From the NCBI RefSeq assembly GCF_000003815.2, contig NC_049992.1:9572311-9636310 (forward strand): a stretch of DNA of 64,000 bases, read 5' to 3'. This document shows, piece after piece, positions 1 through 64,000 of this stretch. The stretch's first letter is position 1; the number at the start of each line of letters is the position of its first letter. A model generated the notes under the pieces. That model had not been told where the DNA came from. It saw only the letters and a list, made by a program, of their open reading frames with translations, and searched no databases. The position numbers and the translations under genes are program-made. This DNA comes from Branchiostoma floridae (lineage: Eukaryota; Chordata; Leptocardii; Amphioxiformes; Branchiostomatidae).

Positions 1-3000
1 GATCAACTTCATTCTGTTTCCCAGCCCTCTGTACTCTACGCTGTACTTTACTCTGTAAACATCCATGTCCTCTCTCGCGTCATGTCTTGTCTTGACTGCC
101 ACGTCACACGGCCAGGCCAACCCGACCCCTGTCCATATGGTTATAATTACAGCGGCGACCTGGTCCTCACGATGTTATCTCGTGACATGTCACGGTGGTA
201 CGGTTGCTATGCTTTTGTCCGCGTTGTCAGGGGAATTTGCCCCGCCCAAGGCACGGCGGGGTGTCGACCGCGGCCCTGTATTCATGTCTACACACTGATA
301 CACATTGCTGAATATTTGTCAAGATAACGCATTGATGGTGGTCATGTCAAGAAACAGCAAAAATCACTTACAGAGAGGATGCGTAGATTTTTCAAATTCA
401 TACAAGTATAAAAGTGACACTTATACACTGCTTTCAAAATACTCTATTAAATCAGACGAACGTAAGAAAGGTTAAAAAGCAGATAACTCGTTTCCTAACT
501 GAGTGATACATCAATTTATTGTCGATACAAGAAAGGAAGACATACACACAGAGCAAATAATTGGTCTTTAGTATACATCTTCTTGAACGGGGTGTTAAGT
601 TTTTCCCGCCTTTTGACCGGACCAACAGTGACATTGTAGTAGAAAGGGGTGAAAGACCTTTTCGGCCTATGGGTTAACGCTTGTTTTGTAATCTGGCGGC
701 CGGGATTCGAATCCCGGGAGCCAGGAGTTTTCTCTCACAGTTGTCCAGAAGGACATATCGCTATCAAAGGAAAAGGCCGGTGTCATAACGTTGAGAGATC
801 TTTTGTCGGCCTAACATCAGAAGGCCATTTGTTTTGCATATAGATTGATCGCCTTCGAGAGAACTGTTATACGGCATGGTGTGAATGAACATCTCCCGCG
901 AGGCATTCTACCACCCTCTTGTTAGCCACATTTATAACAAGGAGGCTTTATCATTGATTTATAGATAGGTAACGGCGGAATTTTGATATCGCAACGTTGA
1001 CCAAACACCCAACGAAAGCCGTAATGATTTCAGACTTCAACCACCGTACACGCCCGACAACACATAGAAACTAAGTTTTCTATGCTGATCATGGGTTAAA
1101 AGGGTGTCTAGTCACTGCCACGGTTTTAATAATAGCGCAGCAGATATTACATAGGTGGGGAGTTGCATGGATTTATGATCCCAAAATGAGGAGTTTTTGA
1201 TGCCCCAAATTTATAAAAGAAAACACAAGCAATCTGCAAGAAGTGAATGAGTGGGCTTTCGCATATACATTTTATAGTTAGGTTGACTTGGTCTTTGTTA
1301 CTAGTACTTGTACGAGTCAAGATTACCACCTTGAGTGTTTTTACTTGCTCAGCTAGTGACATTCACATTTGGGGAGAATAACGACAATACGAATGAAGAT
1401 TTGCAGATCTATGACAAACGGAAAAAATGGCGTCGGTTGTAAGACAAGGATCCCGGGCTGCAAACAACAACAACACTCCCTTTAACCCCTCCTTCCCCAA
1501 CTAAATTACTTCTGTGTGTTTAAGTAATATTCAAATCTTTTGTGTAATGTATCATTTTCAAGCAGAAGGACACCAAAAGTTTACCACGTATTAAAAGCCG
1601 ATATATATTCCTTTTTTCAACACATTGATTCAAACATGGCGTCGGTTTGTAAACAAACTGGAGGGCCGGCCGACCGATCTAATCCAGCTCCCTCGTCAAT
1701 TCCCCCTTCTTCCCCAGACTTTGCTTTACATTGTGTGCTTCATTACAAGTTGCGTTTTTATTTACATAGATGTGGCTTTTTTTTTCAATTTCAATTTTCC
1801 TATCAAGGACGCCAGAGCTAGTCGAGCACATGCCGACGCATCAAACAGCGGCTTGTGCAGAGTTTGTTACCGTGAATCAGGAACTGTAGTTCATTAGAGA
1901 AATACATAGGTGTAATGAGTTATTGGAAAGAATACCTTATTAAATCGGAAAGCGAGGGTTGATATTTCCGAGGCGTTGTCGATTATTGATAGAACAGGTT
2001 CTCAATCAAGGGCGGAAATATGTAGCAAGGCGGTCAGTGTTGACGTTGCTTTCATGGATGTGTTTGAAAACAAATTATATATAGAAAGCCGACTTCATCG
2101 ACGAACTATCCGTACTCTGCCGGTTAAATTTGTGTGTGTCTAGCGCAGATATAATGTACGTAGGAAAGAACGGCGCGGGGAATGCCCCGGGGGAAGGTCG
2201 GAAACTGATATTTCCTTGCACCTTAGCTTCGGTATTTTATAAATATTGGTGACAGAATAGACGAGAATATAGCAAAGAAGGGACTGAGAGGGCTGTGTCA
2301 GTATTAAAGATGCGTCATCGTAGAAATGAAAGCTTGGGTATTGTTTACTATGCAAACAGGGGAACAATTGGGGCGGAGACAGGCGTGCATTTGAAAGGGT
2401 AAGTTCGCGGGAAAAATTCAGCTCGTCTAGGTGAAACAAAAACATTTCAAGTTTCCGCCCTCAAAGGTGAGAACCAATCAGCTACCGTTGCCATTAGTGA
2501 AATGGATGATTGACATTGATTGACATGGCTTTCAAGATAGGATTTTCAGGGCCTTTTTAGACCATCGTGACACATATTCTCCAAGCAGAGGTTTGGTCCG
2601 GCGGAGATAGTATCATGGTAGCAGTCGGAATTTGTATTATCTAGATATCTCTTTTGGAGTGGGGGAGTCCCAACAAAGCTTTGCACTGAATACAGAACCC
2701 AAGCGTAATACGTTAAAATGTAACTTTGTCCATTAAAGGTTATGTGTTCGGTGCCGTTTATCTCCATGTGTGTCTGTTTGTAGCCTGCATAACTCGCAAA
2801 GTATGGATTCTGATGAATCTTGAATGTGGGTAGGGTCGTGAACATAAAAGTCAAGTTCTAAAATGGTTCCGCCTATCGGTTTTGTAGCGTACTGCAGTGA
2901 ACTTTCGGTTTTGATATCTAGTGTTCTGGCCATGCTTTGGTCAAGATACATAAGTCTAAGATAGATCTTGTAACTTAGGAAAAATATGTAGGTGTGTACA

Positions 3001-4258
3001 GGTAAACATAAGGTGGGAAAAGTTTAAACTATGAAAATCTTATCTTAGTATGAAAATCTTATCTTATAGCAAAGAAGGCTGTTGTAGCGTTACCTCAAAA
3101 ATTGGATGTGACGTACCCTGCTGATTTGAATGGTTTATGTTTAATAATTTTCGCTTTAGTTTGCTTCGTGATGCCTCAAATATGAAATTTCCATCATTTA
3201 CTACTATAGAATTATAGTATCCTGTCATTAATTATGCAAAAGAGGTATCTATTTGCATAATTGATATCCAAAGAATTTCGGTCTTTCTCAGTTACATATG
3301 TGAGAAGTTAGATGGAATGTAGGGATTTATAACATTTTGCCATTACTTATGCAAATTAGACATTACAAAACCTAAAAAAGCATGACGATCCATCAAAACG
3401 CTCTTGATTTATTCTCTTCTAAACTTTGAAACAATTTCCGAAAATAAAGGTGCTAGGGGACCCAAACTTACAGCACTAACTCTCTGCCCCAAGAGATACC
3501 CACCTTTAAAAAATCAAGACCGTGAAATGTCAGGAAACAGGAAATATAAAAACAGTAGTTCCGCTGCAGTACCTTAGGGAGTAGATAGGAGATCCATTAT
3601 CGAACTTGACCTTCGATTTCCCTGACTACCAAATACCATTAAAGATCCATCCAAGACTTAATCAAGTTTTACTGTTCACAGACACACACACAAATATTTG
3701 TATGGAGTATAGGGGGTTATGGATAGAGGGGTTGTCACCTGACGGCTAAACACGCCCAAATATAACATTTTGGCAAAGGTAAATATAGATTTTCAGAATT
3801 TACTCAGAATGAGGCAAGCTTAACTTTTTTGCAGAGTTGATAAAATGTTTGCGAGGCTTCTCCCAAGATGGAATCATTGCATGGAAATGTGTGCGTGCAA
3901 GACTGTGTTGTGAGCATGGCTAGCTAATAAACATCTTTTTTTCATATAGAGACTCACAAATCCATTAGACCCAGCGTCGCCAGGGTGTTTTTAACACCAT
4001 TCTTGTTTTATATCATTGAACTTAGTAATGGTATGTGTTGTCTGTGTGATCTTCAGCTAGTGATTTATTTGTTTGCCATCTGCAAATTTTTTTTTTTATG
4101 AAAACGGAATAAATCAGGGCATAGCAGTTATATTAGTGTATGATGAATGAGCGTAAATAGGTTTTAGATGATATTATTTTGTTGTCATTACTTTCAATTG
4201 TAAATATATTATCATATTCTGTTCTACTCTAATGTCGTGATTTGTCATGATTTTCCAG
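1..4258. other. Intergenic or intronic DNA, no supported gene
   Basis: I see no exon here that I can defend; all open frames are short and lack recognisable domains. It may hold introns of the plus-strand gene that ends at 4792, whose upstream exons I could not find. Two short stretches near 1425 and 1636 both begin with ATGGCGTCGG after an A-rich run and then diverge. At 3220-3360 there are AT-rich segments with TTTGCAT/ATGCAAA octamers resembling the tandem repeat at 48.8-49.5 kb. Confidence 0.5.
655..730 (+). repeat. tRNA-like sequence (possible SINE head or tRNA pseudogene)
   Basis: A B-box-like GGATTCGAATCCC sits in a CCGGG/CCCGG stem, with an A-box-like CCTATGGGTTAACGC about 35 bases upstream. 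The T loop has eight bases instead of seven and I cannot fold a clean anticodon arm, so this is not a functional tRNA. A tRNA-derived SINE remnant is the best reading. Confidence 0.3.
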
Positions 4259-4792
4259 GACTCTCCAAAGTTGGGCAAAACTAGCAACAGCCCAGCTACA
4301 ACATACAAGAGCTCAGCAACAGTGTCGCTTGGCAAGACTGATGTTAAAAAACAAGGGACATCTTCCAGTCCCAGTGTAGGGAAGAGAATTAGTAAGGGAG
4401 TAGATGACCCGGTCAATTCTGCTGCAAAAGCCAGCGGGCGACCGTCTTCTCCAAAAGCTGGCAAGAAGGCTGTGTTGGAAAGAGCTAAGGTACTCACTTA
4501 CTCACTCACTCACTCACTCAGTAACTCAATCACTCACACACACTCAATCACTCATCACTCACTTGCTCACTCACTCAGCAATACTCAGACACTTACTCAG
4601 CGACTCACTCACACAGGTAGCACTCACGTGCTCAGCCATACACATGCAGTACATACACTCACTCATACACTCACTCAGTAGTGTTATGTACCATATATAA
4701 TGATGTAAACTTACTCAATTACAGATTATGTAGTTTTAAAGTTTTTTTCTTATGTTTACTTTCAGCAATGGGAGGCAATGGGAGGAAACTAG
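4259..4792 (+). CDS. 3' end of a basic Ser/Lys-rich protein (last two exons)
   Basis: Penultimate exon 4259-4489 follows a TTTTCCAG acceptor and ends at AAG|GTACTC; it is exactly 77 codons in phase 0. The final exon starts after TTTACTTTCAG at 4766, stays in phase, encodes QWEAMGGN and stops at TAG 4790-4792. The visible 85 residues are rich in Ser, Lys, Pro and Thr with repeated SPK/SPxxGK-like elements, which suggests a disordered, basic, possibly nuclear C-terminal tail. I recognise no domain and cannot name the protein. The start and earlier exons were not found and may lie outside the window. A TCAC microsatellite begins immediately after the donor of the penultimate exon. No clear AATAAA was seen soon after the stop. 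Confidence 0.6.
4497..4680 (+). repeat. TCAC/CTCA tetranucleotide microsatellite
   Basis: An imperfect array of ACTCACTC units starts a few bases after the splice donor at 4490 and runs almost to 4680, decaying toward the 3' side. It fills most of the intron between the last two exons of the plus-strand gene. It keeps several frames open, which makes misleading Ser/Thr/His-rich open frames. Confidence 0.9.
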
Positions 4793-6850
4793 AAGAGGCC
4801 ACGAGAGACCACCCTTCCAACTATTGCTGCAGAAAATTATGTTTTGTATCAAGTCTTCTATTCATGTAACAAATCAGTTTTGAGTTGTGGAAAAATACTC
4901 AAGAAGTGCAACTTTTATTCAAATGTAATGATCTGAATATAATGATTTTAGATAAGTTTGTATATTTTTTACAATGCTATTGACAATGATGAATATCAGG
5001 ATGATAACTGCAACATAAAGTACAACATTCCAGGTGAATAGTAGGTATTAGTCAAGGAGTAAATATATTATGTAAACGGATAGAACTCTTATTACTGATG
5101 CAAGTACAATGAAGTAGTCAAATGTTGATGTTTTATATATATATACATGTTATATTGTTTATCTAAAATGAAAATCAATGTTTTTATAGATTTTGTACCA
5201 ATGACTGTTTTTATACAAGAAAGAAATCTATGATAAAAGAAAATGATTTTACCATTCAGCTGTATACAAGAGTCAAGAGAAGTGCTTGTCATGATCATGT
5301 GATTTTAAATCAGGGTACACAATGATTGTGTAGTAGTTTGTTTTTTTGCACTGATGGTTTTCTGTGTCCTGTCCTGTGTCATCAGATATATCTTCTTTTT
5401 TTTTAATTTGGACTGAGCATTTGGGTTTGGACTATTGCTTCTAGACTTTCTTATTTTATACCTTAGTAACTTGGCAGATATTTTATGGATAGGTTCTATG
5501 TGACATAATGAATCATAATACCCCCCACTGAGGGTCTTCATACGTCATTAAAAACTAGAAAATTTTGAAACAAAAAAACAGTTTTTTTCTAGTTTTTAAT
5601 GACGCATGAAGACCCTCAGTGGGGGGTATTAGGATCCGTTATGTCCACAAAATATCTGCCAAGTTGGTATGAAATAAGAAAGTCTAGAAGCAATAGTCCA
5701 AACCCGAATGCTCAGTCCAACTTTAATCTGCTCGCTGTCCTAAGTCCCCTGCAGAACTGACCTATTTACCATTCTAGAACCATACAGATTTTGGTATGAT
5801 GTCACCAAGTGTTTTCTGACTACATGTATGTGTCACTTCGGTTCCTTCCAGTTCTTAGAAATTCTTTACATGCAAAAGCTACCAGGTTTTATCCATGTAC
5901 CATGTATGACCTTTTTACTGTACATTTATAGGTGCCACTTACCAGTGCGATAATGTTAAGAAGCCATGGCCCATTGCCAAAACAGTGCCATACCAAGGAC
6001 GTTACCTCCTTGGTCATACCTTTTCTAAAGGCTCTACGATCAACGAATATCTAAATAATTAACTTAAGTGATGAAAATATGATACATCCATAATTTCAAC
6101 CTCCAATGTTACAGCTTTGAATTTTTGTTTGTCCCAGTCATTGAAGGTATTGATTAATGGTCGCATATCATATGTTGTAAAGGAAAAAGGCAAAAATGAT
6201 TCAAATGGACTTTCGAAGCATTAGATGTTGTTGATTTTCGTTATTAAGCTGAGCAAAATATATTTTCAAATCATCAAGCTCCAGTATTTGTACAGGCAAA
6301 GAAAGTGAGCCAAGCACCTTCTGTTGCAAACCCACAAACCACATTAAAGATCCCTGTCCAAATTTTACATTATATATGTGTATATATTACCGAGAATACA
6401 ACATAACGATGGCACCAACATGGATTTCTTATTCTATGCAGAATTTGAATTATCTACTCTATTTGTCCTAAGACGTGGTCACAGATAACTTTGAAAATCT
6501 GATATTGTATATTTTCACTCGTTTGATTTGAAACTTTGACGTAAAAAGTTAACGTGAACTACACAAATTGTAGAGATAATATGGTTCCATGTTTCACTGA
6601 TATGTTTCACTGATATGGAAACCGACGACACTACATTATAGACATTCTGATAGAAAATGTTGGTGTAGAGAAAATGCGTAACAGCCAAAACCATAAACAT
6701 TAAATCTGATCGACGTAAAATCACTTCAGCGGACTTGCCAAATACCAATTCAATAAAATGGTGTAGAGAAAATGCGTAACCATATGTTATCGAACATTAA
6801 ATCTGATTGACGTAAAATCACTTCAGCGGACTTGCCGAGTACCAATTCAA
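4793..6850. other. 3' flank / intergenic DNA with a fold-back element
   Basis: AT-rich sequence downstream of the plus-strand gene and downstream of the minus-strand GPCR. It contains the inverted repeat at 5400-5735 and a 98-bp tandem duplication at 6662-6852. I see no coding exon. Confidence 0.6.
5400..5735. mobile_element. Fold-back (MITE-like) inverted-repeat element
   Basis: The left arm (about 5400-5562) and right arm (about 5583-5735) are near-perfect reverse complements. The tightest part reads TACCCCCCACTGAGGGTCTT on the left and AAGACCCTCAGTGGGGGGTA on the right, around a short A/T-rich loop. The outer arms also match (GGACTATTGCTTCTAGACTTT against AAGTCTAGAAGCAATAGTCC). There is no coding capacity. 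The inner arm resembles the ends of the element at 55978-56416, so the two probably share a family. Confidence 0.8.
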
Positions 6851-6852
6851 TT
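6662..6852. repeat. 98-bp direct tandem duplication at the 3' end of the GPCR gene
   Basis: Two head-to-tail copies start with GGTGTAGAGAAAATGCGTAA at 6662 and 6760 and end with ACCAATTCAAT. The second copy ends at the receptor stop codon (6851-6853), so the duplication occupies the start of its 3' untranslated region. Confidence 0.85.
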
Positions 6853-8355
6853 ACAGAATACCCATCTCTATGTTCTGCTGGACCACATCCACACGGTTTG
6901 TACTAAAGCACACGTTGTACAAACAAGAAACGACAATGATCGCTGTCTCTTTTACAGCTACCCTGAAGGATTTTTGGCAAACACTATACACGACAACGTT
7001 CAGATAGGTGTTGGACAATCCTACCCAGGTCGACCAAAACAGGAAGGTTGGCAGATCATGTCCTAGCTGGCTTGCGATGTAAGCACAGATAGCTGGAAGT
7101 GGCAAGGCCGCCTGTATTAGGGTTAGGATCAACACAACCTTGGCGTATGCGCGATCGCTGTTGTAGTTTTGGGGGGCTAGTTGCCCGGGACCATATACTG
7201 CAGCCTGCGGCTCGTGTTGAGCGCACAGTTCTCTTAAGATTCTGACAACACAATACATCGTAACGGCGATAGGAATACCAGTCATGCCAAAAGATACAAT
7301 GCTAAACCATAGATGGGCCGTTATATCATATGTTGTTACAGCCATGACCGGATCATATCGCACGGGAACCCCATAGACGGTAGAGAGGATATACCAGGCG
7401 TAGGTCCCAGTCCAAGCTGAGATAAGGTAGATTCGGGCCTTCTTGCCAGAGATGCCAACTCCGTCGTTCATAAGAGCATAGTATCGGTCCAGGTTGAGAC
7501 CTAGTGTCAACGATAGTACAATAGTCACGTCAACGATGTGTCGTAGATGTCTTGACACAGGAATATCCTAAGAGTTGCGGAATTTGTATGATATTCATAC
7601 ACACGATAGATCCTTACTATCATTCGAACGCGCATGGATTTTGTACACTTGGTATGACCTCATAAAATTAAGATAATTAGGCACCCCTTATCTCAATATT
7701 AAGCATCCCTTATCTCAAGATTAAGAAACAATTTTATAGCATATAGTATTACGAAAGCGTCTACATATATAATGTGCAAAAAGCATACAAAATGCACGGA
7801 AATTGGAATTACAATAAAAATTTTGATTTATGTAGAGATTACAGTAACGTAGGTGATTTTGGGAGAAAGATTACGAGGCATCTAAAATGAAAAAAAAGTT
7901 GTATCAAAACCATTCTTTGGAGAACGAAAGGCTAAAAGACATGGAGGTAATTATAAGTCAGCCGAACACTACACCAGATGGTAGAATCATTGGTAGAAGA
8001 ATAAAATTGTGTTACCAGCGAGAGCAGAGGAAGTGATCGTTATGGAGGAAAGCCCGATGACGGCGACGGCCTTTTCGGCTGTGTCCGAGTACACCCACTC
8101 CCCGGCCGCGGCAGGCGCCACCAGGAACGAAAAGATAGACCCTAGGAGCAGATCCGAACAGGCCATAGAGGAGACGAAGATTCGGCTAGAGGAGGGAAAC
8201 GTCTGTCGTCTGGTGGTTACTATGACGACGAGAATATTCCCGATGATGGACAGCACGGCCACGGTGATGATGACGGCCGGCTCCTGAGGCGTGGTTGCCG
8301 AAGACAACACGGGGGTGGACGCGTTCGTCGTGAGGGACTCGTTTGAGAAATTCAT
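6851..8355 (-). CDS. Orphan rhodopsin-family (class A) G protein-coupled receptor
   Basis: Two exons, 8355-8016 and 7500-6851, join at donor G|GTAACA and acceptor CACTAG|GTCTC in matching phase 1 to give 329 aa. ATG 8355-8353 is chosen because it begins a short Asn/Ser/Thr-rich extracellular tail with NFS, NES and NAS glycosylation sequons directly before TM1. TM1 carries GNILVV, TM2 has MACSDLLLG, and the splice rebuilds TM3 so that it ends LNLDRYY, an intact DRY motif. TM6 has LPLPA in place of CWxP, and TM7 has NVVVY in place of NPxxY. The position of the conserved TM3 cysteine (25 residues before the DRY arginine) is Glu, and extracellular loop 2 also lacks Cys, so the usual disulfide cannot form. 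It is a plasma-membrane receptor of unknown ligand. The second transmembrane half is less canonical than the first, so subfamily assignment (amine-like or orphan) is open. Confidence 0.85.
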
Positions 8356-8460
8356 ATCTCTGATCTGAGTCGGCGTTTGATGAGTTGTTTTGTTATAGAG
8401 TCTGCAGGATTTTTTTTTCTTCAGAACAGCCATGTACCGTACAACAAAAAGAAGTGCTCA

Positions 8461-8652
8461 GCGTATGATGAAGGCTGGCTCCTGAGGCGATGACGCCGAA
8501 GACAACACGGGAGTGGACGCTTTCGTCGTGAAGGAGTCGTTTGAGAAACTCATATCTCTGATCTGTGTCGGCCTTTGATGCGTTGTTTTGTTATATAACG
8601 TTAGATTCTGCTGGATGCTTTTCAGAGCCGTACAACAGAAAGGAGAGGCCAA
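8461..8652 (-). pseudogene. Truncated duplicate of the GPCR first exon
   Basis: This stretch repeats the 5' end of the neighbouring receptor exon (8271-8430), encoding LYNKTTHQRPTQIRD followed by a variant N-terminal tail (MSFSNDSFTTKAS). It keeps the same frame as far as the PQEP before TM1, then the open frame ends. No TM segment follows, so it cannot make a receptor by itself. It could be a dead fragment of a tandem receptor duplication, or an alternative 5' exon. Confidence 0.7.
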
Positions 8653-9222
8653 CTCGACTGCTGAAGGGAAAGGTGAAAACCATTAGGAACGGTGGAGTTG
8701 AATCACAGTGGCTGACAACGTCACCTTTTTAACGTTGGGTCGTCACTCTTGATAGGATTTACTGCACTTAGCGCATTTGACAATGACTGCGAGGCAATTA
8801 CTGCTAGCATGCTGACATTTGGAGATGAAATAGAATGAAGAAAACACCAGATGAGTCTTCAGACTAAGCTACCAGACAAAGGTTAGCCGTAAAGGCAAAG
8901 CTGACACACGGGCATACATGTAACAATGTGTGTGTTCTTTGCTGCGATCAGTAAAATTAGCGAGGGAGGTGTATATGAAAACAATGAACTCGAACTTTAT
9001 AAAATGTCAATTTGGATAGTTGATACTGAATAACGTTTGCAGCGCTGGCAGATGACAATGGAGTAATGGCTAGATTCATGATTACATCATATTCTGTATG
9101 TAATGAGCAGGTTAAAGGAGATGTGTGGACATTGTCCATTTTCCTAAATCAACGTTGGCCTTTTACCCAACTGTTCATCTGCTTGTATCGGGTGAGAGAG
9201 TGTCAGGGAAGCCAGGAAACAT

Positions 9223-9392
9223 AATCTTCAAGTAGATCCTACAATGGCATAAGAAAGTACCAAACTCACCAAGGAGTGTAGTCAGCCAAGAGGTGTCCAT
9301 TTGCCGCGAAACACACTCCGAAGCCGGCTTCACTCCTCTATCTGTCAGCTTTTGATACTATCTTATGCTACCGTAGGATCTGCTTGGAGATT
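9223..9392. mobile_element. MITE-like element, family with AATCTYCAAG termini
   Basis: It begins AATCTTCAAGTAGATCCTAC and ends GTAGGATCTGCTTGGAGATT, which are reverse complements with few mismatches. The match extends inward through GGCATAAGA and TCTTATGC. It is about 170 bp with no coding capacity. Related termini flank the elements at 25771-26389 and, more diverged, about 39565-39835. Confidence 0.75.
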
Positions 9393-9487
9393 AAGGACAC
9401 AAAAAAAGATTACATATCTCACCCCAACATTTACTTGAGGATCTTATTCGATTTCTTATATGACAACTTTGCTTTCTTCAACAGGAT

Positions 9488-9493
9488 TTTATT
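9488..9493 (-). terminator. Possible polyadenylation signal of the PH-domain gene
   Basis: AATAAA on the minus strand about 590 bases after the stop codon at 10078. Distance and orientation fit, but the hexamer alone is weak evidence. Confidence 0.25.
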
Positions 9494-10077
9494 GCAGTAT
9501 GAGGCATCATTTTGTACACAACTTGCTATACACATATAGAGACACTTTGTGATACGGTAGCGATAACATTTGATTCCAAGCTGTTGATATTTGGAGTATC
9601 TTAGCAATTTGTAAAAAAAAACTCTCCCATGTACACAACGTACTTGTGATAACGTAGCATATTACAAACCGTATAACGTACAATAACTTTGAATATTAAT
9701 GTCATAATGGCATTATCCATTGCCAGAGCCTACTATAGATCTATTCTGTACAACATATCCTCCCAAGCTAGGTAGTTAGTTAATGATATCTATTTTGGTA
9801 AATTTCAAAGCCCTTTAGTTTAGACAAATGCATATAAGTCAGATAGGTCCTCTGTGGATTTTTTCACAAGCAGTAAACCTGTGGAAAATCAGCCGACAAA
9901 TTCAGTACAAATTCACATTTCAAATAAATGTTTATGTCTCAACTGTGCGTTCACATAAATAGCAAAGATTTTCTCTTTGCGATGCATAAACTCTTTCTTT
10001 GCAAAAGAGATGAGATTTGCACATGTGTCACACAGTAATCACAGATCCTTCTAGATGGCCGTCGATTTCAGCTCCCC

Positions 10078-10116
10078 TTATGTTGATGAGAAGTTTTTGA
10101 TGAGTTCTTCAAACGC
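10078..10116 (-). CDS. PH-domain gene, terminal exon
   Basis: After a TTCAACAG acceptor the frame reads AFEELIKNFSST and stops at TAA 10080-10078. It continues the preceding exon (..AEIE) in phase 0. At 13 codons including the stop, it was found only by following phase from exon 9. Confidence 0.75.
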   Translation of the reverse strand, partial: AFEELIKNFSST

Positions 10117-13100
10117 CTGTTGAAAAGACGAAAAAGGAAGGTGCAATAATCTGTTTTAATACTACATTTCGTGTATGATAAGTAAGGAGACAAACAAATC
10201 CTTCTAGTGTTTTTATTTTTCTTAAAATAAAACGTTCTCCAAGGGAGGCAAAACAAGCTGTTACTCCACTGCAGATAGATGTTAAGTAGTTGAAAGGATG
10301 AAGCCTTAAACACAAATTAAAGGGCACAAACTTATCTTATCTAAAACTGCGTAAATCAGCAGCAATTAAGACATATACTAAACATAAAGTAACTTCTAAT
10401 CATCTTTTTTTTCGTTTTCAATCAAAATTGGTATACCTCTATCTCAGCTAGTGCGCTTGCGCTGATGCCGTCCTTCATGCCCTCTGTGACGTCACGGTCT
10501 GGGTCCGTGTTCGAGCGTCTTCTGACGTCACTGTCGCCTTGGAGACCGAGTGCTTCACTTACGTCTCTGGTTTCTATAGCCGACTGGTGCTTCTTCCTTA
10601 CGTTCCTGAAAAAATTAAGCACGAAAATAATTGTTTCCCATTCCAATACTTCGATGTGTCATGCTTGATCATTATGGGAGTCAACAACAGTCACACCATA
10701 GAAACTTATTCTTACCTATTTGATTGATACAAACAACAGAATGTTGTGATATCATCATATGTTGATAGATATCGTAATATCATTATAGCCTGATATGGCG
10801 TTGTCAAATAACGTTACTCACCTTGGAGATTTTGACGGACTTGGAAGACTTGGCTTCTGCAAACTCTCGATCCCTCCTGATCCTTCCGAACTCGAGTCCT
10901 GTGCTGCATCTACTTCAGAGCTGCCCTCTGGTTGGTCCACTCTCGTTACTCTCTCGTTTGTGATTGGTTCATCTAAGGTCCTGTGTTTCGCTGACGCAGC
11001 AGCTTGCTTTCTCAACATCAGAGGACTAGCGAGGGCGTCGAATATTCGGTTGTGTGGACGGCCATGTTTGGCATCCAACGAACGATGTTTGCGCTTTCCG
11101 AATGGGCTTGTCTTCTTGGGCGCGTCCAAGGACTGTTGTTTCCTGAGGAAGACCGGGCTGCTGCTGGGGTCCGACTGTTCGTCGATGCTCCTGAGGGAAT
11201 GGTTTCCGAGAGAGTCACTGCGCACGCGCAGTTCCTGTTCCATGATGCGCAGCTCGAGCTCTTTTTTGTACTCTAAACTTTGCAGCATCTCCGCCTGATG
11301 AGGAAAAGAAATGGTCAACTTAGTTTCCGCAAAATGTGTCGTACGTACATACAACATTCGAGACTAGGAATACATAGACACATTGAGTGGTCATTAAGAA
11401 CCTCTTGCTTAACTAAATTTAGCTAAAATTCAATTGTATGTAAACTTTGTTTAAACAATGTTAAAGTTTAAACATTTCTAAAACGTTCCCGTTGTTATCG
11501 CTTTCTATCGTTGGTAGAAAAGCTGACGTGAGCTTTTGAGAACGGCCTACGAATTTTTCTTTAACCAAATCCCTTGTCAAGAGATCCTCTTGACATGTAT
11601 CGGACCTTTACATAAATTTTCTGTGTCGTTTCCCTCCGATACCTATCCCTGCCTCTATAGCATTAGACCGTGTTAGCCTATTGTTGGTGTAAGTACATGT
11701 ACATGTATACTGACCTTGTGTGTCTCGTTGACCGTGAGTTCCCTCGCCAGCTCTGTTTGCCTCAACTTCAGCTCGTTCAGCTGCTTCGTCAATGCCTCCG
11801 TCTCGACGTTATCCTTTGCTTTCAGCTTGCTCTTAGGGCTCTTATTAGGTAGATTCAATCTCCTACAAAAATCGGATACAAACCACGTGTTATACTAGTA
11901 ACACAATAGTTTCCCTTGTAAAATGTAATAAAGCACGGCGATCGCGGTTCGAAGTCATCTCAATTGGCGTTCATGACCGATCCTGACTGTCAATCACAAT
12001 TCGAGGGTGGTTACATGTCAATCAAATATTCATATTTGTATTTTGTTTCTTATTTTGAAGGAGGTGGGTGGGGCTATGGGATCGGCCGATTCACCATCGA
12101 TCATGCATCCAGTAAACAGCTTCCACTACTGGCACTAGTTGGTCACTTTTAGGACTGCTTCCTTGCCACAACGCCTCCTTGCGGAATGCAGTAACAATGT
12201 TCACTCATAGCCCAAATCGTTAACGTTAGCAGATTAGACATTTTTCTTATGCCAAAAGAAGATTATACTTTCAAACATTTTCTGTTTTCCACATCTGTCT
12301 TGTTTGAAATCCAAAACAGCCCGATTTAAATCAGCATTTAATGATTAGAGTAAATTTTTTATCTACACTTCGAACATTTTCGAAACCTTTTTTAATAGAT
12401 CTGAGATAAGTAATTGTTAGACTTATAAGTATTTTCTATGGAATATTATCCTGTATTTCCAACATGTTAAAAACTATATTACAACTATTATTTGAAAACC
12501 CTCTCGGCGACTTGGAATCGACTCTGATTCAGTAAATGCTGTCACTCTTAACTAGTCTCCAAGCAGACGTGTCAGCTGGATGAAAAAGAGAAGAATTTGG
12601 CCAAAAAGGGACAAATAAGTTGTGCCATGGGATTTCAGTCTTTTGCAGTCTATCCAGCCGGCCGGTCAGTTCACTCCTAGGAAAATTAACCCCTACGAGG
12701 ATTTCATTCCTAACTTGGCCAAAGTCCCCTATTACTATTCGGCCACTCCGGAATCTTGTAGAGACTAACTCTAAGCACTTACTTGGTGATCCCGTCCACC
12801 TTGAGTTGAGCGGAGTTTCTTCTCTGGTTCAGGATAGTTGTTTTCCTCAGTGCTCGGAGTTCCTCTTCCTCCTGGGCCCTCTCGTACTTAGCGGTGATCT
12901 CCTCTTTCTTCTTCTCGACTTCAACAGGAGAGGGGAGGACGCTCTGTTTGTCGAAAAAGAAATTTTGTCAGAAAATGAGGTTTTGATATACAACAGAGGA
13001 TGAATCAGTTGTTGATTCTATTACATGTATATGAAGACATCAGAACCTGTTCGGAAAGTGTTCACTGGCACGCTGCGAATGGTTACCACACGCATCAACT

Positions 13101-16100
13101 AAAATTGGAAACTTCAATCCGCCTTTTGCGACTTCCCGATCCCAAAAATATGCCACTTGAAGGGAGCAGATTAGGCTTACATAGGGTATAGTGTTATGAC
13201 TTGCAAAAATCTGAAAATACACAAGACATTAGGCTCAAAGTCGGTGAGTTGTAAACTTTCTTACAATACATAACGCGTCATGTTAAACCCTAGGCCCTGT
13301 GGGGCCAATACTAGGCAATATGCGGCAGGCATTAACTTTTACTGTGAGACTGTTACCTTCTTTTGTAGGATCTGTTCTTTCTGTGCCAGCACCTCGGCCA
13401 GCAGCTGCTGCTTCTGTAACTCTCTCAGCTCCTGCTGCCATTTTATCTCCAGTTCTGATCCAGACGTGTCACCGCCTGTGGACAAATTAGTCTTTGTCAT
13501 TGATGTCGTGATTGTAGGAGTTTCAGACATGACGTAATACTAGATTAATGAAGTGGGCCATTCTTCAACGTGTCTAAGATCTTTTTGATAGTCATGTTTG
13601 CTAGCAACACCTATTGGATAGACGTGTCGTTTATAGTGAAGAAGTTTATTTGCAAGTTCGTGACCGAGGGCTAATTGCAAGTACATGGTATAAACATAGT
13701 AGATATACAAGTGACAATGGACAGTTATGAACAATATTCCACTGTAATACCAGTGTTTGCTATTTCTAAACAGGTTGGGTTTGACTTCTTTTTTGAAAGC
13801 AGAGGGAGACGAAAAGCCCCACCTTTTCTAAAATTTGTGGGTTCTGCGATTTCAAGAGAAAATTGGCTTTCTGTTCGTCTGTCAATGTGAGGAAGTTGGG
13901 ATAAGTCTTTGTGTCTTCTCTAAACAGAGTGATTCTTTCGGTTTTGTTGAATGAACATTTGGAAATAAAATGTGTCCATATATTATTTAGATAGATTAGG
14001 CTTATAAAACAGTAGTTATGTACCATTAGATGTCATACTTTGCACCTTGTACGATGTTGTGAAATAAAGTTATCATTATCATTATATTGCTTAATGTAGA
14101 AGTATCAACGTTGTGATATGTTTATCATGATAATATTTGATTTGATATTTAATTCATTCCCAAAGACGAATTGCAAATGGCAACACTAAACATGAACAGA
14201 CAGTGAACATATTGTAGAACAAAGTGTTCAATCTATTGTAAGATTCTTTAGTTATTCTTTATTCCCTAATAAATAATGGTAAATATGTGTTATGGTGGTA
14301 AGGACGCATTTTACAATGTACAAGATACGTGTATGTACAGTTGAGTTAATGCCTTTTTAAAAGTTTAAGTGAAACATAAAGTATATAACTCACCCTCTTG
14401 GAATTCCCAGCTCCTGCCGTGTTCTAGATTGAGTCCCTCGAGTCCAGAGTCTCCGGACGGGGTTCTCGTTTTTTTGCCGTGTTCGTTCGCCATGGCGACT
14501 GGTAGGTCCCCAACCGAAGCCCACGTACTCTTGTTTCTCGTTATCGGCAGAACCAGGAACTGAGGAAAACAGGGTCTTTGTACTCATGTGCTTCTTAAGA
14601 CGTAAATCTAATTGTTTGAATCCAATCAAGGAAGCATTCATTTGTGATAACTGCCTACGAACGTACGTGTGTAATTGTAAGATTCAGTGAAATGGAACAT
14701 TTTACAGCCAGGTAGTCTGGTACAGACGAGGACATGGCGCAACAAAAGTACAGTGCAGAATTCGAAATTATTTCAAACATTCAAGAACAATTCAATAGTG
14801 ATAATGAGACTGAAAGTCACAATGCAACCTGAACATTTTCAAATACACACACAAAACGTTAGAATGTGTAGGTTGTACAGAGCATTTCAGAAGAATTCTA
14901 TCGAATGTATCAAATGTCAATTAAATATTAAGTCTACTCAAATGGCTGATGCCATCAACTATTACATGAACATACAGTTTGATTAAAAAACCTGTCTAAC
15001 AAACTTACCGGTAAACACTTAACGGTGGATTTTGAAACGTCAAGTCGAAGTAGTTGTATAGTAGTCTACCTGAACAAGGTGCGTCCGTGGTAACGTAGGG
15101 ACGTAAGAATCTGACGGGTCTACATGCCAGTTTGGATCGATTCGTGTCCGGTGATTGTGTAGAGCACAAACACTTTTAACTCGTTCACAAACACAAAATA
15201 GCTTTCCATCCACGCCCTCTCAAACACTGGCAGGCACTTCATATTAAATAAACCTCTGTAGAATTAACGTGTTTATGTGTGTGTGTAAGAAATGAGGCTG
15301 CATTTAGTGTTTCACTTGGTGGGACAATCACCCATAGAAGGGAAGAAGTGGAACTAAAAAAGGCCATACATTGTGAAGTATGAGTTCAGTAACGTTTCAT
15401 ATCAAATTATCCAGTCGGTGACGACGTCTTTCATTTATCAGATCATGTTTTTTTGGGGGGGGGGGGGCATGGTGAGGCTGCAACTTTAAATGCTGGTAAA
15501 GGATATGGGGCAAGCCTTAATGGTAAACATATCGAGTACAACAGCATTGCATTATTGATATCATTGCTTGATATCTTACAGTGAAAATACTTAAAGCCCA
15601 CAGCAACTAAAAAATCTCGAGCGTTGCATGTGAAATGTAACGTAGTTGAATGTTATAATCCTTCCCACGCATTTCTTCTTGTATACATGTAAGGGTGGTG
15701 TACATTCCGTATGCATAACATAGCCCTTGTCCCACAAAGAACACTTAGAACAGGAGGCAAAACAGTAGAGGCCATTTAAAGTATCCAGTATGGTCAGGTC
15801 GAGGTTTGAACTCGCGGCCTTTCAAATGAAAAGTTAATCTCTACCCCCCTCTACCGACCAGTATGCTCGTCGTATTGCACCATGGTAGTCAAGACCAGTA
15901 GTAAGGCACTAGTCATGTAATTATAACTGACTAAAATACTTAAGAAAAACGTCTGTTCTTACCGCGGAGTCGTCATCATCGGACGTGTCGGAATCGTCCT
16001 CCGAGTCAGCTGCAAACATCCCCGTCCAATCGTCACCCTGTAAATCATTCATGGAGTTGTTTAAAATAGCTGTTACTGGCGGTTGTTGGGAGGGTAACAT

Positions 16101-19100
16101 TGGATGAAATTCTTGCACGCAAGCTTAAGAATTCTACTCATATTCCAACTGTAGCTGTGAACATGTATTGACAAAAGAGGGAGCTTCATACTCAGAGCGC
16201 AGGTCGTTCGATGTTCGTGTTTTGATGCTTTCAGTCTTTTGGAAGTACATTCTCAGGGAAAAACAGCACGATAGCTTTTGGTACATATATGTACACTCCA
16301 AGCAGAGGTTGGGTGTAAAAATTGTTACAATATTATTTTCTTGACTTGCTACGCTTTCCGATATACAATAGATGGGAAAGTGTTCAGAAGCCATCCAACG
16401 TTTGCTTGGAGAGCACAGGTATACATAAATCAGTTCACAGTTAAACTTTATCATATTAGAGTTTCTCTTACCGTTGCACTGGACTTTTCATCACTGTCGT
16501 CTACCAACAGCAGCCCTTCGTTGTTAGGTCCAGGCAGGTGCTTCTCGAAGATTCCATAGCTGTCTTGGAAGCTTTTCTTTGAATATCTAAATCTAGAGAT
16601 GCTTTGGTTCTCCTCTAAGTCCCTGTCCGAAACGTCTTCACCAGAGCCGTCATCTTCTTGTGATATGATGATACTCGGGGTTTGGGGTTCGGAGCCCGAG
16701 CTACTTGAAAAACTGTTTTGCAAGATCTTACTGTTTTCTTCAACTGTATATGCTGCAACTTTAAGTGCTGTCGTCCACCGATTCAGTTCGGCTGGGTCCG
16801 TTGCAGACCAGAACGTTGTCTTGCCATTGGCCTCGGTGATCTTAAAAGAATGTGGTCTTTTCTCTGTATCGTAACTGTCCACCGTGGAGCCTGCGAGCGA
16901 GACTACCGCGTCTGGTTCGCTGTCCATTTTATGAGACTTGTAGCAGTAGAGCCGCTGGCCGCTCACAGCGCTGTAACATTTGGACCATGACAGTTTTCCC
17001 TTTCTGTGTAACTGCCCAGAGATGACTGCATCCTCGAGTTTCGTGTTGGAATCGCTTCTCATGTACTTTGATCGAACAAGCTGCCCGGTCACTTTGTCCT
17101 TAAGCGTGGAGACTTTATGCACAATGTTAACTCCTAATTTCTTTTTCTTCTGCAGCGTTGGAGACTTGTTGCCGAAAAGGTTGGACAATACTTTAGGTTT
17201 TGGAGAGTGTAGAGCCTTGCGAGATAGCTGCGGCGACGCACCCGGACTGCTTTCCCTACTCGCTCCGTCTTTGGTGGGAGTCTGCAAGGAGGATATGGGT
17301 GCGATTTGAACATGCCGCTGATCATCCTCAGAATCGCTGCTACTGCTATGAGGCTGGTTGACGAGATCCATTCTTTTCCTAGCTTGCTTTGGCGACGGTT
17401 TGTACGCGCTTAGCTTAGAGACTGCGTTTTCTTCTGAACTCTCACCATCTTGTTCGGTGCCTGAATCCGTGAAAAAGTCTGGATCGAGTTCCGAAGACGC
17501 CGTTAGCGCTTCCACCCAGGACTGCACCTCTGCTTCACTCTCTGCACTGAACACTAACTCTGCCTCTTCGAAGTTCTCGTACGAAAGTTGGAATTGGAAC
17601 TTTCCCATTCCCGATGTCGTCAAGCTGCGCGCTCTCTTGAGGGTGTCTTGTTGTTTATCGTCGTTCTCCTTGCCGTCATGGTCGTGCGGCTCTTCGCGCA
17701 CTTTTTCCGATTGAAACGTGAGAGCTCTGACGTCATATCCCGGTAGGACGAGAACCTTGACGGCCTGTTCGGAGGTTTCTTTCTCGAACATGCAGAACAA
17801 CATGTCCGCAACCACGCACCAATACCTGGTGCCGTCAGTCTCGGAAAACAGCCATCCCTGCTGATCGGGTGACGTCAGATCTGACAGAGCAACGGGGTGG
17901 CTGAGAAGTGGCAACTCTGGCCGAGTTTGTGACAGGGCAAGTTGTAAAGTGTGGCTTATGGATTCTCTTCTTCGCCCCCCTGATTTTGGCGAAGTTGTCT
18001 TCCGCATGTCGACGGAGGCTGGGAACGAGTCGTAAGTCTCAGTCATGGCTGGAGGACGACCCTTAGTCTTCTTCCCAGGCTCCTCAGGAATGCCCTCAAG
18101 ACGCCCCTCCCTCAAGCCTCTCAACTGGAACAGAAAAGTGCAGGGAAAGTTAAAAGCCTGTATAGGAATGGAGGAGGTCATTGACAGCTGCTTGAGGCAT
18201 TCCAAGAATTAGCCACCTAGTCCTTCACCGCGCCCAATATGCTCAATATGACCCGGAAAGCCCACACTTGAAAACACAGTGCGGAATGTGTAGGAGCTGT
18301 AGAAGTGATATTAGAGTCGCGGAAGAACAACGCTTCGTCTATTAAATCAAATAAGCCGAACAGTCTTTTCTGAAGATGTGGCGTAAGTGTGAACGGTTGG
18401 CTTGAGGTTGCTGTCCTTCCCCACATACTACACAAATAAGCCAAACAAGTTTTCACTGGTGACAGTCATATTTACGATGTAAGTAGATGTGGGCAGATTG
18501 TTTTCTTCTGTAAACCCAGCTTCAAGTGCGATTAGTATCTCCATAGTCGACAAGGTCGTTCTACAACCATACGTCATCTCATGTTACATGTATGGACGTA
18601 CATGTGCCGACTTTGACGGTAATGTTGACTCGTAAAATAATTTTTGTGGTAGCCATTACATTCCAATGGTATAAAAATGTGGGTGGAGCTTAGCTTGAAA
18701 ATCTGAACGTTCCCCATGCAAGGTCCTTGACCGTTCAATCCTCCATGGGACACGCCTCATTTCTCAGCCAAAAGCGCACTCGTCGTGCTAGTGGACAATT
18801 TGTCAAACCAAGTCTCTCAGCCGATTCAATACCATAACCACTACATCACCCTTGTTTTTCTGCCATGCATAACTCAAGCTAAAGCTTGGTAAGTTGTGTC
18901 GTGGATCTTTCTAGCGAAGCTATTCGATAGATATGACAGTAAACAAGGATGTGTGGCAACTTTTTTCTATCACAAGACACCTTGATAGTGTACGTACGTA
19001 CGACACACCCACGACTGTCGTACGACATATCTACGACCTTGCTGACGTAAATCAGTCGCACGAGGATTGTGGCCGGATCCTCAAATTGTTGATAAAGTAC

Positions 19101-22100
19101 CAATCTCTAACACTTTCTAAAAATCGGTTTGCGAAACAGTAAGACAGAAATACATGAATAAATGAATAGTTACAAATATCAACCATTTGAAAGACAATCA
19201 AAATCTAGCTAACAATAAAAATCTAGCTAACAATAAAAATCTAGCTAACAATTGAAATCTAGCTGGCTAACAAAATCCAACTAATATGCATAACATATAA
19301 CGTAATTAAAATAATTTTCGATCGTAGTCTTTAGTTACCAATTAGTATCGATTATGTGGCAATTCTTTATGATGATGAACACAATCAAGAGTTCAGCGAT
19401 CATGACAAAGGACAATCAACCAGCAAAATATATAAGAGACGACACAGAGTCAGACAGTATACCGTTATCTAGTAGTACAAGCGACAATCACCAGGTACTT
19501 CTCAATAATATAATACAAAACACATATAGATGTTATTTACCTGTATTTTGAAGGGTCTATTAAAGTTCAGTAAGGCCCTACGGCCCCAACATGCAGAGAC
19601 CACCATGGCTGTATTGTGAACTTCTAGGAACTAACTGCCTGGTAGGTACTACACGCCGTGGTCACGAAATGCCGGCTATAACCCCTACTTAGCCCCCAAA
19701 ACTATTGATCCGAACGTGCCGAGAGGACCCACAAGTGGCATTCCAACCCTCCAACATTCTACATACGGGATATCCTGGACGGGGACAATCGTGACGTCAC
19801 AGGAGGAGTGTGTTGGTTCGAAATCCAATATGGCGACGAACACACCGGCTCAAGTGCACACCAAACATATGTGTAGCTGTGCGTGGGTAAATGTTGAATT
19901 AAAGTTCACGGATGATCGACGCACGCCTGTGAGGCATCTACCGTCTGTCAACGGCAGATAGTTGTTGTGTTAACAAATTATGCAATACATAGAAATGGTA
20001 TATCATAACACAGTAAGAAATGTGTATGTTAAAACTAGCACCATCATCGATTCAGGAAATACTCATTTCTGATGAGGAAGCCTTGCGGAAGACTCGAGCT
20101 CACACAAAAATACATTAATACATTGCAGTATTATTTGCCAGCCGTAACCTACAGAAGTTCGAATCCTATTCACCATGTTATGTTTATTCCTAAAATAAGA
20201 CGTAACATCGACTATCATAACATCATAACACCGAATGTAACGTTAATACAATTCAGATATTTAGGTGTTGCAGACAATCTTGAGAAGGCCTCTATAACAA
20301 AGTATTTTGAGGTGGCGGTATAATGGCACTCGGTAGAATTATGCGAATGCATGTTAGGATATGTTTGGACTTTTTACCTGATTGTTCTCAATACTATTAT
20401 TTTCTAAAGATTGAGCGTAAATCGACCAGACAGGGTGGAACATTTTTTCCTTTCATTTCTAATCGGCTTGACCTTTCACAGCCTTTGTTTGGGGATATTC
20501 TAATGACTGGTTATAGGACTAACTCAATGGTGCTTTCAGTGGGTATTTCACTGTACTTAGCGACCCTTTTCTGCCAAGCGGAACATCTATAGAACTCATG
20601 ACCCAAGTTTTCCTTTTTATTTGTGAGATCCTTATTTGTGAACATTGTAGTAAGCCTTTACTAAGTCCTTTCAAGCTACTTTGTTCCTTGAGTTAGGGTC
20701 AGCGATTGTTGAGAAAGAGAAACAGCGACGGACCAAGGCTGTATTTTGGTTTTACAGAAAACGTGAATAGACTATTCTGTATTCTTGTGTCACATACGAG
20801 GGTGGGCTCTTAGGATTAGGATTACCAAATGAACTGTAACCATACGAAAAGTCACAAAAACCACTGTCCTACAAAATTTAATGCAAAACATATTTCCCGA
20901 GTCTAAAATGTCTTGCGCAATGCAATGATGAAAAAGATTAATTTGGAATTCAACATAAGCAAGAAGTTGAACGATACGGTTTGGTCCAAGAAGGCATATT
21001 TTGGATAATCAGATCACATTTTCTGATTAAAAGGTGGATAGATTTTATATATTTAGCCCGTTTAGCCACATGAAAGACTAACATCGCAACTTCTGAAAAA
21101 ATGGGATAACAAGAAGAAAAAAGGCTGTTTATTTTCTAACCAGCTTGCACCTACACTTCCTTGTAATAATAATCAATGCCATGCTCTAAGCTCTTGTATC
21201 CCGTTACACATGAGTAAGATACTATGGCCTATTTCCCACGCCTTCACTACACCTTCGTGGTTACCTGTAACGTAGACACCATACCCTACCCACAGAGTAG
21301 CATTGTCCCCGACCCTCCCAAATCTAAATAACATTACCAACGGTATTCAACTGGTAATTCAATAAGGGATTGCAAAGGAGATCGGTTCCAGTGTGATACT
21401 AATGATGCCCTGCAACGTTAGAAACAGTGTTTGTGATATCCCTCCTTTGTTGACGTCACGTACGGCCTTTGTGTGAGCCTATCCCTCATGAGATGGTGAT
21501 TAAAGCTTTGCAAGCGACAGCCATACGTGCACACATTTCTGGATGTAGGAAGATTAAAGGTTTAAGGCTAATATCCACAGTTATACCTTTCTCATTGTTG
21601 TCACCATTCATGTCCATTGCTAGCTATATCTATATGCACTTCTGAGATATATTTGCACTCATGTTCGTCAAAGCAGGAAATATAGCGCTCCCAATGATGC
21701 CTAAAGTGGTTTAAATGAATGAATGAAAGTCTTATTAAGAAGAGGCAAACATAGTGAAAGCGGTATATGCGTATACAGTGACAGCAGCTCACATTGTGAA
21801 AGACTCGAACGGTTCTGTTACCCGTAATGTTTGTCCGGACAAATATTTGTTGTTGTCAGAGAGACACTCCACAGCTGTGCGCACTCTACCAGTTACAAAA
21901 CTTCATTAACCAGAGAAGTCAGCCGAGCACAACATCAAAGATTCGGAGCTAATCATGAAATCCATCGAAAAATCTTGAGCTCTTTTTTTCTAGTTTTTCT
22001 GTAACTTTAAGAAACATCAGAGACATTCCAGAAATGTCAAGGCAGATGAAATTTTCATATAACATTATACAATAGATATATTATATGGTAGAAACATTTA

Positions 22101-22343
22101 CATGCCAAGAATTAAAATGAATCTCCATTTTTTATTTGTTCTACCGAGGATCTACACCGACTAACTCTCGTTTTGAAAATGTTTCAACACAAGCATAAAC
22201 TATATGATGAAAAAGGCTCAAGAAATAACAAAGATAGCCAATATTTTTACCTGTCTCTCCTTGTCCTGGCCATGCATATGCTTCACCCAGTCAGGCAAAA
22301 ACCTGGAAACCTTGCTTGTTGAATCGTCCTTCCTAACGAACAT
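10078..22343 (-). CDS. Double PH-domain, coiled-coil scaffold protein (1,031 aa, ten exons)
   Basis: Ten exons join with consensus splice sites and consistent phase: 22343-22251, 18124-16472, 16037-15963, 14559-14394, 13475-13357, 12943-12783, 11862-11715, 11294-10822, 10605-10437 and 10116-10078. They sum to 3,096 nt, an uninterrupted frame ending in TAA. PH domain 1 lies near residues 119-241 (GWLF...RYWCVV...LPGYDVR...QSWVEAL) with a charged insertion near 176-205. PH domain 2 is near 398-490 (ISGQLHRKGKLSWSKCY...RWTTALKVAA). The linker is Ser/Pro/Asp-rich; after about 663 come Lys/Glu/Gln-rich coiled-coil segments and a Ser-rich tail. PH domains usually bind phosphoinositides or proteins at membranes, so a membrane or actin-associated scaffold (AFAP1 or MPRIP style) is my inference; I do not recognise the exact family. 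The start ATG at 22343 could be internal if further upstream exons exist, because the frame stays open for about 20 more codons. Confidence 0.8.
10437..10605 (-). CDS. PH-domain gene, exon 9
   Basis: Acceptor TTTTTTCAG|G and donor GAG|GTATAC; phase 2 in, phase 0 out. It encodes NVRKKHQSAIETRDVSEALG followed by a charged stretch with several Asp and Arg (DSDVRRRSNTDPDRDVTEG). Likely coil or disordered tail. Confidence 0.75.
10822..11294 (-). CDS. PH-domain gene, exon 8 (coiled coil then Ser-rich tail)
   Basis: Acceptor CCTCATCAG|GCG and donor AG|GTGAGT; phase 0 in, phase 2 out. It starts with a helical AEMLQSLEYKKELELRIMEQ segment. The rest carries three related basic Ser-Leu-Asp or Thr-Leu-Asp elements (RKQQSLDAP, RKHRSLDAK, KHRTLDEP) that look like possible basophilic kinase or 14-3-3 sites; that role is inference. 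Confidence 0.8.
11715..11862 (-). CDS. PH-domain gene, exon 7 (coiled coil)
   Basis: Acceptor TTTTTGTAG|G and donor AAG|GTCAGT; phase 2 in, phase 0 out. Basic start (RLNLPNKSPKSKLKAK) then a heptad-like helix (EALTKQLNELKLRQTELARE). Confidence 0.8.
12783..12943 (-). CDS. PH-domain gene, exon 6 (coiled coil)
   Basis: Acceptor CGACAAACAG|AGC and donor AA|GTAAGT; phase 0 in, phase 2 out. Highly charged helix (VEVEKKKEEITAKYERAQEE) followed by LRALRKTTILNQRRNS, which includes a basophilic RRNS site. Confidence 0.8.
13357..13475 (-). CDS. PH-domain gene, exon 5 (coiled coil)
   Basis: Acceptor TTGTCCACAG|GC and donor AAG|GTAACA; phase 1 in, phase 0 out. Gln/Leu/Glu-rich helix (KWQQELRELQKQQLLAEVLA) with clear heptad spacing. 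Confidence 0.8.
14394..14559 (-). CDS. PH-domain gene, exon 4
   Basis: Acceptor TTTTCCTCAG|TTC and donor G|GTGAGT; phase 0 in, phase 1 out. The phase-consistent frame begins FLVLPITRNKSTWASVGDLP and contains RTPSGDSGLEGLN. Another frame is also open here but is excluded by the phase of both neighbouring exons. Confidence 0.7.
15435..15470. repeat. Poly(G) tract
   Basis: A run of T followed by a run of about thirteen G in the intron between exons 3 and 4 of the PH-domain gene. Confidence 0.8.
15795..15870 (-). repeat. tRNA-like sequence (possible SINE head)
   Basis: On the minus strand a B-box-like GAGTTCAAACCTC lies in a CGAGG/CCTCG-like stem, preceded about 40 bases earlier by GGTCGGTAGAGGGGGG. 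The pairing is incomplete, so a tRNA-derived SINE or tRNA pseudogene inside the intron is more likely than a working tRNA. Confidence 0.3.
15963..16037 (-). CDS. PH-domain gene, exon 3 (acidic)
   Basis: A 25-codon exon between acceptor GATTTACAG|GGT and donor GCG|GTAAGA, phase 0 on both sides. It encodes GDDWTGMFAADSEDDSDTSD and further Asp residues, an acidic patch with casein-kinase-2-like serines. As a phase 0-0 cassette it could be skipped without frameshift. Confidence 0.75.
16472..18124 (-). CDS. PH-domain gene, exon 2 (both PH domains)
   Basis: A 551-codon exon between acceptor TGTTCCAG|TTG and donor ACG|GTAAGA, phase 0 on both sides. It holds both PH domains and the Ser-rich linker between them. 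An internal ATG at 18046 (MTETYDSF) could act as an alternative start if the upstream exon is not used. Confidence 0.88.
19195..19270. repeat. Short tandem repeat, about 18-bp unit
   Basis: AATCTAGCTAACAATAAA occurs three times in succession, followed by a degenerate fourth copy. Confidence 0.8.
19792..19799. promoter_or_regulatory. CRE-like palindrome TGACGTCA
   Basis: A perfect cAMP-response-element palindrome lies 42 bases before an ATGGCGACGAACAC context on the plus strand. The pair resembles the proximal promoter of a TATA-less gene, but I could not follow the frame into a gene. A single 8-mer can occur by chance. Confidence 0.25.
22251..22343 (-). CDS. PH-domain gene, first coding exon
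   Basis: ATG 22343 opens MFVRKDDSTSKVSRFLPDWV and the exon ends KERQ at CAG|GTAAAA in phase 0, matching exon 2 four kilobases away. The codons just before the ATG (TDSDTDRPSVLLK) also look coding and could belong to a longer exon beginning near 22376. The start is therefore provisional. Confidence 0.6.
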
Positions 22344-23008
22344 TTTCAATAGCACTGAGGGCCTGTCTGTGTCTGAATCAGTAGAACTGTTTATCCGTAC
22401 AGCAGAGCCCTTCGTGCCCCGTTACCCTGAGATATTTCCATGTGAATAACCGGAATGGGGGAGGAATGGGCGTTCTTTGTGCCCCACAAGTGAACCCATG
22501 TCCCAACCTGCTGAGGGTCTAAACTCAAGAGCGCAAGCCAACCGTACATGCGCACAAATCGCTAGTGGCAAGGCGTGACATAAACAGTGTAAAGATAGTC
22601 TTCTAGGCGTGCTGACATGGGTACTTTGACAGGGAAAACTGTGGATATACAAACTACAATGATTCACTTGTAGAAGACTACTAGTATGTAATTAGGAGCT
22701 CATTATCTCTAAATATAGCCTCAATGCCCTGTACTCTTCGTTTGTATCACAGTGTTTGTTGCCATACAGAAATGCATGTTTCGCATTTTTAGACTGACAC
22801 CGGGGTGAATTCGTAAGTGGAAAACCGCATTTTTTTGTTTAAAACAAAACAAACTCTACTTTATCCGAGGCAATTGTGTCAAAGGCGCTGTATCAAAGGT
22901 CAAAAGAGGTTGTTTCTGTGATGCTGAGGCTAAGAATGGATAATTTGGACCCTGGTATTCAGAAATTACAATATCAAATCTCTTTGTTCTATCTTTAATA
23001 CTATTAAG

Positions 23009-23191
23009 TTAAACGCTAGTTCACCTTTATCCATGGGGTAACCTATATCAGATGAGCAGTGGTTTTAAGCTGAAATATTTACAAAATACCGCAATTTGAG
23101 ACCAGCGTCCGTCGACCTGATATCCCCAAATACTCTTTTTTTTAAACAATGGATAAAGGTTACCCCGCGGATAAAAGTGAACGAGCGTTAA
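23009..23191. mobile_element. MITE-like inverted-repeat element
   Basis: It starts TTAAACGCTAGTTCACCTTT and ends AAAAGTGAACGAGCGTTAA; inside these, ATCCATGGGGTAACCTATA mirrors GATAAAGGTTACCCCGCGG. It is about 183 bp and noncoding. Its centre (CGTCCGTCGACCTGATATCC) is similar to part of 35270-35620, so that is probably a second, longer member. Confidence 0.7.
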
Positions 23192-25770
23192 GTAGTTTCC
23201 AATTTGGAAGCGAGAAGCTCTGGCGGCCAGTAAAACGGCCCTATGTCTAGATCTTATCAAGGAGCTTATACATCTAGCTATAGTCTGTTGTGTCCCGGGC
23301 ACAAGATGGTACAGGCCTCAGATCACGTGGTATCCAGAACTCGTGTCCCGGTTTGGAGCAATGTTTTTATTTTGAGGCAGCTGGGTAATCGGTACACATG
23401 GCAGTCTAGATCACATACAAGGGTGTTTACCACCATCTATGTTTGCCGGGTGGGTGCTTAGGAATTTCGGACCCTTTATGGGAGGTGGTTTTCCTCTTTC
23501 CTTTGCGTAGTTTCTCTTCAATAGTGATACATATAATGACGCAGGTTACATTTATCAATGTGCAACGTTTCTACGATGTTATGTCGTTTACTCTTGCCGG
23601 TTCGTAGCCCGAGACAATTGGTTAGCTTTAATAAAATCTAGAATAGAAAAAAAATCTGGTTTATGTCACTTGGATGTGATATATGTAATAAAAAGACAGA
23701 ACACCTTGATGTCAGATGTTACAGAAAAATGCTTAATCAATGCAGCCAATAGACCACACACACACACGTGCATAACAAATAATTCGAAACTTACCGTATC
23801 TCAGTATGTATTCTAAGCATTGAATCCTGGACAAGCTTAGACAATCAAAGGGTACGTACATGAATATTGTTACTGATAAGTACAATGACAAGCCATGTAA
23901 CAGAACAGTGCCTGTAGTACTTCTCCCAGTTACAACAGAATACGAGTAACTTCACTGTACCACAATCAGCTACTTAAGTGGTGACCCCAGAAGAAGCTAC
24001 TTATATAAACACACACCTGTCTGGCCATGGCATATCTTGAAGACAGACGCCAGCGAAAACTGGGCACAGGAAAGACTTTTGAGCACATAACTACTGTCTG
24101 TATCCGCGTGCTCCACAACCGGTCAAAGTGGGGCACAGAAACGCAACTGGTTCTGCTTTCTTTTGTGAGCTATCCTGGGCCGGATTAAAGCTCGACTGAA
24201 ACGTGTTTTACCACTTCGCGTAACAGTACATCGATCAGTACTTAATTGCTGTATTCTCCCCAGCGACTTGATTGAACAAAAGAGCCAATCATTTGGATAC
24301 CTCACCACTTAGACACTTTGATACAACATAGACGAACATGGACTGTAACTGCGTTTTATGACACAACATACATCGTACCAGTACTGTGTCTAATTCTCCA
24401 TTAGTAAAAATTATAGAAAGATCGAACTAAGGAACCCTATTTTATTGAAAACTTGGATCTGTCATCTTTGTATCGAAGACAATACATCATTAAAGGCCGT
24501 CGGTGATTTCTTTCTCTGTTCAGTATTCATGAATGACAATGACAGACATTAGTGCTCTCATGAATACTTATCAGTTATAGATAAACAATGTCTTCTAAGA
24601 TAGATGGAGTTTTACAGATTCTAACAGCCCTCTCAGAAAAGATCTAGAAGAGAGTAGCTCTATTGGGCCATGGACAGTGACAGCTCGTTCATTTAAAACG
24701 AAAATTGAACACGGTTTCAATGCAAAAGCATACAACATCTATCAATCGCAAATGACATCAAAAGAATTATCATCCTATCTAATCTAACAGATAATCTAAT
24801 CTGAGAATTCCTTTGAATCTTGAAACTCTTTTGTCGTCGTAGTTTCAGCAAGACTATGACAGAATCAACAAAGAAATGACTACAACCTTTCAGGATTTCT
24901 CCGTCACAGCTGGATTCTGTACGACACTGTACCTGTACTATCCCAAGAAAGCTCCCAACTTAAGCTTGCTGTCGTTCACCTATACTGTACGGTGACAATG
25001 TTACCGGACCTTATCCGAACTCTGCGCAAAGTATACACCTGTCACAGCCTAGATAGAGTACTGTTTCACCGACTGACGCAAAACTAGCGGAACTGATGTG
25101 TCGTAAATGAGGCAAACATCCACCTGTCTGTTACGTGGCCAACCTGTGGTTTTTGCTGCAACATGAGACGGAAGTCAGGGAATGACTAGACTGGAAACCA
25201 CAACTTCTGGTATGAAAGAACGTCGTTGTGTGTGGTAAAGTCGGCGTCTGTTTGCCGACTTTGGCTGCACGCAAAGTAATTTCTGTCAACATACATTGGG
25301 TCCGGTACTGTTACCCGTTTGACGTAAGTATAGAGAGGAAAAATAATAACGCTATTTCTTCATTGCATATATGGGTCGCATTACTGAGTAATTTCCAACG
25401 AGGAATACACAGCTACCAAGTTGCACAGCTACTGAGTATTTGATAGGATATGACCGGACACCCCAGACAGAATATATAAGCTCCAAGAAGGTCTATCACT
25501 CAATCGTGTATACCAATGGAATGAATCTTATTGTTGCTTGAAAATCAATGATAGGAATCGGTATATAGGAAAGCCATTAAAAAGACGTACAACGCGTTGT
25601 TTAAACAACAACAGAACAATGAATGACATACAAAATTCTTGTCATACTGTTTTTGACCCCACCCCATAAATCCTTTGATCTCTATTTGCTGACAGTGTTT
25701 ATGCTGGGGTTATCGGGAACAACGTGAAAGGTTATCTCCGTGAGTCATGGCCGTGAAATGCTGCTGGTGG

Positions 25771-26389
25771 TAATCTCCAAGCAGATCCTATGCTGCCATA
25801 ATTTTTTTTTGAGACGTCTTGCTTGAGTGCCAGTTTCGTTGAGCGTGGCACCACTGTACTGTATTTCCTCTTTGTTGCAGAACAACAACAACAACAATTC
25901 CGAGGCCTATTGCCCATGCTCTGAGACGGAATTGCGCGATTTTTACACAGTAAAAATGGGTCTTGGCACTCCTGCTGAGCGTCTTGGCACTCCCGCTGAG
26001 CGTCTTGAGTCTGCCTCTGGAGTGGTCTCAAGGCTCACAGCATGAATCGCGTCTTGAGATCTAGACCCCTAAATTTCTCTTTACACTGTGGCTGAGACGT
26101 CTTTGGCTGAGACGGTCTTGGCCAAGACGTCTCAGAAAAACCCAATGTAAAGCGGTGTCTACCAGACTCCCGGCTGGCCGAATAGAAATGCGAGACACTT
26201 TACACTAGGTTTTTCTGAGACGTCTTGACCAAGATCGTCTCAGCCAAGTATGAAAGCTGGCCAAGGAGTATAGCCACCGGCCAAAGGGAGTCAGACGGGC
26301 ACCGGAGCATACATACTCCAAGGCCGGCTTCACTCCTCTGCCAGCTTTTAATACTATCTTATGCTATCGTAGGATCTGCTTGGATATTA
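25771..26389. mobile_element. Larger MITE-like element, same family as 9223-9392
   Basis: Ends TAATCTCCAAGCAGATCCTA and TAGGATCTGCTTGGATATTA are reverse complements with one mismatch, and the 3' side continues into the family's TACTATCTTATGC. The interior is built from repeats of GAGACGTCTTGG-like units in both orientations, plus two copies of GCGTCTTGGCACTCC. No coding capacity was seen. Confidence 0.7.
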
Positions 26390-27017
26390 GCTAGTGGGAC
26401 GAAAGCAACTCGTCCCTTCACTTCTCACGTTCGACGACAATCGGTAGGACGACGATAAATCATCGGTAATCATCGTTTCTACTCGGGAATGTTCGTCGTA
26501 CAATGCCGAATATGAAAGCGTATTACTAATTATAATACATTCTACAAGGATCGCGCTGCACTCTCACTACGACCTAAAACGGTTGCGCGTAACCTTCGAT
26601 TTCATACTTGGTGTATCATACATAGACTGATTAAATCTCGCTTATAGCAGCCCGCCCAACATCCGATACCCCGCGGGGAGGAGCCAGTTACAGCCCTGGA
26701 CAGCGGAGTTTGCGTTGCACAGACTATATCATACAAAACAAAACATAACGTTAAATGTGTGACAGAAAAGACAACAAAACGATTTTACACAGTTCGTTGA
26801 AAGGAATGTTAGGTCACCGAAAGAGCGGCGTAAGAATGCGCCGTCCTAGTGGAAAGGGGGTACCGCTATAACCATGTTACTTGACGCTCTTAAGATTACT
26901 TTGGGGGTGCTTTAGCAGTATTCTGTATTGTACATTTATAAGTAAATAGTTTTCACTGTCGTGTAGTTCCTCAAGTTGCACAGAGTCTTAGTATGTATAG
27001 ACTGACTGACAATATAG

Positions 27018-27057
27018 CGTTGTATTGTATTGTACTGTATTGTATTGTATTGTATTC
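27018..27057. repeat. TATTG pentanucleotide microsatellite
   Basis: Seven or so TATTG units, one with a C substitution. Confidence 0.85.
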
Positions 27058-30000
27058 CATGTAGTATTATCCTAAATGTACTGTGTATTGGAGACTGGCA
27101 CTAGTGCGAATCGAGCCACGACTAAACCCATAAGTATGCCGTGTAGCGTTCAACCTATGTGCATGTCGTGACTAGGTTGTCGTGGGAAAAGGACCTCTTT
27201 TTAATTAGTTGGCTCTTTTGTAAATATCAGAATAAGTGGAATGTTAACAAAACAAATGCTGGTAAAAGCTGAACTGGTTGACCTTTTGTCTAAAAGAAAA
27301 GAAATGTGATAGCTATTTCATTCATTTGCATTTTCAATAGTTTCGGCGTAGGAGGAGGGGGGGGGGGCTGTGTACGTGAACTTTATGAACTCCATCGGGA
27401 AGTAAATACACCTATATCCTTCTTCTATATGGTATAAACAACAAAGGATGAAATCCTTATATTTCAAAACAGACTTCCTTAGTCTGCTATGTTAAGCGTA
27501 CAGTACAATCTGACATACTAAAGAAAAGGAAAACCTTCGTTATTGATGCAAATCAGAACTTAATGTACGATCTGGTAGAAAAGGCAACCTTTTTTATGTC
27601 TTTTATAACTGAATTTTGCAGGCATCGTATACTAGTCTGTTGAATAGCACACAATGAAAAACAGCTTCAGAGTTCGGCATTTTAGAGTTCGCATTCCTCT
27701 GGTCAATGAATCTCCTCATTTTTATCAATTCTAGAATTTTTCTCGCTCATAGTGAAGTCTGCTGGAGACTATAACATTGCTATGATATGATATGACAATC
27801 ATGCTACGCATATGTATCTATATAGCCTGTTTAAGTAATACACGTACTATAATACTAAAAATTGGGTACTCTGAACAGAAAAATACATTTCAGAGTAAGT
27901 AGTACAACAAAATGAGAAAAAGAACCACTGTACCTGGATGCTAGTACGCTGTATATGCAGTCCTGGTTACCCGTGGACTTCTAGCCACTGTCTGACGAAG
28001 TCTTCAAGTTGACTATCACGGTACATACCTGTAGACCAGAAAGTTTACATATTTATTCCTTAAATCACATGACGTAAATGGGATTTTATCTCCTTGCTGG
28101 GATCAAAGAACGCTTTTAGAGGTTGGTTGTGACAGGAACTGTTCAGCCGGATATTACCGGATGTACCAGAATGGCACTTCCTGTCTCTGCCCTAAATAAA
28201 GTTATTGCACCTGTGTCAGGTGGGCGAAACCATTGGGCGGACAGAGGAGGGGTGTTGTTTCACCTCCAGCGAAAACCCCAAATCCATAGAGAAAGTAAAC
28301 ACATTTCAACAACAGTGCAACGAAGGAATTGTTCCTTTGAAATTCAGTTTGTATGCGTAGTTTTCAACCCCTGATTATTGCATTCGGTATCAAAACCACT
28401 TTTCCAAGCGATTGTATATTCTAATGGGCTTACAGTAACTTTGTACATAGCATTTTCAGTACATTTTTCTAGTGGCTTGTTCGTCAGTTAGTAACATGTC
28501 GCACTTAGTCAATCTTCTCTTCATTACAAAATGGAGAAGTTTACGAAACATTTTTTCACTAATTGCCTATGTACTTTACGAATCAAGGAATCAAAACAAC
28601 CTGAACCAAGCAAACAACTTACATCTGCTTGGAGATGGCAATCAACACTTGCGTCTAGACTGTAATTGTAAGGTATCATTGAATAGTAAAGGTAACACTA
28701 GCCCCTGAGGGGGTAATACATATGTCTGTCTTGTTTCACAACACGTTACTAACAGCTGGACGATCTGCCCCTGTTTATGGTACCTCCAGAGGGTTTCAGT
28801 ATTTACCCACTCTAAACCGGGCGTCATGGCGTTTGTTGGGACAAATCAAGACAAACAGAGTACCTAAAGGGCAAACAGTTACCGGCCTTGTACAGTTGCC
28901 GGGCACAAATGGCGGCCTCCGAACAACCACGAAACATGACGGGAAGTTGACTCGGGCTTTGTTCGGTAATATTCGTGATTTATGATCGAACCGAAGCGTT
29001 TTTAAAGGCATAGTCTACTGGCGATTAGTTTTACTGCATTGGTGGCTGGTTCCGGAGGATTGTACTGATAAAAAAGCTGTAAATGTTCTAAATGGCAACA
29101 GGTTGCTAATTATGGTTATTATGGAACCAATTGGGAATTACACTGGTCTTAAATTCAATCATGATGAATCTTTCAAGCGAGGTACAGGTACAAGTGACAG
29201 AGAGAAAGACGAAGAGTGGTAGAGTTCTATTAAGGAAAATGACTTCCTTCACTTGCAATTTTCCAGAGCCCAACAAAGAATGCTTACGTTATATTGAAAT
29301 TTGCTCACCTGTACTATTCTGTCGCGTTGTACTCCAACTACTACAGATAGCGTGATAAGGCGTTAAAGATTGGCCATGTTACGAGTGCCTAAATGTCATA
29401 GATTATACATTAAGATATGGACTGCGACAGCTGGCGAATAACATGTTTAACAGGTCTAAAGATATCTAAGTAACCCACCTTTAAACGCCGCAAGGCAATC
29501 TGGTTTGTAAAAAGTGGGTTGTCTACTGAAGGTACTGAGATTCTTAGTAGGTACACTTTTGTGTACTGACAATGCCTTGTACTGAAACGCGTACGGTGCA
29601 TGCACTGTACATAACACACTGTGAACTAGCATGCAGGACGAATATGAACACATGTACATGTTTGTAGGTCCATGTAGACAACCCACCTAACACGTGTATA
29701 CATGTGCACAACAAGCAAACTGGAAACATACCTTATGTGAAGTCCAACTTCCAGTGTCTTTGACAGTTTAACACACACTATAGTCTCAAGCTACCAACCG
29801 TTGTAGCCTGTGGACTCAAAAGGGCACGCCAAGAAGCACGTCCTCGCAAATTTGTCATCGCCACAGACTACGTACTGTGTTTGCAGAGTTTTCCCGACCA
29901 GGTCTCAGCAGGTACAAAGGTCGGATTGTTCCATCTCAGAAGTTACATCAATCCTTGTCACATTGTTCGACCCGCATAACAGGGACGTTGGTACAAGGCA

Positions 30001-31413
30001 TACAGGGGAGGGGTTGGTGGATCGATTTTAAATGGGTGTTTAAATCGGTAAACATCCATTTGAAGAATCGGTGCAATGACACAGTTGGTAGAGTAGTGAT
30101 TCCTTTTTTTTCCTTTTAAACATCCACTTTTTATATTTGTCCAGGAATGCTAGTAAGTCTTAATTTTGCACCATTCAACAAAACTATATATCCTCATGGT
30201 AGCTACGCTTAAGAGGATTACAGAGGATATCTTGTCGATAGTGCCAAGCAATTCTTATCGACAGGAAGATTCTGTCAATAATGCCAAAATCTTAAAATCG
30301 TCTCAATTGTATTTACTTAAGGTACAAAATATGAATGAGCAAAACATAGAAAAGACAAACATTATCACCGTTCTTAAAATGCAATAGACCTATCCCTTGT
30401 AATTGTGTACGTATACATTATTGAAGTACAATAAAATCCAGATTTTATCACGTTAACACATTACAATTAACTGCACAGGTAACGTTGGTGAAGTTTGTTG
30501 ATAAGTCCCCAGGGGGCCTGGTTAAGGTTTCTAGTTCGGAATGGTATAGATAAGATGAGAATGATAAAGCATGCACACTTTATTGAGTACCCTTTCAGTT
30601 GTCCAGTTTTAGACAATTCAATATATTGGACCATACTACTTCTCGCACGGGGAGAAATGAATGAGAAAACAAATAAACAAATTCACGATTTGTAGTTTTA
30701 TCTATTCTTCACCCTTCCTCGAAAACAGATGGATCGGCCTTAGTACAGCGCCCTGAGAATAGTCTTTCTTTTTATTTCCCCTTTAGTAATTTTTAACACA
30801 AAATAATCAAAACACATGTACATGTACAAGCGCACAGCAGATGAATAAAAACCGGGAACAGGCATAGGTACGTGAAATGTGCATAAAGATATATGACTGG
30901 AATTTATACATGGAATGTATATATGCACCGAAGTGAAACAAATATCTATAGAATTGAAAATAACCATTAGAAACATGAATTTCCCCAATATCTTTGATAT
31001 TGGTTGTTTTGTATGCTATCATAGATTCTTGATCATGAGTTATCACAAATATAGCACACATTCAAATGGTATAAAAATTGGACTTTATTGGCTACAAACA
31101 TAGTACTGTACAATCAGTATTTATCATTCCAATCTTAGGGTCACTCCTTTGACAACATGAGGGGAGGTTTCTTACATCAATATATGTACTTTTACATTCC
31201 CGACATACCTGAGCGGCCACTTCAAACTGTTGACATGACGTCAGGAGAAGGACAAAGAACAAAGTACTAGTACGTCAGAACGTCTACCGATGTCTGTATG
31301 TCGTCGTCATGGCAACAATCGGACCAATGAACTCGTTTATTCTGGGAGTACTTATGGGGATATTTTTGTAAGACAAACAAAAAGGCTTGCATGTTTCTCG
31401 AGGTGTTCCCCGT

Positions 31414-31513
31414 NNNNNNNNNNNNNNNNNNNNNNNNNNNNNNNNNNNNNNNNNNNNNNNNNNNNNNNNNNNNNNNNNNNNNNNNNNNNNNNNNNNNNNN
31501 NNNNNNNNNNNNN
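31414..31513. other. Assembly gap (100 N)
   Basis: A run of exactly 100 N, the conventional filler for a gap of unknown size. It hides the 3' side of the carrier exon that starts at 31711. Confidence 0.99.
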
Positions 31514-31711
31514 TAAAGAGCGAGAGCGTGCTGGGCAAAATCATCAGTCTGGTCCCTAAGCCTTGCCAGAGTCTCAATATTCCTCCTTCCCGCACTATAG
31601 ATTTGACGAAGAAGATAACGCCCCGCTGCGAGGTTGGGTCGCACTGCACAGCAGCCTGGATGCGCGTCTTGACTAAGTCCATAGGGGTCGCTGCAGTACA
31701 GCTAATACTGC
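31514..31711 (-). CDS. Carrier gene, exon 4 (truncated by the gap)
   Basis: Acceptor CCTTACAG|GC; encodes ISCTAATPMDLVKTRIQ, the third signature motif, then FFVKSIVREGGILRLWQGLG, then the sixth helix start (GTRLMILPSTLSLF) at the edge of the N run. Incoming phase 1. Confidence 0.8.
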
Positions 31712-33491
31712 CTGTAAGGAAGGTGAAACAGATAATTGCGATACTTCGAATTCACGATACTTAAGCTTAATCTCTGTATGTATAATTTAGTGCTATACAC
31801 GTGCATGTTGTAATCTTAAGTTCGGCAAATCAGCGGGATTAACAAATTACCATAAACAAGGTATGGAGTCGGTCGGGTACTCTCGCCGGCGGCCGCGAGA
31901 CACCAACAAAACGCCACAAAATAAAAAGCCCGATAAAAACGCCTAAAAAACGTCAAAAAGAGCTGGAGCCTAATAAAATCGGACAGTAGGTCGGGTAACA
32001 TTCTGCGACTGAAGATTAATGAATATAACAGCGAAGAAAGTAATGGGACTTCCGTGATAAAGATTGACTTTGGCATTTTTCTACATTCATAGAAATAAAA
32101 TTTAGTACCTGACAACATGACTTCACCCCTACACACTCAGAAGTTCTGAACTATGTGTCAAATGTCTCATTTCGGAGTTTTTGTCACGTGACTGGTGTTG
32201 ACTATCACGTGATAAGGGGAAATTGTACATATCACATGCCTATAAAGAAATACCAGTATCCAAGCACCTGCTACAAGTCCTATCTGGAAGCGTTTGTGGT
32301 CAGGACAGCGGTGACCATGTTGGGTCTCATACCGGCGTACTCCTGCCTCCCGACCGACGAAGAAGAAGGCGTTAAATGTGACGTCACGGAATAGTGCGGA
32401 TCCGAAACCTCTGTACATATCTGAAGGTTTAAAAAAAATAGGGATTGGGCGTCGTTGGGTGATGATGTGTAATAATCCAACCAGCGTTTAAGCCAACTTA
32501 TATCTAGCAAGATTTGCTATCAACGACGGACTTATTGAATATTGTCAAATTATATTGGAATTTGTTAAAAGCATTCTACGAAAAATAAGACAAGTGAAAG
32601 GTAACGTACATGTGCACTAGCAATTTGTCCATTCAAAGCTGTAGACTTTGTGGAAACAAGCCAATGTTGTTTTTACACATCGAAGAGCATTTTCAGACTT
32701 TCCCCTCCCCATACCTGGTTGGACATACTTAGTGCAGACAAGGATGCGTTGTCCCATCAATATACACTTAGCGTAGCAGCTGGATTGTTCGTGTTGGTTT
32801 GATTAAATGGATGACATCCGCTCGCGCATAAATTTTAGGCCGTTTCCGATAAAAAAAATTTTACCGCGCTGCATATCGTAGAAAACAGCTGCAAAATGAG
32901 AAGTAGATGTGAAATTACAAAAATGAAGAATCTATTGTTCGGTATTCTATACCTTGATACACCAAATCCCAATGTTTTAGCTTCAACACCTAACACCTAT
33001 GATACAAAAATTAAACCTTTTGTTAGATCCATATAACCTGTTGTCCTCCAGACATCTCTGAACCGGTGGCCGTAGACCTGCGCCCGCACCATGACAAGCT
33101 CAGTGGGAGAGGCCACGACTGCAGTACCCACACCAGCCGCTAGTCCGCCTAAAATCCAGACCCCCGGAGACTGTTCCCCTCGCAAGTCCGTCAGAAACCT
33201 CGTCGTCACGATCCAACATTGCATCTTTAACATTCTCTCTGGCATGACACCCAGGGAACGAGATACTACACCTGGGGACGAGAACAGGATAACCAATTAA
33301 TAAATTTGAATATATAGACCGATATCTCACCTATTTCTCCGCCCAAAAGCCTTGTAAGACTTCTAGTATTCAGTGCCTTACTAGTGTAACATTCTTTTAA
33401 ATTTGTCTTGTTGGTTGAAATAAATTACTTCATTATTGGTCCGATAACTGCCTTGAAGAGAGACATGCACTTAGACTAGAGACAGAGATGG

Positions 33492-33526
<35 letters not shown>

Positions 33527-34817
33527 ACAGATAGAGAGAGAGACTAGGGTAGAGATTATACCCTCACGAAACTACAGGCAAAGGTTGAGGACAGTGCTTG
33601 GACGACATCGTCATCGATATAGGACGAAGTTGGGCTGGGCAAGGTTGGGTTGATTCCTTTGGGTTCGATTCATTCTGATTCGTGCACCCTCATGCGCATC
33701 AGTTTTCTTTTATTCAGTAGGGTGTCTTATTAGAAGATGTCATCAATAAAACGAATGACGATGATTTTAATATTAGATATGTATATAATTTTCACAGCTA
33801 AGATTACTTTGTACGATTTCAATGCTTTATAGTGTCCTAAAACAGTTCAGAAAGTTGGCTGCCACTGCGCGTACGAGAGTACTTTGTGTTTTGATCAAAT
33901 ACTTTTCATTGATCAGATTCTGTGTAGTGTTATGTACGTCATCTGACGGTACTACAAAGTACTGATAAATATTTAGATATCCTTACGTTGAACAATCGCT
34001 TTAGCTTTCTTCATATGTAACAGAAGAACAAATAACTTTGTTAGTATTTTGCTGCCACGTGTCAGACAACAGTCAGTGCACGTATTGAAATGGCTTAGTT
34101 CCACGGGCGCTGGTCATACAGGTCAAACAAGTAGGTCACATGTACGCCTGGGTCACAGACACTGACCCCATTTTATTTTGTATACGTAACAACTTAATGA
34201 AAACCCCATAAAACAGCGTACAGGACAGACGTGTATAATCTCATCGCCCAAATAAAAACTATGTTGATTCTTAAGTGAGATATGATATTTCCAGAAGAAC
34301 AAGCTTGTTTTACATAATTAGGCCCACATTTCAAAGCTGATGCAACAGCTACTTTTTCTACTTGAACATTGTTACTGCTTTTATAACTCTCATGATAAGC
34401 AACAACGATCCGGAGGACGTACGGAGGGGGTAGATGACATTGATATCTGTTCAATGTTGTTGTAGACTCGGTCGGTATAAATAGCAACACGACATAAGCT
34501 GAACACGGTGACGCTACAACACAAATGCAAAGAAGTACATGTATACCTCTGTAGAGAAATCCGAGAGGACTGTGGACAGTTCGTCCTAGGAAGTCCTTCC
34601 ACGAGAAGTGCGGGGTCTGTATGAAGGTTTTCAGCGTGTATAGCGGGTGGTGTATAACCTGCGTCAGCCCGCCGGCTGCCATGCTGACACCAGCGCTGTA
34701 GAGCTGCCAGTTCTTCGGGAGATAGTCCACCCTCCCCCGTACAGCTCCTGGAGAAATCGTCGGCGCCGACGGACGTGTCCGTGTGGTGCCTAACCTGGCT
34801 TCGATTTGAGTCCCCAT
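31514..34817 (-). CDS. Mitochondrial carrier (SLC25 family), incomplete model
   Basis: Four exons are visible: 34817-34547, 33271-33038, 32420 to about 32333, and 31711 to the gap at 31513. Exons 1-2 join cleanly in phase 1 (FLYRG|VVSRSLG). The three SLC25 signature motifs appear in order: a degenerate HPLYTLKTF after the first TM helix, PTELVMVR after the third, and a canonical PMDLVKTR after the fifth, followed by EGGILRLWQG. ATG 34817 (MGTQIEARLG) is the first Met. SLC25 proteins exchange metabolites across the inner mitochondrial membrane; the substrate cannot be told. Roughly 15-20 residues normally found between exon 3 (FFFVGREAG) and exon 4 are missing, and the phases of exons 3 and 4 do not fit, so a small exon is unfound. 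A loop segment between exons 2 and 3 may be missing too. The C terminus may lie in the N gap. Confidence 0.75.
32333..32420 (-). CDS. Carrier gene, exon 3
   Basis: Acceptor ACCTTCAG|AT; encodes MYRGFGSALFRDVTFNAFFF then VGREAGV, the fourth helix after the second matrix motif. The donor is uncertain: CCG|GTATGA at 32332 is the best consensus, but its phase does not fit the next visible exon. Confidence 0.65.
33038..33271 (-). CDS. Carrier gene, exon 2
   Basis: Acceptor CGTCCCCAG|GT and donor ACAG|GTTATA, phase 1 on both sides. Contains LGGLAAGVGTAVVASPTELV, the third helix with the second carrier motif (PTELVMVR, Met where Lys/Arg is usual). Confidence 0.8.
33498..33542. repeat. AG dinucleotide microsatellite
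   Basis: Interrupted GA/AG run in an intron of the carrier gene. Confidence 0.85.
34547..34817 (-). CDS. Carrier gene, exon 1
   Basis: Encodes a Thr/Arg-rich N terminus, then VSMAAGGLTQVIHHPLYTLK, the first transmembrane helix and first carrier motif. The usual acidic residue of Px[D/E]xx[K/R] is Tyr. Donor AGAG|GTATAC, phase 1. Confidence 0.8.
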
Positions 34818-37751
34818 GGTCGTCAAGCAGTTTACACAGTGCTATCCGTAATGACTCAGAAACATCCTATGTGATAGACGGAGGGTTCGAAACGATCAGT
34901 GAAACATTTTTAGTCCAGATTGACCCCCGACCTCGACTACTTACCAGCTGACGCGCTGTTACGTATCACTGATACTGATAGCATTTAGCATTACCGTAAA
35001 CACACATCATTCCAATACCATTGTGAAACAGGTTGCTGTGGTAACGGTTGCTACGGTTTACAGCAAGACCATTATTTTTGTTTACTTTAAGGAGACATAA
35101 TGTTGTATATCGCAAACATGCGATAAGAAATCTGGTTTCTATCATTTGCATAATAATACTTTAAGCACAAGTTAAACCGGTCGGCTGTTCTATATTCAGT
35201 GCCACGCGTAGTCGCAGAGGCTAGAGGAAGCCATTTCTGTTTAATCAGACGCGTCTCATGATCAGTCAAAGAAAGTCTTTTTACAAATTACAATATTTTC
35301 AAAATATAGCAGTTCGAAACCACCGTCCATCGACATGTGATCCCAAATACCCCCTTTCCACTTGGACGTGCTCTCGCTACGCTCTCTCTGTGACGTCAAA
35401 TTTGACAGATCCCACAACGAATTCTATAGAAAAGAAACGAATATTTTTTTACAATTTTTGTGTTTTGTCGTCTTCTCAGTCACACTTTTACATTTTGTAT
35501 GATATACCCAGTGTGAAAGCGAAGGTTACACATATCCTCTTTAGGTCGCAGCACGATCGCCGTCTAGTGGAAAGGGGGCCTAAACAACGGGTATAGGTTA
35601 CCCCGCGAATAAAGGCTAGTGTTGACTACTTTGGAACGAAAGTTAAGTGTGTCACTTTCCTGCAGAGTCATTTGTGCAAACTATGAGCAGTTAAGTATAG
35701 TAGTAAGATTAGTCCGCATCCAATCAGCTGTCACCAACAACTGTATACTAGTAATCTATCAGGATGAAGGGACAGAAATAAATAAAAGTGAATCTGTTGA
35801 TAATGAACAATATGTTTCATTGTTTTGCATATGATAAGTGCTCAGTAATAAGGAGAATATGTTCATGTGATGATGTATTCACTGACATCATGACATAGTA
35901 GTGAATCTTGCTGAAAAGACACCATACATATTCCATGGGAGAAATTGTTCACGACTGTAGATTGAATCTACTTTTATTACAATACACTGCGTTGTCATAT
36001 CAGTACTTGTTTGTCTAAAACCATACAAATGTGTAAAAGGCTAACATCTGCATTTTTAAAGAAAACAACGAAGTAGATTACAAGAGCATAAATTAAATCG
36101 TAAATGGATGCATAATGTTGTTCAATTTGAACAATATTATGCCTCCATTTTCAACAAGTCATTATAACGCACTATTTCATTTTTAAAGACCAACAGTATA
36201 CATATGCATTCCAGTTGCACTACTGGAGACAACCATCTCGTCCAGACTGTTTCAACTTCACAGTTTCTACGTTTAAGTTGAATATTAAATAGGCACATAG
36301 GACTAATTCAATGACTTCTATGCACGACTAGTTTCATAGTTCACAATGCCGTACTTTACAGCACATTTGTATCATTGTTCACAATGTCAGACTTGACTCT
36401 TGGTTTGGTAATATACATGTCTTGGCTAAAACTTTTTTTTTTTTAAATCACTTGTTTACGTCTAGCATTAAATAGCAATACCACATAGAAGGTTTGTTTT
36501 ACTGTACGTTGTGTTTTACCCTGGGAGCACAGACTTCTATAAATAAAGGCAAGCGGCAATGGTTCGCTACCCGGCCGCAGTCGCACGCACCCCATAACCC
36601 GCCCGACCCGTTGGCTGGCCCCTATTTGCCCAACCCGAAATGTTCGCTCACGAAAGTTTGCTTTACTGTATGCTGTGTTTTAGATTGCTGGCATGAAGCC
36701 ATTTACATAGGCCACTTGATTGCACCATGAGCAACAATTTACATTTGATACATCATTGGTTAGTCTGAATCTTTAAAGCTTTACGACTCTAGTGTTCTAC
36801 ACAAACCATAACGATGCATGTGATAAGTCAATGTTTTTCCTTTTTTCATCCTATTCATTCATCTAAGAAATACATTTCTAGTATCACCTGTCAGCGGTTT
36901 TATAGAAGCCCGGGGGACCCCAACATAGAATTACATTATAATAGCAGAAGATAACTGAAACATAACATCAAATGATCAATTTAAATAAAAATAAGTAACA
37001 GTGGACATCGCATATCAATGTGAAATAAAATGACTCAATCTTGATATGAAACCGTATATAGATCAAACATGACTAACAAACACAAAAGTCAAATTATGTT
37101 TGACGCTAATTTCTACATGCATTTTACTTACAATGATATTTAACAATTTTAGCTTCATGTACTGTAGTAATGTAAATCTTACCACTATCACACCCATATC
37201 ACTCTCACAGTCTCTTTGGCGGTGAATCAAATGTCTACACAAGATTATAACATCAGTATAAAATTCAGTATGAATGTCGTCCCTCTGTGTTTTCGACACA
37301 AGTTGAGTTCCATTTCTTCCATCTTGAAAGCTGGCCTTTTTTCTGGAAATTAGTGGTTCAATTTAATACCACACTGATTTGATTGTATGGACGACATAAT
37401 CTGAAGACCCCCAAACTAGTGCGCTAGGGCGAAAAAAATTAAACCACAGGACTTAACATCCAGCCCATTCTTTCCCAGGCTTGGTTATCTTATGTTCACC
37501 TTCAGTAAGATTGTAAGAGACCATCGTCGCCATTGTAATAATTTCCTTTGGAGAACAGGCGAAAATCAATGCGCACGCGGATGTCATTCATAAAATTACG
37601 TCAGGGTGACCTAACTTACATTTACCTTTTGTCCGGCCATCAAAATATGACATGCAAGATGTTAACATACATACTGCATTCACAGTCAGACAGGTTCGCA
37701 AATCTCTGTAAAGTTCATTTTTAAGGATGTCGTTGGTTCTCTATAATTTTG
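34818..37751. other. Intergenic DNA between the carrier and lectin genes
   Basis: AT-rich, no exon recognised. The 5' flank of the carrier gene begins here, and the 3' flank of the lectin gene ends here. It contains the element at about 35270-35620. Confidence 0.5.
35270..35620. mobile_element. Probable longer member of the 23.0-kb MITE family
   Basis: Its 3' end (GGTTACCCCGCGAATAAAGG) matches the right arm of the element at 23009-23191. Its 5' part (ACCACCGTCCATCGACATGT and CCCAAATACC) matches that element's centre. I see no coding capacity, and the left terminus is not well defined. Confidence 0.5.
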
Positions 37752-40467
37752 CTACATTTTACAGATGTAATGAAGCCGCATGTCGCACTTCCTGTCATCC
37801 CACCTGCCAAATTCGCCCTGTTGAAAATACCAACACAACAAAGGTCATATACTCATTGGCAAGTTATCATATTTCAACCATATCACAGGTATGGGTTGAA
37901 TGTCTTGCTTTTCATTATGATTCTTCTTCTCCCCCCCCCCCCCCCTCCTCTTCCTGTAACATCTTCAAATTGATACATCTGAAATTTGACACAAGGGTAA
38001 TAAAGCCAATATCCCGGGCGTTTTCTTTTTTTACGTATCTGCCTTTAAATGATTTTATTGACATTTTTGGACATTTCTATCCCAAGAGTGTATATTTTGA
38101 CCATCTGAACGCTGATATTACAATCACATGACCTGAAATGTAGTATAGGGATGCATTAGATATTTATTCAAAGAATCCATATTTAATTTTTGCCAAAATA
38201 CAATTCAAATTGATTTCTTTGTCTTTTGGGGGGTTTGGTGCACTGGAAGAATCCATAATTGCAGTCTTTTAAATTCATTTTAGACTAGGGTTCCTTTTTT
38301 AGATGAAGTGTTGAACTGTTCTAGCCTGGGTACAATCCAATTTCTACCGGGGCTCCTTACACTCGCTACCCTATTTTGTTTAGGGTAGCGAGTGTAAGGA
38401 GCCCCGGTAAAAATCGAGTGGTACCCAGGCTAGAACTGTTCAACTTTACATAAGGGTGGCACTGGGAGGTTAATACTTGCACAGAGGGGGAAATATCTTT
38501 AGAATTCAATTATGGACTGGGGTAGTGACTCCAAATTCAATTTATTGACCGAAAGTGTTTTTTGACTTGTCCATCTTAAATGTGGGTACTACTGAAAGGA
38601 TCCATGCATGGTCGCGAGGGGTAATATTTTTTGAGGGGTGAAGTTTTTTAAGATTCAACTTTGGACGGGGATGATTATATTCGGAGTCCATTTTTTAGTG
38701 AAAGTGTTTTTGAACTCGTCCATTTTAATTGCTTCACGAAGAGTCCATTCTCGCACGTAGGTTGGCTTTTTAAAAATCCAATTTTGCAACAGTCCATTTT
38801 GCAAGGGCGGCAGATGGTTACGTTGAAATATGCTGCATTTGCTCGCAAATGTTGCCTGTCGAATCTTTATCATAGTTACCTTCTTTTGATTTCGGCAATA
38901 ACATCTATCAAGTGCGTTCATCTTAGATGGAAGTTACATCAACAAGAAAAAGTTATGAACGTTGTCTTGTGCATGGACATTTTCTTGTCAGGAAAACCAA
39001 GTAGGTTGGGAAACGGTTCCAGTCGATGAAAAGTTCCTCTTTACCCTCTTGATGTACCTCTTTACTAGGCTACAAATACGCTTTTTCATTTAGGTTCTAC
39101 TCACCGTCACGACACAGATCTCTATAAAATGCCGATCAGGCTCGTTAGGTTGACTCGGATCCCAGTTTGTGTACACAGCACTTGACCCATCTGCCCACCT
39201 CGATGCTATATTCGGACGTGTACGAAGCCCAATCCAGAATAATTGCCAGGTTTTCCAACTTGTGGATAAACCTGTTGATCATAAGAAAAACGTCCGATTA
39301 TCTGGCAAGCAATCATCACACATGTTGTAATGATACATTGTCTTATAACTCGGGTTACGTAACATTACATGGCGAGTCTTGTGTTCCGTTATCGCTGGCC
39401 AATCATCAACCACATCCTTTAGTTTTGAAATCAGTCAAATACTGCAATAATACAAACATTTCGTGACCGAAATCAAAGAGTATAGTTGAAATTTCCGGAC
39501 CTTTCTATAAACTATAAGTCTTTTTATTGATATTCACCTAAACTAGACTCATTGTGATCATTAAGGTCTTTCTAATCTAATTCTAAGTGGCATAGAATAG
39601 TATCAAAGCTGGCAAAGCAGTGTAGCCGACCAAGGAGTATCACCAGCCACCGCGAATCTGCCATCACTGAAACATAGGAGCATTTCTATTCAATAATGGC
39701 GTTGCTGCCCCTCCCTGTGGCCATATAAACAGATATACAATGGTTGGTGAGACTCCTTGGTAGGCTACACTCCTTTGCCAGCTTTGATACTATCTTCTGT
39801 CACCGGTACATCTGTCTGGAGATTAAGGTCTTTCAAGATAGCCTTCTTTTGAAAATCAGTTGGTAATATAATAGGCGACAAAATAACCGGTGATGTCCTG
39901 ATCAGGGCTAGGGACACTTCGAAAACCAGGTCCCGGTTGTCACCTGTTTGAGGGAACGAAAAGTAAATGTGTATATCCGGGGATGTACACAAATCATTCT
40001 CATTCCTATTTTCACGTTTGGTGTGTATCCTGTCTTTCATATCATGCTTGTCGTTCCTGCAAACTGAAAAGCCGGGCGCCGGGTTGGAAATACGCCCTGG
40101 CATAATGAATGGGCTAGAACGATTATCAAAACTGTCCGGATTGTTTCTGCTTCGTTTAATGATATGAAACCCACTACGACATCTTGAAAATGTTTGGTAA
40201 ATGCATCAACTTTATCGTTAACGCGTTACTATCAGTCAAAAAACACTCATCACTATTGATGATGATAAGGAGCTCTTTATTGCCCACCATTCGAGATGAG
40301 ACTGGTAATGAAGTTGTTCTCGTCAGCGTCTTTGATGGAGGCAAGATCTGCACCATGACGTTCACATAGTGACCTTGCTCTAGGCCAGTCAACGGGAGAT
40401 CCCCGGCCCAGCCAGTAGCAGTGCTGTTTGTATTTGGACCATCCTTGCTTACAACGTACACGTGGAG
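37752..40467 (-). CDS. Lectin gene, second C-type lectin domain (three terminal exons)
   Basis: Exons 40467-40288, 39271-39105 and 37817-37752 join in phases 1-1, 1-0 and 0-stop. The domain is the long form with six cysteines: [72 protein letters not shown] and then TAG 37754-37752. The sugar-site triplet is QPN, between the mannose EPN and galactose QPD types, and WDD again replaces WND. The last exon is only 22 codons and was located from its RWDDRKC and YIC motifs. The stop directly after the final Cys-Lys-Met ends the protein at the natural domain edge. Confidence 0.85.
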
Positions 40468-40865
40468 CTGTAACAAACGATAGTGCAAGCGTTAATATCA
40501 AGATGCATGCATAACGTTAACGTGACGCCATGGAATCCTGGGATTGTTCGTTCCTTGACAAAGACTGGTGTGGTTAACTCCGGATGACCAGACTCCTTAG
40601 AGGCGGCGCGCGGCGGACTTGCTACCGATCCCTCGCCGCACGCCCCACTATACAGCTGGCCACCACTATCAGCTTACCTCAGCTCAGCTCACGGACCCTA
40701 GACCTAACTGTAACAAGTTTATAGTAGGTGCTAGCTGGATAGTGGGGCGGGTGTAAAGTTCAACGCAGGCGTGCGGTGGAGGATCGGTAGCAAGTCCTCC
40801 GTGCCTCGACTCTAAGGAGTCTGGTTACCCAAATTAAGGGGGGGGGGCTGTTCCGTCGACCACAT

Positions 40866-40936
<71 letters not shown>

Positions 40937-43900
40937 CAGTACTAGTGCACTATAATGTCCAGAACAAGATATAACGTTACGTTCTGCTGCATTACCGCTG
41001 AAAGCAGCTATAAAGTCTTTTTCTCTATTAGAAATATCATTAAACTTAGCTTTGTCTGACAGCAAAAATTTTCCCATCAAAAATGCCATTCTTAAGCCCA
41101 AAGAGACACATTTAAATGCTGTTAACGAATTTTTTTTTTTGCCATAGGCCTAGGCCTATGACTTAGTTCAACACAGATAGTGTTTTTTTTCCTAGAATAT
41201 GTTTTACCGGATAATGGACCAATGACCTTTTACTGGGCAGACAAAGTACGTCTCCCAGCCATGGCAGTTATTATATAGACTTCCTTGCAGTCTTCGGAAC
41301 GGGGCTGGGTTTTTTTTGGGGGGGGGGCGTTGGTCCGCGACTTTCAACGTTAGCTATGTTCTCTTATGCCGGGAAAGGGAGTTTGGCGAGGAAGGGAGTT
41401 TGCTGTGGAACGGAGATTGCCATGATAGTGAGCCTTTGCCCCATCCCTTGCAGTCTTCGGAACGGGGCTGTTTTTTTGGGGGGGGGGGGGGGGGGCTAGC
41501 TCTAAATGTTATGAAGTAGATTTCTAGCGAGGTCAACGCCCATGAAGCCGATTCTTTCAAATGCAGAGTAACCAATTAACGCCAGACCGGTGGCACGCGA
41601 GGGCCAGGGAGGAATGTTTCCCACCTATTGTCCGTCGATTACTAGCTGTTAAATACCGTCAATACATAGCAAAGGGCATCTTTGTGAGGGTTCCTTTAGT
41701 TTGCAGCATGTATTTTTATGAGCTGGTCCCTTTGAATGCTGGTTATATAGAATAGAAGGACGGACTGAATAATCAACAAACAACACGACTTGAGTGCATA
41801 AATTTGACAAACAAAAGTCACAACTTTTGGGGGTGACAACATTTTTGGGGAGTGACAAGAAGCGAAACATTTCAGTTACAAAAGTACGACCGTATAGTGA
41901 TAAAAAGTAAAATATTCAACAAAGAAAACTTGTTTAAAAAGTTTAAAAAATTGCACCACGTCAGGTTCGAACTCTGGTCCAAAAGTTACAAATCCAATCA
42001 CTAGTCAACTACGTCACGAAGCCTTGAGGTTCAAGTTGACGAAAAAATTGAACTAAAGTGACAAAGCGCGTAATAAAAGAGACAGAAATAAACAGTAGGG
42101 CCGTCATTTCAAATAGTTTAATGGCACGAAAACTCGCTACAGTCCCGTCATCTTTTGATCACCAAAGTAAACTTTTAAAACTGATATATAGAGTTGTTTG
42201 TGAGCAAGTAAAGCTCCCGCACGGTGCAAAATGACGAACAATAATGCCTGCTTGATTTGAGTTCACGGCATTTGCATGATAAGCAAGGGTGCGAAAAGCT
42301 CACAGTTATCGCCCAATGTCAGTGACCTGCCAACAGCTATTTGATTGGTCCTCGCTAGAAACTACTGAATGTCAAATAGTCTACACGGGGGGGGCGGGGG
42401 GCTTAGTCCGCGATTTTCAACGTTGGCTATACATCTCTTGTGCCGTGATAGCGAGTCTTTGACCCGTCCGACGCGGACCAACAAACACAATGCACAAACA
42501 CAACATGAGAAAATGAAGACCTGTTACTAATTTGTAATGATAACATTCAAACAGAATGACCACACCAGAAAGATCATAATTTGAAGATTGTTCAAAAAGT
42601 ATTTTTGCCGTATATATGATTCAGTTTAACACGGCTATATGTTTTTGTTTCTACAATATGTTTTATCGAAGAATGGTTCAGGACTACAATGACTTATAGT
42701 GCAGAGTAGTCAAAGTACGTATCCCAGCCATGACATTTATCATCTCATTTACAGTATTCTGACATGGAGATTTCACGTCATTCGGTATCTACACGATTTA
42801 CCGGAGTCTGACCTGTAATCTGATAAACCTCGATGGCCATATGTCCACCTTTGCCGTCCCGTGTACAGCCAGTTGTACGCCGGCGCTTCATGTACTTGTT
42901 ATGTCCATCAGCAGACCCAACACACGCGCCACCATACGTCACACCAAACACGGTAAAACCGCGAGAAAGTGCAACCTGGTAACACTTTTCGATGCCGTTT
43001 TGACGGTAAAAAAAGTGGCCATCAAGGCGTGGATCTGCCCCCTCGAGTGACGGCAAGAGTTTGTCGTAAGTGTCTTGCCAGCAACCCAGGCTGGTGTATC
43101 CATCGCCTCCTGTATGGGAAAGAGGGTATACAGTATTTCACGTGTTCTAGTTGGTTGCCAAGACCATATACCTGATCCCTACCAATATACGTTATTGACA
43201 CATTTTACAGAATAAGTCTATGACTTTGGTGTGATAATTGAAAGGGCAGCAAGATCAAACAATAATAACACAGATTAGATAAGAAATAAATGTTTACGAC
43301 TTCAGTCGCGGGCTTAATGTGAAAAGGCAATCTCCCAAATAGCGCACCAATTTATAATGTACCCAATTTATCATTGACGTAAAATTGGCTTACTATAACG
43401 ATGATGCCAAGACGCCCTACTCATTCCTCACTTATACCTTTGTTGTTGTGGTTGATGCACTGTTTACTATCAAAGATTACTAGTAAATTTTTTTCAAATT
43501 GATAGCGAAATAAGTTCTAAGTCGATGGTTTGAAATAACGTTTACGCAGTTTTCAATGCCTTAAAAGAATTAGCCGATTTCTATGCGTAAAAGTCATAAC
43601 TTTATATTACCTTTGTCGCAGTCCTCTCCTGGACCTGTAAAGCAATATGTACAACAACTTAAAGGAAGAAAACAGCTGAAACGTAGATTCAAAACCGTTG
43701 AAAATACTGAAAGCGATTTTTGTCACAGTTATCATTCATCTTTTATTCCAGACTGTGTGTTTATAAAGAATGAAAACATTACCTATTTGGCAGACAAAGG
43801 ACGCTTCCCCATATTGCCCGTCACAGTACTGATCATCCCACTGATGGCCTCTAGCTGCCCATAGATGAGCGCAGTTCTGGTAAGGTTGTTGTTTGTTCGG

Positions 43901-46900
43901 TTCTCCCGGAGCCCATTTTCTGAAGCTGCAGTCATCCAGTGGTGTTCCGTCTAACCACATCCATTTGTTTCCATTCTAGTTTAGGGAAGAGAGCCAAGCA
44001 AAATCAATTACGTCAAGACACATTTCAAACCTCATATCTTTTCCGCCACTGTAAAGCTGGTTTTGTCAGGTGTGTTTTGGTTAAAAAAAAGCTCGAGGTC
44101 AACATTTTAACGAGCTACAGCCAGAAAATTGTCATGATCACACCAGGATTTCACCCCGTCCTGATGGATCAGCCCGATCAGTGACGTCAAATTAAGATGT
44201 CACATATAATATAAATTTATAAAGTATATATATACTTGACTTAAGCTCATAGTTAGATAGATAGATTCATACTAGATAGATAGAACTTAGGTAGATACTT
44301 ACGGCCAAATTGTTCATCCCAAACCAGTAATCTCTTCTTGGATCAGCCCTCCGAATTAAAGTAAGGAGAAACTTGTACACAGCCTCCGTCTTAATCACTG
44401 CAAGTAGACCGCGATTCTGCGCACATGTCTGCTGGGCCGCTGTGTACGACTTCCTCTCCAGAAATACCTTGTACCTGGTGGAACCTTTACGTGCCCAATC
44501 ATAGGGATCTGCCGCATGGAAACACATTACCACAAACATTCTAGAAATTCTAGAAAAACATTGAAACATACAGTAATATAGCTTAGGATATATCAGAATT
44601 CTTTACACAAGCAGATATAAAAATATAGATATATATAGATATAGATAGATGAGAATAAGAATAGTCTCTTCATAATGTAAATTTAATGTCTAGAAATCGC
44701 CCCAAACCCCCGTCCGTTGAACTTCAGGGGAAGACGAAAGAATTGTTGGTCGAGCAGAAAAACGATGTTTTTGCGTGACTTCTTTTCAGCTACAGGAAGA
44801 CCGAGGTACTTTATTTCTTGAACTGTGAACTGTCACTATTCAACCGCTATAATTTCATCATCGCAAAAATTTAACACTCTTTTGCCCTCTCCCACTGACC
44901 CGAAACTACAGTAATTTCATACTAGTACCGTACTTTAAAGACACTTTCATTCTTGATTACAATTCGCATGCAATATGCTAATGATTCACACATTAACAAA
45001 GAAGGCATTGTTGTTATTCAAGAAAGAAAATGGACATCGTGTTGTATTTTTCTACAGATGCAACACGTTATGTGACCCTAAACTTTGGTTATGATTTGAA
45101 GTTTCCCTGCTTATTTACCCATTGCAAAACAAGGGCAGTTACTGTGGCACTTAATAGGCAAGTTACGACAAACTCACCCCGGTTACAGTTCTGTCCAGGC
45201 CACCCTTGCCTACAGGTGCACTTGTATCCGCCATCTTTGTTCCCACAGTCTCCATGTAGGCAGGATTCAGCGTTGCAGTCAGTGGCGACTGTTAAATCAC
45301 AGGTATTATTAAGGTTATGCAATTTAGTAACTGGGTTATTTAAAATGAAGGACATTCAAAGAGACATTTAATGATAACAAAGGACAACGCAACCGGTTTG
45401 ATATCTTTGATGCTGCTTGAAAATGATTAACCTTGTTGGCAGTTCTGCCCATGTCCATCCAGGCGAGGAGGTACATACGAAACTTAAAAAAATCAAAACA
45501 GAATGTTTAAGTTTACTGAAAAAAGAGAGGGAAACATAATGCAGGTAAACACTTATAGCGAAACTCACCTTTTTGACAGTTCTGTCCCCTCCATCCACGT
45601 GAGCAGGTACATTTGTATCCGCCATCTTGGTTCACACAGCGTCCACGTTGACATGGTTTTCTAGCACACTCGTCTATATCTGTGTGGTAAAGGAAAGGAA
45701 CTATGAACCCAACTTAGTTAATTAACTTTCAGGCAGAAGATTGCACCTAAATATGAATATGCTTGTGAAACATGAAGGGATTTGTAATGCAAATAAGAAA
45801 ACAGAAAATACGATTTTCTGATAGAAAATTGCAACCTTCAAACAGAATTATTACACCAGAAGGAGCTACCTTGCTGACAGTTCTGTCCAGTCCATCCAGT
45901 TAAGCAGGTACATTTGTATCCACCATTTTTGTTCACGCAGCGTCCATGTTGACAGGGGTTTCCGACACACTCATTTATGTCTGTGTGATAACGTTAGCAG
46001 AAAGAGCTTTCATACCGATATCATACTACGAAACAGTTTGGATAAGATACAGGACTTTTATAACAAAGAGAAGTAACGAATCTAAAGAAAATTATTGTAA
46101 AACAGAAGGAACTCACCTTGCTGACAGTCTTGTCCAGTCCATCCGAGCGAGCAGATACAGCGGTATCCGCCATCTTGGTTCACACAGTGTCCATGTTGAC
46201 ATGGTTTTCTGGTACATTCATTTATGTCTGTGTGATAACGGAAAAAATGTACTTACTTCAAAGAACGTTTGCAACGATGATACAACGTAAAAGCTTGGAT
46301 AAGATATATATTTTGTGAAACAAAGAGAAATAAGAAATGGAAGAGATTTGTTTTACAACTGAATGATAAGTTACCGTGCTGACAGTTCTTTCCAGTCCAT
46401 CCCGGTGAGCAGGTGCATTTATACCCGCCATTTTGGTTCACACAGCGTCCATGTTGACAGGGGTTCCTGGCACATTCATCTATATCTGTGTGATAAAGGA
46501 ATGGAACTATGAACCTATCTTAATTAATCAACTTTCAGAACATTGCACCTAAATATGAAACAAAGAGATTTGCAATGCAAAGAAGAAAACAGAAAATATT
46601 ATTTTCTGATAGAAAATTGTAACCTTTAAACAGAATGACCACACCTGAAGGAACTCACCTTGCTGACAGTTCTGTCCAGTCCATCCACGTGTACAGGTAC
46701 ATGATACCCGCCACTTTGGTTCCAGCGTTCATGTTGACAGGGGTTTCTGGTACACTCATTAATGTCCGTGTGATAACAGAAAGAGCTATCATACCGATAT
46801 CATTCTACGTAAAGGCTTGGATAAGATACAGGGATTTTGTAAGAAAATTGTTTCACATCAGAAAGAACTCACCTTGTTGACAGTTCTGTCCAGTCCATCC

Positions 46901-48445
46901 ACGTCTACAGGTACATTTGTATTCGCCATCTTGGTTCACACAGCGTCCATTTCGACATGAGTTTCTGACACATCCATCTATATCTGTTTGATAAAGGCAT
47001 AAAACACTCATTGATGTCTGTGTGATAACAGAAAGAGTTATATCATACATATATCATATTACGAAGAAGCTTGGATAAGATACAGAACTTTTGAAATAAA
47101 GAGAAGTAACGAATCTAAAGAAAATTAACACATGAATATCTATATAGATTACAAGAGAAAATTAACATTAACACATATACCTGTCATATACAAATCATAG
47201 CAACTTAGGAATAACCGATACATAATATCATTTTACGATATCATCATCATCCGGGCGTGCTGGTTGCACGGATGGCCATGACTCTCTTCCTCCATCCTTC
47301 CCTATCCTCTATAGCTTTGGGCAGTTCTTCAGCCGAGCAGCCAGCATCTTCACAAATTTTACGATATAAGTAAATCAAAAAATGTAATTACCTTCGCCAG
47401 AAGGTTGTGTTTTGAGCTTTTTTTTTTTTTTTTTTCTTTATTGAAATACGTGTAAAAATACAAATAAACGGACGAGGACAAAGTGACGGCGGACTCAAGT
47501 TACATTCTACTTATATTAACGCCGCCACTTATACAAGAATTGAAAATAATAAATTATACAGGACAATAATAAATAGATAATTACATATGTATGAACAGTG
47601 AGCGTGAGTCGATCTCCCTTACTGGAGTAGAAAACTAAAACAAAGAATTATACTTGAATCTAAAAACGGTTTGTTGTTGCAATGTACATATGTGTTGCTT
47701 CTATAATTCTGCAATTGACATTGAAGGAGCAGAAAGAACTACCTTGTAAGATCAACATTTCTTTGGCATTATTTGCAAGACTGTGGAAATCAAGTATATG
47801 TACAAGTAACCCAGAGAGTTTGCCGATGAGAACTGAGCGCTGGTAATTATAGATAGGGCAGTGCAAAAGGTAGTGTGAAATCGTTTCGTATGGACACCCG
47901 CAGCTGCAGGCTGGGCTTGACACAAGACCCCGCGTGAAAAGACTATAATTCAAGCTGCAGGTGCCCATACGAAGTCGTGAAATGAGAATGCAAGAGTGTC
48001 GAGACCCGAAGCTAAAATGGCTGAATTTGGGAGGGCGTATCGTTTTAAAAAGATGTTCTCGAAATTTCGAGAAATCGAGTGTACGAAGAGTTAAGTCCAA
48101 GTTGTTCCAAGCAGTGATGGAATAAGGAGTAAAGGACTTTCCAAAGCGGTCAGTCGAAAATCTAATAGGTCTCAAGTTTCTGCTGTTTCTCAAATCATAA
48201 TTACATATAATTGCATAAGGAAGTAAAGTGGTAAGGTATTCACGAGTCAGTCCGTTAACAATATTGTGAAATAGTAATAGGCGGTGAATATGACGCCTGT
48301 CGGACAATGACTCCCAGCCGAGTTCTTTGCGAGTGGCAGAATATGATGACCCTTTTATTGCACCGGTCACAATGAGGGAACAGTGATACTGAATTCTTTC
48401 GACGAGATTTGATTCCTCAATTGTGCACCCGTGCTTGAGCTTGTT

Positions 48446-48512
<67 letters not shown>

Positions 48513-51500
48513 CAACAGCATAACTCAAGAAGCCTTAGATGGATCCTGATGATATTTGGTAGGTGGGTAGGGGTCGGCAAAACGAAGGTCAAGTTCGATA
48601 ATGGGCCCCCTAGCGGCTTGCTAATGTACTGCAGCAGAACATCTATTTTTGATACCTCGTGTTTTGGACATGCTGTGGTGGTGATTTTTGAGTGGTAGAT
48701 AGCCCTTGGGGCAGAGAAGAAGTGCTGTGAGTTTGAACCCCCTTTTTTGAAACTGCATGCGCCGATTTCCTTTCAAACTTGTTTAATTATGCATATCAAC
48801 AGCTAATTTGCATAATCAATGAGGAAATTTTATAAATCCACTGCATTTCATGATAGGACTTTCAAACTTGTCACATATATAGCTGAGAAAGAGTGAAATG
48901 TCAATAACGTTACATATTAATTATACAAATGACGACCTCATTTGCAGAACGAATGAGAAAATATGAACGTGTTGACGGATCGTCATGATTTTTGGTATGT
49001 AGATAGCCTAAGTGAAGCCTTACGTAACGAAATAAATACTAATAATGTGATAGTAATTATGCAAATTAATAGCTAATTTGCACAATTCATGAGGAAAGTT
49101 TATAAATCCACTGCATTCCATGATAGGACTTTCAAACTTGTCACATATGTATAAAACTGAGAAAGGGAGAAATGTCAATACATATTAATTATGCAAATGA
49201 CGACCTCATTTGCATGATTAATGAGAAAATATGAACGTGTTGACGGATCGTCATGATTTTTGGTATGTAGATACCTTAAGTGAAGCCTTACGTAACGAAA
49301 TAAATACTAATAATGCAAATAAACAGCTAATTTTAGTAATTAATGAGGAAATTTTATAAATCTACTGCATTCCATGATAGGACTTTCAAACTTGTCACAT
49401 ATGTAACTGAGAAAGAGAGAAATGTCAATACATATTAATTATGCAGATTATCACCTCATTTGCATAGTTATTGAGAAATGCTATAATTCCATACTGGTAA
49501 ATGATAGGAATTTCATACTTACATCATTATGGAGCTTAGTGAAGGTGAACATGCCCGGTGGAATTATGAGAGTTGATGGTAGCTTTCCACGGACCAATTT
49601 AGCGCATCTTGGTTAACTTGGTAGGTGTATATGAGCACTTACCATTTACCAAATACCCTATGTTTCTTTTGGACAAGCAACGATGCATATTTTCTGTCAA
49701 ATATAAAATTTTGTAGAAAAAAATAGAGAAGCAGCTTCATAGCTGTTTGTGTATCACTGTCATGCGTTGAACAAAGCATATTGTCAGTGTCAAAAGCAGT
49801 AGATATTTACCGTCGCATGTGTAATTGACTTCCAGGTACTTGAAGGTTTTACGACAAGGATCTACTGTGCGTTCGGCCCTGATAGAGCAGCTGGACTTCC
49901 CCTGGCAGCTGGCCCTGACCCAAGTCGTGCTGTCGGGGCTGCGGCAGTCGGTGGTAAGGATTGAACTGTGGGGACAAACCTCAGGGCCTCTGGTCCGGCC
50001 GTACAGGGCAGACACGATGTTAATATTTTTTCCAGCAGGACAGCTGATGGTCAATGTTTGGCCCTCACAAGCTCGAACGGGCCCCAAGGTTCCTGCAACA
50101 TATAATTATAACCGTGAGTGTCCTCCTTTGCAGACTAGCTCCAGATACTTTCTTCTTGATGAAGATACAATCGGACTACTCCGAGCGACAGACTTTGTAC
50201 AATCCTAATGATATTTGGTAGGTAGGTAGGGGTCGGCAAAACGAAGGTTAAGTTCGATAATGGGCCCACTACCAGCTTGATAAGGAACTGTAGCGGAACT
50301 TTAAGACGGAACTTTAATTTTTGATATCTCGTGTTCTGGACATGCTGTGGTAGTGACTTTTAAGTGGCAGATAGCCACTGGATGTTTCTGATAATGAAAT
50401 TCTTTTTTTTTTACTATCAACAGGATACTCCTGTCATGTAGATATTTTTTCTGCGGGTTCCGAGACAATATCTAGCTTGTCTTGGTAATTGAAGAGGGGT
50501 ATGAAGGGTATATACATAAGTACAAACTTGATGTAGTTATGACCCCTTCCTAAAAATAAGGACATTAAATGTTATACTTGTGACGGAACAGCATCTAAAA
50601 ACATTGTAACAGCCACACAGTTTTAGAAAACAGGTACACATAAGGAATTCCCTGAGGATTGTAACCACAGAGATAGCAATCTTCTTTGGTTACAAACCGT
50701 CAGCTAGTCTGGACTAACTAGCTCTTGAGTGATGTCTACCTCTTTCTCTTGTTACCAACTTTCTGCAGTGGTTTTTCTGTAATGTGACTGCCCCTAGGCC
50801 TTCCTTTTTTGACTGGTACACTATGTTTGTCTTTCTGTGTTAGAAGAAAATGTGTGTTTTTCCATAAAACTCAAGGAAATGTGATGAATTGTGCAAAGTC
50901 TACCTATATACAACTTATCAAGTGCTCCATCTGGACAACACCTGTGGGTGACTGTCCAGTTATCTAGGACAAATGCCTAGGGGAGCTTGCATGACCCAAA
51001 TTCCTGCCATTAAAATTCCTACGGACTAACTTCTCACATTGCAAACATGCCTGTGGAACACGTGTGGCTGACTGTCCAGTTATCTAGGACAAATGCCCGG
51101 GGGCGCTTGCATGACCCAAATTCCTGCCATTAAAATTCCTCCGGACTAACTTCTCACATTGCAAACATGCCTGTGGACTGGCATTCCTGTGGAAAAATGC
51201 CTGTGCAATTCCTAGAATTTTTGCAGACTGAACACAATAATATATCATTTGGCTCGCCCCTGAGGCGTCGCCAATAAACAAAGCAACCACGGCCACCTCC
51301 TCGCGTCCACCACAATTTACAGCGTAGGACGAAGATGTATGGGTATTTATTATTCTATGAAAAATGGATCAATTATTTTCTATCTACTTAGAACTAAAGA
51401 TCAAATCAAGTTTTCATATTTACAATGCCAAAAAATGACCATGCATATAGACCGGTACAGTCCATGGAGAAGGACAGTTACATTTATATCAACCATCTTG

Positions 51501-54500
51501 GTTCACACATTGCCCTTATTAAAGCATGATTATAGTTTACTGGCACACTCATCAATGTCTGTGTGAGGATGGGAAAATCATAATTTTGAATAACACATGT
51601 GTAACATTGAACGTCAAGTCGGTCACTTCATGAGAATAACTCACCCTGTTGACAGTTCTGTCCAGTCCATCCTTTCATACAGGTGCATTTGTATCCGCCA
51701 TCTTGGTTCGAACAACTACCAAGAAATTTGTTCTACAACAGAAAAAACTCACCATCCTGACAGTTCTGTCCAGTCCATCGGGTACACACATCTATGTCTG
51801 TGTGATAAAGGTGTGGAATGATATTTATCTAACTTATTCATCATTCAAGCCGATGATAACATCTCAATACTTTAATAAAATGAAGACCTAGTACCTGCTC
51901 TTAATTTGTAGTGCCAAGTTTCAAACTGAATGGCCACACCAGAAAGAGCTCAACTTGCTTGACAGTTTTGTCCAGTCCATACAAGTGAGCAAAACATTTC
52001 TATCCACCATCTTTGTTCCCACAGCGTCCATGTTTCCAACACACTCATTGATGTCTGCGTGATAACAGAAAGAGCTATTATACCGATATCAATACTACGT
52101 AAAGGCTTGGATAAGATACAGGGATTTTGTAAGAAACTCACCATCCTGACAGTTTTGTCCAGTCCGTCCGGGTGAGCAGGTACATTTGTATCCGCCATCT
52201 TTGTTCACACAGCGTCCATTTCGGCATGGGTTTCTGGCACACTCATCTATGTCTGTTTGATAAAGGTATGAAACAATATGTATCTAACTGAATATACTCA
52301 ATAACAACTACACCCAAATGAAAACAAAGAGCTGTTCTTAATTTGTAATAAAAAGACGGAAACAGAAAAGTATGATTTTTTAATAGAAATTGGCAACTTT
52401 CAAACAGACTGATTTCTTCGAAAAGAGTTCACCTTGCTGACAGTTCTGTCCAGTCCATCCAGGTGAGCAGGTACATTTGTATCCGCCATCTTTGTTCACA
52501 CAGCGTCCATGTTGACAAGGGTTTCCAATACACTCATTTATGTCTGTGTGATAACAGAAAGAGCTATCATAACGATACCATGCTACGTAAAGGCTTGGAT
52601 AATATAAAGGAATTTTGTAAGAAGTTTGTTTTACAACAGAAGGAACTCACCCTGTTGACAGTTCTGTCCAGTCCATCCAGGTGCGCAGGTACATTTGTAT
52701 CCACCATCTTTGTTCACACAGCGTCCATTTTGGCATGGGTTTCTGGCACACTCGTCTATGTCTGTGTGATAAAGGCATGAAACAACATGTACCTAACTGA
52801 ATCTACATCCAACCTGATGATAACCCCTAAATGTAAATAAAGAGCTTTTCTTAATTTGTGATAAAAATAAGAAAACAGAAAAGTATGATTTTTTAAAGAA
52901 AATGGCAACATTCAAACAGATTGATTACATCGATAGGAGTTCACCTTGCTGACAGTTCTTTCCAGTCCATCCGGATGAGCAGGTACATTTGTATCCACCA
53001 TCTTTGTTCACACAGCGTCCATTTTGGCATGGGTTTCTGGCACACTCGTTTATGTCTGTGTGATAAAGGCACGAAACAACATGTACCTAACTGAATCTAC
53101 ATCCAACCTGATGATAACCCCTAAATATAAATAAAGAGCTGTTCTTAATTTGTGATAAAAATAAGGAAACAGAAAAGTATGATTTTTGAATAGAAACTGG
53201 CAACTTTCAAACGGACTAATTTCATCGAAAAGAACTCACCTTGCTGACAGCTCTTTCCAGTCCATCCGGGCGAGCAGGTACATTTGTATTCGCCACCTTG
53301 GTTCACACAGCGTCCATTTGCGCATGGGTTTCTGGTACACTCATTGATGTCTGTGTGATAGCACAAAGAGTTATTTCATACAGATATCATACTACGAAAA
53401 AGCTTGGATAAGATACAGGGTTTTTGTAACAAAGAGAAGTAACGAAACTAAAGAAAATTATTGTACAACAGAAGGAACTCACCTTGCTGACAGTTCTTTC
53501 CAGTCCATCCGGATGAGCAGGTACATTTGTATCCACCATCTTTGTTCTCACAGCGTCCATGTTGACAGGGGTTTCTGGCACACTCATCTATTTCTGTGCG
53601 ATAACGGAGAGGGCTTTTATCCTGGTCATACTGGCAAACGCTTGGGTAAGATACAGGATTTTTGGAACAAAGAGAAGTAACGAATCTAAAGAAAAGTATT
53701 GTACAACAGAAGGAACTCACGTTGCTGACAGTTCTGTCCAGTCCATCCGGGTGAGCAGGTACATTTGTATCCACCATCTTTGTTCACACAGCGTCCATTT
53801 TGGCATGGGTTTCTGGCACACTGGTCTATGTCTATGTGATAAAGGCATGAAACAACATGTACCTAACTGAATCTACACCCAACCCGAAATAACACCTAAA
53901 TGGAAATAAAGAGCTGTTCTTAATTTGTGAGAAAAAGAACAAAACAGAGAAATATGGTTTGAGAAATTGAAGACTTGTTCTTAATTCGCAATGGCAACAT
54001 TCGAGCAGAATGACCACACAAACAAGAACTCACCTTGCTGACAGTTCTGTCCAGTCCATCCAATATATATTTTTTTAAACAAATATATAACGGGGGCCGC
54101 CCTAAGATGCCCCCTGCCCTAAGATGCCCGGATTTTTTTGCTGATCTTATTATGCATAAGTACGCCGTGTTTGTTGCCACTGACTATGATGATTAGAAAG
54201 GTAAATAAACCAAGTCCAAACAAACAGCTTTTTTTTCTATTAGAAATTTTTTTACACATATTCACTTCCCTTTTTTTTTGAAGACAGAATTTTCACAATA
54301 ATGTTGGTAGCGCCGAATCACTGTGGTCACCTGTTACTAGGTATTGGTGGCTCGTGTCCATAAATAAACAACCAGTAAAAAACAGCCACACAACTGTCAT
54401 ACACATAAGAAATAAAGCTTCACAAAACACTACAAATATTGGTCTTCAAATGTTTGTTGAGTAGAAGACCGGCCATAGAAAAAACAACATAAGCATCACC

Positions 54501-57500
54501 GCCGTTGTTTTCCCCAGGGAGCGTGGCCCCGCAGGTGGCAGACGAACGCCCAAAATAATTGTTACTCTAACAAATGATTTCGTACCGTCTATAAAAAATG
54601 AAATTTGTGATGTCGAATATGTTTCCCAATACGTACACAGAGTTTTTTTTTTGTGGTGATTTGGCGTTGTCGTTTTTCGTAATGATTTTGTTAGTCGGGC
54701 CGCCGCATTCAATGCATTTCGCCCATTTCCCATGAAAACACAACCTGGATTGTGAAAGATTTAGCCCTCCCCGCGGGAGACAAGAAGCACACAGAATCAC
54801 AATTCTACTGTTGATAGAAAGCTAATATGTTATAAAATTAGAATTTTTATTTACGTTTGCCTAAATTGTTCACCAGCTTCCGAAGAGAGCAAGTTAGGGC
54901 GCACTGTTTAACGCGGCTCAAAATCGGAATTTATATTCACGATAACGTCCTCGGTGTTTGCCAGTTGTAACGCGGAGGGTGAAGAGTTCATGAACAGTAT
55001 GACTGCCTTCCTTCTTCAAGTATGGTCTCTAGATGAATGTGTTAAAAATTCATTGACCAAAACTTGACCACTCTTTGGCAACTAGTGATGGAGCGCCGTG
55101 AGTTCGAGCGCGTAAAAAGCGGGCATCTTAGGGCGGCCCCCGTTATATTACGTGGTAATCCAGCTGTCATTGTCTCCATGAATACAACGTTATTGGTTTT
55201 GTAGCTATTGCTCAAGCACTCTTAGTTATACTGTTAACTTTCATTACATACCAGTGGTTGACAGATGTGCGAGGGTTGTCAGTAAGATCTCGGTGTCCCC
55301 ACGTTCGGTACTTGTTCCTGGACCTGTCTTCTGCCATCCAAACAGTGAGGAAGATGAGGTTGAGTTGACGACGGCTGAGCTGGTCTTCTTGTAGAAAGGA
55401 GTCCACCAAGAGCTGTTTGAATTCTGTTGGATAACCCAGCTCGTCACGACAGCTTCATTCTTCTACAAACAGGTGCATTTCAAAGATAGATATACATGGA
55501 GAAATAATAGAATTTATCTTTTTTTCACAGCTTATATGTTTAATATCTTCTCCGCTTCCTGTGTCAGAGAGTGATGAATCCTACTGCTGCATGTTTTCAA
55601 TTGGTAATGTCAAAAAAGAACAATTTCTATTTTGCAAAGACCTACCAACCAGTCTCTGACATAAAAAAGATAATACCTGAAACAGAAGATACAGTCGTAC
55701 TAATGCAGAACGTCACTCATTTGTATTATTATTTCTATCTAACAGACTAACTAATCTCGATTTGAAGCCAGAGCCTACAAATTTCAAATACGTTTGCGCT
55801 ACAAGCTGATGCACTGTTATCATGGCCAACGGCAGGGCTTTTGGTATCCATTCTCCAGAACAGCGAGCAGATTATTATTGGACTGAGCAGAGCACTTTGG
55901 ACTAATGTTTGTAGCCTCTTACGTCTTAAACTTACATATCTGATATTTTGTGTTAAACTTCTCTTGTATTCACTGGATCATAATAACCTCCAGCGGGAGT
56001 CTTCACACTTCGTTGAAAGTAAAACAATCTTGAGATTTATACCAAAGATCTTGAGATTTTGTGTTAAATTTTGAGATGTTTTGACTTGACCTTGAGATGT
56101 TTTGATATAATCTTAAGATGTTTAAGAACAATCTGAAGATGCTTCGCAAAAATCTTTGAATGACATTTTGAAAGTTGCGTTGAAAGAGTCCCATGTTTTA
56201 AGATGCATGGAAAAAATCTTGAGATCATTTAAAAGAATCTAGAGACTTTTTGAAAGATCTTCAGATTGTTGTGACAAATCTCAAGACTGTTTCGAAAAAT
56301 CTCAAGATTGTCTAGAAAAATCTCGAGATTGTCTAGAAAAATCTCGAGATTTATCACAAAATCTCGAGATTTAAAAAAAAATTAATGAGGTGTGAAGACC
56401 CACGGTAATTATGATACGCTGTGTAACCCAGGTTTTCTCAAAATTTCAGATGTGTACCTTTATCTATTAGACAACATTAGTCTAAAGTGCTCTGTTAAGC
56501 TCAATGATAATCTGCTCGCTGTTTCAGGCATTGGACATTCCTTACCTTTTGATGGATTGCAACGTGAAATTGCATAACATCGGGATCTGTCCGGGAGGTG
56601 AACCCAGAACCTCTGGATTCTTGATGTGGCCATCTAACCGCCAGGTCAAACAATGTCACTTTTACCTCTACTGGCCTTCCTTTCCATCAGAACATTATGA
56701 ATACCATGGCTTACCCTAGAATACCCTCCAGGTACCAGATGAGTTGATAGCATGCCAGCGGTGACAGCCAATGCTAGTATCAGAAAGCCGAAACCCAATA
56801 CAAGCCAGCAAACCTTACTGGATTTCATCAGGCCCCACAACTCCCCCGCACGATCTAAAATGCAATACAAAACATGATCATAACTCTAATTGTAAACTGT
56901 ATGGTTAAAAGTACCGAAAAAGTACTTAAAACCAGAGTTCATACCACGACCTTACACTTTCGACTAAAACATATCAACCTTGACGATTGATGCAACCATC
57001 GAATTCACACCATTTACCAATATGGTATAATAGCATTTTGTAATAAATGATTCAAATCAAGTAATTCAAATGATTCAAATCAATAATTTGCTTAGATGAT
57101 ATTGATCGATATTCCCTTTCTCATATTCCCTATCTTTGAACAATTTCACCAATTATGCAAATTAGCTTCTGTTTTGCATGATTAGCATCTTGAAGTAGCG
57201 AACTAACTACAAGCCATAATCTAAATTCTAGTAGATTATATGAATGCCAGAAAAATGCAATCGATTTGGTTTAATCATAAGCCCCCTTGTGATGGTGTAG
57301 TGATTTATTGAATATGGACATACCTTTAGCTTTGGCTGCAAAGCTCCGTTCATCCTCTTTTCCATCTCCGGTAGTTTCCTCTGTTTTATAGTACTGCTCG
57401 GAGACTTCCTTCTGCTCTGGCCACACAACCACGTGATCCCCCATGTCAAGATGGCAAGGCGCCGTGTGGGGGGGTGCAGAGGGTTGCAAGCCTGGACCCT

Positions 57501-59016
57501 GCGCATTTTCATCGACATCTTCTAGATCCACGTCTTCGTAGTTACTATCAATTTGTTCGTTCATACCGTCCTCTTGTAGACATTCTTTTTCTTCCTTGGC
57601 TTCTTCGTCATCTTTGGTTTCTTCTGCTTTTGTTTCCTGTTGTTCAGCTTCTGTTCCTTCTTTTTCTTTGGCTTCTCTTTGTTCGGCTTCTTCTTCTTCC
57701 TCTCGGCTTGCTTGTTCCTTTTCTTTCTTCATCATAACAGAATTGCGAGGAGGGAGTTCGGGGGCGACACGTTTTAAGCCAGAGCCCACCTCCACTTTTA
57801 CCCCTCCCACAACTACGTGCATACAAGCCTCTCCTCCTTCCTTTCTGCCTGCTTGTTCCTTTTCATTCTCATCTACGGCAGGATGGCGAGGAGGGAGTTC
57901 AGGGGGCGCTTCATGTTTCAAACCGTGACCCAGCATCACGTTTATTCCGCCCAACTCTAGATCTATGTCCTCGTATTTGTGGACTTCGTGTTCTTCTTGC
58001 TTCCTGCCTGTTCGTTCTTCTTTTTCCTCCTTCATGGCGGAATGACGGTGAGGGTGTTCAGGGGGTGCTGTAGGTTTCAAACCGTAACCGTAACCGTAAC
58101 CGTAACCCAGCATCATATCGATATCCTTTCCACACAACTCTGAATCTATGTCAGGATCCTCATATTTATGGCCCTCGTCTTCTTCTTTCTTTCTGCCTGC
58201 TTGTTTCTTTTCTTTCTCCTCCATGACAGGATGGCGAGGAGGGAGTTCAGGGGGCGCTTCATGTTTCAGACCGTGACCCAGCATCACGTTTATTCTGCCC
58301 AACTCTAGATCTATGTCCTCGTATTTGTGGACATCGTGTTCTTCTTGCTTCCTGCCTGCTCGTTTCTTTACTTTCTTCTCCATGGTGGGATGACGAAGAG
58401 GAAGGTCAGGGGGCGCTGCATGTTTCAAACCAGCGCCCAGAACCACGTTTCCACCTCCATACACTAGATCCACATCCTCGTAGGTATGGTGCTCTTCTTC
58501 CTTCGATATGTTTGCTTGTTCCCTTTCCTTCTCCTTCTCTAGCATAGCAGAATTGCGAGGAGGGAGGTCGGGGGCGACACGTTTTAAGCCAGAGCCCACC
58601 TCCACTCTTACCCCTCCCACATCTACGTGCATACAAGCCTCTCCTCCTTCCTTTCTATCTGCTTGTTCCTTTTCTTTCTGGTCCATGACAGGATGGCGAG
58701 GAGGGAGTACAGGGGGCGCTTCGTGTTTCAAACCGTGACCCAGCATCACATCTATTCCACAATTTCCACCCAACTCTAGATCTATCCCCTCGTAATTATA
58801 GCCAGAGTCGCCCTTTTCTTGCTTTCTGTGAGCTCGTTCTTTTTCTTCCTCCATCATTGTGGAATGACGAGGAGGGAGGATAGGGGGCGCTGCATGTTTC
58901 AAACCCGAGCCCAGAACCACGTTTCTACAGCCATACACTTGATCCACGTCCTCATAATTATGGTCCGCTTGTTCGTACACGCGCTCCGGAGACGGTTCTG
59001 TGTTGTTAAATGCCAT
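37752..59016 (-). CDS. Type II membrane lectin: repeat tail, TM, EGF, SUEL, EGF, CTLD, WSC-like, CTLD
   Basis: Exons joined by splice site and phase give 4,923 nt (1,640 aa with the 45-nt mini-exon, 1,625 without). Order: tail exon 59016-57324; TM 56854-56715; stalk 55462-55252; seven EGF exons (53831-53721, 53593-53483, 53350-53240, 53055-52945, 52761-52651, 52543-52433, 52252-52142); mini-exon 51797-51753; SUEL 50092-49811; EGF exons 46983-46873, 46485-46375, 46227-46117, 45980-45870, 45679-45569, 45288-45178; CTLD1 44508-44303 and 43975-43783; WSC-like 43109-42813; CTLD2 40467-40288, 39271-39105, 37817-37752. There is no signal peptide, one hydrophobic helix near residues 579-603, and basic residues on its N-terminal side, so the tail should be cytoplasmic and the lectins extracellular. 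Likely a surface glycan receptor; ligand, signalling and transcript structure are inference. It could also be two adjacent genes if an unseen promoter splits the EGF array. Confidence 0.75.
38310..38444. repeat. Near-perfect 135-bp hairpin
   Basis: The left arm GTTGAACTGTTCTAGCCTGG is mirrored by CCAGGCTAGAACTGTTCAAC. The inner arms GGGGCTCCTTACACTCGCTA and TAGCGAGTGTAAGGAGCCCC are exact, with a loop of only a few T and G. A fold-back element in the last intron of the lectin gene. Confidence 0.85.
39565..39835. mobile_element. Diverged MITE related to 9223-9392
   Basis: The left arm GAATAGTATCAAAGCTGGCA and right arm TGCCAGCTTTGATACTATCT are inverted repeats, and both continue into GTGTAG..CCAAGGAGT and its complement. 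The right end CTGGAGATTAAGG matches the family terminus. Confidence 0.7.
40587..40825. mobile_element. MITE with about 56-bp terminal inverted repeats
   Basis: The left end ACCAGACTCCTTAGAG and the right end CTCTAAGGAGTCTGGT are exact inverted repeats. The arms stay complementary through GGACTTGCTACCGATC and GATCGGTAGCAAGTCC. It is 239 bp, GC-richer than its surroundings and noncoding. Confidence 0.85.
40872..40935. repeat. CA dinucleotide microsatellite
   Basis: About thirty CA units in the intron between the WSC-like exon and CTLD2. Confidence 0.95.
41150..42760. repeat. Intronic segmental duplication and G-rich tracts
   Basis: Sequence at 41160-41280 (AGAATATGTTTTACCGGATA, AAAGTACGTCTCCCAGCCAT) recurs diverged at 42610-42760 (CAATATGTTTTATCGAAGAA, AAAGTACGTATCCCAGCCAT). 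GGTCCGCGACTTTCAACGTT at 41331 recurs near 42406. Within the first copy CTTGCAGTCTTCGGAACGGG occurs at 41283 and again at 41449, each followed by T and G runs. No exon lies here. Confidence 0.7.
41945..42020 (-). repeat. tRNA-like sequence (possible SINE head)
   Basis: Minus strand has GACGTAGTTGACTAGTGATT as a weak A box and AGAGTTCGAACCTG as a B box about 40 bases later. The acceptor stem does not pair. Confidence 0.3.
42813..43109 (-). CDS. Lectin gene, WSC-like domain exon
   Basis: One 297-nt exon, acceptor CCCATACAG|GA and donor ACAG|GTCAGA, phase 1-1. Encodes [20 protein letters not shown] then [36 protein letters not shown] and a final MAIEVYQIT. The GCW..D start, the central C-Y-Q-V, the GG.C.GS step and the closing VY are characteristic of WSC-like carbohydrate-binding modules; I know similar sequences mainly from amphioxus and other marine invertebrate proteins. 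Carbohydrate binding is inferred. Confidence 0.8.
43783..44508 (-). CDS. Lectin gene, first C-type lectin domain (two exons)
   Basis: Exons 44508-44303 (phase 1 to 0) and 43975-43783 (phase 0 to 1) give one 133-residue domain. Motifs: [62 protein letters not shown] and FVCQI. EPN is the mannose-type calcium-site triplet, and WDD stands where WND is usual; Asp can serve the same role, so calcium-dependent glycan binding is plausible. The domain lacks the N-terminal CxxGW..CY pair, so it is the short, four-cysteine form with one extra Cys. Confidence 0.9.
45178..45288 (-). CDS. Lectin gene, diverged EGF exon before CTLD1
   Basis: 111 nt, phase 1-1, acceptor TTTAACAG|TC and donor CGGG|GTGAGT. 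Reads [20 protein letters not shown] then [14 protein letters not shown]. It keeps all six EGF cysteines but lacks the DIDE calcium-binding lead and is the most diverged copy, so it may be the oldest module, fixed next to the lectin domain. Confidence 0.85.
45430..45482 (-). pseudogene. EGF exon fragment
   Basis: The C-terminal third of an EGF exon ([13 protein letters not shown]) with a 1-nt change of frame and a GTTAATC donor. The first two thirds are absent. Confidence 0.6.
45569..46983 (-). CDS. Lectin gene, second EGF cluster (five intact exons)
   Basis: Exons 46983-46873, 46485-46375, 46227-46117, 45980-45870 and 45679-45569 are each 111 nt, phase 1-1, with CAG acceptors and GTGAG, GTAAC or GTAGC donors. 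They encode EGF modules like those of the first cluster, with more variation ([28 protein letters not shown]; one donor-side HG end). A sixth copy at 46765-46659 is damaged and listed separately. Confidence 0.85.
46659..46765 (-). pseudogene. Inactivated EGF exon
   Basis: It aligns fully with its neighbours but has a 3-nt deletion removing Cys-Val codons, a 1-nt deletion after GGCGGGTAT that shifts the frame, and CACGG in place of the CACAG acceptor. Three independent lesions make splicing or use unlikely. The donor remains intact. Confidence 0.75.
47418..48434 (-). mobile_element. 5'-truncated CR1/Jockey-like LINE with poly(A) tail
   Basis: A 236-codon open frame (48370-47660) is the C-terminal part of a non-LTR retrotransposon reverse transcriptase. 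It carries [20 protein letters not shown], a SITAWNNL element, [15 protein letters not shown], and the cysteine/histidine tail [17 protein letters not shown] typical of CR1/L2/Jockey proteins. The 3' end has AATAAA at 47442-47437 and then a run of about 18 A on the minus strand. TTGAGCTT occurs on both sides (47412-47419 and 48435-48442), a possible 8-bp target duplication. The polymerase catalytic part is absent, so it is a dead insertion in an intron of the lectin gene. The intact remaining frame suggests it is recent. Confidence 0.85.
48448..48511. repeat. GT dinucleotide microsatellite
   Basis: About thirty GT units following TTTGTTTG, adjoining the 5' side of the LINE fragment. Confidence 0.95.
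48780..49510. repeat. Tandem repeat, about 265-bp unit, three copies
   Basis: The block AGCTAATTTGCA..ATGAGGAAA..TCCACTGCAT..GATAGGACTTTCAAACTTG starts near 48787, 49060 and 49315. Copies share CGTGTTGACGGATCGTCATG and TGAAGCCTTACGTAACGAAA in the spacer. Each copy has several TTTGCAT/ATGCAAA octamers. Upstream, 48535-48610 matches 50200-50270 (GGGGTCGGCAAAACGAAGGT), so this is part of a larger dispersed repeat. Confidence 0.8.
49811..50092 (-). CDS. Lectin gene, SUEL (galactose-binding lectin) domain exon
   Basis: A single exon between acceptor ATGTTGCAG|GA and donor GACG|GTAAAT, phase 1 on both sides, encoding a complete 93-residue domain. Diagnostic residues are [14 protein letters not shown] at the start, ALYGR in the middle, paired cysteines ([13 protein letters not shown]), and [16 protein letters not shown] at the end. 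This is the pattern of the sea-urchin-egg lectin/rhamnose-binding family, also found in latrophilins. Members bind galactose or rhamnose, and that specificity is inferred here. It divides the two EGF clusters. Confidence 0.92.
50940..51180. repeat. Tandem duplication, about 120-bp unit
   Basis: Two adjacent copies share GACTGTCCAGTTATCTAGGA, CTTGCATGACCCAAATTCCT and CTTCTCACATTGCAAACATG with only a few substitutions. Intronic, noncoding. Confidence 0.85.
51465..51725 (-). pseudogene. Two decayed EGF exons
   Basis: One copy (51645 to about 51725) keeps the C-terminal half ([20 protein letters not shown]) and a GTGAG donor but has lost its 5' half and acceptor. The other (about 51465-51565) keeps scattered matches, including GACATTGATGAGTGTGCCAG, but has a stop and indels. 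Confidence 0.65.
51753..51797 (-). CDS. Lectin gene, possible 45-nt mini-exon from an internally deleted EGF
   Basis: An EGF exon whose middle 66 nt are deleted exactly in frame. Acceptor CACACAG|AC and donor G|GTGAGTT are intact, and it reads [16 protein letters not shown] with two cysteines. Phase 1-1 is preserved, so it could be included without frameshift. Whether it is ever spliced in is unknown; it cannot fold as an EGF. Confidence 0.4.
51954..52054 (-). pseudogene. Decayed EGF exon
   Basis: Recognisable from ACATCAATGAGTGTGTTGG to the TGTCAAGC end, but 10 nt shorter than its neighbours, so the frame is lost. It lacks the usual donor context (TTGAGC in place of GTGAGT). Probably not spliced. 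Confidence 0.7.
52142..53831 (-). CDS. Lectin gene, first EGF cluster (seven exons)
   Basis: Seven exons of exactly 111 nt, phase 1 on both sides: 53831-53721, 53593-53483, 53350-53240, 53055-52945, 52761-52651, 52543-52433 and 52252-52142. Each encodes one 37-residue EGF module of the pattern DI[D/N]ECxxNPC, [23 protein letters not shown]. Acceptors are CACAG|AC, or slight variants (ATAG|AC at 53831, CAG|AA at 53593); donors are G|GTGAGTT, with C|GTGAGTT at 53721. The leading D-I-D/N-E and the Y/F residue resemble calcium-binding EGF modules. Calcium binding is expected from the family, not shown. Exon-to-exon identity is very high, including flanking intron sequence, so the cluster grew by recent tandem duplication. 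Confidence 0.88.
54034..54061 (-). pseudogene. Truncated EGF exon remnant
   Basis: The last 28 bases of an EGF exon (..[10 protein letters not shown] equivalents in codons) with an intact GTGAGTTC donor. It then breaks off into AT-rich sequence 29 bases before the transposon terminus. The 5' portion and acceptor are gone. Confidence 0.75.
54090..55143. mobile_element. 1.05-kb DNA transposon with perfect terminal inverted repeats
   Basis: The two ends are exact 23-bp inverted repeats beginning ACGGGGGCCGCCCTAAGATG, flanked on both sides by TATA, a possible target-site duplication (the flank is AT-rich, so this is not decisive). A second copy of GCCCTAAGATGCCC lies just inside the left end. 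The interior has only short open frames, one with two CxxC pairs. A non-autonomous element is most likely. It sits in the intron between the stalk exon and the first EGF exon. Confidence 0.8.
55252..55462 (-). CDS. Lectin gene, exon 3: extracellular stalk
   Basis: Acceptor TTTGTAG|AAG and donor ACTG|GTATGT, phase 0 in and 1 out. A Ser/Thr-rich 70-residue segment with N-S-S and N-S-T sequons ([24 protein letters not shown]). No cysteine or named domain. The outgoing phase 1 fits every EGF exon. Confidence 0.75.
55978..56416. mobile_element. Inverted-repeat element with an AATCTCGAGATT-type repeat core
   Basis: The left end (TCATAATAACCTCCAGCGGG, then AGTCTTCACACTTC) and right end (GAGGTGTGAAGACCCACGGT, then AATTATGATA) are approximate inverted repeats and resemble the fold-back at 5400-5735. 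The core from about 56030 to 56375 is a run of diverged CTTGAGATTTT/CTCAAGATTGT units about 20 bp long, partly palindromic (CTCGAG). Confidence 0.6.
56575..56660 (-). repeat. tRNA-like sequence (possible SINE head)
   Basis: On the minus strand GACCTGGCGGTTAGATGG resembles an A box, and GGGTTCACCTCC about 40 bases on resembles a B box. No intact cloverleaf can be drawn by eye. It lies in the intron after the TM exon. Confidence 0.3.
56715..56854 (-). CDS. Lectin gene, exon 2: transmembrane segment
   Basis: Acceptor GCATTTTAG|AT and donor AGG|GTAAGC, phase 1 in and 0 out. Encodes LWGLMKSSK and then [20 protein letters not shown], a single strong helix. Lys residues lie on the N-terminal side, predicting type II orientation. 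Confidence 0.82.
57324..59016 (-). CDS. Lectin gene, exon 1: nine-repeat cytoplasmic tail
   Basis: ATG 59016 opens 564 codons with no intron. Nine repeats of roughly 50-65 residues each follow one plan: a Tyr motif (YEDV, YEGI, YEDI or YEDP), a short hydrophobic turn with LGxGLK, a proline motif (PP-x-LPPR[H/N]), then a Lys/Glu-rich spacer. Repeats 3 and 8 replace the Tyr motif with CMHV; repeats 6 and 9 have lost the proline motif. YED[V/I] fits YxxΦ sorting signals and SH2 ligands, and PxLPPR fits class II SH3 ligands. These are motif matches, not proof. An Ala/Glu/Lys-rich stretch precedes the last repeat. Donor AAAG|GTATGT, phase 1. Confidence 0.85.
58084..58108 (-). repeat. In-frame GGTTAC hexanucleotide expansion
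   Basis: Four GGTTAC units inside tail repeat 6 encode Gly-Tyr repeated four times. Other repeats have a single GH or GS at this place. Confidence 0.9.
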
Positions 59017-60235
59017 TTCTTCCTATATGTATTAGAAGAGACGCAAAATCTTAACCATGTTATGAAGAAAAAATCCTTTGGCCATGTATAATCAAAAAGT
59101 TACTTAATATTGATATTTTCGATGTTTGTACATAGCACGGTACGTGGTATTATGCCAATATGTTTTTGTCTAAGATCTAAAACAAGTGCATAATTTCAAC
59201 CCACTTAAGATTTTGCTTCCAATTCCAAGCGGCCAAATCTACAGGATAATGATGAGCAAAATCTTTCCATTTTGGTCAATTTCTAATTTTCTTTGGCCCG
59301 CTCAATGAACAATACCCTTCCAGACTGATTTATAGCTTATGCATATTAGTTAACATTGCATCAGATTTCTTATACATATGAGTTAGAATAACATCAGAAT
59401 TTTTATACATATGAGTTACACACAACATTGCATCAGAATTATTTTATATATGATATAACATTACATCAGAATTCTTACTCATAAGACTTCAATATGTCAG
59501 GTTTTGTCATGTTTTTTCTTTATTCGTTAATGCGCTTATTCTGAACCTTTAAGATGCACTCTCACTGCATTTGCGTCAAGCTTGCGTCACTACACTAAAC
59601 TGAACTCGAGATTAAATGCTAAAATGTTGTTATGTTATACGCAGAATGTTTATTCAAGGTATTACTAGACTCATTTTGAATTTCCGTAGACTGGGAGGAA
59701 TGAAGGATTGAAGCACAACTATTGTCAACTAAAAAAGGCTAATAATTCTGCAAAGTTCCGCTCTCTCTGTCTATGAAAAATGAACCTAATTATAGATTTT
59801 GACCAACACTGAGTCGGGCCGGGATCGGCTGGCGCGACTGCTGGGAACAAAAATTGTTACAACAGCAATTCCATCGTCCGACTCAGGTATTCGAATTTTC
59901 GACCGCGCCGCACTCGTCGTGTGCAGAGTATGTTCGAATTATTCAAAGCCTGTGTGATAAAACTTCGAAGCATGTGTGATATGTCTTTTTATCAACCGGT
60001 CTGAAACACCTGTATCGAACGTTATCGCGGCCCAGGATGAAACTACTACATCAAATGCATTGGCACATTGTCCTTGTCAGAAGCAAATAGAAAACAGAGT
60101 CCATGAGTGCGCTTTTTAACATTATGGAATCAGTGATAAATCGGTAATTCTTTCCAACCCAAATAATTTTACTTCCCATCATTAGCCTAGAGAGAAAGAC
60201 AAATCCCCTTTTCCCACAGGGTACGAGCCCATGCA

Positions 60236-60238
<3 letters not shown>

Positions 60239-60268
<30 letters not shown>
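60239..60268. repeat. GT dinucleotide microsatellite
   Basis: About fifteen GT units, followed by CGTCTGCGAGCGCGCGTGTG. Confidence 0.95.
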
Positions 60269-60272
<4 letters not shown>

Positions 60273-60416
60273 CTGCGAGCGCGCGTGTGTGAGAAATTTA
60301 TAACCAAGGCGACTGTACATACCTCAGCTCAGTTTCTTCCCATGTTGCCCAATGGAGTGTGTTCAGCCCCGACTCCTCAACAAACTGATGCAAATCGGCT
60401 CTGCCTGCTTGATATA

Positions 60417-60630
60417 TAGATAATTTATATTACAGAGAAAATATAGGCCTGTTTAAGGGCAAATAAACAGCTTGTTTTTTCAACAAAAACGGACTAATCA
60501 CGAAGCACGTGAAAAATGAATTCCCACCTACCCAGTGTAGTGCTTTCTAATTAGTCTGGTTTCGTGGAAAACAAGCTGTTTACTCGACCTTAAATGGGGT
60601 TATTTTCTCTGTAAAATGAATTATCAATAT
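60417..60630. mobile_element. MITE with about 75-bp terminal inverted repeats
   Basis: The left arm ATAATTTATATTACAGAGAA and right arm TTCTCTGTAAAATGAATTAT are inverted. They continue through AACAGCTTGTTTT and AAAACAAGCTGTT and end at ACGGACTAAT/ATTAGTCTGG. It is about 214 bp and noncoding. Confidence 0.8.
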
Positions 60631-62495
60631 CTTGCTTGCAGGGCCCATTTGCAACAGTTTGCTGAGTAATATTAAAATTGCAATATGCTATGTAAGCACT
60701 TAAATAAAAACGTGCAAGGAGAGATAGAATGACAGGCAATCTCTTATTCTCCTGGATTCCAGTCACTACTGTGACATGTACACTCGCTTTTGTAACATTT
60801 AGTCTTGCAACAATCTCACTTGTGTCTTCAACATGATAGGTATGTGTTACACATGCCGCTTATAACAAATTTACATTAATAACCGGGATGCTTGAAAAAA
60901 TCAACTTTAGTAATACATAACCTTGTACCAACCTACCTAATTTTACCTATCAATGGAGGGGGAGGGGGCTTGGACTTACGCTCTTAGAAAAAAAATTGTT
61001 CTGTTTTTTTGGTATGTATTTTACTTTCAATATATAAAATAAAAGTTATTGATCAGATTTGCATTTTTCTATTACTTTAAGTATTAAAATGATACAGTAT
61101 TATTTGAGAAACAGTCAACAGTAAGACAAAGGTAGCTTCCTGTGGTCAAACAGCGAATTAACCCCGAATTTTCATGAAGGAACTAAGATTATCGTTACTG
61201 CAACGATGTGTCCATCGTTCTAGTTTCTTTCTATACATGGAACAGAAGACATCTGTCTGTCAGATATAAGTGACTGTTTTATAAGGAAACAAAAAAATAG
61301 AAATGTATGCGTAAAATAATGCCTACGACTATTCTCATGTGTAGTTTGATGTCTTTCATATCATACTTTTCGTTCCAAACGCTGCCCGACCGGGCCCCGG
61401 TTTGGAAAAGTGACGTATGCCAAATACGTGCTGGGGTATTGTACTAAACATGCAGCTCTCCCAAACACAGAGTCGCCGATTTACGCCCCCAGCCGATAGG
61501 ACAAATGCACGCCCTCGAGAATCATGCCCAAGCGGGGATACACGGAATTTTACCGATATTTCTAATCAGAATGGTCTCTTCTACGACGGTGTCCTTACTT
61601 GCCTTTACATCCCAACAAAGTGAATTATTCATAAAACGCACTGGCGACTGCTTAATGTAAATTTGGAATACTTTCGGCGATGACAGTAACCCAGGTGTCC
61701 ACTCAAACTCAACAATTACTCAATCTTTTTCCAATGTGCTTAAATTGTAAATTGCTGTTTGATGTGTGTACACATGACAAACAAGAGCAGAGTATGCAAA
61801 CAGCGCAGTGTGGCCAAAATATGGTTCTTTGGCTATCTTATAATTCTAATATACGTATTTACGGTGAATGAGATGAATACCCAAAATCCCGTTTAGTACA
61901 GGTTGTATCGCCTATAATCGTCGATCGTGTCATTCTTTTTTGTTTCCAAGTGCGTTTCCCTCAAGATTCTGATGGAACGGTTGTCTGCACTCTCACGTTG
62001 TCTGCAGGGTTACATCATTTTTTCACCCACACCCTCTCTGCTAGGTATATCTAGCACTCTAGATCCGTGCCCTAGATAACAACTCAATACTTCTATGGCT
62101 ACGGCTTCAAAAAGGCTATGGAACTACCTTCAACTGATCAAGCTTCTTGTTCTGTGTACTAGTATGTGATACTGTTAAAATAAGTTATCAACTCGAGTGC
62201 AGTGCCGCATTGTCAATGTCTGTCTAAAACAAAACAAAAATCTGAGGCAGGGTATGCGGAGGAAAGGAAGTGAGCAAATTCATTTACATCTTGTCCACCC
62301 CATTCCAAAATGGACGAATCCATACTGACGTACTAAAAAAAACGTCATAAGTTCGAGCCATAGTATACTTTTGACTCGACTGGAGAGTGTGTCTAGTGGA
62401 AATTTATTGTATGCTTAGCTTATAGCTGGCCGTAACCAGTAAGCAAAATCTGTCAGCTAGTTCTGTGTTGATAGTAAATGATTTGGCAGATTATG

Positions 62496-62885
62496 CTAGA
62501 TGCTTCCGTCGCCAAGAAGTCCGCAAACTACTGAACAAGATAAGAAGTTGATAACGCCTGAGTGAACAAACGATGTTATCAGAATACGAGGCAATGTCCA
62601 CTGGATGCCATTTACATACAGCATAGCATTTGAAGATGATGTTGGTGAAAGAGTTCTCAAAACATTTGTGTTTTGCGATATTTTATACTTATTGAAGATC
62701 GGAACATCTTTTTTTGCACCGTGAACCTCTTTTCCTGCGGTGTGCCCTTCAAAGACTGACCGTGACATATACTGAGCTTCAGAGCGGTCATCGCGAACCA
62801 GTACCATTGTACATGTTGATGCACAGGTCAAAACAACGAGGAAAAGGTGAGGGTCACAGCAATTAAAAAGTGCAATTTCATGCAT
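62496..62885 (-). CDS. Possible small secreted protein or its remnant (129 codons)
   Basis: A single open frame with no recognised domain. Its early part (HLFLVVLTCASTCTMVLV) is hydrophobic. In the overlapping frame an ATG at about 62881 reads MKLHFLIAVTLTFSSLF, a textbook signal peptide, and then stops. A single frameshift would join the two, so this may be a broken or spliced secreted-peptide gene, or chance. No splice sites were confirmed. Confidence 0.2.
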   Translation of the reverse strand: MHEIALFNCCDPHLFLVVLTCASTCTMVLVRDDRSEAQYMSRSVFEGHTAGKEVHGAKKDVPIFNKYKISQNTNVLRTLSPTSSSNAMLYVNGIQWTLPRILITSFVHSGVINFLSCSVVCGLLGDGSI

Positions 62886-64000
62886 TTTACTATCATTATC
62901 AATACTCGGACTGGCAGTAAAAAATCATGCATACGTTTCTTTGTGAACTTCAAGTACTTTTTGATATCGTTATGGTGTCTGTCGTATGTGTGTTCAATTG
63001 CCATACTCTTTCCGAAATGCTCACTGCTAAAGAGATAATCCTAATGCTTTTTAAGGTCTATGGCATGATTCGGCTGTGTCAAACAACAGCAACGTCAAGT
63101 TCAAAACGCTAAAAGGGCCTAAAAATGCATACAAGACAAGACTGCTCCCGAATCTCTTTAGAGTTTTTTTTTTAAATTTATAATATGCCATACTTATAAA
63201 TACGGTAATATATCGCATTTATAAGGGAAATGGTCAAGTAGCAAAAACAAGGAAATTTATACCATGTGCACGTGCTACTCAGAACAACTTTTCTTCCCTT
63301 ACACACAAAAAATGCCGGTGCTCTTACTAATGGTTTCATTTAAGACATAATGTCACTAAAATGCATTGCAAATATTTGAAGAGCGAGGAAATCTTAAAGA
63401 GATGGAGGTTTTGTGATTCGCCTTTTTTGGTTGTTAAGTACTTCGTTGTTGCTCCAGATGTCTTTTCGCAGGACACAGGACGTTTATATTCCTTGTATAT
63501 ACTGTACAGTTTTCCAATTCTAGTCTGTTACCGTAGCTACAGTTTGCGCTTTTTGGCATGCAAATTGGCCCAATGTCGCAGCTTTTGACACTTTGAATAC
63601 CATGCAAAAATTCTACCATAATGTTCTATCAGATGCTAATACGTCATCTCTGGTCTTTAGAAATGAGGACATGTTTCATAACACTTCTCTCTATGTCAGG
63701 TTACTGATATAAATCTTGCAGTCTTAAATCTCGAACAACAGCAGGTCGCTTACACAATCAAGGCCGACCTAGCATGAAAGCAACCGACAAAACACAGGGA
63801 TTGACATCTAAATTAAAAGCATTGTATACCCCTTAAAGTGACAGGGCAAACAACGTTGTATAACTGACAAATTGGAGATAAAATATTACACGTATTCACC
63901 TGTGCTGAACCTCCATACGGCACGTTTCTATCGCTAAAACCGCGGAAGTTTTATGGCTGTCATTATGGTTAATAACATCGGAAACCAACACGCTACACAG

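Follow-up and report, generated by a model that had tools for sequence, protein, structure and literature searches.

Gene structure and domain content

The window analysed here, a stretch of 64,000 nucleotides from Branchiostoma floridae (contig NC_049992.1), contains on its minus strand 24 exons running from 59016 to 37752, joined by GT-AG introns into a single open frame of 1,633 residues plus the stop codon, with no stop or frameshift inside. The initial annotation had described one frame of about 1,640 codons built by GT-AG sites and phase. Direct reading and joining returned the same frame with the same exon boundaries, including 57324/56854, 55252/53831, 50092, 46983 and 45178/44508, and translation and Pfam returned the order it had given: a 564-aa tail, a transmembrane segment (TM), a stalk, 7 EGF, SUEL, 6 EGF, a C-type lectin domain (CTLD), a WSC-like domain and a second CTLD. 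The receptor protein is a model joined on the DNA with predicted splicing; with 24 intact exons whose phases agree and with domains that can be recognised, it is hardly likely to be a product of chance. The features are as follows.

57324..59016, minus: exon 1, with the ATG and the 564-aa cytoplasmic repeat tail (translation, motif scan)
56715..56854, minus: exon 2, end of the tail and a single hydrophobic segment with KSSK on its N-terminal flank
55252..55462, minus: exon 3, stalk next to the membrane, N-glycosylation sequons at 627 and 644 of the protein
54085..55148, no strand: insertion resembling a transposon, in the intron between stalk and EGF1; its 31-bp inverted ends are 97% complementary
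52142..53831, minus: EGF array 1, EGF1-EGF7, seven 111-bp phase 1-1 exons (translation, Pfam)
51646..54060, minus: truncated or broken EGF exon remnants around array 1, outside the model (~54057-54040, 52054-51950, 51797-51753, 51700-51646)
49811..50092, minus: SUEL-type lectin exon, phase 1-1, 282 bp (Pfam, structure matches, alignment)
47660..48511, minus: retrotransposon fragment in the SUEL-EGF8 intron (zf-RVT 21 bits, below the 27.5 cut-off; poly(A)-like end near 47437)
45178..46983, minus: EGF array 2, EGF8-EGF13, six phase 1-1 exons (translation)
45432..46766, minus: broken EGF exon remnants in array 2 (~46765-46660, ~45480-45432)
43783..44508, minus: CTLD1, two exons (44508-44303, 43975-43783), EPN and WDD; P0075 has the identical sequence, P0076 and P0078 related ones
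43611..43634, minus: 24-bp microexon GPGEDCDK, linker from CTLD1 to the WSC-type domain; B. lanceolatum P0076 has GPGEKCDK here
42813..43109, minus: WSC-type domain exon, four cysteines, predicted WSC fold
37752..40467, minus: CTLD2, three exons (40467-40288, 39271-39105, 37817-37752) and stop, QPN and WDD; complete CTLD2 in P0076
40276..40287, minus: extension of CTLD2a past its donor as far as a stop overlapping AATAAA at 40281; possible truncated isoform as in P0075

Every EGF, SUEL, linker and WSC-type exon is of phase 1-1. The 23 donors match the consensus at 6-9 of 9 positions, the poorest (6/9) being both CTLD1 donors and the CTLD2a donor. Pfam was run on three pieces of the joined protein, EGF9-EGF12 being left out and resting on translation; the piece carrying EGF1-EGF8 gave 180.9 bits to EGF_CA. 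A simple count pooled over the 13 EGF exons gave a dN/dS of 0.37, the pairwise values being noisy, which suggests that these exons are kept as coding sequence. At least six EGF exon remnants must be skipped in the model (near 54057, 52054, 51797, 51657, 46765 and 45470). The remnant at ~46765-46660 has ACGG in place of the acceptor AG, and that at 51797-51753 (minus strand) is a truncated, open EGF piece of 45 bp with AG/GT ends, whose inclusion by splicing would leave the frame intact.

Other open frames of the window, all on the minus strand (16451-18208, 31284-31751, 7987-8457 and 6851-7567), gave matches to PH domains and to a mitochondrial carrier, with scores below the cut-off for a rhodopsin-type receptor and for a membrane region like that of Wntless. 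The CTLD2 introns and the sequence just upstream hold short foldback elements (38303-38451, 39587-39803 and 40582-40830), whose inverted arms measure 63-74 bp. No Rfam match at gathering score was found within the window.

Cytoplasmic tail and topology

The N-terminal tail shows no signal peptide by inspection, and the KSSK flank of the hydrophobic segment and the sequons of the stalk fit an N-in topology, in agreement with the type II receptor proposed earlier. Just upstream of exon 1, near 59022, is an AG resembling an acceptor, and the gene may therefore also have a 5' UTR exon.

The exon 1 tail contains 5 YED[VI] motifs, 8 PxxPx[RK] motifs and one MGDHVVV, where shuffling gives an expectation of 0.06 for Y[EVDK]D[VIL] and 0.41 for PxxPx[RK]. 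The counts of the two repeated motifs are not independent, since both kinds sit within one duplicated module. From domain preferences, we take YED[VI] and PPxLPPR to be SH2- and SH3-type ligands, respectively. The same scan of the tail found no ITAM (YxxL/I x6-12 YxxL/I), no NPxY and no YxN Grb2-SH2 site, and no Pfam family scored above cut-off in the tail.

Both YED[VI]-like and PxxPx[RK] motifs are found in the tails of P0072 and of the second half of P0073. In P0074 there are YxDV motifs and a single PxxPx[RK] that lies outside any such module. The tails of P0078 and of the first half of P0073 have neither kind. The repeated docking-type motifs of the "own docking tail" described earlier are thus present here, but with two related tails devoid of them, adaptor docking is no established trait of the family. 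The membrane-proximal [MV]GDHV[VI][VM] is more widely shared, being found in 5 of the 6 tails scanned, the sixth having DHVVV by inspection.

C-terminal lectin cassette

Pfam recognised Lectin_C in two stretches (121.2 bits), and the best solved-structure matches of both CTLDs are members of the mannose-receptor family. Classical mannose-type CTLD sites carry E and N; at the positions compared with them, CTLD1 has QNC and WDD.

The domain between both CTLDs scores 24.2-24.3 bits against Pfam PF01822, just below the gathering cut-off of 27.8, and for this reason we call it WSC-type and not a WSC member. WSC domains have eight cysteines; four are found here and in 55 of the 61 WSC-type stretches counted, including the P0075 copy of the present gene. 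All 28 aligned members match PF01822 at E below 1. A WSC fold is predicted with confidence, and in a fold search the top matches were Wsc1, a glyoxal oxidase and Kremen. The WSC-like domain of the initial annotation stands as a predicted fold, with a below-cut-off score and half the usual cysteines. The copies counted came from searches with the present region, and their lancelet-only spread is no test. The fungal protein Y3, a weak hit of the WSC-type profile (E 0.067), was discarded, as it is absent from the fold-search matches listed.

A WSC-type module was also seen in a different setting. P0092, a 436-aa protein of a B. floridae x B. belcheri hybrid, has an N-terminal hydrophobic segment, a WSC-type domain, an EGF and a TNF domain (Pfam: TNF 46.4 bits; WSC 20.1, below cut-off), and so looks like a ligand of the TNF family to which a WSC-type module has been added.

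In P0075 the protein ends in SNGGQ through read-through of the CTLD2a donor. The models P0074, P0075 and P0078, from two lancelet species, all end shortly after the CTLD2a exon (NGG). This may reflect a truncated isoform, possibly a conserved one, unless the same choice was made in all three predictions.

Relatives in lancelets

The annotated B. floridae protein P0075 ("neurocan core protein-like") aligns over 375 residues (model residues 1183-1557) with 99.7% identity, being identical to residues 1184-1557 and differing only at the first aligned residue. It begins at EGF12, inside the EGF array (MN-IDECARK), and ends inside CTLD2.

A search with the tail among 5.8 billion proteins, in which 7,990 candidates sharing most words, with lengths of about 517-1,645, were scored, returned three matches, all from lancelets: P0072, P0073 and P0074. 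Other searches covered proteins of ~900-2,860 residues (69 hits from 1,040 candidates) and ~285-906 residues (28 hits from 2,698). The full domain order was not found in the 5.8 billion proteins within these length and candidate limits, outside which a protein of the same architecture could escape detection. Among the papers listed in literature searches, none describes this architecture in its title or the start of its abstract, although a published description may exist. The earlier statement that no protein with this order is known holds to this extent, but the gene is no orphan, since its parts recur in a lancelet family: related tails are found in P0072, P0073 (twice), P0074 and P0078, and related C-terminal ends in P0076 and P0078.

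In the B. lanceolatum protein P0078, found through the C-terminal end search, the tail is related over the part near the membrane and is followed by TM, stalk, a single EGF, a CTLD, a WSC-type domain and the start of CTLD2; Pfam recognises only EGF and Lectin_C in it. Two other B. lanceolatum proteins are P0074, where the stalk is joined straight to CTLD2, and P0076, where CTLD2 is complete. The second half of B. belcheri P0073 (1269 aa) has the same type of tail, TM, a stalk ~60% identical and EGFs. P0073 as a whole seems to be two tandem type II receptors fused by the prediction. Their tails differ, that of the first half having YTDL repeats in place of the YEDV/PPxLPPR modules, and tails may thus be swapped between neighbouring receptors. 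In B. belcheri P0072 (1122 aa) the receptor tail, present in part twice, is joined to a reverse transcriptase, which is probably a prediction error.

We compared 14 of the 23 exon junctions, leaving out nine EGF-EGF joins, with seven sequences (P0072, the two halves of P0073, P0074, P0075, P0076 and P0078), using 40-residue pieces, 100 shuffles each and at least 8 aligned residues per side. P0075 was set aside as support because it is the present gene's own annotation. Twelve of the 14 junctions pass in at least one other protein, with about one false match expected from 98 comparisons at ~1/100. The tail-TM junction is matched by P0072, both halves of P0073 and P0078; EGF13-CTLD1a by P0078; and CTLD2a-2b and CTLD2b-2c by P0076. 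The joins from CTLD1 through the 24-bp microexon to the WSC-type domain are carried by P0075 and P0076. P0078 fails at TM-stalk and at the CTLD1-WSC boundary, the latter because its model drops that part. Matches at EGF11-EGF12 and EGF12-EGF13 say little on the order, since any EGF pair can match such junctions. Two apparent matches were rejected: that of P0075 at CTLD2b-2c falls elsewhere, its model stopping earlier, and that of P0076 at EGF13-CTLD1a is probably to its remnant EGF before CTLD2.

The relatives have a tail with a DHV[VI] core followed by TM, stalk and EGF, and the CTLD-WSC-CTLD end is found in P0076 and, imperfectly, with the start of CTLD2 only, in P0078; this type II tail-TM-stalk-EGF-CTLD family was defined from the present gene and its relatives, which is partly circular. 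On these predicted proteins, the gene is a member of a family of type II lectin receptors in lancelets, with the SUEL insertion unproven.

One gene or two

That all exons form one gene of this receptor family is quite probable, and the single gene of the initial annotation is the better reading, with the 12 junctions matched in other lancelet proteins. It is favoured because P0078 carries both ends of the receptor in one protein and B. belcheri carries the tail-TM-stalk-EGF part. The exons could instead be split between an upstream type II gene, tail-TM-EGF(-SUEL), and a second gene downstream, EGF-CTLD-WSC-CTLD, whose start would lie in array 2 as annotated in P0075. A start inside the EGF array, which had been named beforehand as the sign of two separate genes, is exactly what P0075 has, with its MN-IDECARK at EGF12, but it is that of an annotation and not of a transcript. 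Twelve upstream ATGA/GT sites could have supplied its MN, and by inspection it has no signal peptide. Banyai and Patthy (PMC4967905) document lancelet gene models in which adjacent lectin genes were fused by mistake, and P0073 resembles such a fusion of tandem receptors. On the other hand, both halves are together in P0078, and no alternative first exon (ATG, hydrophobic stretch and phase-1 donor) was found between 55252 and 40467 at strict scan settings. A looser scan gave one overlapping pair, 54406/54400 to 54330, and none on the other strand; we rejected it as a gene start since it lies inside the insertion at 54085-55148, although it still counts against the single-gene reading. Taken together, two genes seem improbable.

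The SUEL exon

The SUEL exon scores 71.6 bits against PF02140, above the cut-off of 31.4, and its matches among solved structures are rhamnose-binding lectins and latrophilins. YGR, DPC...KYL and the FG before DPC are sugar-site motifs of rhamnose-binding lectins, the FG loop adjoining the sugar pocket. YGR and DPC...KYL are present here, as they are in part of the other lancelet stretches (YGR in 10/15, KYL in 13/15). The FG is absent only here, being found in all 15 other lancelet SUEL stretches compared (GDPC in 14, FGVDPC in one). As the loss lies by the sugar pocket, the specificity of this SUEL may be altered or lost, and, with the QNC and WDD of CTLD1, sugar binding is not assured.

Neither EGF7-SUEL nor SUEL-EGF8 was matched in any of the seven sequences of the junction comparison. 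The claim that SUEL is part of the receptor keeps the intact GT-AG exon in phase as its support, and the insertion rests on DNA and phase. We consider inclusion reasonably probable. The same single gene could, however, leave SUEL out of its mature mRNA, the exon being either a module left stranded between the EGF arrays or an alternative exon of minor use. Its omission would keep the frame because the exon is of phase 1-1, its donor ACGGTAAAT agrees with the consensus at 7 of 9 positions, and the introns on both sides are long, with EGF remnants in the one before (2,049 bp) and the retrotransposon fragment and inverted repeats in the one after (2,827 bp). Against this, the 282-bp exon is fully intact and correctly phased with GT-AG splice sites, while the unused EGF exons around it are decayed. 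We consider such skipping rather unlikely.

According to Huang et al. 2014 (PMC4284660), exon shuffling that favours phase 1-1 exons, possibly aided by transposons, gives lancelets an exceptionally high rate of new domain combinations. Banyai and Patthy 2016 (PMC4967905) hold that such differences reflect gene-prediction errors, and that a chimeric lancelet lectin may be an error of this kind even when the same chimera is predicted in two species. The SUEL locus fits the exon-shuffling picture of the former authors (PMC4284660). It offers a sharp test of the dispute, with an intact phase 1-1 lectin exon between EGF arrays beside a retrotransposon fragment, in a gene for which relatives match all the other junctions compared.

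Possible mechanism and function

At a probability of roughly 0.55, we suggest that the locus encodes a single type II receptor with a multi-lectin ectodomain, SUEL included, that would signal by clustering and by an adaptor-recruiting tail. The N-terminus would stay in the cytoplasm and the EGF arrays would form an extended, probably calcium-stiffened spacer, holding the CTLD-WSC-CTLD cassette at its far end and the extra SUEL lectin midway. Weak multivalent sugar contacts of CTLD1, CTLD2 and possibly the SUEL and WSC-type domains with a microbe or another glycan surface would gather the receptors in clusters. The clustered tails would be phosphorylated at the repeated YED[VI], where SH2 proteins would bind, and the repeated PPxLPPR sites would bind SH3 adaptors, for example of Grb2 or Src type; this recruitment would drive uptake and signalling without an ITAM. 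SUEL splicing, sugar binding, phosphorylation, the identity of the adaptors and the immune or phagocytic role are what we infer. A Grb2-associated phagocytic receptor has been reported in amphioxus (PMC10199209), which makes the adaptor route plausible in lancelets and is no proof for the present gene.

Of the multivalent glycan receptor of innate immunity or phagocytosis proposed initially, the multi-lectin ectodomain stands, and glycan binding and the immune role are only inferred. We give the immune or phagocytic role slightly less than even odds. Adhesion, gamete or self recognition, or endocytic scavenging is a possible alternative of somewhat lower probability, compatible with the best structural reading. 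SUEL, CTLD and WSC modules are also found in sea-urchin REJ/PKD1 proteins, whose lectin domains are described as thought important in gamete recognition (PMC1934368), and the tail lacks an ITAM; the repeated SH2-/SH3-type ligand motifs would rather suggest a signalling scaffold.

If the single receptor is real, it would be an invertebrate-chordate receptor with a long SH2/SH3-ligand tail, bearing on how chordate lectin receptors signal without ITAMs. More speculatively, and rather doubtful as yet, it may represent a lancelet-specific class of ITAM-free type II lectin receptors growing at both ends by internal duplication, with EGF spacers into which whole SUEL, CTLD and WSC-type exons can be inserted at phase-1 introns, and with tandem SH2/SH3-ligand modules whose copy number would set the signal strength. 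With three unrelated lectin-type folds per polypeptide, one such receptor could read combinations of glycans.

Comparison with known systems

The closest proteins are the lancelet relatives, whose database models are fragments, imperfect or fused. P0078, labelled "VCAN" in the database, together with P0073 and P0074 (and P0076 for the C-terminal end), shares the type II layout, the DHVV tail, TM, stalk, EGF and the CTLD-WSC-CTLD end. However, P0078 has one EGF versus 13, no SUEL and a shorter tail without YED/PPxLPPR modules.

Lecticans such as neurocan also have EGF followed by CTLD, but the present protein is membrane-anchored near its N-terminus. Link (PF00193) and CCP (PF00084) had no match in the three scanned pieces (EGF9-EGF12 left out), so the neurocan name of P0075 is not borne out. 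The macrophage mannose receptor family resembles the present protein in having several CTLDs and gives the best structure matches of both. Its members are of type I and combine 8-10 CTLDs with CysR and FN2 domains, and neither CysR nor FN2 was found in the pieces scanned with Pfam.

Vertebrate type II C-type lectin receptors of the DC-SIGN, langerin and Dectin families are N-in, with a stalk, a C-terminal CTLD and signalling motifs in the N-terminal tail; they have one CTLD, a short tail and no EGF, SUEL or WSC. The present gene is predicted to share their N-in topology, stalk and C-terminal CTLD and has putative signalling motifs in its tail, but differs in its 564-aa tail without ITAM.

The PKD1/REJ family (hPKD1, hPKD1L2, SpREJ3) differs by its PKD, REJ, GPS or PLAT domains, none of which had a Pfam match in the scanned pieces of the present protein, and by up to 11 TM segments. 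It resembles the lancelet receptor in joining a CTLD with WSC or SUEL in one protein, CTLD and WSC being reported together in hPKD1, and CTLD and SUEL in SpREJ3 and hPKD1L2 (PMC1934368).
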